This document shows, piece after piece, positions 1 through 64,000 of a stretch of DNA of 64,000 nt. Positions within the stretch are counted from its first letter, which is position 1; each line of letters begins with the position of its first letter. Under the pieces are notes generated by a model. The model saw only the letters and a list, made by a program, of their open reading frames with translations. It was not told the origin of the DNA and ran no database searches. Position numbers and translations under genes: made by a program. Source of the stretch: Limnomonas spitsbergensis (Eukaryota; Chlorophyta; Chlorophyceae; Chlamydomonadales); NCBI GenBank assembly GCA_037349105.1, contig JAYJMM010000123.1:4030001-4094000 (forward strand), read 5' to 3'.

Positions 1-99
1 AGAAGTATTTCAAGAGCTCTGGGTTTGAATCGCTAAATTTTGAATCGCAAAACTTGGAATAGCAAGACATTGAGGTGCAAAACTTTGAATTGCAAAAGT

Positions 100-235
100 T
101 AAAGAATAGCAAAACATTGAATGGCAAAACTTTGAATAGCAGAACTTTGAATAGCAGAACTTTGAATAGCAGAACTTTGAATAGCAGAACTTTGAACAGC
201 AGAACTGAGAATAGCAAAACTTGAAGTGCAAAACT
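100..235. repeat. 15-bp tandem repeat
   Basis: About eight copies of a 15-bp unit (core ACTTTGAATAGCAGA), with degenerate flanking copies back to about position 30. Because 15 is a multiple of 3, reading frames through it stay open (repeats such as AIQSS on the - strand), but this is low-complexity DNA, not a gene. It lies upstream of, and probably in the intron before, the exon at 475. Confidence 0.85.
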
Positions 236-474
236 TCACGATCTGTATCTCCTCGCACCTCCCTCGACCGCGAGCGCTAAGGATTCCGCTACGTATGAAA
301 TGCCCCACGGTCCCTCTCCGCCCTCTCTTCTCCCAGCTAAATCATCTTAGGCTCTGGTATGTATCAACCCATGTGTGAACCTCCCCTCTCCCCCACCCCA
401 ACACGCAGGCTGTTATCCACCCCTTAACCCTAGACCCTAAACCCTGAACCTTATCCACCCCCCCACACACTCAG

Positions 475-1176
475 GCCTGTATCGATGGCCTCCAGAGGTG
501 CCGCAGCTTGCTATGGGATCAACCCGCCGCCATCCTCACCTCAATGTCTAAGGATAAGCCAGGCACTACCGCATCCTCAATATCCGACACAAAGCCGCTA
601 GCGACCAACAATCAGGCGGCGGCAGCGGCAGCGGCGGCGGCGGCTGCCTCAAGCTCCGCAGCCGCCGCTGCCGCGGGGGCGGCAGGGCCGACTGCGTCGT
701 CCGGGGCGCTTCCGCAGAAGCCAGGCATTGCCTCCGTTGCAGCCCCCGCGCCTCAAAGCCTGCGGCCGTCTGCGAGCATGGGCAACGAAACGACGGCCGC
801 CGCGGCGGCAGCAGCGGCGACGGCTGCAGTCCCCGCAGCGCAGGACGGCGGCGGTGGCGGCGGCGTGCGGGCGCGGTTTGAGATGTTTCGCAAGAAGTTT
901 GCGGGTCAAGGTAGTATGGCGGCCGGCGCAGCCACCGGATCACAACAGCAGTATCAGGGTCCAGAGGGCGCGCCGGCAGCGGCGGGAGGCGGCGGCAGCG
1001 GCGGCCCCGCTTCCTCCCCCTCCGGGAGCGCAGGTGGCGCCGCTATGCCGCCCGTGGTGCATGTGACGAGCGTCCGGCTGCAATACCACGCGACACCTCC
1101 GGCAGCGTCCGCGCCCGGCCACGGCAAGTCGGCATCCTCGGCGGGCAACTTTTTCTCGGACGACGAGGGGGAGTAG
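475..1176 (+). CDS. Terminal exon of an unidentified Ala/Gly-rich protein
   Basis: A 702-nt exon. It starts after a CAG acceptor at 472-474, preceded by C-rich intron sequence with CCCTAAACCCTGAACC motifs, and ends at a TAG stop at 1174-1176. The first 20 or so residues (ACIDGLQRCRSLLWDQPAAI) look like ordered protein. The rest is low complexity, with polyalanine runs around residues 45-65 and 95-110, Gly/Ser-rich stretches, one basic patch (RARFEMFRKKF) and an acidic tail ending in FFSDDEGE. GC content and frame openness contrast sharply with the flanks. I do not recognise the family. Upstream exons lie outside the window. Only the exon boundaries and the stop are supported. Confidence 0.65.
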   Translation, partial: ACIDGLQRCRSLLWDQPAAILTSMSKDKPGTTASSISDTKPLATNNQAAAAAAAAAAASSSAAAAAAGAAGPTASSGALPQKPGIASVAAPAPQSLRPSASMGNETTAAAAAAAATAAVPAAQDGGGGGGVRARFEMFRKKFAGQGSMAAGAATGSQQQYQGPEGAPAAAGGGGSGGPASSPSGSAGGAAMPPVVHVTSVRLQYHATPPAASAPGHGKSASSAGNFFSDDEGE

Positions 1177-3060
1177 CTGAGGTGTTTAATTTCTTGTGAC
1201 TCGGCTGCAGTTCAGCTACGGTTTGGCCTCCTCGGGCCAGAGGCCCCTTGCCCAGTCACGCTGCTCAGGCTGGTTTGTCGGCGGATCATAACTTCCGGGC
1301 CTATAGACATGATGCAGCCCCGTCACCCGCTGTTATGGGCAGCCTCCCATGATGCAGCCCCGACCCCCGCTATTATGCAATGCTTCACCTGAATCAGCCC
1401 TGCCACTTTGACCGCCATGTGAATATGACGAAAGAGTCAACTCTGGAGTGGCGGTGCGCTGCACCATCCTAATAAGATGCTTGTTGGATACCGCCACAGT
1501 GCCACACTAGTGGTGGCATCTTAATATGTTGAAAACAACTCTTCTCAACAAGGGTTGTTTTGGACACCGGTAGTGTCTCCTCCGACAATGAGGGGGAGTA
1601 GCTGAGCAACACCAGCCATGGTTGTTGGATTCCGCCACACCAATAATCGGTGTATATAGTGAATGGGACACTACGGCCCATGGCCCACAACACGCTGTGC
1701 TTAATGCTATCTAGCACTTTGGGTCTCCTGGAGAACCTCTGGGCAACACCGAGGCGGCCTTCCGTTTTGGCAGGGGCAACCCGGACATTTCCCGACTGTC
1801 CACTTCCTGCGGGTTAATGACGTAACACCTCTGGACCATGCTGAAATGAAGCTCGGCCACGTTGATAAACAAACGTCAGCTAGGAAAGTCAAGGGTAGCA
1901 AGTCAACCCACCAAACAACAAGAACAAGAGCACTTCCAGCAGGTGTTGCTGCTGCTTGTCGCTCCCATTGTTTATGATTCTGTACTTCAGCTGCAATCCA
2001 GCTGCATTCTTGCCTGGAAGAGGGAGGGGGCTGGTGATGCAGAACCTCCTGCTGAAGCTCTGGCTGGGTCCTTACCGGCGGCTGCCCAGGGCACTGACAG
2101 GGGCGGCTGCCCAAGGGCAGCTGTCCAGTGGGCGGCTGTAAAGGGGCAGCTGCACCGGTGGCGTCTGTCCAGGGCACTGACAAAGATGAAGTCAGTGACA
2201 TAACACCTTTGGTCCCATCTCAAAAAGGCTCAGCTCAGGCCAAAGGTTAATTATGGTGCATTCCCGCTGGGCCCTGCTGAACGCTTGGCGCGTGCTGCCG
2301 GGATGGGATGCGCAAGATGGATGACAGACAGCTGAAGGTCAATACCGTTACACCTCTGGGCCCGCTCAAAGCTCGGCCGCGTTGGCGCCCAACTGTAGAA
2401 ACTAAAAAGGGGGCAAAAAGCTGAAGGTAGGACACATTGGCAGCCCCACCCCGTTCTCTGTCAAGTTAGGGTCTGCCCCTTACTTTGTTCTTGAGCAGTC
2501 AAGGACGTTCCACCTCTGAGCACTGGTCGGCTGGGAAAAGATGGACATGAAGAAGGGAAAAGATGGAGAGCCCACCTCAAAAAGGAAAGGAAGCCCAAAG
2601 AATACCTAGCTTAGTAGCCCCTCCTTGGGCAGTGATAGTCAATAGTGCATGAAGGCTGTTGACCGAGGCTAATTTACAGCATCGTGAAGGTGGTGGCGTT
2701 TTAGCCACAACGTGATTATTTGCTGGTAGGAATCTCAGGGGGCACTTGCTTTGCATGTGCTTCAAGGAGGTCCTCTGACCAAAGTACCAGACAGGGGAAA
2801 TGGTCTTGTGGTGGCATCCATACCCAGAGGTTGAGAGATCGAACCCGCCACACGATCTTCTCTCACCCCCCGCCTAGACCGCCGAGTCCCGTGGTCCTGC
2901 CCCCTCACATATGAGGATGGCATGGCTGCACCATGCCCCAGGCTGTGCATGGTAGCTGGAATTGAGCCTGGTATTTCTATAGCTGCCCCACGTGGCCGAG
3001 CGTTCGGCAGGGCCCAGCGCCCCAGCCGGTTTGCACCGTTCTATGCCAGACAGACCAGTC
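1177..3060. repeat. Repeat-derived intergenic stretch
   Basis: No convincing gene. At 1,800-1,930 lies a segment closely matching 59,455-59,600 (ACCTCTGGACCATGCTGAAA, then GGAAAGTCAAGGG and CACCAAACAACAAGA). At 2,335-2,420 and 2,200-2,235 are further copies of the same 'CCTCTGGGCCCGCTCAAAGC' core. Two near-identical GATGCAGCCCCG..CCGCTATTATG segments lie at 1,310-1,385. Everything else looks like decayed mobile-element sequence. Confidence 0.5.
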
Positions 3061-3149
3061 AGGCATGATAACATCCACTGAATGGATAGAGCATTTCACC
3101 ATGGGTTGTCACATTTATACTAGGAGTTCACCGGCTTCATACTTTCCCC

Positions 3150-4310
3150 CAAGACCCCTCCACCTGCCGAGGTGTTTAAAACGGTGCATACCCGCCGAGC
3201 CTGGCAGCCTGTCAGAATTCAGCCCATCTACAAGAGGGGCGACCTCCTTGACCCCGGTAACTACCGGCCCATTGCCATCACTAATGTGTTGTACCGGTTG
3301 TCTGCTAGCATGCTAACCGCATTCTCTGATCAGTGGGCTCGCATGCACGAGCACATCCCTCCTGAACAGTTCGCCTTTCAGCAGCGCCGTAGCACGGTCC
3401 AGGCTGCTTTTCTCTTGAGGCATGCTGTCCATGCGCAACGGGCAGCTGCAGGCCGTGTCAAACTGCATGTGACCTTTGTGGATTTCACCAAGGCCTACGC
3501 CTGTGTGCCACAGGAGCAGCTATGGCGCACCTGTCTGAGCGGCTTCACATGCCTTCATGCCTGTTACGCGCTGTGCAAGCGCTCTACAAAGATGAAGTCT
3601 ACACGCTCACAGACGGCCATAAAAGCACTGGCCCTGTGCCTTGCACCCGAGATATCAAGCAGGGCTGTCCCCTCAGCACCCTCCTCTTCAGTCTCTATAT
3701 CAGCGATCTGCCGGGCAAGATCGCAGCCCAGTGCCCAGCAGAGGGCATTGTACTGGGGGCGGGGCGAAGACTCAGGTGCCTCTTATATGCTGATGATCTC
3801 TCCCTGCTGGCCAGCAGCCCGGCAGGGCTGCAGCACATGCCAGATGCCCTGCATGAATATGCGGCGGTCAAACAGCTCCAGGTCAACGTCAGCAAGACAG
3901 AGATATGTGAGTTTTGGAGCTGCTTAGCAGCGCAGCGCCGGCAATCAGCCCATACTTGCGTGTACGGCCCGGATAGGATAGCGCTGAAGCGTGTACAAGA
4001 ATTCATGTTCTTGGGCATCATCCAGCACCAGAACGGCAGCATGAGGAAGGCCATGCAAGGAAGAGAGGGGCCTTTGGATGCTGCGTTGCAGCGTGTCCGT
4101 CGCATGGCCGCCAAGGTGTGCCTCAGGCATCATCTGCCTACAGGCATCCGGTTGGCGTCTGTCTATGCAGCGCCTGCGGCCAACTACGGTGATGTGGTGT
4201 GGGCCACCGATCACCTCAGGCCGCAGCATTGCCTCAAGAGGAAGATCAAGTCCAGCTTCCTCCAGCATCTGCACCATGTTGCAGGGCTACCTCCGTCCGC
4301 TGCCAGATGA
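3150..4310 (+). pseudogene. LINE reverse transcriptase, frameshifted
   Basis: Non-LTR retrotransposon RT domain in two frames. The first frame (to about 3,520) carries the N-terminal RT motifs: PIYKRGD, then DPGNYRPIAI, PEQFAFQQRRST and the first catalytic block VTFVDFTKAY. The second frame (3,522-4,310) carries IKQGCPLSTLLFSLYISDL, the catalytic YADDLSLLA, and NVSKTE. The frame change near 3,520 disables the ORF. No endonuclease domain is visible upstream, so the copy is 5' truncated as well. The RT motifs in their normal order make the family call secure; the clade is not determined. Confidence 0.9.
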
Positions 4311-4371
4311 GGGGTCATGAGAGAGCTGCAGATACAGCCGTTACAACGTAGTTGGTGGCAGCATGTCAAGA

Positions 4372-4515
4372 ACTTTACACCTCTGGGCCCGCTCGAAGCT
4401 CGGCCGCGTGGGCGCCCAACTGTTCAGAAGGGAGAAAAGAAGAACTAACTAAAAGGAAGAGGGGCGGGGAAGGTACAAAAGGAGAGGCCGGGAAGGCAAA
4501 GAATACCAAGTCCGA
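4372..4515 (+). repeat. Dispersed repeat B (CCTCTGGGCCCGCTC..)
   Basis: Begins with ACACCTCTGGGCCCGCTCGA, continues through GGCCGCGTGGGCGCC, AACTGTTCAGAAGG and a purine-rich stretch, and ends near GGCCGGGAAGGCAAAGAA. Near-identical copies lie in reverse orientation at about 6,845-6,975 and 7,082-7,235, with shorter ones elsewhere. It abuts the 3' end of the RT fragment, so it may be part of a LINE 5' or 3' untranslated region. Confidence 0.7.
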
Positions 4516-4685
4516 CACCTGAGTTCCACCAGAGATTAGCCCTGAACAAAGCCTCTAAAAAAAGAAAATTCCACAAAAGCAAGCGTATCCCAGTGATCAG
4601 CCCTAGTGATCAGAAGGGACAGGATCTTTGAGGTCCCCTCTGGCAGCTGCATCCAGCTGTGCCTGCTCGTATGCTGCATCAACTA
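4516..4685. other. No feature recognised
   Basis: Short linker between repeat B and the - strand LINE fragment. Nothing coding or structured is visible apart from a repeated GTGATCAG pair. Confidence 0.4.
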
Positions 4686-4689
4686 GCGC

Positions 4690-4950
4690 TCAGGCTAGCA
4701 CCTCTGGGACAGATAGCGGCTGCAGGTCAGTCGCTGTCTGACGCAGTTTGGGGATGGCTGATCCCAGATCCAGCTCCTCCAAAGCAGCTAGCAATTCCCT
4801 GCACCAATTGCGCTCTCCGGTGCCCTGTCTGACAGCGAGCTCCATGTCGGCCGCCATGGCTGTGGCCATGCGTGGGCTGTCTTGCTGTGCTGCTGGTGCG
4901 ACCGCGGCGTTGTAGAAGCGAAATACATGCTGCCACCTGCCACCTGCCAT
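4690..4950 (-). pseudogene. Possible LINE-derived fragment (post-RT region)
   Basis: An 86-residue open frame containing NWCRELLAALEELDLGS and PKLRQTATDLQPLSVPEVL. This style of helical, Leu-rich linker is common between the RT and terminal zinc knuckle of non-LTR elements, and both neighbours are LINE fragments. There are no diagnostic motifs, so the assignment rests on context and composition. Confidence 0.3.
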
Positions 4951-5084
4951 CTGCGGCGACCTACCGCGCCTAGTCCCAGTCCACGGCGGGGGCCGTGCTG
5001 GCGCAAGCCAAGAGCCGCACTAGCCAGAGGGAGTCTGCTTGTGTGCGCATAAATTTGCAACTGCGGCTCGGTGCGATCAGAACG

Positions 5085-5342
5085 GCTGATACCAGAGGAT
5101 GGCGCAACGGTCAGAGGCGAGAGGCACGCTGCTGCCAGCGGTGTTGGGTACGGGGGAAAGCGAGCAGGTGGAGGATGCGCTACATGTGTGCTTCCAGTGC
5201 CCAAGTGTGAAGGAGAGGCTTAGGGAGAGAGGTTGGGCAGGCCGCCCGGTGGGCGCCAAAGACTTTCAACAGTAATACCGGGGAAGGCTTGGATGGGAGG
5301 CTCTGACTTTTGTTGAGGACGTTGTGCGCATTGTCGAGGCCT
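5085..5342 (+). pseudogene. LINE C-terminal zinc-knuckle fragment, copy 1
   Basis: Encodes CCQRCW, then after a one-base frameshift VEDALHVCFQCPSVKERL and GWEALTFVEDVVRIVEA, ending at a stop at 5,340-5,342. The C-x2-C ... H-x4-C spacing is that of the cysteine/histidine motif at the end of many LINE ORF2 proteins. It matches the copy at 5,623-5,905 residue for residue over the core. Confidence 0.75.
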
Positions 5343-5622
5343 AGATTTGTTGCTTTTCTTTGCCGTCTTGGGGAATATATGCTTAATATATGCTTGAGAG
5401 GGGGGGAAATGTTTCAGACTGTCTTTTCCTTTTGGGGGGTATTTCTTTCTCCTTTTTGTTCTTCTCCTTCTTTCCCTCTTAACTGAAGTTTCTTTTGTTC
5501 CAACGGGACAGTTAGTTGGGTGCCCACACGGCTGAGACTTTTTGAGCAGCAGTGCCCATAGGTGCAATGCCATTGACCCGCGGGGCCCTGCTGAACGCTC
5601 GGCCATGTGGGGCTGGTAGGGA
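5343..5622 (-). repeat. T-rich and repeat-B-like sequence
   Basis: Pyrimidine-rich tract followed by TTGGGTGCCCACACGGCTGA and AATGCCATTGACC. This resembles the reverse complement of dispersed repeat B in the order seen at 6,845-7,235. Confidence 0.5.
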
Positions 5623-5905
5623 ATGAATAAGCTCAATTCCAGCTACCATTACACCTCACAAGGCGATCAGCAGCGTGACACACGCTATTGCCAACGGTGC
5701 TGGGCTGAGGAACACATCCAACATGTGGAGGATGCGCTGCATGTGTGCTTTCAATGCCCTAGCGTAAAAGAGAGGCTGAGGGCGAGAGGTTGGGCACGCC
5801 CCCCAGAGGGCGGCACGGGCTTTCAGTAGTTGTACCAAGGCAGACATGGGTGGGAGGCTATGTCTTTTGTTAATGACGTGGTAAACTTTGTTGATGGCTA
5901 GTCTG
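5623..5905 (+). pseudogene. LINE C-terminal zinc-knuckle fragment, copy 2
   Basis: Encodes RYCQRCWAEEHIQHVEDALH and VCFQCPSVKERLRARGWA in one frame, stops at 5,827-5,829, then continues as GWEAMSFVNDVVNFVDG. It is a second truncated copy of the element at 5,085-5,342 but without the internal frameshift. Two 3' ends of the same LINE, about 500 bp apart in the same orientation, suggest repeated insertion or a local duplication. Confidence 0.75.
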
Positions 5906-5924
5906 CTGTCTTGTTTTTTTGCCT

Positions 5925-7235
5925 CCCTGGGGACTGGCTCTTTCCCTTTTTGTCTCCCTCTTGCTTTCATAGACAGGGATCCTTCGGTCTGCCTTTCCAT
6001 TTTCTGGAGGGGTGTTTTCCTCGCCCTTTGTGAGCCTCTCTGTCTTTCTTCTAGCCTTTGCATCCTTTCCTTTTCATACCAACCAGACAGGACGTCGAAG
6101 AGCCCGCAAACAGGAGTGGGAGGCCCTGGATTTTGAACTTTTAGTTGATCTTCTTGAAGGCTAGTCTCTTCAGGGGCTGGGAATACAGTTTGCCCGACCT
6201 TTGTGTTCTTTTTGTTTGGTGGGTGAACTTGCTATCCTTGCTTTCCTCTTATGCCTTCTCCCGTTGGCTTTTCTAGCTGTCTTTTTGTTTCCCGACGTGG
6301 CCGAGCTTCATTCCAGCATGGCCCAGAGGTGTAATGCACGGTAGCACAATACGGCATGATACGGCGCAATACGGCATGATACGGCACAGGTTCAGCCGGA
6401 TTGTGCTACCATGGTGTATTGTCATCAATTAACACCTCACAAGGTGTGCCCCCCGACCGAACATCCTTACAAACCACGAATGCCGTCATGCATCAGATGC
6501 TCAGAGGTGTAACGCCATTGCTAAGAGGTTATTCTCGTGATGCTCGTTCATAAGCACAAGGCTCGTCCCTAAACTGAACCCGAACCCTTAAATTGCACCA
6601 CGTGATCGGGCCTTTTGTGCATGGCCCAGAGGGCCAGAGTTATGTCCTTCAATAGCAGTGTCTCACAATGCAATGGAGCATCCCTTCCTTTCTTCTCTAG
6701 CCTTTAGTTTCCTTTCCTCCCGACCAGACAGTCAGGTGCCCATGCGGCTGAGCCTTTTCAGCATGGCCCATAGGTGTTATGTCGTTGACAATCCAACGGA
6801 GCATCAGATTTGGCGACTGAGACAGGCACCTGCAACCCATTCTCGTTTGCCTTTCCGGCCTTCCCTTTAGGCCATTTCCTTCCTTTTTTTTTCTTCCTTT
6901 TTAGTGTCTGCAGTTGGGCGCCCACGCGGCCGAGCTTTGAGCGGGCCCAGAGGTGTAACGTTATTGACCTGCAACCCGTTCCAAGCACTAGCAGGACGCA
7001 CCGGATCAATACATTGGTGAACGAACAAGGACCTGGGCCTTTTGAAGACGACCCCAGACAGGCATGGTGACAGATGCACAGGACTTGGTCTTCTTTGCCT
7101 TCCCGGCCTCTCCTTTTGTTCCTTCCCCCCCCTCTTCCTTTTCGTTTCTTCTTTTCTCGCTGCCTTCTGAACAGTTGGGCGCCCACGCGGCCTAGCTTTG
7201 AGTGGGCCCAAAGGTGTTACGTTATTTATTGACAG
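5925..7235 (-). repeat. Cluster of dispersed repeat B, reverse orientation
   Basis: At least four units, each a long pyrimidine tract (CTTTTCCTTCCCGGCC-like), then CAGTTGGGCGCCCACGCGGC, then GAGC(T)TTGAG..GGGCCCAGAGGTGTAACG, then ATTGAC. The two best units are 6,845-6,975 and 7,082-7,235. No coding potential is visible; long open frames here are driven by pyrimidine bias. Confidence 0.65.
6340..6410. repeat. Dispersed hairpin element (GGTAGCACAAT..ATTGTGCTACC)
   Basis: An 11-bp perfect inverted repeat, GGTAGCACAAT at 6,340-6,350 and ATTGTGCTACC at 6,400-6,410, encloses tandem ATACGGCATG(A/C) units and a GGTTCAGCCGG segment. Diverged copies with the same ends and the same ACGGCACAGG / TTCAGCCGGATTG core recur near 19,685, 20,170 and 27,725. 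Confidence 0.75.
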
Positions 7236-8520
7236 GAGTCGAGAGCAGACGTGCACATTTTGTTTACATCAGGGCGCACATTTGTTTGAGTCAAGCGAGG
7301 CATCGCAATTGGCGCATGGAGCCTGTGCCTGCAATCTGGCTCAAACGATGGATAACAAACAGCACACTAAAAAATGCTGCCCCCCCGCCCCGGAGACTTA
7401 ATCTTCCTAACAACATAAAACGCAAACGACCATAATTGGGCAATGGAGCGCCCCCCTTGGCGCAACCGCCATACCCATAATGACGAGACTATTAGCCCAA
7501 ACAGCCAGAATGCTCGATGGCCAAGAATAATTGCCCACTGCCTAAAACATGGATACCGTAGATTCGATTTGCCTGCCCTCGGGCATAACACAATATTTCT
7601 TTCAATGCTGCCCTCGGCCAATTGTCGACAAAAAAGCTCTTCATTTCCTACTGAAACTGGCGTTGACATTCGATAATTAGTAAATTCATTGATCTGAAAC
7701 AACGTTAATTATAGGGGAAGGCAAAGCAAATATACAGTATGTACGTTTTAGTGATATAATGGATATGTGTTGTGAATCATGCAATTGAGCCACTGCATCA
7801 GGGAGGCACGGTTCAGGGCTCAATAAATATATCTAACCAATGCAATCTAAGGAGAACGGTGGGATGAAAAATAACAATCTCGCGTGAGATGTGAAGTACT
7901 TGAAACATAGAGGTGAACGAGACAGGGCAGCCCATTTCAAGGCCGAGGCCACATACAGACCACACACATACAGACCACACATTTCAAGACATTGATTCGC
8001 CACACAATGACCGCCCTGACCATCTGATGCGCCACATTGGAGAGGTGACCCACGCACGAATAATGAACAACCATAGAGGACAGGTGGTACTGTTGTACAT
8101 CAGCTGGCTGGACAGCATGTCCTTGCCAGTGCGCACGCAAAGTGTGACAGAATCGAACAATTGCTCCTCTAGGGACTCTACCTAGGAAGATTCACAGGAA
8201 CGAGCGAAGGAGAAGAAGAAGAATGGTGAGATGGAAACTAAACGAGCGTTGGACGTGCCCAGCGCTGTTTAGTCAAAGGATTTGCTTTATGTGAATCCCT
8301 GTGCAGTATGTGGCACAGGCGTGCAGCAATGTCAAAGTTGCAATCACAGCGACACACTCTGAAAAGCAGGAGACCTCGGGTGCGAAATCCACAAGCCGTG
8401 CCCTTACAGATACGAGCGGACAAGAAGGCTGCGAGCGGAGGGGACAAATTCAGCGTCAAGTCCACCATGCTTGGCCGTGGCGGCAGTGCACAGAACGGCC
8501 GGTACAAAAATATACAAGAC
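7236..8520. other. Gene-poor stretch with a duplicated segment
   Basis: No recognisable gene. The part at 7,610-7,735 (TGTCGACAAAA, TCTTCATTTC, ACTGGCGTTGACA, then GGGAAGGCAAAGC) is repeated with about 80% identity by eye at 8,930-9,060, on the other side of the 24-bp minisatellite. A short direct repeat, CACATACAGACCACACA, lies at 7,948-7,981. Everything else is unassigned. Confidence 0.5.
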
Positions 8521-8528
8521 ACAATTTA

Positions 8529-8784
8529 AACCCTCGTGAAAGAAAGCAATTTAACCCTCGTGAAAGAAAGCAATTTAACCCTCGTGAAAGAAAGCAATTT
8601 AACCCTCGTGAAAGAAAGCAATTTAACCCTCGTGAAAGAAAGCAATTCAACCCTCGTGAAAGAAAGCAATTTAACCCTCGTGAAAGAAAGTAATTTAACC
8701 CTCGTGAAAGAAAGCAATTTAACCCTCATGAAAGAAAGCAATTTAACCCTCGTGAAAGAAACAATTTAACCCTCGTGAAAGAAA
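8529..8784 (+). repeat. 24-bp minisatellite
   Basis: About 10.7 copies of a 24-bp unit, AACCCTCGTGAAAGAAAGC plus AATTT. The period is a multiple of 3, so all six frames are nearly open, giving 8-residue peptide repeats (FNPRERKQ in one frame). Copies differ by single bases only (GTG/ATG, AATTT/AATTC), implying recent expansion. Confidence 0.95.
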
Positions 8785-8929
8785 GGGCTAAATAGTACAC
8801 ATGGAAGCAAGCCATGTCCCATTCTTAGGCCGAGATTAAAAGCTTTATCAATCCAACCACGTACGGAACATTTGATTAGCCTTCCCTCGCCGGGCATGAA
8901 GAAATGATTCCCTTTCAGTGCCGCCATCA

Positions 8930-9060
8930 GGACGAACTGTCGACAAAAACTCTTCATTTCTAGCTGAAAACTGGCGTTGACACTCGATAAATAGTAATTC
9001 CATGGATCCCTCAACCCAAACAACGTTCAATATGAGGGAAGGCAAAGCTAATCAACGGTA
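8930..9060 (+). repeat. Second copy of the 7,610-7,735 segment
   Basis: Shares CTGTCGACAAAAA, CTCTTCATTTC, AACTGGCGTTGACACTCGAT, CAACGTT and GAGGGAAGGCAAAGC, in the same order and orientation, with 7,610-7,735. Probably two copies of one dispersed element separated by the minisatellite. Confidence 0.65.
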
Positions 9061-9372
9061 TTTGGAGTTTGAAACGTCTGGTGCTAGTGTAAGGTGAAGG
9101 CTTTACATGCGCAGCTATCATGTGCGGGACATATCTCAAGAATACAAACAGACAGACCAGCGGGTATTGGCGGGCGCGCCGGGGCTTCCCAGGCAGTGCT
9201 ACCAAAGCTGCACACCCCAAAAGAGGACGCCTCTGTACCATGACTGCAACCTTTGCCTGTTGTTTAGTGTTTCAGGTTTCGGGACTCCATCCTAAATTCA
9301 ACAGGGAACCCCGCCCTGCTATGCTCACATAATCGATCTGTGGTTTAGAGTTTAGGGGTTGAGGCTGTACAG

Positions 9373-11000
9373 TTAAAGCCCTAAATTCGACAGGGCACAC
9401 TGCCCTGCCATGCTCGCAGAGTCCACATGCGTCTGCTGCAAGTGAGGGGATAACAGCCCTGCCGGGCCAGAATGATGTCTGGTACCAGTCGCCTGCAGCT
9501 GCTGCTGCTGCTGGAAGTTTTCTGCTGCTCGCTGCCACAGGGTGCGTCGCGGTCCCTCCTGGCTGCTGCTGTTGGGGAGGCTGCCGTTCCGTCCGCCAGA
9601 TGTGTTGCTAGGCAGCCTTAAGAACAATCTGCGGCCGCCAACCATGCCACCGTTGTTGCAGGCACCGCCATCCCGCCCGACTGCACTGTTCGCCAGACCG
9701 AAGGGAGAACATCGGCGTTGGAACCCGCCGTTGCCGCCACCGAAGCTGCTATCCATCGGGCCCCTGAAGCCTGGCAGCCGCACAAAGTTAGGGCTGCTGC
9801 CCGTACTGCTCATGCAGTCGCTGGTGCCGCTCATCTCGCTACGCGGTATTCCCGTACATGCGGATCCGGTACTGCTTGGGTGCTGATCGGTGAACTGCTG
9901 CGTTCGGCCAAGCACTGCAGCGTCCCCTGATGCTGACCCTGGCGATAAAGACAATGCGGTGCGTCTCAGCAGGACAAGCGTGGTCGACCTGGCCAAGCGG
10001 GGGCTGCGGCTCGAGGGAGAGTTGATGGGGGTCATGACCAAGACCGCGCGCACGTTATCTGAACCAGTCCTGAGCATCAGCTGGCACAGCATCCGTTCGT
10101 CCGACAGCTCTGTAGACTCTCGCCCCTCATACAGTGGGGATAAGTAGGCGTTGGGGTTGGCGGCAGCAGTGATGGTAGCTGTTACGGCCACATCCGCGGT
10201 GCCGCTAGTGACGGCGGCGGGCGTTGGGGGTGGCAGCAGCGGTGGGGACAAGCAGGCGTCATGCAGTGGGGCTAAGTAGACGTTGGGGGTGGCGGCAGCA
10301 GGGGTAGCAGTAGCAGCGGACGCTCCTGCGGTGCTGCTAGTAACGGCGGCGGGGGCAGCGGGCGTTGGGGGTGGCGGCAGCGTTGGGTATAAGCAGACGT
10401 CATGCATTGGGTATAAGCAAACGTTGGAGGTGGCGGCGGGAGCAGTGGTAGAAGTAGCTGTAGCGGCCACACCCGCGGTGCTGATAGTAACAGCGGCGGG
10501 GGCAGCGGGCGTTAAGGGTGGCGGCAGCGTTGGGGACAAGTAGGCTCCATGCAGTGGGGATAAGTAGACGTGGGGGGTGGCGGCAGCAGTGACAGCAGCA
10601 GCAGCGGACGCTCCCACAGTCCCACTAGTGACGGCGGCGGGGGCAGCGGGCGTTGGAAGTGGCGGTAGCGGTGGGGACAAGCAGGCGTCGTACATTGGGT
10701 ATAAGCAGGCGTTGGGGGTGGCGGCAGCAGTGGTAGAAGCAGTAGCAGCAGCAGCAGCAGCGGATACACCCACGGTGTCGCTAGTGACAGTGGCAGGCAC
10801 CATGGGGGCATGTGAACCCATATAGGGCCTCGTAGGCAGCATCAGCGGCATTTTGATAGGGCTGCTGCTGTCCGGTAGCTTCTGTCGATGCTGCCAAGCT
10901 GCCTTCTGGGCCTGGGCTGTCATCTGGGGCATGGGTCTTGGGGATGCCACGCCGCCGTCAGAGCACGAGGAATGATGCACCTCAGACGCCGCCTCTGAAT
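9373..11000 (-). CDS. Large terminal exon of a Pro/Ala-rich tandem-repeat protein
   Basis: An exon of about 540 codons read leftwards. It starts after a TGCAG acceptor (complement of 11,001-11,005) at DSEAASEVHH and ends at a stop at 9,373-9,375. Roughly residues 60-300 consist of five diverged repeats of about 45-50 residues, each with an S-P-L/Y-P-M-(H/Y)-D/G-A-C-L-(S/Y)-P core, then PPLPTPAAPAAVTS(G/S)T, then an Ala/Thr-rich run. After that come a less repetitive stretch (DERMLCQLMLRTGSDNVRAV), Ser-rich segments, Gly/Asn-rich segments and a poly-Gln patch (NFQQQQQLQ). No catalytic domain is recognised; an extracellular-matrix or scaffold protein is possible but unproven. Upstream exons were not found. 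The antisense frames are shadows. Confidence 0.6.
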
Positions 11001-11094
11001 CTGCATGGAGGCATACAAGATGGGGAGACACAAGTTGTTGCATGCATCTCAAAAGGTATATTTTGTATTTAAATGTGCGCCAGACCATATAGGG

Positions 11095-11225
11095 GGGATC
11101 TACCTATCTCCGAGCAGCAACCACTGGGCAGCCAAACATTGACCGGCCAACAGCCAGTGGCCCAAGCAGCAGGTCCTACACCACAAGGGACCCTAGGCCG
11201 CAGGCCGTGATACAGCTGAATTGAG
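11095..11225 (-). repeat. Dispersed element A copy
   Basis: Contains GACCGGCCAACAGCCAGTGG, CCCAAGCAGCAGG and GATACAGCTGAATTG, the reverse-orientation core of element A (see 37,449-37,640). Degraded, without clear ends. Confidence 0.6.
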
Positions 11226-11690
11226 GCGGAAGCTCCCAATGAGGAGTGAAAGCAATTTGCACAGCACGGTCTGCCGGGTAATTGACAGAAGATGAGCACA
11301 TGACATGAATATCGAATCAGCCTGTTTGTCAAGTACATTTGGACACGGAGGCCTAGAGCTTGGAGGCCTGCGGAGCAATTGCCTAATGAGAAAGAAACCG
11401 TGAAATGACCGAAGGGCGTGTCTGCACACACACCCAACAATCCTTTACATCGTCCACGCTTCAATATGACCAAAACAGGCGAAAGACAAATGTCGTTCCG
11501 CCGGTCACACGACGTCTTCCACGCAATAAATGACTGCCAGAAATATGGGTCGCTCCAAAGGCATACTGGTAGCTAGAGGCAGTGAGACATCTCTTCCTTG
11601 GCGTAGCAGATGACCGGAGAAAGAGTGTCATGCCTCGCATACCTTCTATTAATTTCTTATCGACACCGTTGCCGCGAAGCTTTTCATACC
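11226..11690. other. No gene recognised
   Basis: Moderate-GC sequence with several open frames on the - strand (up to 134 codons at 11,069-11,473), none with a recognisable motif. It could hold an upstream exon of the - strand gene ending at 9,373, but no acceptor/donor pair can be chosen. Confidence 0.3.
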
Positions 11691-11699
11691 GTTATGCGG

Positions 11700-12745
11700 A
11701 AATTCTAAGTGTATCTGCCTTCTTGCGTCCATCACATTATCGCCCCGCTCAAGGGGGCACAGCAAGCCATGAATGGCCGGCAGTGTCACCTCACGGTGTC
11801 ATTCCGCCTGCTGGCCGACAGAGGCATTGATCCCTCCTGCCAACGCATGGTGGCCGGTATACTAGCCACGTGTACACTCACCCGCAATAATGATGCCAAC
11901 TTGCAATTCATTGCCGAGGGCTATGGTAGGGTAAACTGTCACACGCTTGTCATGAAGCGGCCTCGGCGGTTGGGAGTGGCCCTCGGACAGTCCGCAGCAT
12001 GATGGTAGAAGCCAGGCAAACATGCAATGATGTTGCAGCGAAAGAAGTCACGCACTACGACGGTCGCATCGAATCGTGCACAATATATTGGGACGACGAA
12101 AATATGGAATATCTTATTTGTGTGGCTGAATTAGTAAGTACCGATGGATCAGATTCGGCAGACCTTCGATCAGTGCCGTACCTTCTCACCAGCGCACGTG
12201 CATTTTCCTACTCATCATCGTGCGAGCTTCGGTCGATCAAGACGTCATCACTCATCAGTCATCACTGGCTGAATGCATGTCTGTGGCCCGCATTTGCATG
12301 CACGATGGCAACACCCTGGCTGTCGGCTTCTCTGTCGCATCCCGATTGCACGCAAACACTATCCCGCCTTCACCTCTCCCTGTTGCCCCATGCCAGCCAC
12401 CTTCTCCCCTGCCCTTCTTGATGACCTCTCTTCCCTCTACCCTTCTACCTACCAACTTGCTTGGTCACTGCTTCCTGCCTACTACACAGATGGCGTGTTT
12501 CAAGTTGCTGGCGGTGCCAACATGATTGGGGCTGCCTTTTATTACACTGTCGATGGCTCCACCCATACGGTAAACCCTGCAGGAAAATACGAAACTAACG
12601 CCAGAGCCAAACTCGGAGGCATTTATGCAGCCCTCGATCATGCCCACACACCTCCCGACCCCGCCTTCACCATTGCCCCGTCCCTTACTATCTTCACTGA
12701 CAGTTTTTGCAGCATCCATAATAATAAGTGGGCTCCTTTGTCGCA
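11700..12745 (+). pseudogene. Decayed retroelement with RNase H domain
   Basis: The clearest part is 12,478-12,735, which encodes YYTDGVFQVAGG, GAAFYYTVDG, TNARAKLGGIYAALDHA and LTIFTDSFCSI: an RNase HI fold with the first (TDG) and third (TDS) aspartates present but the usual glutamate of E-L-x-x-I replaced by Lys (AKLGGI). The preceding 750 bp holds overlapping open pieces in different frames, consistent with frameshifts. No RT motif is seen here. It is probably the 3' half of a non-LTR element carrying RNase H, and it sits immediately upstream of the phosphodiesterase exons. Confidence 0.7.
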
Positions 12746-12849
12746 ACTAAGTCCCGTACCGTGTGAAGGGTATACCGGTAGGATAGGAGCTTCCAGTTGT
12801 TTGTGTGCCGAGTGGCCTAAATTATTTTGTGATGTGAGACTAAGCTTGT

Positions 12850-13310
12850 GACACTTCAGTCATCCCAGGGCTTTCCACTTCATCCCATGGCTTTCCACTT
12901 CACCCCTAGACTTTCCACTTCACCCCATGGCTTTCCAATTCACCCCATGGCTTTCCAATTCACCCCTGGGCTTTCCACTTCACCCCATGGCTTTCCGCTT
13001 ATCCCCAGGGCTTTCCACTTCACCCTAGGGCTTTTTACATCACCCAGGCCGGTAAGGCCGGGCTAGCCGGGCTTTCCACTTCACCCCGGGGCTTTCCACT
13101 TCACCCCATGGCTTTCCACTTCACCCCGGGGCTTTTCACTTCACCCCAGCCAGGGCTTTTAAATTCACCCCAGGGCTTTTTACTTCACCCCAAGGCTTTC
13201 CACCTCACCCCAGGGCTTCTCACTTCACCCGAGGGCTTTCCACTCACTTCATCCCATGGCTTTCTAGGCTTTCCACTTCACCCTAGGGCTTTCCACTTCC
13301 CCCTAACGAC
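12850..13310 (+). repeat. 20-bp minisatellite (GGCTTTCCACTTCACCCCAT)
   Basis: About 22 diverged copies of a 20-bp unit, interrupted by a GGCCGGTAAGGCCGGGCTAG segment near 13,045. Because 20 is not a multiple of 3, the open frame rotates (MAFHFTP / LSTSPHG / FPIHP), giving a spurious Pro/Phe-rich protein. Confidence 0.9.
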
Positions 13311-13319
13311 ATGCGGAAG

Positions 13320-13870
13320 ATTGAAGCCTTTGGATCTAAAAAATCGGACACTTAGGAAAATCGGAACAACATCGCTAACGCTTTTCAAAGGACTCCGTCA
13401 CGTACCGGTAAGGCTACCGAAACAATCGACATGGACAGCGAAAAATAAGCGGAATACTTACGAAATACTTACGAAAGACTACCGAAAAACAACTCGCTAC
13501 CAAACTAACGTAAGCAAACCTGAACATTGTCTTAAGAATCACGATAGGCTACCGAAAGGCTACCGAAAAACATCGCTATCGAACAACAACGCTGACTCTT
13601 GCGAAAACTGACGAAAGTCTACCGACAAATAAGCGAAACTGGTAAGCGCTGGCTACGAAAAAAGGATTTTCAACGGTCCATGCACCGCGAACGCCCACAT
13701 TCGGGGGCCAGTCGTAATTCACACAGCCCAATATTATCCCTTACCACGCTTCGGGACAACGTCGCGAAAGCTGTGCGAACGACTGTCGAAAGCCTACCGA
13801 AAACATTGTCAGCGACCCTGCGAAAAATAAGCGGAACTTGTATGCGAGAGTTGCGGAAAACATTACCGTG
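13320..13870 (+). repeat. Degenerate ACCGAAA-rich repeat tract
   Basis: CTACCGAAA, CTTACGAAA and CGAAAAATAAGCGGAA recur at irregular spacing, for example at 13,440, 13,625 and 13,820. It looks like an old, decayed minisatellite. A 172-codon open frame through it is not convincing as a gene. Confidence 0.55.
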
Positions 13871-14312
13871 TGAACAGGTTTTCGGGCGTAAAGGCGTCAT
13901 TCACACATTTTCATACTTTTGGCACGGTGAATACATCACACAGTTTGTGTATGACCCATTGCTTACATCTTATTTGAATTGGAGAAGATTTATTTTTTCC
14001 CAATCAGACATTGACATACATATACATACCTACCCATTTTATCCCCCTATAATCCCTTATGTTACGTTTCACTTCACACGGGAACCTCTTACAGAAAACT
14101 GTCTTCTACCCACATGATATCATTGAGGACAAGCATGCACCGCTCATCTTGGCCATCCACCAACTTCTTCTTTCCCGGGCGCACCCTCTCAGCTGCGGTA
14201 CACCGACATGTCACACCATGGCTTACGACCACCAGTGAAAACACCGTTTCCACAGAATTCGTTCCTGTTCCGCTCCGCACTTGCGCCCCACCCTCTCCCT
14301 CAACCTTTTCAG

Positions 14313-17300
14313 CCGCGGTACAAAGACCTGTCGCCGATGGAGAACCATCACGTGTCCGCGGCGCAGCTGCTCCTCAAGTCGGACGCAAACAACTTCCTCG
14401 GACATCTCCCCAAAGCGATGAGTGCCGCTTTTTATTTGGCACGGCGCTTCAGGTACGATTCAGCTACCTCGCACGCCCTATGGCAGGCTTTTCTTCATCT
14501 ACAATCCAGCCACGTTGCACGCCCTATGGCTGGCTGCTTAAGCTTCAATTCAGCCACGTTGCACGCCCTATGGCAGGCCGCTTCAGCTACAATTCAGCTA
14601 CATCGCACGCCCCATGGCGAGTTGCTTAAGCTACATATCAGCTACGTCACACACCCTGTGACTCGCTGCTTAAGCTACAATTCAGCTACATCGCACGTCC
14701 TATGGCAGGCTGCTTCAGCTACAATTCAGCCAGATTGCAAGCCTCTCGGCCCTGGTGGCCAGGTGCAGCAAGCCATGCTCAGTGTTTCTTTCTTCGAACA
14801 CAATGCCAACGTCAGCAGGCCGCCGCTTTGCCTTCAGAGGCCCAACTGGGACGAAATCTGGACCGGCCTACGGCCGGCGACCCAAGCAGCACGGCTGGCC
14901 ACACCTGCGGCCTCTGGCGTAAAGCCGGGTTGTAGCTGGTATGTACGGTAGTCGAGGAACACAAAAGTAAGCACTGGCCAATTGGCCATGCTGCTTGGGC
15001 CGGTCGATGCTTGATCCACAAGGTCCCAGGGATGCCCGCCCGGAGGCATGTCTAGCAAGGGTTGGCAAAAATTCAAGTTCATCGGACATCTAAGAAGGAG
15101 GACAGATATACGCTCCCCTATGGGCGTGCGGGTTGAGGGAACAACGCAGCTCATGGGGCGGAAGCCACATCCGCACCGTTACCATCGGACACCTTACTAA
15201 AGCGGTGTGTATTAGGGATTCAGGGCCAATGCTTTACAGTGCATGCTAGGGTTTAGGGTGCGTAATATGTCTGCTAGGGTTAAGGATGCACGCTAGGGTA
15301 TAGGGCTTAGAGTGCGTGCTAGGTTATCGGGGTCAGGGTGCATACCAAGGCCTAGGGTTTAGGGTGCATGTTGAGACCTAGGATTCAGGGTGCACGCTGA
15401 GACCTAGGGTTCGCGGTGCATGCTAGGGCCTAGGGTTTACGCTGTGTGCTGCAGCCTTCCAATAAGGACGCAAGGGTGGATGTGTTTGGTCCTTTGGAAT
15501 TGCAAACAATACTTTCAGATGAAGGAAAACCCTAGTTCAAGTGCAGGTTTTGATGGACAAAGTGCCCTTGGGGTATGTCTAACATTTCCTCGAAATTGAA
15601 GATGTCCAGGGTTGAGGGATTCATTATACCGTAAATGAAACTAATGATTGATTGTCAAGGCCAGTTTCAGTCGGGAATGGAAAGCTGTTGTCCCCCAATG
15701 TTTTGTCCCCCGAGGCTGGCATTTATGTTATATCGGTAATTGACTCAAAAATCATTAATGATGTATAAATGCTTCATAGTTGATTCACACTCGAGGGAAG
15801 GCGATTAAAACCTACGGTTAAGGGTTGACGCCTCCTGGTGAAGGCAAATACCGAGTCTCAAAATTATGACGACTGCCCCATGCTGTCTTGCCCCGCCCCA
15901 CGCCGCCCTGCCCCGCCCCGCCCTGCCTCACACCTCCCTGCCCAGCCCCACCCCAACCCGGCCTCCGCCTGCCCTGCCCCCCCTCCAGCACCGTGACATC
16001 ATCCGGGACAAGATCATCCAGCTGGAGCTCTGCACCGACATGCAGCAGCACTTCTCCACTTGCGGCCTGTTTGCGGCCAAGTCTGCGGCCGCCAAGGAGC
16101 AGCAACACCAGCAATGCCAGCAAAACCAGCAACAACAGCGTACATCAGGCAAGCCTGCGACAAACGTTAGCACATGCCCGAAACTACCGAAACATTGAGA
16201 AGTCTCGTGCACAAATGGTGTTCTTGCACCGTGATCGCACCCTCATCGCACTCATAGCTTTCGCGCACCTGCCTATTACCGTATCTGTTGTTTAACTTGA
16301 ATTAAAATATGTGATAAATTGCATGCTCATGTGATATCAAATGTATTATGAAGGGTGGAGCATGAAAGAATCCCAATCCGCGCAGCTTAACCCTGAACCC
16401 TAAACCCTGAACCCGTGACCCTACAACCTTGACGTCAACCCTTAACCCTTAAATATAAACCCTGGACCCTAAACCCTTTACTTACCTGTTCCTGACACGT
16501 GTGCCATGCGCAGCTGTCGCACAACACGAGGCGCCTGACTCTGCACCCAGGGCATGTCCAGCAGCAAATCAGGCAAGGCCAAGGGTGAGGGGTTAAGCGA
16601 TGCAATCCCGAAACCCTACGACTCTCCATCCATGGCGTGCCCAGCAGGAAAGCAGGCACGGCCCAGGGTTTAGGGTTAAGCGATGCAATCCCTAAACCCT
16701 GCCTTTCCACCCAATGCGTGTCCAGCAGCAAAGCAGGCAAGGTAGCAAGGCCATGTTTGTGAACGCATGATATAATGTTTCAGGGTCTAGGGTGATTCTC
16801 CACACAAGGCGTGTCCAGCAGCAAAGCAGGCAAGGTCCAGGCCGATAAGGACTCAAATCAGGGTTTAGGGCCAAAAACATTTCAAAAAAAACAAAAAAAC
16901 TTGAGCGATGCAAACCCTAAACCCTGAAGGGCATGTATCCTGAACACAGCAGACAAGGCCCTGCTTTAGAAGGACTCAAATTAGGGTTTGGGGCCCTAAC
17001 CAGTAAGGGCCTTAACCGTTAACCCTTCATCTTTAACCTTACACCCCTTCATCTTTAACCTTAAACCCTACGCTATGCAGGAGAGGCCCTATGTAAGAAG
17101 GCCTAAGATTTGGGTTTAGGGTTGCATGATGCAAACCTTAAACCCTAGAACATCAGCAATGCAGGCATGCTCAGTTTGAGAGGACTCGAATTAGGGTTGA
17201 GGGTTGAGCGATGCGGAACTCTCACCCCCTAAACCCCAAACAAGGCAGGCAATACCCTGCGTGTGAACGAATGAAATATATATGGGTTCAGGGTCTAGTA

Positions 17301-20300
17301 ATAGTAACCTAGTGTTAAGGTTGTATGTTAAGGTCTAGGGTTGAGGTCTAGGGTTAAGGTCCAGGGTGTAGATTTACGATTTAGGGTTCAAATCCAGGGT
17401 GGAGGTTTCACTACATCTAGGGTCTAGGGTTTAATATTAAGGTTTCAAGTTTAGGGTTTAAGGTTAAAACTAACTTAGGGTTTGACAGGGCTTGGGCTCC
17501 ATCTATGCAGGTCTAGGGTTTAGAGTTCAAGTTTAGGGCTCAAGTTTAAAGCTCAAGTTAAGGGCTCAACCTGCGCAGCCTCCAAAGCAAGGTCTCCTCG
17601 TCACTCTTCATGAAGTGCGCGTTCCAACTGATGTCTCTCAACCTCTGGGCACCATGGTGTAACAGTTGTATTCAGATGCTGAGCTCGGCCCATCGCATAA
17701 TACCATGTTTGTATTTTTCTTGAGAAAGATGGCAGACCCATGTCCTTTCCCTTACCCTTTCATGCCTTTTGGCAGGTGGCACGAGTGGTTATTTTCTTTC
17801 TTTCCTTTGGGCAGATGAGTGGCTGCAGATGTCCTTTTTCCCTCCTTTCCTTTTGACAGGTGGCCGAGGGTCCGTCCTTTCCCTCCCTTTCTTTTGGGCA
17901 TATATATGCCAGAGGTTCTTTCCCTTCCTTTCCGTTCCGTTGGGCAGATGAGTGGCCGAGGGCCATTCCTTCCCTCTCCGTCAGGCAGATGGCGCCTAAG
18001 TGCGCCGACATCACGCCCTGCTGCAATCGCGACACGTTTCCCCCCTCCCTTCTTGGTGTGCAGGTTCAGCATTACAGCCGCAGCCGCCTGGGCTCCGTAT
18101 GATGCAACTCGGACTTCACCCAGGAAGTGCACCGGCTATCCACGCACAATCTGGGATCCGGGGTTCGCGGCTACAGCGAGGATCAGGGTCGGCACCAGAA
18201 CGACCGCACGCTGAAACAGGGTCGGATGGGCGATACCAGGGGCATGCAGGCGCTGGATCGGTCGGTCCAGGGCAAGGAAAGCCAGGTGCCGATAGTGCCG
18301 AAGGTGTGGGAGAGGGACCGCATGCGACGAGCTCCGCGCCCGACACACAGCCGAAAGTGGGGGATGAGGGGCCAAAGGCGACGAGCTCCGCGCACGACAC
18401 CCAGCAGTTGCGGACTTCTCCGGACAGGTGGGCGTTGGGCGGGAAGGCGATAAGTGTCAGAGAAAGAAAGAGACTACGCCCCGTGGGGGCGTGAGAGTTA
18501 AGGAAACAGCGCAGCCTGGGCCGATAAGTGTCATAAGTTAAGCTTCGCAGGTTGGCACTGTTCCGGTGCTGGTTCCGGAGTCAGGCGGGTCCGGCGCGTT
18601 GTGCGGCTACTCGACTACTGTTCGCAAAATTCGGATACGCCTGATGTTCCTGACGACAGCCGTTGCAAGGGGCGGGGGGATCCCGAAGCTGAAGTGTCGT
18701 TGGCTTACCTCGTTGCAATGGACAGACAGGCATAATTATCTTTTATCATGCACAGGCAGTGTAGGGACGAGAGGGCACCGCAACCGCTGAACTGAATGAC
18801 ACCAGCCAGCGAGATTATGATTTTAGATTTGTTGCATTTTTCGAGCTTATTTGAAATGTTGACGACGACAACTTCTCCTTTTGGCAAGTTCCCTCTCATC
18901 AGCGGGGGCGTTTCAGTCAGCACACGCTGCCAACTTTTCGAAGGTTCCCTATTAAGACTCTTGGGGCGGGGCAAAGAAATAGGTATAAAGAAGCCAGTAA
19001 CCTGAAGAAAATACCCTGAACCCTAAACCCTGACTCCCCTCGCATGCCTTCAGGCCATCGTCGTCGCCGGTGCTGTCCTTGGCCTCCAGGATGCCGGATG
19101 CCAACAAGACCTATGCCCCGCAAAACCCCGCTGCGCCAGACGCGCCCCATGCACCGGCCGCGCCCCATGCACTGGGAGGGCCGCATGCAGCAGCAGCAGC
19201 GCGGCATACAGCGGCAGCTCCCCATGCTGCGACCGCACCGCATGCAACAGCTGCCCTCCATGCGCCAGCGGCAGCACCCCATGCGCGTGGGCACACATTT
19301 TTGCGCATTCCCTCGTCCAAATCTCGCTCCAAGCACAACAGCTTCTACGAGGGCATGCGTTTGCATGGCATCGACCTGGCCGATGAGGACGACCGCCTTC
19401 TTGTGTGGAAGGTGGACAGGGTGTGAACAGGGGCGGGTGTGAACCAGCTTGAAGTGTGAATACAGGATTTCGCTTGGGGCTCACACCTTGGCAAGATAAA
19501 ACTTCCCTTTCCTTTTGAAAAATTGGCCGCGAGATCCCTCCCTTTCCATTCCTCGCTTCAGATGGCGCTTAAGTGCGCGGACCTCAGCCACCTGGCCAGC
19601 GCGGAGCGGGTGCATTGCAAGTGGGTGCAACTGTTGGAGGAGGAGGTAAGCGGGGTTCAGGGTTTAGGGCTTGGGGGATAAACCAGGGTAGCACAATCCG
19701 GCTTCACCTGTGCGGTATCGTGCTACCTTGGTGGTACAATCCAGCTAATCCTGTGCCCTATCGTGATACCTTGTGTTGTGCCATATCGTGTTAGCTTGGT
19801 AGTTCAATCTGGCAAAACATGAGCACCAGCCCGAGGGCTGACACCCGGGAGGAAGGGGTAACATGAGGATCAGAGTGTGCCTCTTGCGGCCCTGCAAGTC
19901 CTAAATCATAGACAGTTTGGCGTTCCAGGGGGTTCCCTGTTCAGCTAGCAGGCAACGGCTACTTGGGCGATGTTCCTAATAGCTCTCTGGCTACATCAGT
20001 GTTCCCTGGAGGCGAAGCACAATGCCTGAAGCATCCCAGGGTGCTGCTGCGCGTGAGGCTGTACAGATGTAAACTGATGTACAGTGTATCGTGTTGTGGG
20101 GATATTATAAGGAGACACTGGCGAGAGCGTACAAGGCAGCAGGGCTGTTAGCGTTGGATGACATAAATTATGTGATGTGCCGTATCATGCTACCTTGGTA
20201 ATATAATACGGCCTATCCTATGCCATATCATGGTGTATAATGTTAGCTAGGTGGTACGATCCGGCTCAACATGTGCTGTAAGTAGTGTTCCGTATCAGAT

Positions 20301-22716
20301 ACAGCACTGCTTATCAAACAAAGTCTACCTCACCAGCATGCACCTAGGCAACAATGAATGCACACATTGCAGGATTCTTGTGCCGCTCGCCCCTCGAAAC
20401 ATGGTATGTGGTAACGGCGCGGACGCGGCCTCAGCCCATGCCGCACTGCTTTCTTAACCCTCGCGCCCCTGCGGGGCGTTGTTATATTTTTCTATTTATC
20501 TGAATCATGGTGAAACCACAGATTTGTCGGTTGGTGTTGCCCGTGTTTCGTCTGCTGTCTTTGTTGCTGGCGGTTTTGTTTCTTCTTGGGTGTCTGTATC
20601 GGTTTTCGTTTTCTGGTCTCCTCCCGCTTCGCTCTACCTGGCCCTTTCGCAAAAGGCTATGGATGGTTGTCAACTTTGTCACAACAACAGATGGAACAGA
20701 AAGCGACGTCCCACGCTTCGGCCGAATGGGCGGGGCTTCCTCAACCCATGCTTCAGGGAGTATTTATTTATTTACGATGGGGCGGATATTTTAAATGACT
20801 CATTTGTTTACGATGGAACGATTTTATTTGTTTCGTTTTTGATTCATTTTTTTACGATGGAACAAATTTATTTATTCATTTATCTATTTACGATGCAACG
20901 TATCATCCCGCCCATATGCCCTTAGCCCTGAACTCCCCCATCTTGAAATTCTATACCCTATCCTGGAACCCTTGAATCCTGAACTCCCTGAATTCCAAAC
21001 CCTAACCATAAACCCTTGATCCCCACTTTCAGATGTTCCGTCAAGGTGACATGGAGAGGACGCGTGGCTACCCTATCTCACCACTCATGGACCGCACCAA
21101 GGAGGGCATTACAAAGAGCCAGCCCGGGGTGAGCGAGGCTGAACCCAAAACCCTAAACCCTAAACCTCAAGAGCCAGCCTGGGGTGAGCAAGGCTGAACT
21201 CTAAACCCTTAACCTCAAGAGCCAGCCCGGGGTCGGCGAGGCTGAACCCAAAATCCTTGACCTCAAGAGCTAGCCTGGGGTGAGCGAGGCTGATCTCCTA
21301 ACCCTAAACCTCAAGAGCCAGCCTGGGGTGAGCGAGGCTGAACCTGTTTGTGGCCAGTCATGCTGCTTTGGCCACTACTCATAGGCCGGTCCAGATCGGG
21401 TCTCAAGGGATCCCGCGGGAAAATCCCAATGTGGACGGATGAAAGCGCAAAAAATTATGCGGTCGAGAGAAGCAAGGGTGGACGGCGGAGAGAGAGGAGC
21501 GGAAAGGGAGGGGAGAGTATAATTTTTTTGTATCAGTACTGTACTGCGGTATCCTTACTGTACCGTTTGACCGTACCGTATTTCCGTACCGGGTAAGCCT
21601 GCTACTTACCAGTAACACAAACTAACACCTCTGCTGTCGTCTGCCGCAGTTCTTCACGGTCATCGTCATGCCCCTGTTCGCCAGCTTCGCCGCGGCTCTG
21701 CCCAGTGTAAAGCCGCTTCTCGCACAGGTTTGTAGCAACCACGAGTTTTTTCTGGCACCGGTTCCTAGCAACCAGAAGTCATGGATGTGCACCACTACCC
21801 GCGTTTCCATTTTCGCGACTCAGCTACTTATCAGCTACTCTCCGGCCGCTGGCCAGCGGCCTAATTCGTGGCCAGCCTTGTTGCTTTGGTCACCGGTTGC
21901 AAGCTGGTCCAGGTTTGGTCCCAATCAGACCTTAAACGGCTGTGCCGGACGGCCTGCCGAAGTTGGACTTGGAGCCGAAAAAGGAAACACCGAGTCCACT
22001 ACCACTCCGGGGGGACAAGGGTCATTCTTCAAGCCCCTCGTGCAGCAATCTGGCCATATCATGGTCTAGGGATTGTAGATTGAAGAATACAAGCACGTTT
22101 GAGCGACATTCCTGTATATAACCTTATATAGCTGAAGCTACCGAAACAAAAAGAGTGAGAGAGAAACCTGTCAGACGGCGGTACTGGCGCGGATGGTAAC
22201 GGCGCGGATGTGGCTAAGGACCCAAGCTGCGCTGTTTCCTTAATCTCCACGGCTTATTAGGGCGTAGCTTTCTTTCTCTCTTTCAGTCAGACGCCAAGGA
22301 TATCCTCTCGGCCCATCTGTCCCCAGGTCCAGAGCAACCACGAGTTTTTGATGTGCCAGATGTCCACCGGCAACAGCGCCTCGGCTGCAGCTTCAAGGAC
22401 CAGTTGTTCAGCAGCTCCACACTCTGCAGCCGCGACCGTGGCCAAATCCCCAACCGCGATGATGAAAAGCTTTTCGATGGCGTCTAGGGCCAGCTCGGCG
22501 ATTGTGGCGCCAAGGACTCTGTCAGATACGGTCGCCGGTTTTCGACCGAACGGCGATGCTGCTTACGCTCCTGCCGCCAGAGCGTCTGCCAGAGCAACTG
22601 CCGCCACCAGGTCCAGCAAAGCCGGAGCACCTGCTGTTTTAAATTGGCCGTTGAACGACGAGGGAGGGGAAAAGGGGGAATTGGGACTTGATATTGCATT
22701 GAAAGAATACAGTTGA
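14313..22716 (+). CDS. 3',5'-cyclic nucleotide phosphodiesterase, class I (C-terminal two-thirds)
   Basis: Seven exons encode class I PDE catalytic blocks in order. 14,313-14,414: SPMENHHVSAAQ and NNFLGHLPK. 15,989-about 16,130: RDKIIQLELCTDMQQHF, with the conserved TDM aspartate. 19,054-19,411: Ala/His-rich insert, then LADEDDRLLVWK. 19,562-19,645: MALKCADLSH, with the metal-binding Asp. 21,033-21,128: MFRQGDMERTRGYPISPLMD..TKSQPG. 21,650-21,727: FFTVIVMPLFASF. 22,327-22,716: VQSNHEF plus a Ser/Ala-rich tail ending in TGA. Exons 3-7 join in phase 0. Exon 1 to 2 needs a GC donor (AAA|GCGATG); this gives the same 18-residue F-to-LATDM spacing as animal PDE4. The exon 2/3 junction is unresolved. 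The upstream HNxxHAxD and HDxxH exons were not found, so the gene is partial or 5'-broken. It would hydrolyse cAMP and/or cGMP; substrate specificity cannot be told. Confidence 0.8.
14455..14755 (+). repeat. About 45-bp tandem array after PDE exon 1
   Basis: Six diverged units of (A/C)TTCAGCTACAATTCAGC(T/C)A, CGTTGCACGCCCTATGG and CAGGCTGCTT. The array starts immediately after CGCTTCAGGTACGATTCAGC at 14,445-14,464 and contains CGCTTCAGCTACAATTCAGC copies. It also resembles the CAGCTACATATCAGCTACA end of dispersed element A, from which it may have grown. Confidence 0.7.
14782..14980 (-). repeat. Dispersed element A copy, nearly complete
   Basis: Left end CAGTGTTTCTTTCTTCG at 14,779-14,795, right end AACACAAAAGTAAGCACTGG near 14,980. 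In between are CCCAACTGGGACGAAATCTG, GGACCGGCCTACGGCCGGCG and GGTTGTAGCTGGTATGTACG, in the order of a reversed element A. Confidence 0.7.
15110..15165 (-). repeat. Dispersed repeat C (GCCCC..GGGGCG..TTAAGGAA)
   Basis: CCCTATGGGCGTGCGGGTTG and GGGAACAACGCAGC match the short repeat seen best at 63,300-63,372 and 18,465-18,515. Confidence 0.5.
15225..15450 (+). repeat. Telomere-like degenerate tandem repeat
   Basis: About seven units of 30-35 bp built on (T/C)TAGGGTTTAGGGTGCATGC. Lies in the intron between PDE exons 1 and 2, with the G-rich strand as the sense strand. Confidence 0.75.
16370..17570 (+). repeat. Intronic telomere-like block with about 120-bp repeats
   Basis: Mixture of CCCTAAACCCTGAACCC and TTTAGGGTT motifs. 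At 16,540-16,990 four diverged units of about 120 bp share TGTCCAGCAGCAAAGCAGGC, AAGGCC and GCGATGCAATCCC(T/G)AAACC. The segment 17,280-17,570 is almost pure GGTCTAGGGTTAAGG-like sequence. No gene within; it belongs to the PDE intron between 16.1 and 19.05 kb. Confidence 0.75.
17755..18030 (+). pseudogene. Decoy acceptors and partial copy of PDE exon 4
   Basis: At 17,986-18,020 CAGGCAG|ATGGCGCCTAAG and TGCGCCGACATCA closely copy the start of the real exon at 19,562 (CTTCAG|ATGGCGCTTAAG, TGCGCGGACCTCA), giving MAPKCADI in place of MALKCADL. It is preceded by four more pyrimidine-tract plus (G)CAG|(A/G)TG(A/G)(G)TGGC units, at about 17,773, 17,813, 17,860 and 17,947. The copy lies upstream of exon 3, not in the intron directly before exon 4, so it was moved or duplicated with the intron 3' end. 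Confidence 0.7.
18031..18460 (+). other. Open GC-rich stretch, possible extra PDE exon
   Basis: Several frames stay open for 110-160 codons without recognisable motifs (for example one with HRLSTHNLGSGVRGYSEDQG). It follows a TGTGCAG acceptor-like site at 18,058-18,064. It could be a linker exon that would solve the unmatched phase between PDE exons 2 and 3, or noncoding DNA. I cannot choose. Confidence 0.25.
18465..18520 (+). repeat. Dispersed repeat C copy
   Basis: AGAAAGAAAGAGACTACGCC, CCGTGGGGGCGTGAGAGTTA and AGGAAACAGCGCAGC match 63,300-63,372 almost base for base. Confidence 0.65.
19685..19810 (+). repeat. Dispersed hairpin element copies
   Basis: GGTAGCACAATCCGGCTTCA, CCTGTGCGGTATCGTGCTACC and two further diverged units (GGTGGTACAATCCAGCTAAT, then TGTGCCATATCG). 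Ends GGTAGCAC and GTGCTACC form an inverted repeat. Located just inside the intron after PDE exon 4. Confidence 0.7.
20165..20300 (+). repeat. Dispersed hairpin element copies, diverged
   Basis: TGTGCCGTATCATGCTACCT, TAATACGGCCTATCCTATGCC and GTGGTACGATCCGGCTCAAC repeat the elements seen at 6,340 and 19,685. Confidence 0.6.
20450..20900 (+). repeat. Repeat C copies and TTTACGATGGAAC-rich AT tract
   Basis: Two repeat C remnants (CTTAACCCTCGCGCCCCTGC at 20,452 and GGGGCTTCCTCAACCCATGC at 20,733) bracket a T-rich stretch. From 20,760 on, TTTACGATGG(A/G)(A/G)C occurs four times between T/A-rich segments. Open frames here are compositional; no gene is recognised. Part of the PDE intron. Confidence 0.5.
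21129..21345 (+). repeat. Tandem copies of PDE exon 5 end plus donor site
   Basis: The real exon end and donor (AAGAGCCAGCCCGGG|GTGAGC) at 21,114-21,134 is followed by four further copies of AAGAGC(C/T)AGCC(T/C)GGG|GT(G/C)(A/G)GC, with GT at about 21,184, 21,232, 21,280 and 21,328. The first spacing is 55 bp, the others 48 bp. Each unit ends in GAGGCTGAACCC-type and telomere-like bases. Using any downstream donor would shift the frame, since all offsets leave a remainder of 1 modulo 3. Confidence 0.9.
21340..21430 (+). repeat. Dispersed element A fragment
   Basis: GGCCAGTCATGCTGCTTTGG, CCACTACTCATAGGCCGGTC and CAGATCGGGTCTCAAGGGAT are the element A core; both ends are missing. Confidence 0.6.
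21728..21780 (+). repeat. Exon-start copy at the donor of PDE intron 6
   Basis: Immediately after exon 6, CAG|GTTTGTAGCAACCACGAG followed by T's repeats the start of the next exon, CAG|GTCCAGAGCAACCACGAG followed by T's at 22,324. A second AGCAACCA follows at 21,767. The intron is thus flanked by a direct repeat containing AG|GT. Confidence 0.75.
21803..21998 (+). repeat. Dispersed element A copy, complete
   Basis: Runs from TTTCCATTTTCGCGACTCAG, CTACTTATCAGCTACTC, through GGCCAGCCTTGTTGCTTTGG and AGGTTTGGTCCCAATCAGAC, to GGACTTGGAGCCGAAAAAGG, AAACACCGAG. Ends are inverted relative to each other. Confidence 0.75.
22215..22290 (-). repeat. Dispersed repeat C copy next to PDE exon 7 acceptor
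   Basis: AGCTGCGCTGTTTCCTTAAT and GGGCGTAGCTTTCTTTCTCT are the reverse complement of repeat C. Its pyrimidine-rich half now forms part of the tract before the last PDE exon. Confidence 0.6.
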
Positions 22717-23326
22717 CACAATGGCTTTCTTGCTCACACGTAGTTTTGGTTGTTAAACAACCCTATGTGTAGCTACGTACACATGTTAGATATCCGATTT
22801 CAGAGCTATTATGTTATCATGTCGGTGTCTCCTTATAATCGTAAGGCTTTTGTCGCGGTTGATGCTTTGAATAATCTATAAAGCGCAGCCGGCTAGCGTT
22901 TTACGCTAGAAATTAATTGCAACAACGGAGAAATGAGCTCGCAATCCCACTTCGAAAATGCGTCAATGCCCATACTCCAACTGAATTCGGTTAGCAATCC
23001 CTTTCCGTTGCCTTCGTTTCAGTAAGTCACTCAGGTATTTTGAGTCCCCTACAGCTTACCGGCTTGGTTCGCTGCTGTCGCATGTGTCCTCAGACTCAAG
23101 CCAGGTGCAAGAACCACGAGTTCCACCAAACACTTATGTGCGGGTTCGTTCAAGATTCTGCATGGTCAGAAAACTTTTTTATTTAATGAACAAGAGGAAT
23201 GTAGACATTAAGATAACCTCTGTTTCGCCAACGACCCGCACGTCCGCCTGATCCACATTTGGGGGGACTTTGCATGACCAGGTCGAGTCGGTCGCCAATT
23301 TAAGTTCCTGTGAAGTTTTGTGAAAT
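22717..23326. other. 3' flank of PDE gene, no gene seen
   Basis: AT-richer sequence after the PDE stop. Probably the 3' UTR and intergenic DNA; no TGTAA was found within the first 600 bp. Confidence 0.4.
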
Positions 23327-24480
23327 TTTTACAGTCCATCAGAGCATCACATTTGATGCAGGCATGGGACATGTGCCAGTAAACCGGTATAGGCACTTAA
23401 TACACTAGGACAGAAAGCGTAAACCAGTGACCCCCCTGGGCAAGCAACTGGCACACAATCACGACAATGGCATGGGAATGAACCCCATACCGTAGTGCAG
23501 AAGACAAGCCCCAGTCATAAAACATGACGTGGGTGCAAAAGAGTTCGATTGAGCCCCGCCTGGAGAATTAGGGGGGAGACGGGAGATTTGGCAAAGTTTT
23601 GAGATGATTCTCTCTTTTCATGATACACTGAAAGATAAAGAACCAAATTTCTTCCAGAACACAGATGAAGAAACCTCTGCATTAAGTTTGCCCCACATTC
23701 CATTTGTGCACCGTTTCATGGCCTCATCCTCATCATCTAGGAAATTATGGAAAGTAAGGCTAAATTGAAACGAAGGTCTGTGTTGACGGGCAGTAAATCA
23801 TGTGAAGCTCATCCTCCCGACATTTAAGATTGCAACATCTACAAATCCTCTCGCTACGAGGCACACAAGGTTTCTCGAAGCGCCCCGTCTCGATGTTCAG
23901 CCAATGCGACCCCATCCGATACCGGGCTACAGCGAAAATAATATTAGGCTTGCCCAAATAATTGTACCAGAAAGTCTCCTTCACATCATGCTAAATTTGG
24001 AACCACTTAGAGAACGTAAACAACTTGAACCCCGAGCAATCTGAGTCAGGAGTAGCACGTACTGTCAGGGCCATATGTGGCATATCCCTGTAAATTTTGG
24101 AAAGCCACTGATCCCTAGCTGAACTCAGAATGAACTCCATATCCAAAGAGAATTTGGCTGGCTGCAGGAGTCAATAAATCAATCCCCATTTCCGACATCT
24201 CCGTTATGGGCCTTCACCTCATGGAATTCGACTAATTTTCCTTGGGACGCCATGAGCTAGAGTTGGCCCACGATATGCTGGAGGAGGTCTCTGTGCTTGT
24301 GTTTGGTAGGTGAGAGACATGGGGGGTCGGATAGCTTTGCGGATTTGGTACAAGGAGGTAGCGCTGTGAACAGCTATTTTTGTCTGTTCTATCAATAGGG
24401 CACCATAGATCCCTACCAGCTCAGCTCTGTTTATGGTGTTCGTGGCACCTTCCCCAGCCGAGTTAATGGTGATGTCTAAA
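23327..24480 (-). pseudogene. Decayed LINE 3' half (RNase H, zinc knuckle, 3' UTR)
   Basis: Read leftwards. RNase H remnant at about 24,470-24,300 (GEGATNTINRAELVGIYGAL, with the catalytic Glu kept and the usual TDS changed to HSA). Then a terminal Cys/His motif at 23,984-23,760 (RYRMGSHWLNIETGRF..VPRSERICRCC..EDELHMIYCPS). Then a 3' UTR-like segment at 23,560-23,327 that matches 42,390-42,605 over about 215 bp and ends near CTGTAAAAATTTC. This order is typical of a non-LTR element with RNase H. Confidence 0.75.
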
Positions 24481-24859
24481 TGTCTTGTTGATCGGCGGTG
24501 GCACTGGGGATGTGGAGGCCAGCACCAGTTAGCTGAGCTTTCCTGCCTCCTTTGAGGCTGATTTCAATGCAACTGCCATCAGCTATCTCCCTCCAATTGT
24601 GCTTCAACGCGCTGTTTTATTGGAACCACTAGAGGCAATTGCATGCGTCCACTAGGTCTACCTCTGTTGCTTTAGGGATGTCAGAGTCCCTTGGAAATCG
24701 TTGGAAGGAGCTTAAATCTATCATGGGCTGGACATGGCTCTGCTCTCTTTGATCTTCTTCCACCCTATCCCTTCATGGGGGAGGAGGCCGGGTCCACCCC
24801 GCCCTATGACGTAACGTGACGTGGAGACCAGTCCGCAGTTCTGGCAACAACCTGCCCAA

Positions 24860-25372
24860 GGCAGCACGATATAGTCTTTGGGGAATTGGGGCCATCATAT
24901 CATATCCTATCAGCAATATGAAATGATATAGTAAAATTTGATATGATATGGTATCAACTTCTCCATGCATGGGCATGGGTATGGTCAATTGGTAATGAGT
25001 TGGGAATAGGGCTCTTCTGCCGTGCCGACCGTTATGCGCTAGAATGGGCCTAGATGTTGCAAGATTTTGCGACACCTGGAGCATTGACCATGGAAAATGT
25101 GGATGCATTGACGCATGCATGGTGACCCTTGGGCTGTAGGGGTCAGTGGGAGCGCTCGCATGTTGCATGCTGCCATGTCAGTATGTATGTGAATGGGGTC
25201 AAGTGTAATGCATCTGCTGCCGAATGCATGGGCTTGCCCTTTGCCAATTCTGCAGCTTGTAGGCTAAATGTTTTTTTGACTGCAAGATATGATATGGTCA
25301 AAACACGATATCATAACATATTTATATCATATCATATCAAATCCATGTCGTGCTATCCCCCTGGTGCTACCT
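24860..25372. mobile_element. AT-rich inverted-repeat element (possible MITE)
   Basis: Left arm GGCAGCACGATATAG..CATCATATCATATC, right arm GATATGATATG..ATATCATATCATATC and GTCGTGCTATC..GGTGCTACC. The two ends are inverted copies with mismatches, and the arms share the TATGATATGG / CCATATCATA blocks. The GGTAGCAC-like ends resemble those of the hairpin element family. No transposase is seen between the arms. Confidence 0.45.
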
Positions 25373-25461
25373 TGAATCTGCCTGTCTGTTACTAGGATGG
25401 AGCATTGTCCATTATGTCCTTGCTGCATGGCCCGACGTGTCCTGGCCGATCATTGGCCTGA

Positions 25462-25956
25462 CTATTGTCTTGTGTGATGTATGCAACGAGCGAATTGTAT
25501 AATGTCGTCAGTAATTTTGCTTTGAACTTTCTTCGCTTGAAGTTTGGGAACCACCCCCGAGCGAGGAAGCGAGGAAATGCCAAAACAAAAATCTGGACAG
25601 GCCGTCGTCGCGCTAGAGGCTATATTTCCTTGGTATTTCCCTGGTATTTCCGGCTGGTCTCGTGAGACGGAATCTTGCGATTCCCACTTTGTGTACGGCT
25701 TATAGCGCGCACATTTGAATTGTCCGAGCTCCACTGCCGAGCAAGAGGATATGCATAATTTGCAAAGCTGCTCTTTTAACCATTCGTTCGAAACTTTGCA
25801 TATTGTCTTATGAGCCTCTCTGATTCGTCCTTGGCCCAAGATCGGCTCCAAGATCTTCGCAACTAGAGGGTCGCATCGATCATCGATCTCCAAAGTCACA
25901 TACCCAACATTCTGTCCACACAACTTCGGGTGAACCATGTGAAGAAACAGCTGCAA
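25462..25956 (-). CDS. Uncharacterised open frame, 164 codons
   Basis: A 164-codon frame with mixed, non-repetitive composition (segments such as QNVGYVTLEIDDRCDPLVAK and KVSNEWLKEQLCKLCISSC). No family recognised. It lies upstream, in the same orientation, of the decayed LINE at 24,480-23,327 and could be part of it. No supporting splice sites or start context. Confidence 0.3.
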   Translation of the reverse strand: MQLFLHMVHPKLCGQNVGYVTLEIDDRCDPLVAKILEPILGQGRIREAHKTICKVSNEWLKEQLCKLCISSCSAVELGQFKCARYKPYTKWESQDSVSRDQPEIPGKYQGNIASSATTACPDFCFGISSLPRSGVVPKLQAKKVQSKITDDIIQFARCIHHTRQ

Positions 25957-27250
25957 AGTGCGCGCTGTATGAAAGTGACTATTTGAACTTTTGAAGGGTC
26001 ATGCCAGCTGGACAGTACAAAGACCCCGGATTTTTTCGGGGAGGGGGAGTTGGTTAGGGCCGGTGGTTAGGGCCCAATCGTGACTGTTACAGTGTGTGAC
26101 ATTCATAATGCGTTCCTCCATCCTTGATATGTTATAAACTATATTGGACAGAAGCATACCGTCGGGATCCACAGCAGTACATCGTTTGGTTTGGGGAATT
26201 CTGTTCATTTTGAAAGAGTGTAACAATTCGGTGCCAGGGAATAAATCATTTTATGCCCCCCCAATAGTCTTGAGTTCCTGATACAGTGCGGCATCTACAA
26301 GAATCACAAGGATGCGACATTCTGCGATGCAGAATATGACGCAGATGATGCAGTTTAGGGGTAGGGAGGATATGCTGGAGATATCATCTCCTCAACCGAA
26401 GTTGCAAGAATATAAACTGTTATCAAGTCTAAAGGATTATAATGCTGAGATAGCGGAGGAGATAGCTACCAATTTTCGAGGAATTTGGAATCTTGATCCC
26501 AAACTGCACAATTATTGGGAACGATATTGAGAACAACGGAATTACCATGATTGATCGTAGGTTCAGCCTGTACTGCACCTACGCCATGTTCTTTGGCGAG
26601 GACCTGTCTCTGTCTCTGGCATGATCGGTAGTTGGTAAAAGGTTTATGGTGACCACTACGGCCTGGCTGATTTCTCCCACGTTTTGATATCTTCTTAATG
26701 CCCAACTGGACTGAAACAATCTGTAAACCGGTCGTGATTTTCTTTCAAGCATCTGAAGTCACCCCCTTGGCTGCCGCCCTGCTGCTACAAACCCTCCACT
26801 TCACAGGCCTGCATCTGGGCCTCCTATCACGTAAAATCACTGCAGTTTGCTACGTGTTGAGAGCTGCACAGCACTTGGCATTGGGATATGACGCCAAGTG
26901 CATACACACCCGGCCACGCTGCAGTGCTGTCGCACAGGAACCGTTATTCAGAACAAACGCCGCAAGAGAGGCGCCCTACTATGCGCCAGTGCTCTGGCAC
27001 ATACCGGTATGCTCTGTGCCTATGCTCTGGTGCCTATGCGCTGTGCTTATATTACCGTACGGCACATATTGACACATGCTCTGGCACCCAAGTTGCGGCG
27101 CATACGCTCTGCCGCCTAAGCTACTGCGTGTATGCTCCACACCTCTGCTACGGCACTCTGCTCCGCGCCAGTGCTATGAGGGCGCACAGCACAGACTTGC
27201 GGTGGATGGCAGCCGACGAGTAGCAGCGAAACTCTACTAAATTCGGTGCA
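25957..27250. other. No gene recognised
   Basis: Short open frames on both strands (26,312-26,530 +; 25,999-26,226 -) without motifs. At 26,985-27,150 GCTCTGGCAC, TATGCTCTG and CGCATACGCTCTG recur irregularly. Probably intergenic or decayed mobile DNA. Confidence 0.35.
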
Positions 27251-27350
27251 AACAAGAATGGTTTCAGGCACTTATTATGGGGGGAACACACCCTCCTGTC
27301 CAATCCCGTCCGGCCTGCCTTGACATAACAAAAAACACCCACACCAACAC

Positions 27351-30300
27351 CTACGGGTCCGTCCCCCCATCGTATGTGCCTGGATCTGGGTACTTCCTGG
27401 TCCAGGCAATGCCATGCAACGGTTCACCCTTTGGAAACTCCTTGGTTGCGTTCCACGCGTGCCCACACTTGACCACATGATTCTCTACCGCCAGCTTGCA
27501 GCAGGGCTGCCCCAGCCGGTACCGCTTCGGGTGCATGTTCAGTGGCTCCCCCTGTGTCAGGCTGTACTCAAAGCCTTTCGCCAGCATATCTGCAGGGCAA
27601 CATGCACACAAGGATTGAGACACGCGACATGATATGCCTGCTTTGGTTCCCCCTGGCTCAGCGCTTGCAGTCGTGCTAGTCTGCTAGAGGCACCTCAGCT
27701 CTTCAGGCCTTGTTAAAAGCGTGGTGGTAAATCCTGCTAAACCTGTGCCGTAAGGAGCCGTATCATGCTACCATGGCCCATTACAATCCAGCTGAACCTG
27801 TTCCGTGTCGTGCTGATCGTGCCCACATGGCCAAGAGGCGGCGATGGCCAGGAAATGCTGCCGCCTAGGCCACGTCAGTGATCCAAGTTTCTGAAAACCA
27901 TCCCCACGCACAGCCAGCCACACCGAGCTAGGACGCGACAATACCTTTGACTCTGATGCTGAGTGTCTCAGAGTGCCGCAAGTGGGGGAACTCGTACTCC
28001 TCCATGATCTCCGTTGGCGTCATTGCCGACAGCTTCCGGAGGCACTGGCGCGGTTCCGAAAGAGCACACAGGGTCGAGTGTCAGGGAGGAAGGCTCTGTA
28101 AGGTTCTAAGCCCTAGTACCGTAGCTTCGTAGCCATGTACTGCTTGCATCATGAATACTGAGTGCAGACAAGGCTACGGCTCTGTCTTCATCCGGGGATA
28201 ACTTACTAGAAGTCCCGGTGTTGGCTGGTTGCCCTTTGTTTATCTCTATCCTACGAGGTATTCGGAGTTCAGTTCGACTCCTGAAGCATTACTTCAAGTA
28301 AGCCGTCTTGCATTTGCTGCATTCCTTCTTCCTTGTACGTAACAGTCTCACAGGCTCAGGGCAAAGCAATGGCTGTGGGTGGACTAGACCAAGGCATGGA
28401 CACATGCCAACCAACGCGAGTGAAGAAGCCCCAGGAGCATGCAAGGCAAGTTAGGGCAGGCTTACAGAGCATGCAAGGCAGGGCATGAATCTGACAGGGC
28501 TTGCATACAAATCATGTTGAGTTTGATAGGGTTTCGCAATGCCACTCAGGACATCTGGCGCCAACAAATCACACGTCCATTATCGTCGTTCAAACCTCAC
28601 CTGCGTCACCTGCGGCGGGTAGTCTGTGCCAATCTTGCCCCCCGGTATGTAGCAGCGGTAGTCCAAAAGGACCATGGGGTTCACGGACCTCTTTGCCCTG
28701 GCACCGGCCTTCTTCCACACCAGGTTGCCTCCAGACCTGAAAGGATTTAGGGTGGTGTGGGGCATGGGGCATGGGGTTTGGGGCGCACCCACGTGCATGC
28801 AGGAAAACAAATTGACAAAACGAGGTTGCAGCCCACTCCGTACATTTTTTGTATGTGCAGTGGGTGCCCTACGGGCGTCCTAGCAATCCCGCTGAATATC
28901 TAAAGCGCGGAGGCACCGTCTTGATACACTTGCAATGCACTTCATCAGAAATGGATCTTATTTATACAGATTTTCGTATGATTGGAGAGCTAAAAATAAA
29001 AAATGTACGCAACCAAGTGTGTGGATTAAGGAAGACGCCCATTTGGGCCAAAGCATGGAAAATGGGAAAGCTGAAAGTGCATCAGTGTTATGTTTAGTCA
29101 GTGGTTTACCACCATCAGCTACAGTTCAGCTACACTGTGGCTCCCGGCCACAAGCCCCTCGTGCGGCCAGCCCTGCTGCTTGGGCCACTGGCCGGAGGCC
29201 GGTCCAGGTTAGGTGGGAATCGGCCTAGGGGTAGTCGCGGGGCGGCCCAGCATAGGTGGTCCCTTACCAACTTAAGTAAACATTGAAATGCATTGGAAAG
29301 GAGATACACTGTGGTGTCCTGGTGAAGGTATTTAAACCATGTCATATAGCAATCCCACACTTGTGTGACATGCGGTACGCACCTGGCAATCTCGTTCTTT
29401 TGAGTGCCCGGCAGGAAAATCGAATCCGTTCCACATTTGACCCAGTTGAACTTGAGGGCCTGAGTGAATTTAAGGATGGAGGATGGAGGATGTTCAAAGC
29501 AGGGGAGATGAAACGTAAACGGTAGTGTGCATTAAACTTAAGCGACATGTGGTATCGGATTCCCAAATTGTTTAGTTGCCGTGGCTACCCTCTTTGGCTT
29601 CGGCACGAAAAAAACGCAGGGGGCCCGTCACTGTATATCCAAGGGCACTTCAGAGACAACCCCGCCCACAGCCAAAAGGGCCTGGCGTAGCCAGCCCTTT
29701 CTGCATAGGCCCATCAAGGTAAAGAACATGTATAAGGTTAAGAACATGTCCAACATTAAGAACATGATTACGCCTCCTGCTTCGGCGGAGTAGTAGTCTT
29801 TCTGTCTTTCTTGAAGAACATGTCGGCCCAGTGGTCGCCGCTCGGCAGCCCCCCAAGATGTTCTGTAAGACAGACTCAAATAATCACAGCGGCACCCCAG
29901 ACCCCGCCATACGGTAACATAGTACTATACCGCTCTCCAGACTGCTTTGTTGCTGCTGCGGCTGGTCTCCTACGCATCAACCAGGAAAGTGCAGAGGCCC
30001 TCCAGTCCTCGGCCCAGACCTTCAAGAACCAAGCCTTCTGCTGACCCTCAATCCTCAATCACAGACGTTACTAGCAACCCACATTCTCAATGCTGTAAAC
30101 GAATCCACAAGTCCCAAGAGGGAGCTGTGAAAAGGGGCCTGTCACTAGGGGGGGTGGACTAGTGCCCCGACACCCCCCTGGCTTACAATGCCACCCCATG
30201 GTTGGCGCCTTAGCACACGGAAGAATCGATTGGCGTCCAGGACTTTGAAGCCATTGAATAAAAAATATCACTTTTTTTCCTGGATGATTCTTCGTTGTGC

Positions 30301-33300
30301 AAAGGCGCCAACCGGACACTGAAAGCCCCTGTCTGGGGCACTAGTCCGACCCCGTAAGAGACAGACCCCTTGCCGTTAACCAAAGAGGCAAGGACGCACC
30401 TTTTAAACGTCAAAAGGGTTTAGGGTTTAGGGTTTGGCCCACGTAAGCCACTCCTGCACCCTTACCACAAACCATGGTCACCAGACATAGACGTTGTCAC
30501 TCGACATGCAACCCCCAACCCAGCTGGGAATCCGATTACAAAATCCAAAGAGGCAAGGATGCCCCTTTTAATGAGCATGGCCCGTGCGAGCCACTTCCCC
30601 CTAAGTGAGACCCCAGTCACCGAGCATGGACATCACCCAGGCATGCAACCCTTAACCCAGCCCATGCACATTGTCAATCAACCACAATTGTATCACCTTC
30701 ATGGTTTGGCTCAATAGTTGGCTGAATAACAAAAGTGCTTGTGTTTGCGGAGCCGCCTGCCCCCCCCCTCCATGCCCTCATGACATGCAAAGTGGGTCTG
30801 ATGCTAATGCAAGCTATCATCTATGATGCAAATCAACAGACCTTGATATGGAGAATGCACCCCCCCCCCCCAGCCCACACACATTGAGGTTGTCTATCAA
30901 TCTGATGTTGCCGTTCTCATTGATGAAAACGTTCTGGGCGTGCCGGTCGCACTGGCAGGTGATGAGATCGTGTATTGCGGAGCGGATGACCAGCGTCTTG
31001 TTCAGCTTTGTCTGAGGAGTGGGGGTAGGGGTGGGGGGTGGGTGGGGAGGCAAAAATATGACAGCTCTGAGTCCGCCATTTCATCCACATTTGGCGAACA
31101 GTAATAGAACAGAGCACGCAAGCCGACAAAAAGGGGGAGAGGGCAAGGAGTTTGCTACTTTCTCCATAGTTGCAACATACTTGTCAGTCGTTGATCCTTT
31201 GTGCGGGTAGAAACGGGACAGAGCACGGACAATGGCTGTCGCGAGGTTGATCAGACATGAGCACAGCCAGGCAGCAAAAAGTGGCGAGTGCGGTAGTGCG
31301 ATGCAGGAGCGCGATCCACCCTGCTGCATGGGCTGAGCTGCTTCACAAGCATGTTCTCTAGGCCCATAGGTCAATGCATCATCTTTGTAAGCATGTAAGG
31401 GCGACACTGCCAATCCTGCTCAACACAACCCTACCCGGAGCCAGTACCCTATCCGATGCAGGTCCTTTATCCTGAGCCCTAAACCCTAAAGCAGGTCTTG
31501 GAACCCAAGCCCGTGACCCTACCTGAGAGATTCCCTGGATCTAAACACACCAAAATCTACCTGAAGTAGATCTCTACACCACAAACTAGGTCCCAACTCC
31601 TGAACCCTTAGCCTCCCTGAAGCAAATCCCTGAACCCTCCACCCAAACCCTAAAGCCGAACCTACTAAACTGAGTCCTGAAACCCTAGACCCTCAACCTG
31701 AAACCTGAAACCCTTAACCTGAAACCCTAGACACTACCTGTAGCAGGTCCATGATAGTGTCCTCCACAAACGTCTTGCGTGTGATGTAAGACAGCTGGTT
31801 GAGGGAGATACCCTCCGCACGCTGCATCCAGAGCCCATTCCACCAGATGTGGAGGCCGGTGGCTGGATCAATGGCATTCACAGGAGCCACCCACACCTAC
31901 AATTCATGCCGTCAGCGTGGGTGGTAGGCAGCATTTCACCAATGATTTCTCAGTAAAAGCACTGAGATACCATGTGAGAGCCTGCCGTCGGCCCCAAAAT
32001 TCACGACGCTCAGTTGTTTTTGTGCGCTGGAGGTTTTATTCATGGCGCTCTTTCACCGAGTTTGATAGGAGCTATCGGATTTTCTTGGTACCGATCCATT
32101 GCAAAGTCGTACCATGAATCTTGAAAAGAAATAGACACCGGTGGCGTGGAAATCTGAAGAAAAACGTTTCCCAGGCATCTCGAACCTTGAGGAAAAGCTG
32201 AAGCGCCTCTGGGTTGCTCCAGCAGAACCTCAACACTCAACCCTGGCAACTGAAGAGCTACAATGCAGAGCACACCCTAATACCCATGGGGTGCGGGGAG
32301 TCAGGGAGGCCACCACTGAGAAGTGAGGAGCTGATCAGGACAAAACGCAAGCAATCTTAGGCCGGCAGCCCAAACAACAGGGCATACACTGCCTCAGTTA
32401 CCCCCAGGCTGCCTCAGGTACCCCAGGCTGCAGGATAGGATGAGACAGAAGTGGAGCCTTAGTAAGCAAGTGCACTGAAAATAGCACAAAAGGGTGGCAG
32501 GCAAGCCAGCAGCCTTGTCAGGTCCTTATCCACGCATACCAATGCTTCCTTTGGGGGGGGGAGCTATGAGTCAACCATCGACGGGCTGACCACACAAACC
32601 CCCTTGGCTGCCCTTCTCGAACCCCCACAAGCCCTGGGCTCTTGCTCTAAAACCATCCCTGGCTTCAAACCCGTTCTCACCAGGGTTTCTCAGTTCAGGA
32701 TTTGGGCCAAACGGCCGCACAGGATAGCCCTGCCTCTCACCCGTACGGTCGTGTCCATCAGCCCGCACTCCTCCACGACCCGCTGCTGAGCCGCCAAGAA
32801 GCGGTTGGCCCTCTCCTGCAAGCCATCCACAGGGTTGGCGTAGGAGCGCAGGATTGCAGAGTAAACACATATTTCCTGGTACCGAAGCAGAGGTACGATA
32901 TACAGTAGTACTTGTTTTGCTCACAAATGTCATGCCTTGATGTCTTATCATTTCGATTTCTGGGGAGGTATTAATTGATCCAGGTTTTCAAATCCCAATG
33001 GGCAAGGAAAGGCGCACGACTGACAAGAGGGTCTTACGCCTGCAGCCCACTGCGCCGGAGCATGGCAGCAGAGGCAGCCAAGCATAAGCCCCCACCACTT
33101 CAAGTAGACTTCTCAACATGCTTTGCAGGACTGCATAAACAAAAAAGCCTCTTATTGCAAGCATGGCTTCCATGCTAGGAAGCTGCGTCCATGCTCTTAC
33201 ACACTGTTTTTACCAGGCTGCTTAAACCAAACTCCAGCTTCAACTTCGTACGGCTGGCAGTGCTTGGGGCTACATGCCTGCTGCTTGAGCAACCGGCTGC

Positions 33301-34744
33301 AGGCCGGTCAAGGTTTTGACCCAATCGGCGTAGGGGCCGCCACCCGACAGTCTCCCATGGCTGTGCTTACACGCGTTCAAATAAACATGTCCGCAATGGA
33401 GGGGGGGTCGCCAACACAGAATCCATCGAAAGCATGCTTTAAAGTTCACAATCTTGAGGGTTTTAGGGTTAAGTGTGTTTCCCCTAAAATTCAGGAACGT
33501 CATGGCATACGCTCATGAGAGGCCTTGGGAAGCAAGAAAGCCCAGAGGCGTCAGCCGCCGGCAGAAACAGGGCCCTAGTCCTCCCCCATTGGCCTGGGGG
33601 AGGGGGGGGGGAGCTTCCCTTCTGCCTGCCAAAGATGGTTTGATGTGCATTGAACTGAACACTCACCAGAGTTTATTTTAGTACGTGCCTGTGTACGTTC
33701 GGGGGGCCACCGGGCAGCCATTTCTGGGCCGATTAGGACCAAACCTGATCAGCAGGGCTTCCTGCACCAGACCCCCATGGCCGTAGGCCGTGATGTAGCT
33801 GAATTATAGCTGACACACGCTAAAATAATCAGCGCCACTCACCGCCATCGTGTTCTTCTGGCAGTTCCACTGGAAGGTCTTGCGCACTTTGTCGATCGGC
33901 ACACACCACACCTTAATGACGGCCTCGCCACCACCCTGGCTTGCAGGCAGATCTGGAGATCAAAGCACAGAGATTTTATGTGATCGGAGACCCTGATGAG
34001 TGATGACCCTAGACCCTGATGATGCCTTCCTGGCAGATTGTGCGTGTAGCTTAGACGCTCAAGGCTTGGATGGGAGCCGCCGCTAATGTGCAGGCAGACT
34101 GAGCGAACAGTCCCTCAGCTGATGTATGAACTGAATTGAAACATGAAACCCTAATCGCCTGCTAAGCTTCTCAATGGCTTGATGCCCTGCCATGCATGCA
34201 TTGCTGCTGCAAGGAACATATTGCTTAGAGATTTGAAGTGCAGCCGACATGGAACGGGCTATGAGACCGTTGAACGTTGAAGGACAAGGGTGGATGATGA
34301 TACCATGTGACTCTCCAAGCAAGCTTGCGACTCACTAGTTGTGAAGATCCATTCCGGCGAAGCCCCGATCTCGGCATTGAAGTCTTGACCAAAGGCCAAG
34401 ACCGCTTTGAGAGGCCGCAGCTGAATCTCACAACCACGGCATTCCGTGCAATTCGGCAAAAGCTGCTTTGCCTTTATGTCCGTCTCTAGTGGAAAAATCT
34501 TAGAGAAACGCGTGCTGGCGTCGCTTGAAATGGCGTCGACTGACAAGTTGTCTTCTCTTTGTCGCAGAGTCCGCATGGGCTGCTGCATGAGATCCTCATC
34601 ATCAGTCGAAAGCCGTCGTGCTGCCGCTGCAGATGCCTCTACCGCTGCTACTCCATCAGCATCGGCGGTGCACTTCATGCAGAAGTTGCATTCACTGACA
34701 TGGGGCAGAGATCCCTGAATGGGCCCAAGAGGGTGCATGTTCAT
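27351..34744 (-). CDS. Atypical kinase-like protein (DRHAQN catalytic motif), eight exons found
   Basis: Complement of exons 27,351-27,589; 27,945-28,044; 28,601-28,736; 30,881-31,011; 31,738-31,896; 32,741-32,815; 33,843-33,952; 34,336-about 34,744. All seven junctions are in phase with GT/AG sites. N-terminal part has cysteine pairs (CNFCMKC, CTECRGC). Then GGGEAVIKVW (ATP-lysine-like), a helical ERANRF..VVEECG stretch, HIWWNGLWMQRAEGISLNQL, the catalytic-loop-like HDLITCQCDRHAQNVFI, and IRLIDN in the DxG position. C-terminal part (WKKAGARAKRSVNPMVLLDY ... KYPDPGTYDGGTDP stop) is not recognised. D-R-H-x-x-N with a following LIDN suggests a FAM20-like or PI3/4-kinase-like fold rather than a classical protein kinase; substrate unknown. 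The 5' end is probably incomplete. Unlike the other multi-exon genes here, I saw no splice-junction copies in its introns. Confidence 0.7.
27725..27835 (+). repeat. Dispersed hairpin element copies
   Basis: AATCCTGCTAAACCTGTGCC, GTATCATGCTACCATGG and ACAATCCAGCTGAACCTGTT, CCGTGTCGTGCTGATCG repeat the 6,340 element. In an intron of the kinase-like gene. Confidence 0.6.
29095..29240 (+). repeat. Dispersed element A copy
   Basis: AGCTACAGTTCAGCTACACT, GGCCAGCCCTGCTGCTTGGG, CCACTGGCCGGAGGCCGGTC and CAGGTTAGGTGGGAATCGGC follow the element A order. The distal half is truncated. Confidence 0.65.
30151..30353. mobile_element. Foldback element with about 75-bp inverted arms (MITE-like)
   Basis: Left arm GGGGTGGACTAGTGCCCCGA ... 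TTGGCGCCTTAGCACACGGA, AGAATC (30,151-30,227). Right arm starts GATTCTTCGTTGTGCAAAGG and ends GGGGCACTAGTCCGACCCC (30,285-30,353). The arms are near-perfect inverted repeats apart from a few mismatches, around a roughly 55-bp AT-rich centre. No coding capacity. It sits inside an intron of the kinase-like gene; a target-site duplication is not obvious. Confidence 0.8.
30410..30440 (+). repeat. Telomere-like (GGGTTTA)n stretch
   Basis: Three to four perfect GGGTTTA units, one of the cleanest telomere-type stretches in the window. Intronic. Confidence 0.8.
31435..31737 (-). repeat. Telomere-like intron start
   Basis: Dense CCCTAAACCCTGAAACCC-type sequence on the + strand, so the sense (-) strand of the kinase-like gene reads TTTAGGG-like bases directly after the donor at 31,737. 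Confidence 0.7.
33215..33365 (+). repeat. Dispersed element A copy
   Basis: CTCCAGCTTCAACTTCGTAC, GGCTACATGCCTGCTGCTTG, GCAACCGGCTGCAGGCCGGT and AAGGTTTTGACCCAATCGGC. Both ends are diverged. Confidence 0.6.
33690..33825 (-). repeat. Dispersed element A copy, reversed
   Basis: GGGCCGATTAGGACCAAACC, TGATCAGCAGGGCTTCCTGC, GGCCGTAGGCCGTGATGTAG and CTGAATTATAGCTGACAC. Confidence 0.6.
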
Positions 34745-35996
34745 TTGCTGGAGCCATGACCTTGGTTGCCCATGCCAACATGTGCAGGATTGGGCAGCAT
34801 CAGATAGTTGGGTGCGTGGACAGGGAGGTGTGTATCAGCAGCAGCTGCAGTATGAGAGCTGTGTCATGTGGTACCCACTTGTACTATGCAGATCTGCAGC
34901 AAGACCAGGGCCACCATGGCCGGCCGCAGGATGTGAGCCATTCCGCTCATTCTTGCTGCGCCTGTGGCATGTGCTGCCTTGGATCGAATTTGGGGGAATT
35001 AGACTGCCGATTCAAAGATTTACATGACTAAAACTTGCGTGTCGATGAAACGACAGATGTCTCAGCTACAGACGGAGATTTCGAAAAACAGAGCCCGAGT
35101 TTGCGTTACTTTGCGTATCAGTTTAAATTGAGTCTGTAAATGTTACGTGGGAGCAGAAGAGGGCACTCTCTTGGTGCGCCAAATTCAATAGTATACATAG
35201 TAATCGTGAAAGATGACGCTGGCGCTGGCTCTGGCATTGGCCAGCATGCTGGGTGGGTGCGATGGGTGGGGGTACGGTTGCAAACCTGCCATGTTAGTTG
35301 GTTGACAGCAGCTATTGTGTACTGTGTGAAAGCTGAGTCCCTTACGAGATAAGTTTGCTCCGTGGCGGGAAAAAAAACAGACTCCATTAGGCTGTGCAGA
35401 TAATTCATTGAAAGCCCTCTTGTGACCGATGCTCATGGACGCACGACGCCAGTGAACGCCGTGGCGCGCAGATTACTGCCGAAATGTTTTCATGTTTTTC
35501 TAGCCAGAATGGAGCAACCAATGTCAGCAAAAGTATGGCTCAGCCTGCACCAGTTTCCAGGGCCGCCTCTGTGCCTGAGGAATCGTCAGCTCAGGAAGCA
35601 CAGCAGAGGCTGTCTAATGTAAGGCAGACCGGGATTCGGTAGTCCAAATTCTAATTTGGCACTGGCCATGCTTGATATCTCCTAGCTTTCCATTTTTGCT
35701 TTCGTGACCTGCCTATTCTCGGGCTGAGCTGCGCAGCTGTTCACGAGCGCGCCATTCTTCGGCTCTCGCAATGCCGATCTCTGGGCCAACGTTCTAAGAG
35801 CTGCCGACGTTGTAAGCTCTTCGCTACGGTCAGCGCATGTCAGGTGTGTGCCTGCTGGACGCAATTCATGTTTTGCATGTACATTTCTCACACTGGCTGT
35901 GCATGCGCTGTCACAAGGGAACCTTATCCTCATGCACACATGCCCATCAAAATGTTAAGTAGGAGTGATCCTTAGATCCCATGCACCACAGAATGC
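34745..35996. other. Intergenic region between divergent genes
   Basis: Separates the - strand kinase-like gene (5' side) from the + strand TKL kinase, so it probably holds both promoters and any missing first exons. Candidate small + strand frames occur at 34,756-35,031 and 35,422-35,622, but none has recognisable protein. No promoter motif can be called by eye. Confidence 0.35.
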
Positions 35997-38900
35997 ATGG
36001 TCGGACATATCCCATCATCAGATCCCATGCATGCGCACTGTCCGACGCTCGGGCCACACCGGTCTGCGCATATGTTCGGCAGCTCGATCGCCTGCACACC
36101 TCACTGCCCATACAGCATCTTCATCCTCTCCTCGGACAAGAAGCATGTGAAGGCCATTCACAGCAGCAACTCCGCCAGCTTTCGGCACCTGGACGAAAAG
36201 GAGCTCCTCAGCCCCTCCTTCGTCCTGCCGTCTGTGCTCAAGGTTGCGATGGATGCAGTGCCCTTCTACCTTTTGGTGAGTGTCAACTAGATTTTTCAAG
36301 CACGGTATAACGACAGTATAGGTGTAAGCCAAGTTCATGAACATGCACCCTCCCCAGAGGGTTGCACGGAAAAGGTCAATAGGCCCCTCAGCCTCCTCTT
36401 GGTCCTGCCCACTGTGCTTAAGGTCGCATGGGAGGTGGTAAACCTCTAAGTCATGGCGAGGTGGATCCAGGTTATCACATTTTCTCAAGGGGGGAAGAGG
36501 GCTTATGAGCATGCAGCCCTCCGTAGATATGTAAAGAGCGGCAAACATGATACTGGACGCTGATGCCGAGTGGAAGCAAGGGTTTCTCAAGCAGGTTCAT
36601 CAGGAAAATCGGATTCTCCTTGGCATGGAGAAAATACTTGCTTTCTGTACAGTTGATTCGAATTTTCTTCCATCGGAATTAACGTTGTTTAGGGGAATTT
36701 TAGGGGTGAGGTGTTCAGGAAATTACGAAGTGCCGTTACGTCAACGCCAATTTCAGTCGGCCATTTAGATTTTGTGTCCATACTTTGGCCCGAGGGAAGC
36801 AGTGGATGAAGGACTAATTCATACCCATGGGAAGGCAATTTTCATCTACGATATCGTGGAGCCCTGGCGTGGCGAGTGGGAGATACTTTCTCAAGATTTT
36901 TGAGCTGGAAAACCAGGTTTGATGGAGCTTGGCGAGCGGGATCACCAGATTTTCTCAAGCATATGCCAGACGACCAAGATGTTCTCAACTGAATTTCAAT
37001 GCACCTAACATCTGGTCCGCCACTCCTGCCACGCAGCAATCTGCTGGATGCCCAGCCGGAGACTTTTGACCCCTAGCGCTAGCCCTCATTTGCCCCTCTG
37101 CCCCACATGAGGCCCCGGATCCCCAGCCCCCGGCCTCTGCCGTAGGTTTGCCCTGCCAGACCTGCCCCACCCCTGACAGTTACGTCCCTCCTGGCTGCCG
37201 CGCTCACGCATCCCCTGCCGCCCCTCGACTCATCACCAGGTGCCCCAGCCCTCTGCCTCTGCTGTGACCGCGAACCTGCCCGACGACTACCGCGTCCTGC
37301 TGTACGAGGCCAAGTGCGTCAGCTTCACCCATGTACCGCTCATGTTCGGGAGGTCTGTGCTGGGCACGCTGCTCATCGCTCAGACGGCCGCGCCGTCCGC
37401 AGCCGAGCACAGGCAAGGCTTGGGGTTCAGGATTATAGGGTCCCTACCAGTGTTTCTTTTTGGGGGACTCAGCTACGTATCAGCTACAACCCGGCTTCCC
37501 CCCAGAGGCCCCCGGTGTGGCCAGCCATGCTGCTGGGGCTGACGGTCGTAAGGCCGGTCCAGGTATGGTCCCAATCGGGCCTTCAGCGGCCGCGGGGCGG
37601 CCTGCTGATGGTGGCCTCGTAGCTGAAGAAAGAAACACTGGTCCTCACGGGCCCACAGGCAAGGTATGGGAGCCTGATCAATGCACGATATGCAAGGACA
37701 CGGGGCACGCTGCAGTATTTATCATGGTGAGAATCAGACCACCTTGGGGCTGGGCGGTGGGCAGCCACCTCAGGCTGGATGGGAACCAAACCTGGGCGGA
37801 TGGTCGAAGCAGTTGTTGTTCCCGCACCAGCCCCCCCCCCAGCCCGGGCTGTTGGTCACAATTTTGTTGAAGTGTAGCTGAAGCACCCTCAAACAATCAA
37901 TAGGATGCTGTAGCGCCTCCCAGCGGCTCTGTCCTACGAATGGTTTCCTCAGCCCAAGTCGGCCGCAGGCAGTTTTGTTTATTTTAATTGTGATGCATGA
38001 TTTTGTTTATTTAATTGTGATGCATGATTTTGTTTATTTAATTGTGATCAATTTTTTAATTTATTAAATTTGATTGTGCTGCATGATTTCGTTTATTTAG
38101 TTGTGATGCATGTGCGATCCAGCTGGCTGTTATGCCATTTCAGCCTCCATTGCCTATAGTCAGCGTCAGCCCTCCCTCACTCTCCCCTCCCTGCACCTCC
38201 CTTTTTCTGCCTCCCTTCCTTACCTCCTCCGTTTTACACTGATCAGCCTCTCATCAGTAGAGGGGGTGATGTGATGTGATGTGGCCACATCATATGTTAG
38301 TCCCAATGATTGCCCTGGTATGACAAAGCTGGGGCCACACCATTCGGTATACCAGTGGTAATGCTTGCCCTGTTATAACACTTCTGGGGCCACATCATGT
38401 ATTAGTCCCAATGATGACCCGGTCCTCACAAAGCTGTATCCTGCGCCTCCTTGCAGCTGCATGGCCGCTTTCTGGCCCTTCCTGGCCATGTACCTGGCTG
38501 AGGCTAATGCCGCCAGGCTGGTGGACATGGTGGCCACGCTCCAGAACACGACCAGCGTCAATGCTCTCGCGTGGGCGGTGGCTTCGGAGCTGGACACCTG
38601 GTTCGAATGTGAGTGAGGCTGAGAGTTGCGGGTGGACAGCCAGACACTTGGTTTGAAAGTGAGAGACGCTGAGTCGCTGACAGTGGCGTTTAAACAGTTG
38701 AACTCTTGGTTCCAACGTGTCCAACTGTCCACCCGCATCTCAGGGCATCAAGTTGCGGGAATGCCCCCAGTGCTCCGGACCCTGGTTTTTTGGGGGGGTT
38801 GCGAGTCCTCCTTTGGCAGGCCACCCAGGGGCCGATGCAGGCCCGATTGGGCCCAAACCTGGACCGGCCTACAGCTGGTGGCCAAAGACTTGTGGCTGGC

Positions 38901-41900
38901 CACAAATGGGGCCCCCAGTCAGAGGCTGGCATGTACCTGACATTTAGCTGGGTCACGAAGAAAGGAACACCGCTCCCACCATGGGCTGAGCTGTTTCTTT
39001 GTATAGCCGGTAGGCTCTCCTGTTGTTTATGCTTTGCACGAAAAGAGCTCCCGCGCCCAACGCGCAGGGTGTGGAATTATTTTTTCTCGCTTGGGCCACA
39101 GGCCCGGGCGCGGACTGTTAAGTGGAACCTCCTAGACCTTGAGAACCCCAGCGAGTCACTATCCGGTCCCATCTTATTTTTATTGGCTATGAGGCTAACC
39201 TTGCGCATGCCGCCAAAGGCCCGATTGGGACCAAACCTAGTCCGACCTACGCCTGATGGCCAAAGCAGCATGGCTGGCAGCAAACAGGTCCTTTGGCCAG
39301 AGGCCGGAAGGAGGCTGACATGTAGCTGAGTCACGAAATAAGGAACGCTTTTCAGGTGTCTCCAACCCTGTCTAGTCTGTTTCCCCTTACCAACCGCTTT
39401 GTCAGTTTTTGTGAAAGCTTTTCCCGGAAACTGCAAGGTGCTTTCCCCTGAGATGCCGGGTGCAGTCCTCTTTAATTAGGGTGCTCTTAAGCTGCACTAA
39501 CCAGCTTTCACCAAGGTGGTCTGGTGCAGCAAGCCCTGTGGCTTGGGTCACCGGCTGAAGGCCGGTCAACGACTGGCCTCTGGGGCCCAGTAGTCGCGCC
39601 CCAGCGTGACTATTTATCCCCCCTTAGGGTGGCCTGTTGTGCACAAGAAACATAACTTAAGTGCTACAATTGCGGCATCACACCACTAGCAGATCAAATG
39701 TGTGAATCTGTCTCTGGCTCTTCACACATGTGTGTGTTTTTGTTGCTTTGCCTGAATGCAGGGTGCCATACCGATGACACGGAGGCAAGGCTGGTGCTGC
39801 TGAACGAAGGTGAGTGATCGGGCCAGTCTTCTGTACGGCAGCAGTAGGGTTGGAGCATTGCAGCTGGCCTGGTGGTTGTGGCGCCGTTTGTTTCTTCTTT
39901 TGCGTCCTGTCTCCCAGTTCTCTTTTCTCTGTGTCTCAAAGATATCATCCTTCGTCCCCAAAATCGTGTAGCTGTTACAACACCAGCTAGGGGTGTACCC
40001 CATGCCTACCAGCGTTCCATGTCCCAAGGCTCTGGCTTACAGCGTGGATGCCTCGTTGTGTTCCCTGATTAGAAGCTGTACAGGAATAGCTGTGTTGGAC
40101 AGAGGTAGGGGCTTATTAGAAGCTGGGCAGGAATATTTATGTTGGACAGAGCTTGAGGCTGATTAGAAGCTGGGCAGGAAAAGTTATGTTGGACCGAGGT
40201 TGGGGCTGATTGGAAGCTGGGCAGGAAAAGTTATGTTGGACAGAGGTAGGGTCTGATTACAATCTGGGCAGGAATAGTTATGTTGGACGGAGGTAGGGGC
40301 TGATTAGAAGCTGGGCAGGAATAGTTATGTTGGACGGAGGTAGGGGCTGATAAGAAGCTGGGCAGGAACAGTTATGTTGGACGGAGGTAGGGGCTGATTG
40401 GAAGCTGGGCAGGAATAGTTATGTTGGACAGAGGTAGGGGCTGATTAGAAGCTGGGCAGGAAAAGTTATGTTGGACGGAGGTAGGGGCTGATTAGAAGCT
40501 AGGCAGGAATAGTTATGTTTGACGGAGGTAGGGGCTGATTGGAAGCTGGGCAGGAATAGTTATGTTGGACAGAGGTAGGGGCTGATTAGAAGCTGGGCAG
40601 GAATAGTTATGTTGGACGGAGGTAGGGGCTGATTAGAAGCTGGGCAGGAATAGTTATGTTGGACGGAGGTAGGGGCTGATTAGAAGCTGGGCAGGAATAG
40701 TTATGTTGGACGGAGGTAGGGGCTGATTGGAAGCTGGGCAGGAACAGTTATGTTGGACGGAGGTAGGGGCTGATTGGAAGCTGGGCAGGAATAGTTATGT
40801 TGGACAGAGGTAGGGGCTGATTAAAAGCTGGGCAGGAATAGTTATGTTGGACAGAGGTAGGGGCTTATTAAAAGCTGGGCAGAAATAGTTGTGTTGGACG
40901 GAGGTAGGGGCTGATTGGAAGCTGGGCAGGAAAAGCTATGTTGGACAGAGGTAGGGGCTGATTAGAAGCTGGGCAGGAATAGTTATGTTGGACAGAGGTG
41001 GGGGCTGATTAGAAGCTGGGCAGGAATAGTTATGTTGGACAGAGGTAGGGGCTGATTGGAAGCTGGGCAGGAATAGTTGTGTTGGACGGAGGTAGGGGCT
41101 GATTGGAAGCTGGGCAGGAAAAGCTGTGTTGGACAGAGCTAGCTGAAGTGATTTCTTCAACACAAGCTGATGAATCTGAATTTCAATATACATTGGAGTT
41201 GGGTCTCCATCGCCTACTCGCTCTCCAGTTCTTTTTCTATCAAGATCCTGCTACATTTGGCTCGTGGGTCCCACCGCGTCGCTCCCTTCGCACATCCACA
41301 CTCTGTCCCATTCCTCAGTGTCGGCCATTCATTTAGCCTAGCTGCATTACAGCTGCACCTCAGCTACACGGCCTGGCATGTTGCAGCAAGCCCTGATACT
41401 CTGGCAGCTGGCCGCGAGCTGGTCTTTTCGGGGTCCCAGTGGGGGCCAGTGGTGGCTGCCCGTTAGGCCCCTGAAGGCAGCCTGCAGGGCAATGGAAGCA
41501 GAATGCCACACTGCCTGCCAACAGTGACAACTTTAACCACAACAACACAACCGCCTGCCTGCCTTCCTGCCTGCCAATAACAAGAGAACTGACATACACA
41601 AGCTTACCTGCCTGCCCACCCACCTGCCTGCCTGCCTGCCTGCCCGCCTGCCTACCTGCCCACTCACAACCAGAACCACACTGCCATACACCCGCCCGCC
41701 CACCCACCTGCCTGCCTCCCACCAAAACTGCCACATATGCCTGTCAACAAAAACAACAATGCCAGGGCCTACCGTGCCCGCCTGCCAACTATAAGACAAA
41801 CTTGATGACCCTCCACGGCCATCTGCCTGCCTGCTTCCCTGCAGATCGACCCCAGCCCTGGTCCTGCCTGCCTGGCAAGAGCACTGCCACACAATCCCCC

Positions 41901-44900
41901 GCCTGCCTGCCTGCCTGCCTACCCGCCTGCCTGTCTTCCTACCTGCCTGCCTACCTGCCTGCCTACCAACCTACCTGCCTGCCTGCCTACCTGACTGCCT
42001 GCCTACCAACCTACCTGCCTACCTTTCTGCCTACCTGCCTACCTGCCTGCATGCCTGCCTACCTGCCTGCATGCTTGCAGATCGACCCCTGGTCCTGCCT
42101 GCCTACCTGCCTGCATGCCTGCCAAGAGCACTGCCACACACTCCCCTGCATGCCTGCCTGCCTGCATGCCTGTATGCCTGCAGATCGACCCCTGGTCCTG
42201 CCTGCCTGCCTACCTGCCTGCCTGCCAATAGCACTGCCACACACTCCCCTGGCTACCTGCCTGCATGCATGCATGCATGCCTGTATGCCTGCAGATCGAC
42301 CCCTGGTCCTGCCTGCCTGCGTACCTGCCTACCTGCCAAGAGCACTGCCACACACACTCCCCTGGCTACCTGTGATGTGATGTTAAGTTTTTACAGTCCA
42401 ACGGGGCATCACATTTGATGCATGGGACTTGTGCCCGTAAACCGGGACAGGCACTAAATACGCTAGGACGAAAACCAGTGACCCCCCTGGGCAAGCAACC
42501 AACACACAACCACTGAGCAGTAGCGTGGGAATGAACCCCATAGTGCAGAAGATTAGCCCCAGCCATAGAACATGACGTGGGTGCAAATGAGTTCGGTTGG
42601 ACGCCTCCTAGGAAATTAAGAAGGAAAGGAGAAGATCTAAGTGAAATATAAGTCTGTGTAAAAACTGTGTGATGCGTGAGTCTGTGTAAAAACTGTGTGA
42701 TGACCTGCCTGCCTACCTGCCTGCCTGCAGATCGACCCCTGGCCATGGTCTTGTCCCGGACAATGGGTAGCGGCGTTCCCCAGGTGTCCACACTCTCGAA
42801 CCGCAGCACCAGCGGCCGCAGCACCAGCGGTCCCAGCACCGCCACGGGCTTTGGTGGCGTTGAACTTTCGTCCGACCACCTGCCTGTGCTGGACCGCGTG
42901 GTGGCCTCCGCGACCAACCCGAGCGCCCCGCCGCTGCCCCGGGGCCTCTCGCAGCCGTTTGAGGGCCTGACTGGGACGCAGATGTCGCTAATCAACACGC
43001 TGACGCAGCGCTGCCTGATGGGCGGGCATAAGCTGCTGTTTGTGACGGAGATTATGGCAGCCCTGAAGAAGTATGGAGAGGTGAGTGTGTTGGGGGGGGG
43101 GGGCAAGAATGGTGCGCTATGGGGGGTTGGGGCAGGGGGGCGCAAAGAGCTCATGGGCGGCCTCAAGCTACTGTTGATGACAGAGATCATTTGTGGTGCT
43201 GACGCGCAGAGAGGTATGTGTGTGTAGGTGTAGCTGTAGCTGTGTGTGTGTAGCTGGGGAGCTGGGGAAAGAGTTAGCCCTGGGGGGCGGGAGGGGTAAG
43301 CCTGACAAGCTTTTTGTACTTATCGTCTGATTTGATGCATCCCAAGTGCCCCCCCTCCTCCTTTTAAGGTGGTAGGTTGCATGCTTAAAAAAAGCACTGG
43401 CTTGTATGCGGCAATGCTCCACCATTATTCACACACGCAACAACCAAGCCCCAAACCCTGAATATTGCCCCCATGTGCGCAGCCGTGGCCAGATGTTTTC
43501 CTAGACCATGCCATGGTGACCAACCCTCTCTGGGTGCTGGTTGCGCCGATTGTGATTCAAGTGGATGCCGGCGATGGCTCAACGGGCACGGCGACAAAGG
43601 TAGTGCACGCTCCTGATGCAAGTGTTGTATTGCGATGTTTATAAATAAAAGGGCACAGCGGCTGAACAACCATACAGCCTGCTCCAAGGGAAGTTTTGTG
43701 TTGCTAAATGATAAGTAGGCATTACGACTGAGGTTTCGTTCACAGCCCGCTCCATTGCAATTCTATGGTGTCATGAAAAGAGAAAAATGGCATTGCAACC
43801 AAGGTGGTGCGTGTTTGATGGTAAAATTCTGGTTTGCCAGTACCGTGTTTGAAATCTAATGTTCTGCATACAAGTGCAGGCTGGGTATGACTATCTTATG
43901 GCACCTTGCTGTGCCGACTTAGTTTGAAGTAAATACCTAAATTGAAGTGCTATATGCCCCTACCGGTACTTGTGAGGTTGGCCCACCTCGGATTTTGGAG
44001 GGCATGCTAGACCCGTATCCACCGGTTGATGTCTCCCCCCTGGCCTTCACTTGATGACATGGACAGAGCTTGATAGATCAGAAGCTGCTACGCGTTGGAG
44101 CATGGACAAGCTTGACCCTCATGAATCTATGATGCCAACGGCACACCGGAAAAAAATCCCAAATCCCAAACCTTGCAGATCTTGAATTCTAAACCCTGCA
44201 CGCAAAATACCTTAAAACCTAGACCCTAGACCTTCAAGGTTTTGAATCCTGTGCCCTAAATCTTCCAGATCTTGAACCGTAGATCCATGCCAACCACCAA
44301 CCGCCACGCAGGTGTCCAAGCAGCTGGGGATCATCCTGTGGCTCTCTCGCACCAAGCTCAATGTGAAGCTGCTGGCCCAGACGGCCAAGTCCAGCGTCCC
44401 GCCGCTGCTGACGGCCATTGGCTGCCGGCTGCAGCGCTTCCTGGAGACACCTTGCGACATCGTCGCCACGGCGGCATCCTCCACGGCTTTCGCGATGAGC
44501 AGCAGTGGCGGCGGCGGCGGCGTGCCGCGCGCCCGCCCGTCGTCAGGCGCGTCGGGCTTCGGCGGCGTCTGCTCGGTGCGCGAGCAGGACATCTCGCCGC
44601 CGGTCACGCTCTGGCAGCTGGTAACCCACATGTGCAACAACGGGAAGGCCAACGGCGCCGCTGGCAGCATGATGAGCGGCGGCGTGACCGGGGCAGGCGG
44701 GGTTAGCAGCGGGACGCTCCAGAACAACGCCAACGGGGGCACCGTCGAGAGCTTCCTCGTGCCCACGCGGAACCCGAGCGCAACGGGCATCACGTCGCAC
44801 CTAGGGAGCAGCCTGTTTGACCTGCACCCGGTGCTATTCAACATCTCCAAGAGCGACTCGGCATCAACGCACTCGCTGGTCCGCGCCTACTCGACCGCGA

Positions 44901-47900
44901 TTTCGCAGCATCAGAATGCCACGGCCGCTGACATGGACACGGGCGTGGAGGAGGTGGAGATCATCGCCAAGGCCGGGCAGGTGGGTGATGCAGGGCTCAG
45001 GTTTTGGGGGGGAGTAGGTGGGTGTTGCAGGGCTCAGGTTTTGGGGGGGAGTAGGTGGGTGATGCAGGGCTCAGGTTTTGGGGGGGAGTAGGTGGGTGAT
45101 GCAGGGCTCAGGTTTGGGGGGGAGTTGGTGGGTGATGCAGGGCTCAGGTTTTGGGGGGGAGTAGGTGGGTGATGCAGGGCTCAGGTTTTGGGGGGGAGTA
45201 GGTGGGTGATGCAGGGCTCAGGTTTTGGGGGGGAGTAGGTGGGTGATGCAGGGCTCAGGTTTTGGGGGGGATTAGGTGGGTGATGCAGGGCTCAGGTCTT
45301 GGGGGGGAGTAGGTGGGTGATGCAGGGCTCAGGTCTTGGGGGAGAGTAGGTGGGTGATGCAGGGCTCAGGTCTTGGGGGGGAGTAGGTGGGTGATGCAGG
45401 GCTCAGGTTTTGGGGGGGAGTAGGTGGGTGATGCAGGGCTCAGGTTAGGGGGGGGTAGGTGGGTGATGTGAGGCAGGTGGGTGATGCAGGTCAGCAGGGG
45501 ATGATGTTTGGCAGCAGGGGATGATGTTTGGCACCGTGGTTTTTTGGGGCAGGTGCGTGATGCAGGTCATGGGGGATAAATGGGGGCAGCAGGGGCGCGT
45601 TGCAGGTCACGCAGGGATCCCTTTGATGTCCATTTTCCGTGACTCAGCTACATATCAGCTAAATTCCAGCCCTTCATCCCCAGAGGCCCCATGTGCTGCC
45701 AGCCATGCTGCTTTAGCCAGTAGCCGCAGGCCAGTCCAGGTTTGGTCCCAGTCAGGCCCTCGGTGGCCGCAGGGCGGCATTTGGAAGGTGGACTTAAAGC
45801 CGGAAATAGAGACACTAGATCTCTCTGGCTCTAAGTTCCCGAGGGGCCCTCAGGTCGGGTCGGGAGAGGTAGGTGGGCAGTGTGGGAAGTAGCAGGGTTG
45901 GGGTTCAAGGGTAAATAGGGAGTTTGGAGGCGGACGGGGGGACACAGGGCTGGGGTGGATGAAGGTGATGGGTGGCTTGAGGGTGGATGTAGGACCTCAG
46001 GGCCCAGAGAAGGCAGTTGCAGGACTCCTCCATCTCCTTCCTCAACCCTCTTCACCTCCTTAATCATGGCCACCTCTTGGACCCACTCTCTGGCCCCTCC
46101 ATCTCCTTCCTCAACCCTCTTCACCTCCTCAATCATGGCCACCTCTTGGACCCACTCTCTGACCCCTCCATCTCCTTCCTGAACCCTCTTCACCTCCTCA
46201 ATCATGGCCACCTCTTGGACCCACTCTCTGGCCCCTCCATCTCCTTCCTCAACCCTCTTCACCTCCTCGATCATGGCCACCTCTTGGACCCACTCTCTGG
46301 CCCCTCCATCTCCTTCCTCAACCCTCTTCACCTCCTCAATCATGGCCACCTCTTGGACCCACTCTCTGGCCCCTCCATCTCCTTCCTCAACCCTCTTCAC
46401 CTCCTCAATCATGACCACCTCTTGGACCCACTCTCTGGCCCCTCCATCTCCTTCCTCAACCCTCTTCACCTCCTCAATCATGGCCACCTCTTGGACCCAC
46501 TCTCTGGCCCCTCCATCTTTTTCCTCAACCCTCTTCACCTCCTCAACCATGGCCACCTCTTGGACCCACTCTCTGGCCCCTCCATCTCCTTCCTTAACCC
46601 TCCTCATGCCCTCAACCATGGCCACTGTGTCACCTGCCTGTGAATGACTAAAATCCCTGACCTCGGAACAGTCATGCTTTTCCTTGACCGGACTACGAGT
46701 CAGGTTCACCATGGCATCTTGCTCAAGGTCCCAGGTTTGGCCAGCCGATTCAGGTCTGGTCTCAATCAAGCCTTTAACGGCTGCTGGGCAGTCTGCCGAA
46801 GGGGGCCTTATTGCCAAATTAAATTTTGAAATTACCGGCTCTGCACTCTGACCCATAAACCCTAAACCTTAGCCATATTCTGTACCCACCCACACCTGCT
46901 GCAACTCCAGGGTGCGTATGGTTCTGTCTATGTTGCCATGTGGCGGGGCCAAGTGGTCGCGGTGAAGGTCATCAAGCACCAGAACGACGGGCGGAGGGCC
47001 ATGCGGACAGCCTGGGAGCTAGCGGTGACAAAAAGCTTGTCGCACCCCAACGTTGTGTTTGTGAGTGGCACGCCGAGGTACCTTAGAATACACTCAATAA
47101 AGGCCAGGCTGGTGAAATGTTTTGGACATAAGGGATGGGATTCGAAGATGGGACGACTTTGTTGACCGACCGTCCATGCTTTTCCGGCCCCCTCTTGTCC
47201 CCCGTTCACGATCTACCTCGAACAAGATACAGAAGACAAGAAAGGGCAGTACTGCTGATACCACCCTGCTTCAGGTGTGCACTTTTGAAATGTTTGTGCT
47301 CCTAGGCAGCAAGCCAGCCAGCACCCAAGGGCATCCGCTGCTGGTTAGAGAGCTGCCATTTAGTGAGCGGTGCATGTGTGTGTGTGTGTGTACGAGTGTT
47401 GACCCTCCATCTGCACGGGTCAAAGAGTTCGTTCGGCCTCCAGATGTACGAATTGGCGGTTTTAGGGGTACATGGTTTTGTTGGGACCACCAACCCACAG
47501 GTCCTGTGTTTTGTTGAGTTACTCAATACCTGGGATCAGCGTTGTGTCCAGACCCCCAATGTACACACATGCCCACACTGTTCACACGGATGCCCATCTA
47601 ATACGCTTAGGTCCACACCGTTCACACTGATGCCCATCTAATACGCTTAGGTCCACACCGTTCACACTGATGCCCATCTAATACGCTTAGGTCCACACCG
47701 TTCACACTGATGCCCATCTAATACGCCTAGGTCCACACCGTTCACACTGATGCCCATTCACACACACGGGTAGGTCCAGCCATCTGCACTGAAGCCCATT
47801 CACACATGTGCAGGTCCAGCCGTTCACACTGGCACCCATTCACACATTCGCAGGTCCACACTGTCCTCACCGATGTCATTGTGGAGAAAAAGGCGCGTCG

Positions 47901-50900
47901 CGTCATTCAGTTCAAGCCCGCATCCTCGGAGGACTGCAAGTCGTTATCCGCAGACTCTGCCGGTGACACCGGTGACGCCGTCAAGAAGTCACCCAAGTAA
48001 GTAGGCAGGAGCAGCTGGCGACGTTTTTCTCAATGTCTCGGGTTTTCTGTGATCCCTGTAACCTGTTAACCCCCGGGGTGTCCGAGACGATGGACGCAAA
48101 GATGCTGTTTAAATGCCCGCCATCTCTGCCGCCATGCGTTCACATCCACACCTTCAATTATTTAGTGCAAGGAGGTGCCAGAAGTGAGCATGCCATTCAA
48201 ACCAAGCGCGCCTTGTTTACAATGCATGCCGTGTTTGCTAAGCGTGCCATGTGTGCACCCATGGTACAGTCTCAATAAAGGACAGCAATGCGATCCTTGC
48301 TGTGCAATTGCACCATAATTCAGAAATCGTGGAGAAATTACGGCCCCTTGCATGTAAGAGCAACTGAATTTGTTTTGCAATTACGTTGACTGAAACTCAG
48401 CTATGCAATTCATCTACCGTATGGACCGTAAGGCGTGGCACTGGAAGTGATGGATCAGTTTTCACTTGTCTGGCGCTTGCCACTTGCTTGTTGCTGGAGG
48501 AGCCTTTTTGGGTTGCACCGCTTGGGTGCTCATGAGAGGCTCCCCTGATGGAAATTAATACTACAGGCTCCCGGGCATGTTTATTACCAGAAGGTTATTT
48601 ATCTACTAATCCTGGATGGTAGCTTGCCTAGTGCTGCGGCCGAACGTGTGGCTTCCTTAATCCACGCCTCAGGGCGTATTGTTTATTTATTTATAACTTA
48701 TCCTGGACAGGCCCATGCAGCACGACTTGCTCCACACCAGGCCCTTCAACAGAGGGCCGTAGTGTAGCTGACTCGCAGCTGAAACACCTCGGAATGAAGG
48801 TGCCCTGCGTCTCCCCGTCGTCGGATAAAGAAGTCCCTATTAATGTTTTAAGGAGGAAACACTGTGAAGGCCTTTTGGAGAAATCTGCTGATCGAGACCT
48901 TGCCGTTTATTTTTATTTACTGCATCTTCCCAAGCCCCGGCCTGCAGGAGACGACCCCTAATATTTGAATATTAGGCGTTGCTTCACTCTTTCTACGTTC
49001 TAAAATATTACTTTTTTGGCTTGGAATTGGTCGCGCGAAGCCAAATCCCATTCGGCGTACTATTCCTGGTCGAATGAGGCCCATTCCGTTCATATACATT
49101 TTTGTTTTTTTAATTTATTCATTTACAAGACTGTCGTACACTCTTATCTTCTCTCCTTCCATGTGCCTGGTCCATCCGAATGGAGTACCGGTTCTGTACT
49201 TACCGTAGTGTACCCATGTCCCGCAATCAGTAAATCTGCCCATATAGATTCGTGTTCCTTTGACATCCTCCAAGACTTGATTAAGGATCCTGAACACACT
49301 CCCCGCCCCCCCCCCTCCAGGTGCCAGGTGATCATCATGGAGTACTGCGACCTGGGGCCGCTGCACCACTATGTCGCTGAGAGGCGCTTCTTCAAGCAGG
49401 TTGACATTCGGGGAGATGTGCTGGACAAAGACGGTACGTGTGCCTAGCCTCGCTACCCCACCTGCCGGCCCCCCTGGGCGCCTACACCTGCCCGCCTGAC
49501 CCGCCTGATCTCGCCAGCCCACCTGCATCCACCCCTAGCCTGCCCTCCTGCGTGCCCGCCCGCTGGCCTGCGTGTCCTCCTTTTCCAGTGGCTGGATATT
49601 CAGGGCGGAGCCATTGTTTCTTTTTATGGCTACAAGTTCAACTCGGCAGGCTGCCCAACAGCTGCCGAAGGCCCAATTAGGACCAAACTTGCGGCCGGGG
49701 TGTAGCTGATATGTAGCTGAATCACGAAAATAGAAACACTGGGCGGCGCCCTGGATCAAGGCGGGAAATGCCTGGCTTGCCTTCCCGCCTGCATGCCCCA
49801 CCCTGGAACAGCCTTGAGCAGCCATGCCCTGATGGGAGCCTGTCTCTCTGAGTCACTGTGTGCAAAAAATTCCAGAAGGTGTGCGTGACCCCCACACTCC
49901 GCCTCCTGCTGCTGATGCTGCCACTGTTCATTTTGACACATCGTTATGGCTCTCCAGTTCCCACCCCTGTCGCTGCTGGCCTTGGTGCTCGCCCTAGAAC
50001 AGTGTCGTGGTGCGCCCGCTCCCCTCCCCACCACCCTCACACCCTGATGGCAGTCTCGATGCCACTGGTTTGACACGTCCGTCTCCGCCCTCCTCGCACA
50101 GCTCCAACTGGTTTGACACGTCTGTCCCCGCCCCTCCTCGCACAGCTCCGACTGGTTTCGACGGGAGCTCCCAGCAGCAAGTGGATCTGCCCCTCATCCT
50201 CACCATGCTGATTGAGGTGGCCTCGTCACTGAGCTACCTGCACAGTGGCGGCTTCATTCACTGCGACCTGAAGCCGGAGAATATACTGCTGAAAGTGAGG
50301 GGCTGAAGAGGGGGGGGCGGGGGCTCCTAGGGGAGGATATGGCTGACTTAAATCACACTGAAGGGAAGTGTGGGAGGTAATTACAGCCTCTGAGGGGATA
50401 CAATCTGCCAAGGTTAGAGGCTCAGCAGCATTGGTTTCATCTACCAAGGGCATGTCAAAAGGTTTCATTTTCAAGGGCATGTCAAAAGGTTTCATCTACC
50501 AAGGGCATGTCAAAAGGTTTCATCTACCAAGGGCATGTCAAAAGGTTTGATCTACCAAGGGCATGTCAGAAGGTTTCATCTACCAAGGGCATGTCACAAG
50601 GTTTCATCTACCAAGGGCATGTCAGAAGGTTTCATCTACCAAGGGCATGTCAAAAGGTTTCATCTACCAAGGGCATGTCAAAAGGTTTCATGTACCAAGG
50701 GCATGTCAAAAGGTTTCATCTATCAAGGGCATGTCAACAGGCCATGGCTGCTGAAGCTGAGGTATATGCTACATGCCGTTGGTAATTTGACCTGACAGTT
50801 CTGTCGAAGAGCCTGTCAAAGCAATGAGTCGATCGCTAAAAGGTACCTCAAGTTCGTGGGAGGAAATATTCAGGATTTGGCTTGCTCCGAGCAAGTGAAT

Positions 50901-53900
50901 GGCACCCCCCACAGGTGAATGGCACCCCCCACAGGTGAATGGCACCCCCCACAGAGTGTCATTCTTCCGTTATTTTCCTACCTTTATTTTCCAATCTACC
51001 TTTATTTTCCCTCAGCTCCTAGCTAGGAGGTGAACGCCCCCCCCCCCCCAGCAAGTCATGCATTCGTTATTGACCATTCATTAGGGATCTCCTTCATGGG
51101 AGACTGTAAAAAAAGTGTGCCTAGAAAAAAAAAGTGACTAAAAAAACAAAACAAAAACAACAACAAACACGGTCACCAAACCTACTATGCCGAAGCGACG
51201 GCTCACGACGCTCCGCAGGCACAGGCCAGGGGTGGGTTGCCACGAAGTGTTCTACCGCAAGCGCGGCCTCGATCAAAAGCAGCGCATTAGCAAAGCGATT
51301 CCATTGTACCCAACGTCGGGTGTAGGCGATATGTATTCGAAAAGCTTTTTGGCCGCGCGGCGATGACACCTCTCGCCCGCCACCCACCCAACGTAATCGT
51401 CCGTGACTAATGCCGTACTGGTGTCAGTCGCTTACAGCCTAGCACCGACGATACTGGTCAAGCGGAGGTCGCGAGTTCGATACCTGCCGGTGGCAGAAAG
51501 AGTTGTTGCAGACCGTGCGTTATCGCACTGACAAGCCGATGGTTGTTCGCACCCGAAAGAAAACAACCCTGAAAAAGAGCGAAGGGTTCAAGAAAAGAAA
51601 ATACACCAAAAGAAACCCGGGGAAGGTGGCAAAGATCCCCACGTTTTTTTATTTCCCCCTTCCCACTCCCAGCAGGTGAATGGGACTCCCCAGGGGGTGG
51701 GGCAACCAGCGGTTTCGGGGCGGGAATTTTTCCGATGGTTGCCCCCCCCCCCTGGTATCCCCCCCCACAGCAAGTAATCTATTCGAAATGTACAATTTAT
51801 TCATTTGTCCCCCTTCCCACTTCCAGGAGGTGCATGACCCCCCCCACACACACACAACAAGTACCGTACTAGATATTGGATATACTGTATACCATTTTAT
51901 TGATTTCCCCCTTACCCCTCCCAGAAGGTGCATGGCATCCCCCCCCCCCCACGCACAGCAAGTACCGTAATGGATATTGGATATACCGTATACCATTTTA
52001 TTTATTTTCCCCCTTCCCCCTCCCACTCCCAGCAGGTGAATGGCACCCACGGCTTTGTGACCAAGGTATCGGACTTTGGGATGAGCGACCTCTTCACCTG
52101 CGACGGACCAATGATGGGGGAACTGGGAGGCACCGTGACGCATGTGGCCCCAGAGATCGTGACGCAAAAGCTGGTGGGTGCAGGGTGCAAGTGTTGCGAG
52201 TGCCAGGCTGGCTGGTTGAGGGTCCAGGCCAAGAGTTAGGGCTCCAGAGATCGTGACGCAAAAGCTGGTGGGTGCAAGGGTCGGGCAGTCTGGTTCAGGG
52301 TCCAGGTGGAGGGTTCGCGTCTCAAAGATTGCAGCACAGAGGCTGGTGGGCTCAGGTTGCAAGTGCCCGGCATGCTGGTTGAGGGTTTAGGCTAACAGTT
52401 AAGGCTCAAGATATCTTGACGCAAAAGCTGGTGGGTGCGAGTGTCAGGCAGTCTGGTTCAGGGACCAGGTGGTGGGGTCGCAACTCGGAGATTGCAGCGC
52501 AGAGGCTGGTGGGTTCAGGGTGCAAGTATTAGGCATGCTGGTTGAGGGTTCAGGCCAACAGTTAAGGCTCCAAGATTTAGGGCTTCAGAGATCGTGACGC
52601 TGAACCTGGTGGGTTTAGGACTTCAGGCAGTGCTGGGTACAGGCTGGATTAAGGGTTTAGGGTAGTGCTGGGTACATGCTGGATTAAGGGTTTAGGGTAG
52701 TGCTGGGTACAGGCTGGATTAAGGTTTAGGGTAGTGCTGGGTACAGGCTGGATTAAGGGTTTAGGGTAGTGCTGGGTACAGGCTGGATTAAGGGTTTAGG
52801 GTAGTGCTGGGTACAGGCTGGATTAAGGGTTAAGGGTAGTGCTGGGTACAGGCTGGATTAAGGGTTTAGGGTAGTGCTGGGTACAGGCTGGATTAAGGGT
52901 TTGGGGTAGTGCTGGGTACAGGCTGGGTTGAGGGTTTAGGGTAGTGCTGGGTACAGGCTGGGTTTAGGGTTTGAGTGGTGCTGGGAAGCGGCTGGGTTTA
53001 GGGCTTAGGGAAGTGCTGGGTACAGGCTGGGTTTAGGGTTTGAGTGGTGCTGGGAAGCGGCTGGGTTTAGGGCTTAGGGAAGTGCTGGGTACAGGCTGGG
53101 TTTAGGGTTTGAGTGGTGCTGGGAAGCGGCTTGGTTTAGGGCTTAGGGAAGTGCTGGGTACAGGCTGGGTTTAGGGTTTAGGGTAGTGCTGGGAAGCGGC
53201 TGGGTTTAGGGCTTAGGGAAGTGCTGGGTACAGGCTGGGTTTAGGGTTTAGGGTAGTGCTGGGAAGCGGCTGGGTTTAGGGCTTAGGGAAGTGCTGGGTA
53301 CAGGCTGGGTTTAGGGCTTAGGGTAGTGCTGGGAAGCGGCTGGGTTTAGGGCTTAGGGAAGTGCTGGGTACAGGCTGGGTTTAGGGGTTAGGGAAGTGCT
53401 GGGTGTTGCCTAGGCTATGGTTACGTTGGCGTTCGACATGTCCTCTTACGGCATCATCATGTTTTAGGCTTTTCACCTGCCATCCGTAAACCCTAAACTC
53501 AAATGTTCTAGGTGAGCACCGCCTGCGACGTGTACTCGTATGGCATCATCATGTACGAGGTGTACACCTGCCAGAGGCCCTACATCCACATCATTGACAC
53601 CATCAGCGACAAGAAGCTGCGGGACAAGGTGCGGGGAACAGAAGCTCGTTTGCCCTGTAGTCGCATCTCACTTGTGGGCGGGAACTGCATCGGACAGGCC
53701 AAAGCATGATTTAGCATGAGCCGGCCGGGGTCTGCATCCCGAGTTGGACACTTTGCAGCCTCTGGTCTTATTTTGTTCAGTTTTACGATGAAGAAATGCA
53801 TCATTGACGCCATGAGCTACTGGAACCTCTGGAACAGGGTTTAGAACCCTGAACCCTACAGGGACCTCTGGGACAGGGTTTAGAACCCTTAACCCTCAAC

Positions 53901-55049
53901 CCTACAGGGACCTCTGGGACAGGGTTTAGAACCCTTAACCCTCAACCCTACAGGGACCTCTGGGACGGGGTTTAGAACCCTTAACCCTCATCCCTACAGG
54001 GACCTCTGGGACGGGGTTTAGAACCCTTAACCCTCAACCCTACATGAACCTGTGGGACAGGGTTAAGAACCTTAACCCTCAACCCTACATGAACCTGTGG
54101 GACAGGGTTTAGAACCCTGGACCCTACAGGGACCTGCGGGACAGGGTTTAGAACCCTTAACTCTCAACCCTACAGGAACCTGGGGGACATAGGCCGTCCA
54201 ATCTGCATTTGTTTTCTTGATTCGTAGCCTCCCTCTCTCTGCCTCTACCTTGAATGACCTGTTTGAATCATGGTGCACAAAGCTCAGTTCTCTGCCTTGC
54301 CGCGTACGTCGCGTTTGGCTGCCCGCTGACCGGAGCTGCGCTGTACTCGTTGACAGAGTTGCCCGCGTACGAACCTTGCCCGCCCACACCCGGCCCCACC
54401 ATTGCCCCATTTCCGACCGACCTTACCCTCCCCCCCCCGGGCCTCGATTCTGACAATCCCGTCGCGAGGTGCCAGCCAGGGCGCGCGGCACCATGCTCAC
54501 CCGCCAAGAAGAAAGCGCAAAAAGGCGTCCACGCCCTCAGCCCTTGACCTGAACCCCAGCTGATCTTCTCTGAACTCGAAGCCGGAAGCCTTAAGATGGC
54601 AAGCTGCCCGCGCTCCCTGAGCAGTCCTCGGCAATTTAACCCAAAGCCTGAAACCCTCCCACGTCATCCTAAACCCTTGACCTGCGTACTCTATTCGAAA
54701 TTCTCTAGCATCCCCTTAAAGGGCATGTGGCCAGTTTTCCCGAGCAGTCCTTAGCCCCTTAAACTTCAGTCCTAGATGCTGAACCCTGAACCCTGAACCC
54801 ATGCTCCAGACGATCCTCTCCGGAGTTGCTTACGAAGGTATGCGGCCAGAGTTCCCAGACACAGCCATGGCCGCCTACGTTCGGCTCGCAATGCGGTGTT
54901 GGGCGGCCGAGCCCTCGATGCGCCCTTCTTTCGCCGAGGTGATTCTGGATCTCAAGGCCATGCAGGATAGCGAGGCGGCGGCGGCAGCGGCCGCTGCTGA
55001 TGCGGCATTGGGGAGCGCTCCCTCGGGCTTTTCGGGCGTCCTTGCTTGA
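35997..55049 (+). CDS. GAF-like domain / TKL-type protein kinase, 14 exons
   Basis: Exons: 35,997-36,275; 37,240-37,412; 38,457-38,608; 39,762-39,809; 42,731-43,080; 43,483-43,599; 44,312-44,980; 46,911-47,060; 47,854-47,996; 49,321-49,433; 50,146-50,294; 52,036-52,173; 53,512-53,628; 54,810-55,049. All phases agree, total 2,838 nt, 945 residues. Intron 2 has a GC donor (CACAG|GCAAGG). Residues about 1-370 look like one or two GAF-like sensor domains (GRSVLGTLLIAQ, LPSVLKVAMDAVPFYLL, LWVLVAPIVIQ). Then a Gly/Ser linker. The kinase domain runs from GAYGSVYVAMWRGQVVAVKV through SLSHPNVV, VIIMEYCDLGPLHHYV, FIHCDLKPENILL, KVSDFGMSDL, VTHVAPEIV, DVYSYGIIMYEV and CWAAEPSMRPSFAEV. All catalytic residues (K, HxD, DFG) are present, so it should be active on Ser/Thr (or dual). 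Start is the first in-frame ATG of exon 1; 36,072 is an alternative. Confidence 0.88.
36365..36440 (+). pseudogene. Decayed partial copy of TKL kinase exon 1
   Basis: CTCAGCCTCCTCTTGGTCCT and GCCCACTGTGCTTAAGGTCG copy exon 1 at 36,208-36,250 (CTCAGCCCCTCCTTCGTCCT, GCCGTCTGTGCTCAAGGTTG). Lies 90 bp into intron 1, same orientation. Frame is lost. Confidence 0.75.
37449..37640 (+). mobile_element. Dispersed element A, best reference copy (MITE-like)
   Basis: Left end CAGTGTTTCTTTTTGGGGGA, CTCAGCTACGTATCAGCTAC; then GGCCAGCCATGCTGCTGGGG, AGGCCGGTCCAGGTATGGTC, CCAATCGGGCCTTCAGCGGC, CGCGGGGCGGCCTGCTGATG; right end TCGTAGCTGAAGAAAGAAAC, ACTGG. The ends form an inverted repeat, about 190 bp in all, with no ORF. 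About 18 copies lie in this window, both orientations, nearly all in introns. Confidence 0.8.
37735..37885 (-). repeat. Dispersed element A copy, degraded
   Basis: CAGGCTGGATGGGAACCAAA, CCTGGGCGGATGGTCGAAGC and GAAGTGTAGCTGAAGCACC, reversed. Confidence 0.5.
37970..38110 (+). repeat. About 31-bp AT-rich tandem repeat
   Basis: Four copies of GATTTTGTTTATTTAATTGT, GATGCAT in kinase intron 2; one AT-expanded copy at 38,050. Confidence 0.85.
38265..38425 (+). repeat. About 130-bp direct repeat before exon 3
   Basis: GGCCACATCATATGTTAGTC, CCAATGATTGCCCTGGT..AAAGCTG is repeated as GGCCACATCATGTATTAGTC, CCAATGATGACCCGGTCCTC, ACAAAGCTG at 38,390-38,436, the second copy leading into the exon 3 acceptor. 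Confidence 0.65.
38609..38725 (+). repeat. Copies of exon 3 end plus donor
   Basis: Real junction GACACCTGGTTCGAAT|GTGAGTGA at 38,593-38,616. Copies: GACACTTGGTTTGAAA|GTGAGAGA (GT at 38,659, 50 bp on) and GAACTCTTGGTTCCAAC|GTGTCC (GT near 38,717). Both keep flanking CAGC(C/T) and GCTGAG context. Confidence 0.8.
38790..38972 (-). repeat. Dispersed element A copy, reversed
   Basis: GCAGGCCCGATTGGGCCCAA, ACCTGGACCGGCCTACAGCT, GTGGCTGGCCACAAATGGGG and ACATTTAGCTGGGTCACGAA, GAAAGGAACACCG. Confidence 0.7.
39165..39352 (-). repeat. Dispersed element A copy, reversed
   Basis: AGGCCCGATTGGGACCAAAC, CTAGTCCGACCTACGCCTGA, CAAAGCAGCATGGCTGGCAG, then ACATGTAGCTGAGTCACGAA, ATAAGGAACG. Together with the next copy it fills much of kinase intron 3. 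Confidence 0.7.
39510..39605 (+). repeat. Dispersed element A fragment
   Basis: GTGCAGCAAGCCCTGTGGCT, TGGGTCACCGGCTGAAGGCC, GGTC only; ends missing. Confidence 0.45.
40075..41145 (+). repeat. 47-bp minisatellite in TKL kinase intron 4
   Basis: About 22 copies of a 47-bp unit, GGGCTGATTAGAAGCTGGGC, AGGAATAGTTATGTTGGACG, GAGGTAG, with single-base variants (AGAAGC/GGAAGC, GGACGG/GGACAG). Each unit contains GGACGGAG|GTAGGGGCTGAT, which resembles the exon 4 end and donor GAACGAAG|GTGAGTGATCGG. The array may have grown from that junction, but the match is weak. Confidence 0.95.
41340..41475 (+). repeat. Dispersed element A copy
   Basis: TGCATTACAGCTGCACCTCA, GCTACACGGCCTGGCATGTT, GGCAGCTGGCCGCGAGCTGG, TCTTTTCGGGGTCCCAG. 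Confidence 0.5.
41545..42375 (+). repeat. CCTG-rich array with four decoy copies of the exon 5 acceptor
   Basis: Tetranucleotide (CCTG/CCTA)n array carrying four copies of GCAG|ATCGACCCC, with cut points at 41,844, 42,080, 42,183 and 42,294. The real acceptor is GCAG|ATCGACCCCTGG at 42,730. The last three decoys share GACCCCTGGTCCTGCCTGCC and are each followed by an AATAGCACTGCCACACAC or AAGAGCACTGCCACACAC tail. All four offsets would shift the frame if used. Open frames rich in Leu-Pro-Ala-Cys are by-products of the tetranucleotide. Confidence 0.9.
42385..42605 (-). repeat. Solo LINE 3' end
   Basis: Matches 23,327-23,560 over about 215 bp (for example ATCACATTTGATGCATGGGA, GTAAACCG.., CCAGTGACCCCCCTGGGCAA, GAACATGACGTGGGTGCAAA). 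On the - strand it ends at GGACTGTAAAAAC. It lies between the decoy array and the real exon 5 acceptor, so it was inserted after the array formed or separated the array from its source. Confidence 0.75.
43145..43205 (+). pseudogene. Decayed partial copy of TKL kinase exon 5
   Basis: CTCATGGGCGGCCTCAAGCT, ACTGTTGATGACAGAGATCA copies exon 5 at 43,015-43,058 (CTGATGGGCGGGCATAAGCT, GCTGTTTGTGACGGAGATTA). Translates to LMGGLKLLLMTEI beside the real LMGGHKLLFVTEI. Lies 65 bp inside intron 5. Confidence 0.85.
43640..44310 (+). other. Kinase intron 6
   Basis: Weak copies of the exon 6 donor region (GGCGACAAAG|GTAGTGCACG) may be present at about 43,790-43,810 (TGCAACCAAGGTGGTGCGTG). The last 150 bp hold CCCTAGACC / CCCTGCACG telomere-like bases in front of the acceptor at 44,311. 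Nothing else is recognised. Confidence 0.4.
44981..45475 (+). repeat. Donor-site array of TKL kinase intron 7
   Basis: The real junction GGGCAG|GTGGGTGATG at 44,975-44,990 is the first member of a tandem array with a unit of 37-38 bp: AGGTGGGTGATGCAGGGCTC, AGGTTTTGGGGGGGAGT. About 13 copies run to 45,455. Every unit re-creates AG|GTGGGT, so the intron begins with some 13 potential donors. Translation through the first units gives the WGGVGG-type peptides. Confidence 0.92.
45476..45620 (+). repeat. Diverged continuation of the donor array
   Basis: AGCAGGGGATGATGTTTGGC occurs twice in tandem at 45,492-45,532, then GGCAGGTGCGTGATGCAGGT. Older remnants of the same expansion. Confidence 0.6.
45625..45815 (+). 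repeat. Dispersed element A copy, complete
   Basis: CATTTTCCGTGACTCAGCTA, CATATCAGCTAAATTCCAGC, CTGCCAGCCATGCTGCTTTA, CCAGTCCAGGTTTGGTCCCA, and the right end AAGCCGGAAATAGAGACACT, AG. Confidence 0.75.
46020..46645. repeat. 69-bp VNTR in TKL kinase intron 7, open on both strands
   Basis: Nine copies of a 69-bp unit (CATCTCCTTCCTCAACCCTC, TTCACCTCCTCAATCATGGC, CACCTCTTGGACCCACTCTC, TGGCCCCTC). Because 69 is 3 x 23, long frames stay open on both strands: 208 codons forward and 341 codons reverse (45,831-46,856, with 23-residue EEVKRVEEGDGGAREWVQEV-type repeats). Base changes between units alter residues freely (E/Q, A/V, E/K), so there is no sign of protein constraint. Confidence 0.92.
46685..46830 (+). 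repeat. Dispersed element A copy, diverged
   Basis: CTACGAGTCAGGTTCACCAT, TTGGCCAGCCGATTCAGGTC, TGGTCTCAATCAAGCCTTTA, ACGGCTGCTGGGCAGTCTGC. Confidence 0.55.
47590..47853 (+). repeat. Acceptor array of TKL kinase intron 8
   Basis: Six tandem units of about 40 bp (AG|GTCCACACCGTTCACACTGA, TGCCCATCTAATACGCTT) with cut points at 47,610, 47,650, 47,690, 47,730, 47,773 and 47,813, spaced 40-43 bp. The seventh member is the real acceptor and exon start, CGCAG|GTCCACACTGTCCTC and ACCGATGTCATT at 47,853. The array therefore grew from, or into, the exon edge. Confidence 0.92.
48000..49320 (+). other. Kinase intron 9
   Basis: Holds a repeat C remnant (48,645-48,700, TGGCTTCCTTAATCCACGCC), an element A fragment (48,705-48,790, GGCCGTAGTGTAGCTGACTC) and a T-rich stretch. 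No junction copies were seen and no other gene. Confidence 0.5.
49607..49742 (-). repeat. Dispersed element A copy, short form
   Basis: CATTGTTTCTTTTTATGGCT at the left and CGAAAATAGAAACACTGG at the right form inverted ends. The interior (GCTGCCGAAGGCCCAATTAG, GACCAAACTT) lacks about 55 bp of the full element. Confidence 0.7.
50060..50145 (+). repeat. Decoy acceptors of TKL kinase intron 10
   Basis: CTCGCACAG|CTCCAACTGGTTTGACACG at about 50,092-50,120 copies the real junction CTCGCACAG|CTCCGACTGGTTTCGACGG at 50,137-50,164, 44 bp away. A further copy without the AG (TGCCACTGGTTTGACACGTC) lies at 50,060. The 44-bp offset would shift the frame. Confidence 0.88.
50440..50745 (+). repeat. 28-bp minisatellite in TKL kinase intron 11
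   Basis: Eleven copies of TTTCATCTACCAAGGGCATG, TCAAAAGG with few variants. The period is not a multiple of 3, which rotates the frame and produces the overlapping SKGFIYQGHV-type open frames. Confidence 0.95.
50890..52035 (+). repeat. Decoy acceptors of TKL kinase intron 11
   Basis: The exon 12 start AG|GTGAATGGCACCCACGG at 52,035 is preceded by six weaker or shorter copies with cut points at 50,914 and 50,934 (ACAG|GTGAATGGCACCCCCC), 51,029 (GGAG|GTGAACGCC), 51,675 (GCAG|GTGAATGGGACTCC), 51,829 (GGAG|GTGCATGACCC) and 51,927 (GAAG|GTGCATGGCATCC). The last three and the real one also share about 100 bp of upstream sequence (ATTGGATATACTGTATACCA, TTTTAT, C-rich tract), forming a long tandem repeat. 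Confidence 0.88.
51395..51605 (+). mobile_element. Possible tRNA-derived SINE
   Basis: TGGTGTCAGTCGCTTACAGC (A-box-like, about 51,418) and GGTCGCGAGTTCGATACC (B-box-like, 51,467-51,484) are spaced about 50 bp, as in the internal pol III promoter of a tRNA. They are followed by 120 bp of unrelated sequence and an A-rich tail. Pairing of the tRNA acceptor stem is poor, so a working tRNA is unlikely. Confidence 0.45.
52174..52615 (+). repeat. Donor copies of TKL kinase intron 12
   Basis: The real junction CGTGACGCAAAAGCTG|GTGGGTGC at 52,158-52,181 is repeated, sometimes with more exon sequence (CCAGAGATCGTGACGCAAAA), at GT positions 52,268, 52,346, 52,431, 52,509 and 52,609. Copies alternate between close (AAAAGCTG|GTGGGTGC) and diverged (CAGAGGCTG|GTGGG) forms, so the duplicated block was probably about 165-175 bp with two junctions. 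Confidence 0.9.
52616..53410 (+). repeat. Telomere-like minisatellites in intron 12
   Basis: First about ten units of 34-35 bp (GTAGTGCTGGGTACAGGCTG, GATTAAGGGTTTAGG), then about six longer units of about 61 bp alternating GGGTACAGGCTGGGTTTAGG and GGGAAGCGGCTGGGTTTAGG. Sense strand is the G-rich strand. Confidence 0.92.
53413..53467 (+). pseudogene. Decayed copy of TKL kinase exon 13 start
   Basis: GCGTTCGACATGTCCTCTTA, CGGCATCATCATGTT mirrors exon 13 at 53,521-53,556 (GCCTGCGACGTGTACTCGTA, TGGCATCATCATGTA), giving AFDMSSYGIIMF then a stop where the real exon gives ACDVYSYGIIMY. It lies 45-100 bp before the true acceptor. Confidence 0.88.
53790..54190 (+). repeat. Exon 13 end copy and minisatellite grown from it
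   Basis: CATCATTGACGCCATGAGCT, ACTGGAACCTCTGGAACAGG, GTTT at 53,800-53,844 resembles the exon 13 end CATCATTGACACCATCAGCG, ACAAGAAGCTGCGGGACAAG|GTGCGG. Eight units of about 46-47 bp follow, each with GGGACCTCTGGGACAGG|GTTTAG and CCCTTAACCCTCAACCCTAC; the one near 54,128 even reads CTGCGGGACAGG|GTTT. Confidence 0.8.
54200..54800 (+). other. 3' part of kinase intron 13
   Basis: Open frames occur on both strands (97 codons + at 54,254) but without motifs or matching splice sites. The final 100 bp are telomere-like CCCTGAACC repeats leading into the acceptor at 54,809. Confidence 0.4.
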
Positions 55050-58000
55050 TGGGCACCACCCCCCTGGGTGCAGAGAGTGGGGGAATCATTGGCGGCAGCA
55101 GAGGCCCAAGATCTGGTCTACCGATACGGCGCGCGAGAGAGAGAGAGCTCCTTTTTAGGCATTTCGGGCGGCGCTGACGTGGACAGTCAATTCTTTTGAG
55201 CCGCATAAAAAAAAGGGAGACAGCGGCGGCCGTCCGGAGGTCTGGTCTTCTGGCAGCGGCGTTCAGGGCAGTGCCCTCGCAAGGTGTCAGGCGACGGTGA
55301 ACCTGATCAGGTTCTGGACCGTGCTCAGCAGGGGGAATCGCAGGGTGGATGCGGCCCCCTGGGTCTAGTCCAATGGTCCAACTGCTCTGTGGGGGGGGAT
55401 TTGCGAGCGGATGCATATATGGGGGACAGAAGTGGCCGCGGCTGCGTGGTCCCCCGGGATGTGGCCTGGCTCCTCAGGGAGCCGTTCGGGGTTTCGATGT
55501 GTGTTATCGTCTGGAGAGGACGCGGTGCAGCAGTCAGGATCTCATATAGATTTATCGGCCTTGGGGATGGTCGCGACCTACCAATCCGGTTTAGCTTACT
55601 CCAGCTACATTTCGTCCACGGCTCAGCTGCATCCCACACGCTGTGGTGGGTGCGCCTGGTGGGGTCCTGATGGCGTAGCCTTCCTGCGTACTTCCTCTCG
55701 ACTGTTTGTCGGTTATGCGCTTGGTCGGTTATTCGGTTGGTCGTGTCTCTAGGGGTGGCGTCACACTATCATGAAGGTGTGTATTAGACCAGGCAGGCTG
55801 GGTCTGGTGCACTCTTCAAATAACCCTGATGGTCTGGCTGGAGGCCATTGCAGTGCCACCACCTTGGCTGACCCGATGACCGCACCAGTGCCGCCTCCAG
55901 GAGACGTCTGTCTGCCGGTCTCGGTAGCCAGTGCCAGTCAGGGGCTCACATCGGCGCCATTCTTGGGGGGCGGATTTTGCAGGTGGTTGAATTGGTGCAA
56001 TGTGTGGGAGGGTATGGTACAGACAGGGTGCGCCAGCGCCACCTCTGGGAAAGTTCGTGGCGATGCTGCTGGACGGAAGTGTGGTGGTAAGAGTGATGTA
56101 CCGCTGCCTGGGTAGGATCTCACTCTTAGGCTCCTCGCTCTGGTAATATGGCATTAATGGTGTGGGTCTGCGTGCGCGGGAATGGGTTATTAGGCCTAGC
56201 AGCAATGCAGGGTTTGTCGCTGTGGCTGCTCGAGGTTTGTTTGCAAAAAAGAATATGAGGCTTCTCGGTGACACGGCAAGCTACGTGCCCCCCGTGGTGT
56301 GGCTTGGCGTGCTCGGCTCTTGGCTATGGGAGCCAAAAAAACACCGCTGAAACTGAAAAGCATTTTCCAACTCATGGGGACTCTTGATGCATTTTACTAC
56401 TATTGACAGGTATAAACATATACTTATGGAAATACATATATGAAACCAGACTTATTTTACATGTATCAGTCCAATGTGTTGGGCTGTGCCTTCTACTCCA
56501 CAGAGGTCCATGAGGAAACATCTGGGATAATGTCTCACGTCAGGGCCACCCATGCGCTTACCTAGCAGTAATGGCTAATCAAAGCCAGAGCATGGGCTTC
56601 CCTTTCTTATTTTCATCAAAAAAACAGGGGACGGCAGTATGTGATGTTTTTTTTATGACTCGAGTTTCGTGGAGCGAGACAGGAGCTGTGTGACGCAATA
56701 AGTGGGGAAACCTTGAGCTGCTCGGTCCAGGATGTTGGTCGTGTGCTCCGCGTAGCATGATCCAGTCGTTTCAGTTGCTGCTGTGCATGTGCTTGGCTGC
56801 TCGTAGCGTGACACTCCCTCGTGTCTGTTGGTGTCACGCACGTTCTGCGAGGGCAGGGCTGTTGGTGTCACATGCGTTCTGCGAGTGCATAGGGAGTTTT
56901 CACTGGGGCCTCTCTTGCTGAGGTTGAGGGTCTTGGCGCGGAAGGTAGAGGACTTCGGATCCCTTTTCGCATCGCAGTTTTTTTAGTGTTAGGAGGTCCG
57001 CTGCATGGGCTGTGAGATGGGTGTGCATGGGGGGGAGATCCTGGACGTTGCTCTTGTCAAAGCTGACGATCGGGGTGCTGACTGTTTAGGGTGCCAGCAG
57101 TCGCGATTCAGGTTCTTCTTATGTTTCAGATTTTTCACATCATGGGGTGTTGTGTGTGCGGTGTGTGCATGGGGTGTGGTGTGTGCATGGGGTGTGGTGT
57201 GTGCGGTGTGTGCATGGGGAGATCCAGGGCACTCCTTTCACTTGTTCAAGGTGGCCGATATGTTGGGAATACAGACCCTCACTTTTTGGTCCCCCCTCGC
57301 TTTTAAGATTAGCATGTTTTTGATCCTTTACCTGCATGGGGACCCGCGCCCATAAATGCTGTGTGCGGAAAACCGCATCAAGCATGGGGTGGACTGCACC
57401 GTGTCCCGGGGGCATGGCGAGCAAGGGGGGACTACTACTGATCTGAACAATGCATTGCCAGCCAGCTTTCGTGATCCTTGATCGTGATTCCCGATGTGGT
57501 GTGTCTAGAAGATGGCTACGAAGACAGGTTATTTTGTCTTGTGCTCAGATAGCCGCGAGCTTCAAGTCGTTTGCGTGCGGTGGTCCCTTGATGGCGTATT
57601 TAATATGTCCCTCTTTCCTTGCTCGTTGGTGACCCCCCCCGCTCAAGGCCCCCTCGGTTTCCCTTTTACGCGTGATTCTAGGCCTCCTCATTTTCGTCCC
57701 TTCTCTGTCCCACACGGTTGGGGGAGCACAGGGGGAAGAGGGGGGCAACCTATGACTGACCTGCATGGTCACCTGGATTCACGCGGGTCGTGATTTGATG
57801 CCGCTGTGTCAGCTAGATGGTTTTTTATTACTGTCGTGGTGGAAGAGGAAACAAGCTTTTATTCGTGCTTAGGGGGGCAGAGCACAGGGGTTCAGTGAAT
57901 TTGAAGTGCGTATAATGTCTCGTCCGCTCATGTGGGCATGCTGGACCTGTGGGGCGCCTGCCATTCCCTATCTAGGGTGGAGCGGCAGGCCCAGCCGGTG

Positions 58001-58620
58001 ATTCATGATACAGGGGAGGTTTTCCAACCATTTTCAGTGTTTTATGTGTGCGCCCTGCCCTTGTGATGCTTGTTGGCCTCTTGCAAGGCTCGTTCGGAGC
58101 CAATGGGGGGAGCCGGCAAGCGGGTGATGGGCAGTGATGTAGCGCTCCTGGCTGCGTCTGTTTCGGTAGATGTGCATGGAATTTGTTACTTATGGATTTG
58201 TGAGGAATCTCCCCTTTCAAGTGTGGATTCCTTGTTAGTGTGGATTAGATGCTGTTTCATAGCAGCAGAGGTGCCGCCACTTGCCCTGCCTGTGATGTCC
58301 TTTGGCGGCTGTCGGGCCGCAAGGGTTCAGGTCCGTTGCAAAATCGTATGCAATGGCGAGGAACGAAGCATAAGCATGTGAACCGTTGTATTAAATTGAT
58401 GTGCAAGCGCTTTATGATTTACGTCACACACAGCACACAATGATGGTGCAATGCTGGCGCCTAATGGACCCGTATGTTTATTTACACGAGTCACGTGTTA
58501 ACGGGTCCATTCCTGGGCTGATGGTTCGTGGGAGTGCGCTTGTGGCTAGCCCAGGGGGGGGGGGCGAGGTCATAAGTCGTTGTTCTAGTTTATTTAGTGC
58601 TTGAACTTGTGTTTGTGGGT
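55050..58620. other. Unassigned region after TKL kinase
   Basis: Low repeat content, G/T-rich, with open frames up to about 150 codons on either strand but no recognised protein. A GTGTGCATGGGGTGTGGT-type tandem lies at 57,145-57,225. The first few hundred bases are probably the kinase 3' UTR. The right part may belong to the LINE whose 3' end is at 58,625-58,690. Confidence 0.4.
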
Positions 58621-58624
58621 GCCG

Positions 58625-58690
58625 GCAGCTCGTGCATCAATTATGATGCCCCGCTGTATTGTAAACAATAAATGAATGTAAGATTGCTTT
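58625..58690 (+). repeat. LINE 3' end with TGTAA signals
   Basis: GCATCAATTATGATGCCCCG, CTGTATTGTAAACAATAAAT matches the 3' end of the LINE family at 42,385-42,605 and 23,327 (GCATCAAATGTGATGCCCCG, TTGGACTGTAAAAAC on their - strand). TGTAA, the usual green-algal polyadenylation signal, occurs at 58,660 and 58,677. Hence this is probably an element terminus, not the kinase poly(A) site. Confidence 0.6.
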
Positions 58691-58699
58691 CGTTCCACG

Positions 58700-58760
58700 G
58701 GTTGATATCGTCACGCCTCTGGGCCATGCTCAAAAGGACAGACGCGTGGGTGCCTTCGAC
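58700..58760 (+). repeat. Dispersed repeat B fragment
   Basis: GTCACGCCTCTGGGCCATGC, TCAAAAGGACAGACGCGTGG, GTGCC. Confidence 0.55.
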
Positions 58761-58799
58761 ACACGGTTCAAAATCCCCTGGTCTCAAGCCTGACCATAT

Positions 58800-59110
58800 A
58801 GCAACTTGAGTAGGTTCCCCGTCATTCACTCGTTGTCCCTGGATCCAACCACTTTGATCAGGATCTGACCCCTTGAGACCTGGATCCACCCCCCTTGCCC
58901 TAGATCCAACTCTAGTGACCTGGATCTAACCTCTGTGACACAGATAAATCCCTGGTGAACTAGATCTAAGCCCTTGTGGCCTAAATATAGCCCCTTGTGG
59001 CCTGTACAAAATACCCGGTGAACTGTAGAAAAACCCTTTGGGCCTGGATGTATTCCCTTGTGACCTGTATCAAGCCTATTTACCTGAATAGTGGGCAAGT
59101 CTGACCTTCA
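58800..59110 (-). repeat. About 25-bp degenerate repeat (CCTGGATCC)
   Basis: CCCTTGTGACCTGGATC-like units recur about every 25 bp, for example GACCTGGATCTAACCTCTGT and GGCCTGTACAAAATACCCGG. The - strand frame with HKGLDLG-like repeats is a by-product. Confidence 0.6.
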
Positions 59111-59439
59111 TCATGGGCATGCCCACACAATCCATGGGTCTGCCTTCATTTTATCGTAAGTCTGCCTCAGTTTAATCAAGAGAATGCCTTGCGAGCAATT
59201 ATATATGTATTCCCATCCCCTCCTCCCGCGACACCTGCGGCTCTCATACCTGCAACTGTTGTTGTGGACATATTGGCTGAGTTGGGAGCAGAGCTAGGCG
59301 CAGGGCTGTGGGAGGAAGACCAAGCCATCAGCTATGTGGTTGCACGTCGGAGGGCATTTCTTTTTGTGCCAATGTGGTGCAGCATGCGGCTTGGAGCCCA
59401 GTGATGATGAGGCGTGTTGCGTTTGTAATCTTGTGTGTG

Positions 59440-59640
59440 GATGCAGGGCATCAGGCCAGTTGATGACGTTATACCTCTGGGCCATGCTGAAACCAAGCTC
59501 GGCCACATTGGCAAACAAAAAGTAAGCGAGGAAAGTCAAGGGGGAAGGCACAAGAGGAAAGAAAGTATAGCAAGTTCACCCACCAAACAACAAGAGGACA
59601 AAGCGCAGACAAACCGTATCCCCTGCTCCTGAAGAGACTT
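59440..59640 (+). repeat. Dispersed repeat B copy like that at 1,800-1,930
   Basis: GATGACGTTATACCTCTGGG, CCATGCTGAAACCAAGCTCG, GGAAAGTCAAGGGGGAAGG and CACCAAACAACAAGAGGACA in the same order as at 1,800-1,930, so the two are copies of one element. Confidence 0.75.
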
Positions 59641-59689
59641 CAGCATTCAAACAGCTCAACTACAAGCATCAGGCCAGTGCAAAGCAGAC

Positions 59690-59995
59690 TTGGACAAAGG
59701 CTCTCACAATAGCACGCTGGCAGTAAAGTCCCTCTGCCCCCATACTACAAGATGTCACATGCATTATGCAGCTGCCAAGAAGGGTTCTGTCACATCCCTG
59801 CACGGGCCTGTGGTTTGTACCATCTGCAGGAGCGTTGAAGAGTTTGATGGGTGCTGGGCTAGGAGGGCAAAAGAAGCACAGGAGAAAGGCATTCAATGGG
59901 CTCATGTGATCATGTCCAAGCTGAAATTAGAAGCTAGTGTGCTACCCCAAGTCTCCCGTTTTCATTTGAGCATTTTGATCTCTAGCCAGGTGTAG
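59690..59995 (+). CDS. Uncharacterised small open frame with Cys/His motif
   Basis: About 100 codons of non-repetitive composition, including CPHTTRCHMHYAAAKKG and SLHGPVVCTICRSVEEFDGC. The C-x2-C with upstream His suggests a zinc-binding motif of the kind found in mobile-element proteins. No family assigned. The next open frame (60,043-60,315) follows in a different frame and could be the continuation after a frameshift or intron. Confidence 0.3.
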   Translation: MDKGSHNSTLAVKSLCPHTTRCHMHYAAAKKGSVTSLHGPVVCTICRSVEEFDGCWARRAKEAQEKGIQWAHVIMSKLKLEASVLPQVSRFHLSILISSQV

Positions 59996-60042
59996 CACTC
60001 TGCTATAAGGTTTAATATAATATGTGTTATCCAGTGTAAAGA

Positions 60043-60315
60043 GTGCTTGAGCACGAGCAAATAAGCGCAATGAGCTGGATGCCAACAGGGCCCTGGAGCC
60101 CCATCGCAGTTGATCGCCGGGTGAGTCCTAAACGCAATCAGTGTAAGGCTGGAAAATTGAAGGTTCCTCTGCCATTGAAAAGTGAAGGAAAGTTGCATGA
60201 GATCATCGAAGATTGCATCTTAACCTTTGAGAACTACCTCAAGAGTAACAACATTCCCCATGCGGAATGGCCTGTGCATGGCATGCATCTCAGCAGTTGG
60301 TTACCGGCTTTGTGA
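60043..60315 (+). CDS. Uncharacterised small open frame
   Basis: About 90 codons (ISAMSWMPTGPWSPIAVDRR, KLHEIIEDCILTFENYLKSN). No motif recognised. It lies convergent to the BUB3 3' end with 260 bp between. Kept because its composition is protein-like; nothing else supports it. Confidence 0.25.
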   Translation: MLEHEQISAMSWMPTGPWSPIAVDRRVSPKRNQCKAGKLKVPLPLKSEGKLHEIIEDCILTFENYLKSNNIPHAEWPVHGMHLSSWLPAL

Positions 60316-60576
60316 CACAAGGTGCATCTTTAAACGCAAATGGATCCCAAGAGATCTCAAGTGCAGCACGCACAGCAAAAACGAACGCTGTGACAAAATA
60401 CTCTTGCCATGCGGTCTCCGTAAATAACACGAGCCCTGCACGAAAGAGACCCCAAAATATCTGTAGCAAAACGTGCATGCGCTGAAAAATAGTGCAATGA
60501 GAAAATCCCCCCCAAATATCCCAGGAGTGTGGAAGGACATGATAGATGAGTCAGCGCACAGCCAAGAGGAGCCTCT

Positions 60577-62942
60577 TCATTGCTTCCGTTGCTTTGGCCT
60601 GACCTCCACATCCTGCATCCGCCGGATGTATATATCGTCCCCGGCGTGCGCCACATCGCCTCGCTCGTGGGTGTAACTCGACGCCACGGCCAACATGGAC
60701 CCGTCGCGGCTGAAGGCCAGCGCCGAAACCGTGTTTGGGTACCTTTGCGTCCAGTGCGATGGGGAACAGGGTCAGGGACACAACATGCAAATTAATTACT
60801 GGACGCACTCATGGGCCACAGCATGACAGGCTGCTTGCAAGCAGCCGATTTGACATATCGTGCTTGGGTAGTACCCGTGTATGCGTTCAGATCCTACATC
60901 CAGGATCACGGTCTAAATTTAAAATTGGTTGACCTGTATCGCACCCGCACACTCTCCCACTGCCTTCCTGAAAGGAGCATGTGGTGCTGCCCCTCGAGTT
61001 CATCCCCCCCTCCCCCTTCTGTTGCAGCCAAGCATTCAGATTCAAATGCCCTGCTTTCTAGTCATCTTCAACTTCCGCTGTACCTCCGGTTCACTCTGCC
61101 TGGCCCCTCCGAAACATCTGTTGGGTGGATGCATAAATACGTTGTCGCTTCAGCAACAACTCACTTGCCGCTCTGCTCAAAGTCTTTTCTACCGGCACCA
61201 TCACAGGGGTCGAGCCCCCCCCCCCCATCTTCCCCCCATGTCGTGATCAAGCAAGCTTCTCACACTTACTTCAATCGCGCTCGCTTCCTATATGCTGCTG
61301 TTAGCCGGAATACAGGTACAGTGCACACATAAACTGACGGGGAAGGCCAGCCCCACTCACTTGTCTATCTGGAAAAGACGCTTCTTGTTGGCCCCGTCCC
61401 ACAGGTTGATCACGCCGTCACCGCCGCCTGTTGCGAAGGTTCCGTACCCCGAGTGGAATGCGATGGCGTGCACCGGGTAGGCCACATCAACACCATTCTC
61501 CTGCCGCCTATGACACTGCGCACATGGAAATGCGAGGTCGGACAAATGGAGGGGTAAATATAAGCACTAGGCTGTCCACGTTGACACTGATCTCCTGCCA
61601 CCCACGGCAACGCAGGGCTGGCAAACACACTTGGCAAGGCAGTTAGAATCATGATAGTGACAAGGTATACAAAATAAGCAAGCGGCGGTTCAAGGCATAT
61701 GAAAGGTCGACATTGTTCTCCTTCCGCCCATGGCACTCCAAGGTCAGCGTCACACATAGCAAAATGACGTGATACACTGACAGTGTGGGGGGGTACGAGA
61801 GGGGGGCGGAAGGGTACAGGACAGTACGGGAGGTAACAAGGTGGTGGCAAGAGTCTTTGGGGCTGAAGCGGGAGTGGTGGAGGGGGGGGGGTAGCGGGGT
61901 GGTGAAGGGAAGGGTACAGTGAAATACCATCATCAGGCAGCTTGGTACTCTGCAACATTTTTTCTTCGGCATGAAACTTGGCTTGCCAAGGGCCACGTGG
62001 ACACCCCTCTCTTGCCCCCCAATTACCCTGCGGGGGCCATGAGACGGCCAGCGTTACAACATGAATGGGTGGACACACGTTCCCCTGCTGCCTATATGAC
62101 TCTGCGGGGTCAGCGGCATAATCGGCAGCATGCGTTCAAACAAACTTCAGGGTCTCTTACGCTGCCCACAGCAGGCAGACTTGCCTGGAGCCTCAGGCAG
62201 AGCGGCAGCTAAACCTAGGGCAAGGTCACCCTCAACCATGCAAGGCCAACCCCAGCCATGCAAGGCCAGCCTGCAAAGCCAAGACCAACCATGCAAGGCA
62301 GAGGCTTCAACAAATCTTGTCATGCCCCCAGGGTGTAGGGTTAAGAGCTGACCTAACCATCCACCAGTATTAATTATGATGTGACTCAGCTACACGTCAG
62401 CTACACTCGGGCCTCGAGCATGAGGCCCCATTGCGCCCAGCCATGCGGCCTTGGCCACCAGTCGTAGGTCGGTCCAGGTTTGGTCCCAATCGGGTATTTT
62501 GCGGCCGCGGGGCGGCCTGCTGAAGGTGGACTTGTAGCTGAAAAAGGAACAATGCCCTCCACCAGAAACCCAACCAAAGATCTGTGCCAAAGGTCTGTGT
62601 GCCTGCCTTGAAGGCGTACCTGGCCTGTGCCTCAGCTCCTACCGAGAGAGCCAACTTGTTGGCCAGTGCCTCAGGCCCCTGACCTATTTGCTATCGGTCT
62701 CTTGCCAGCATTTAGCCTTCTAAGGGATCGACCTCCTCTTGAGCCCGCTACACACCTTGAAGGCATACTTGTTGGCCTGCGCCTCGGGCCCCTGGTCGAT
62801 GTACTCCATGGCGACACGGCCCTCCACCGAGCCCAGCGCGTACCCCCGCCCGTCAGTGAAGCAGGCGATGCACCGTGTCTGGAATTTCAGAGAGCTCTCG
62901 CGCAGCTGGTCTGGCTGAGGGGGCGGCCCGCCGGGCACCAAC
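60577..62942 (-). CDS. BUB3: Mitotic checkpoint WD40 protein BUB3 (C-terminal three exons)
   Basis: Complement of exons 62,756-62,942; 61,361-61,515; 60,577-60,742. The phases agree (phase 0, then AA|G completing Lys). Exon one: [37 protein letters not shown] and KYAFK. Exon two: [20 protein letters not shown], then [20 protein letters not shown] and KKRLFQIDK. Exon three: [35 protein letters not shown], then RPKQRKQ and a TGA stop. This is the last part of the BUB3 beta-propeller, with the signature [11 protein letters not shown] and F-K-C-H-R blocks of animal and plant BUB3. BUB3 binds BUB1 and BUBR1/MAD3 at kinetochores in the spindle-assembly checkpoint. The 5' exons lie beyond the right edge. 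Both visible introns carry copies of their own junctions. Confidence 0.93.
61575..62112 (-). repeat. Decoy acceptors in BUB3 intron
   Basis: On the + strand the real junction reads CAACACCATTCTCCTGCCGC, CTATGACA|CTGCGCACATGG (61,488-61,526). Four diverged copies lie at 61,575-61,617, 61,706-61,750, 61,993-62,037 and 62,068-62,112, each with (C/T)T(C/G)TCCT(G/T)CC(G/A)CCCA.GGCA-like exon bases followed by CTGCG or similar. Confidence 0.75.
62380..62555 (+). repeat. Dispersed element A copy, complete
   Basis: TGACTCAGCTACACGTCAGC, CCCAGCCATGCGGCCTTGGC, GGTCCAGGTTTGGTCCCAAT, GCGGCCGCGGGGCGGCCTGC, TGAAGGTGGACTTGTAGCTG, AAAAAGGAACAATG. Confidence 0.75.
62597..62684 (-). repeat. Donor copies in BUB3 intron
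   Basis: Exon end and donor (+ strand) ACAC|CTTGAAGGCATACTTGTT, GGCCTGCGCCTCGGGCCCCT at 62,752-62,790. Copies: TGC|CTTGAAGGCGTACCTG, GCCTGTGCCTCAGCTCCT at 62,605-62,640, and AACTTGTTGGCCAGTGCCTC, AGGCCCCTG at 62,653-62,682. Confidence 0.8.
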
Positions 62943-63029
62943 CTGCGGAAGGGCAGCGGTGACAGCGGAAGCGCAGTGAGCGGGATGGATGGACGATACA
63001 GTGGGTCAAGTCAGTTGCGCCGAAGTAAT

Positions 63030-63212
63030 TTTTTTGTATGACTCAGCTGCACGGCAGGCACACACAAGCCTCCGACCAGGGAGCCTGAGTGCGGCCATAC
63101 ATGCTGCCTGGGCCGCCGGCTGCTGGCCGGTCCAGGTTTGGTCCCAATCGGGCCTTTGGCAGACGCTGGGCGATCTGCACATGGCGGTAAGGTAGCCGGG
63201 ACAAAACACTGA
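63030..63212 (+). repeat. Dispersed element A copy, complete
   Basis: ATGACTCAGCTGCACGGCAG, ATACATGCTGCCTGGGCCGC, GGTCCAGGTTTGGTCCCAAT, CGGGCCTTTGGCAGACGCTG, GCGGTAAGGTAGCCGGGACA, AAACACTGAG. Confidence 0.7.
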
Positions 63213-63299
63213 GCAGCCAGGGGGCTGATGCACACTGGGGCCTGGGGGAGAGGCATGAGGCGATGGGCGAAGGAGATCATCTACCCAGGACCAGCCATG

Positions 63300-63372
63300 A
63301 AGGAGGAAGAAAGAAAGAGAATTATGCCCCGCAGGGACGTGAGGGTTAAGGAAGCTGTGCGGCATGGGTTTA
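63300..63372 (+). repeat. Dispersed repeat C, reference copy
   Basis: AGGAAGAAAGAAAGAGAATT, ATGCCCCGCAGGGACGTGAG, GGTTAAGGAAGCTGTGCGGC. Contains an imperfect GCCCCGCAGGG(A)C palindrome. Copies in this window: near 15,110, 18,465, 20,452, 22,215, 48,645. Confidence 0.65.
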
Positions 63373-64000
63373 AGGTTTAGACATCAAACCCTGAACTGCG
63401 TGGCATGGGTTTAAGGCTTAGACCTTAAACCCTGAACTGTGTGGCATGGGTTTAGGGTTTAGACCTTACACCCTGAACTGTGTGGCATGGGTTTAGGGTT
63501 TATACCTGAAACCCTGAACTGCGTGGCATGGGTTTAGAGTTCAGACCTTCAACCCTGAACTGTGCGGCATGGGTTTAGGGTTTAGACCTTGAACCCTGAA
63601 CTGCGTGGCATGGGTTTAGGGCTTAGACCTTACACCCTGAACTGTGCGGCATGGGTTTAGGGTTAAGACCTTCAACCCTGAACTGTGCGGCATGGGTTTA
63701 GGGTTTACCCCTTAAACCCTAAACTGCGTGGCATGGGTTTAGGGTTTAGACCTTGAACCCTGAACTGTGCGGCATGGTTTTAGGGTTTAGACCTTACACC
63801 CTGAACTGTGCGGCATAGGTTTAGGGTTTACACCTGAAACCCTGAACTGCGTGGCATGGGTTTAAGGCTTAGACCTTCAACCCTGAACTGTGCGACATGG
63901 GTTTAGGGTTTAGACCTTAAACCCTGAATTCTGCGGCATGGTTTAAGGGTTTAGACCTTAAACCCTGAACTGTGCGGCATGGGTTTAGGGTTAAGACCTT
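63361..64000 (+). repeat. 41-bp telomere-like tandem array
   Basis: About 15 units of 41 bp running off the window edge: GGCATGGGTTTAGGGTTTAG, ACCTTAAACCCTGAACTGTG, C. Each unit contains a TTTAGGG and a CCCTGAA half, so every repeat can fold back on itself. Located in the BUB3 intron upstream of the 62,942 exon. Confidence 0.93.

Follow-up and report, generated by a model that had tools for sequence, protein, structure and literature searches.

In a 64,000-nt window of the genome of the snow alga Limnomonas spitsbergensis, many introns carry copies of the splice junctions that bound them. These copies lie in direct orientation, are anchored at the exon edge that faces the intron, occur at borders at a rate not different from that of intron interiors, and mostly retain the splice dinucleotide. 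They are probably explained by frequent local tandem duplication that ignores exon borders, with border-straddling units surviving, and they seem to be a harmless side effect, not a mechanism directed at splice sites.

Junction copies in their own introns

A sequence-only reading of the window had named 15 places in a phosphodiesterase (PDE) gene, a TKL kinase gene and a BUB3 gene at which introns hold extra copies of exon edges or junctions that lie nearby. All are direct copies scoring above shuffled controls (Table 1). Each claimed copy was aligned to its source, and its score was set against those of 300 dinucleotide-shuffled versions of the target. With two further places (14.19 and 50.89 kb), 16 of 17 beat all 300 shuffles (p ≤ 0.003), and the acceptor copies at 61.6–62.1 kb reach p ≤ 0.007, where the targets are regions indicated by that reading and the p values are uncorrected for this choice. 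Copies are found on both sides, confirming that donors and acceptors are both affected.

The main probe comprises 20 exonic and 10 intronic nucleotides of each junction (20+10), and a wider probe 20 of each (20+20). Comparing junctions with their own introns yields an enrichment over other introns in two datasets. Of 56 window junctions, 14 have a direct copy in the intron they bound, whereas pairing junctions with other introns gives a match in 3 of 978 cases. In a separate 250-kb sample of the same genome, outside the window, the corresponding counts are 24 of 74 junctions and 16 of 1672 mismatched pairings; such rare matches elsewhere are not the sharing across unrelated introns that introners would give. 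Inverted copies with a score of at least 13 are absent from both sets (0/56 and 0/74; 0/130 together), and three appear in the sample at a score of at least 12. A test of the 30 exonic nucleotides at each edge, run on slightly inaccurate PDE coordinates, is significant for acceptors (7/29 at p < 0.05; Fisher 0.0004) and not for donors (3/29 at p < 0.05; Fisher 0.27).

Larger pieces of exon are also present. Across five genes, adjacent introns hold 36 exon fragments scoring at least 18, spread over 16 of 74 exon–intron sides; among non-adjacent exon–intron pairs, 17 of 362 reach this score. Every one of the fragments begins 42 nt or less from the junction it faces, and 28 begin within 15 nt. 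The longest derives from TKL exon 3 (source bases 23–143 of 160), and none of the 36 spans a whole exon. The copy at 17957–18031 sits in an earlier stretch of the PDE gene than its source exon at 19562.

Table 1. Positions of junction copies, arrays and related features in the window
Gene	Feature	Positions	Strand	Details
PDE	Exon head and acceptor copy	14191..14232	+	Source 14311-14351, 30/41, p ≤ 0.003
PDE	Acceptor and head copy of exon at 19562	17957..18031	+	Source 19530-19603, 55/72
PDE	48-bp-unit tandem array after donor 21128/21129	21149..21344	+	Repeats exon tail and donor
PDE	Intron opening with 25 nt that match the next exon head in register	21728..22326	+	19/25
Contrast gene	Gene with nearly no junction copies	27354..34950	-	Chlamydomonas eustigma relative named PI3K/PI4K catalytic domain-containing
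TKL kinase	Gene	35484..55049	+	16 exons giving one 986-aa open frame
TKL kinase	Exon 3 tail, decayed copy	36303..36460	+	Source 36133-36280, 110/139
TKL kinase	Exon 5 end and donor copy	38643..38673	+	Source 38593-38623, 26/31
TKL kinase	Acceptor and exon 7 head copies	41841..42364	+	Partly a 103-bp array (42042-42364); AG retained in copies at offsets -886, -650, -547 and -436 from acceptor 42731
TKL kinase	Interspersed repeat	42369..42618	+	Fills most of the distance from the intron 6 decoy array to the true acceptor; related copies at 23307-23570 and in the sample
TKL kinase	Exon 7 tail copy	43150..43223	+	Source 43015-43090, 54/73
TKL kinase	37-bp x 13.3 array starting 2 nt within exon 9	44979..45468	+	Units repeat the donor
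TKL kinase	40-bp arrays continuing into exon 11 acceptor (47854)	47573..47858	+	
TKL kinase	44-bp tandem duplication spanning exon 13 acceptor (50146)	50064..50158	+	
TKL kinase	20-bp x3 array, exon 14 head-like	50890..50954	+	1.1 kb upstream of the exon
TKL kinase	Acceptor and exon 14 head copies, partly 101-bp units	51653..52025	+	Stop just before acceptor 52036
TKL kinase	Exon 14 tail and donor copies	52240..52620	+	First 40/41; offsets 94, 172, 257, 335 and 435 from donor 52174
TKL kinase	Exon 15 head-region copy	53429..53482	+	Source 53521-53573, 42/53
TKL kinase	Exon 15 tail copy (53799-53840, 32/42), then 46-bp array	53799..54189	+	Array units resemble the exon 15 end
BUB3/RAE1-type	Acceptor and exon head, diverged copies	61560..62150	-	Exon starts 61515; p ≤ 0.007; best 31/41 at 61991-62032
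BUB3/RAE1-type	Exon tail and donor copy	62641..62692	-	Source 62754-62805, 40/51

Borders compared with interiors

Boundary-targeted growth, in which junctions (AG|GT, pyrimidine tracts) would be preferred seeds and introns would grow mainly from their ends, is unlikely. Copied 30-mers account for 0.281 of those spanning junctions and for 0.248 (per intron) or 0.337 (per base) of those in intron interiors. The ratio to the per-intron mean, 1.13 across 64 introns, leans slightly towards seeding, as do three window arrays (44.98, 47.85 and 50.1 kb) whose exonic part is at most 17 nt long; however, its 95% confidence interval (0.89–1.44) includes 1, and per base the interior exceeds the junction. 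Repeat ends are not clustered at junctions, with just 4 of 41 lying within 3 nt, which argues against the claim that arrays are seeded exactly on boundaries. How deep the repeats extend into the exon agrees with placement at random (KS p = 0.17, 25 junctions). Set against random intronic 30-mers, within modelled introns, own-junction matching likewise argues against seeding. Junction and interior copy rates correlate across introns (rho 0.58, with one intron in a repetitive predicted frame included).

The gene at 27–35 kb, in which the sequence-only reading had seen no copies, also weighs against seeding. Its introns are repeat-poor in their interiors (6% of 30-mers, compared with 44% in the TKL gene), and 0 of its 18 junctions have a copy by the main probe. 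With the wider probe the gene is not entirely copy-free, as 2 of 18 junctions match; the exonic part of these matches is just 3–4 bases each.

The excess of copies at boundaries therefore holds relative to exon interiors and not relative to intron interiors. In the window, copied 30-mers fall from about 20–25% at the border to 0–2% of those starting 80–90 nt inside the exon; of exon-interior 30-mers, 1 of 374 or 0 of 241 are copied, depending on the distance cut. Duplications are not tolerated in exon interiors; copies within the exon are found at 2 of 128 junctions, as would be expected were exons protected. The decay on the exon side is faster than unit length predicts beyond about 75 nt. 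In the sample, 9.4% of 961 exon-interior 30-mers match the adjacent intron and 28% of 661 have a direct match within 600 bp, the latter against 18 of 241 in the window; we tentatively attribute this high matching to repetitive or wrongly predicted exons. Local direct repeats involve 20 of 264 and 8 of 219 30-mers in two window stretches outside modelled genes, compared with 414 of 1326 in introns. Across sample gaps between predicted genes the repeat share ranges from 2% to 68%, and for this reason we do not claim that duplication is restricted to introns.

Repeat structure and proposed process

The nearest copy lies at a median offset of 101 bp (middle half 56–163 bp), and the repeats reach 15–50 nt into the exon (middle half). 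Copy identity ranges from 0.66 to 0.98, with a median of 0.78. Local tandem duplication should leave direct, head-to-tail units that fill the offset, and in 25 of 41 cases the nearest copy spans 80% or more of a tandem unit. The remaining 16 fail to fill one, so dispersed copying could account for those. Copy age shows no gradient with distance into the intron (negative in 14 groups and positive in 10, p = 0.54), so that a conveyor belt carrying the oldest copies farthest away and serial growth at the border are both unsupported. The nearest copy is also the best one in 14 of 25 groups, where 8.6 are expected. Telomere-like repeats were considered as a driver and rejected, as they occur in 21 of 32 introns with junction copies and 20 of 35 without (Fisher p = 0.62).

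These features suggest a process in which short segments duplicate locally in tandem, very often in many introns and regardless of exon borders, perhaps during replication or repair. Duplication of a segment that crosses a border would give the gene a second splice site and an exon stub. The copy on the exon side would leave the original exon intact, while the spare junction would become intronic and the intron would lengthen by one unit. If splicing stays with the exon-side copy, which is presumably the one used, the event would be near neutral, and straddling units would survive because that splice site remains intact. Later slippage, point mutation and transposon insertion could then produce arrays, spaced decoys and decayed exon stubs. 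The earlier interpretation as a whole is thus partly supported: lengthening of introns by border-crossing tandem duplication stands, and special seeding at, or selection for, boundaries does not.

A stronger proposition is conceivable, if somewhat doubtful: splice-site duplication may be effectively neutral in this lineage, with straddling duplications fixed about as often as interior ones and a large proportion of junctions facing strong, near-identical decoys within a few hundred bases, the exon-side copy still being chosen.

Other explanations

Selection could instead keep junction copies as functional decoys, for example in splicing regulation or nonsense-mediated decay. The splice dinucleotide is retained in 86 of 105 copies, giving no sign of decoy purging, and 21 of these 86 equal or exceed the true site in score on a site matrix. 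GT/AG columns match in 69 of 73 cases, compared with 611 of 718 other columns within 12 nt, in alignments that were required to cover the junction. Against these points, offsets are in frame for 27 of 105 copies, not above the one-third expected by chance, copies are not in excess at junctions, and their range of identities resembles decay. Functional retention is accordingly quite unlikely.

It is very unlikely that the exon-edge copies are relics of intron birth, in which a tandem genomic duplication of exonic sequence with AGGT would have created these introns. Such birth would leave the surroundings of donor and acceptor matching in register, and no intron shows this in full. One PDE intron (21728–22326) has the head half, beginning with a copy of the next exon head for which the null frequency of 15 or more matches is 0.0026. 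Among the 28 window introns the in-register signature is present once on the head side and never on the tail side; among the 38 sample introns it is absent from the head side and present once on the tail side. An intron scoring high out of register on both sides (55 and 40) is the excluded repetitive-frame sample intron. With 1 of 28 window introns carrying the signature, intron birth is not supported as a general explanation.

An assembly or gene-model artefact, which might be suspected since the published assembly is described as built on PacBio CLR reads (PMC11228838), is hardly credible: 15 of 50 junctions flanked by gap-free Chlamydomonas eustigma orthologue alignment carry a copy, the TKL frame closes across its 16 exons, and the copies are too diverged to be simply duplicated reads.

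Relation to known systems

A literature search of titles and abstract openings returned no description of splice-junction copies like these. Intronic minisatellites consist of direct tandem units, variable in period and copy number and partly decayed, and the arrays described here share these properties. Unlike ordinary minisatellites, the units here often include coding exon and a working-looking splice site, and between roughly a quarter and a third of the junctions sampled have them. Introners, in Micromonas and others, are dispersed families inserted in many genes. The present copies resemble them as repeated DNA carrying splice sites in algal introns, but match their own intron and others rarely. 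Reed and Maniatis reportedly made laboratory constructs in 1986 in which duplicated splice sites compete in cis; here, at least two copies of one splice site likewise lie in cis, as a natural genomic set.

Tandem genomic duplication of exon segments that contain AGGT is a known route of intron gain (PMC3443670). As outlined there, duplication beside splice sites similarly places exon sequence and splice sites within an intron. That process creates an intron whose donor matches its acceptor in register, whereas here existing introns lengthen and copies match their own border, with one PDE intron half-fitting. Tandem exon duplication, described as a source of mutually exclusive exons (PMC6071210), likewise duplicates an exon with flanking intron. 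In contrast, only exon edges are copied here and most copies are out of frame; neither whole-exon fragments (0/36) nor the number of in-frame offsets (27/105) fits mutually exclusive exons.

Should straddling duplications be tolerated as freely as interior ones, introns could lengthen from their ends without any cost to the coding sequence, and the recognition of splice sites would have to cope with strong decoys. If duplication is neutral, introns would partly consist of fossil exon edges, and the genome would form a natural cis-competition library in which the choice depends on exon context and not on the splice site alone. This snow-alga genome is an unusually good natural test of splice-site choice. 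IsoSeq and RNA-seq data are reported for the species (PMC11228838), making the claims on border tolerance and decoy recognition directly testable. For annotation, exon-like stubs next to real exons can be duplication debris.

Gene models and samples

Gene models and splice sites were predicted from the DNA sequence and rebuilt before the copy tests. Exons and frames were modelled for the TKL gene (16 exons), the 27–35 kb gene (10 exons, of which exons 2–10 share one frame and exon 1 is uncertain), the BUB3/RAE1-type gene at 60.6–62.9 kb (3) and the PDE gene (4), the last two incompletely. PDE exons upstream of 19562, which could not be joined in frame by eye, and introns below 120 bp (TKL intron 1) were omitted.

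Sample junctions come from our own gene finder, whose final round found 11 of 25 known internal window exons; those of a SEC23-like gene are backed by an orthologue, unlike the others. Both exons were required to have a coding score of at least 8 and a length of at least 60 nt, and the intron to span 120–2500 bp. By this filter 38 of 133 predicted introns passed, and the other 95 were omitted before counting. The intron within a repetitive predicted frame was omitted from later counts; with it, 26 of 76 sample junctions have own-intron copies.

Modelled window introns are GT-AG throughout, with a single GC-AG exception. The gene at 60.6–62.9 kb, previously called BUB3, does carry copies at 61.6–62.1 and 62.6 kb, but its identity is revised: solved structures of the mRNA export factor RAE1 match it better than yeast BUB3, and BUB3/RAE1-type is therefore the safer name.

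Presence and distribution of splice-junction copies

The proposal that introns contain copies of their own splice junctions holds: all 15 copies claimed by the sequence-only reading align to their source above 300 dinucleotide shuffles. With two newly noticed copies included, 16 of 17 reach p ≤ 0.003 and the remaining one p ≤ 0.007. Using a 30-mer probe (20 exonic plus 10 intronic bases; copy called at a score of at least 13), direct copies in the own intron were found at 14/56 window junctions, against 3/978 tested on other introns. A separate 250-kb sample (200 kb from C123 plus 50 kb from C101; 37 introns counted) gave 24/74 against 16/1672. Inverted copies at this score were absent from all 130 junctions of window and sample, and three in the sample scored 12. 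Where intron flanks aligned gap-free to an orthologue of Chlamydomonas eustigma with at least 6/12 residues identical, 15/50 junctions carried a copy. All results describe the DNA sequence of one genome in one assembly.

The copies are distributed across several genes (table). The earlier impression that the 27–35 kb gene is without them stands with the main probe and is qualified by a longer 20+20 probe, which matched 2/18 junctions, both matches being nearly all intronic.

Features with their positions, and splice junctions with a copy (20+10 probe); window coordinates unless marked
Feature	Position	Strand	Junctions with copy
TKL kinase gene (TKL)	35484..55049	+	9/28
SEC23-like gene (sample)			9/18
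Phosphodiesterase gene (PDE), partly modelled			3/6
BUB3/RAE1-type gene	60-63 kb	-	2/4
27-35 kb gene	27354..34950	-	0/18
27-35 kb gene to TKL	27.35-55.05 kb		
GC-AG donor, TKL intron 4	37412/37413		
PDE intron with next exon's head	21728-22326		
Array at PDE exon end	14437-14772		
Telomere-like repeats (examples)	21149-21344, 52610-54189, 63355-64000		
MITE-like element, about 180 bp	62372-62552		
Its eight relatives	14.8, 21.8, 29.1, 37.5, 38.8, 39.2, 45.6, 63.0 kb		
Repeat exons L023-L024 (sample A)	146.2-156.2 kb of sample A	+	

Probable growth of existing introns

A copy is present at 41/134 examined junctions; for 25 of these 41, the copy closest to the junction covers a tandem unit to 80% or more. 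Across five genes, 36 exon fragments lie in adjacent introns, on 16/74 exon–intron sides; all of them start no more than 42 nt from the junction they face, 28 no more than 15 nt. Of non-adjacent exon–intron pairs, 17/362 attain the fragment score. The SEC23-like gene has seven near-regularly spaced exon-head copies ahead of one acceptor, and searching with the C. eustigma protein revealed two further exon-head-encoding stretches in another intron, upstream of their exon. In TKL intron 6, an interspersed repeat with relatives elsewhere makes up most of the spacer between decoy array and acceptor, which would explain this "spaced decoy". No age gradient was found among the copies.

The tandem-duplication model of intron birth predicts that donor and acceptor surroundings are alike in register (PMC3443670). 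Such likeness appears on the head side of one PDE intron (19/25) among 28 window introns, and in none of 38 sample introns; growth of existing introns, rather than birth, is therefore our main reading. The first bases of the PDE intron copy the head of the exon that follows, a second, weaker copy lies 33 bp further on, and birth by tandem duplication is possible for this intron.

Duplication is not special to exon–intron boundaries. In the window, about 20–25% of junction-spanning 30-mers are copied in the intron, compared with 33% of intron-interior 30-mers (n = 1387) and 1/374 exonic 30-mers at least 40 nt from the edge, the copied share declining across about 80 nt into the exon. The sample gives a profile of like shape whose overall level is raised, as is its exon background (9.4% of 961). 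Per-intron means over 64 introns were 0.281 for junction-spanning and 0.248 for interior 30-mers (0.337 per base), a ratio of 1.13 (bootstrap CI 0.89–1.44) without clear junction excess. Introns rich in interior repeats tend to carry junction copies (rho 0.58). Junctions are not preferred end points of the repeats (4/41 within 3 nt). On the exon side the repeats reach a median of 29 nt (41 junctions); relative to unit length, this reach is consistent with a uniform distribution (KS p = 0.17, n = 25), with four values clipped at 1 where the permissive banded alignment had overrun. The suggestion that arrays are seeded exactly on boundaries is thus not borne out.

Possible consequences for splicing

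We placed 105 copies on 38/130 junctions; 86 of the 105 copies keep the splice dinucleotide, and 27 of the 105 would be in frame. Kept copies have a mean site-matrix score of 5.2, between true sites (7.0) and random intronic GT/AG (about −1), and 21/86 score at least as high as the true site. GT/AG columns of aligned copies match in 69/73 cases and other nearby columns in 611/718, which argues that decoys are not purged; the small GT/AG excess may stem from the requirement that the alignment cover the junction. Copies inside the exon occur at 2/128 junctions; the exon-side splice site in the gene models is by construction, the exon-side copy being taken because inner sites would lengthen the exon.

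Gene models and other repeats

The window, at C123:4030001-4094000, has a GC content of 53.6%; the published Limnomonas spitsbergensis genome is given as 260.248 Mb in 124 contigs, with 54.15% GC and a mean intron of 788 bp (PMC11228838). The 16 TKL exons form a single 986-aa frame with kinase domain matches, closest to C. eustigma g462 (63% identity in the best alignment, which takes in 39% of the query). A GC-AG donor was noted in TKL intron 4. The 27–35 kb gene, whose exon 1 is uncertain, matches g460 at 67% over 99% of the query, C. eustigma being the second-best match. Both relatives lie on equal-sized contigs, suggesting a conserved neighbourhood. PDE exons from 19562 on match PDEase_I and solved PDE4 structures, and the 60–63 kb gene is closer to RAE1 than to yeast BUB3 among solved structures. 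For the sample introns, a small gene finder was trained on window genes; in its last round it exactly recovered 11/25 known internal window exons. The sample models rest on it, except the SEC23-like gene, whose 10 exons used are covered by C. eustigma P0062.

Thirteen successive predicted exons (81–99 nt) in the sample specify a VYxS...SGGA-like protein, one repeat per exon, and their adjoining introns are without clear likeness. By eye, the array at the PDE exon end seems to continue the exon's reading frame without a stop as far as a possible donor near 14772, so it may be a coding minisatellite; the nearer donor gave no in-frame join. The MITE-like element occurs in both orientations, with 7/9 window copies within modelled introns; at E ≤ 1e-8 the sample holds one in 200 kb and none in 50 kb, and the window copies are a local cluster. 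Among 140 heptamers of identical composition, counted over 314 kb, the seven most frequent are the circular permutations of TTTAGGG (153–269 occurrences each, against a median of 37). Exact TTTAGGG/CCCTAAA occurs 41 times in 27.0 kb of window introns and never in 5.5 kb of exons. Introns and minisatellites of window and sample alike are full of such interstitial telomere-like repeats.
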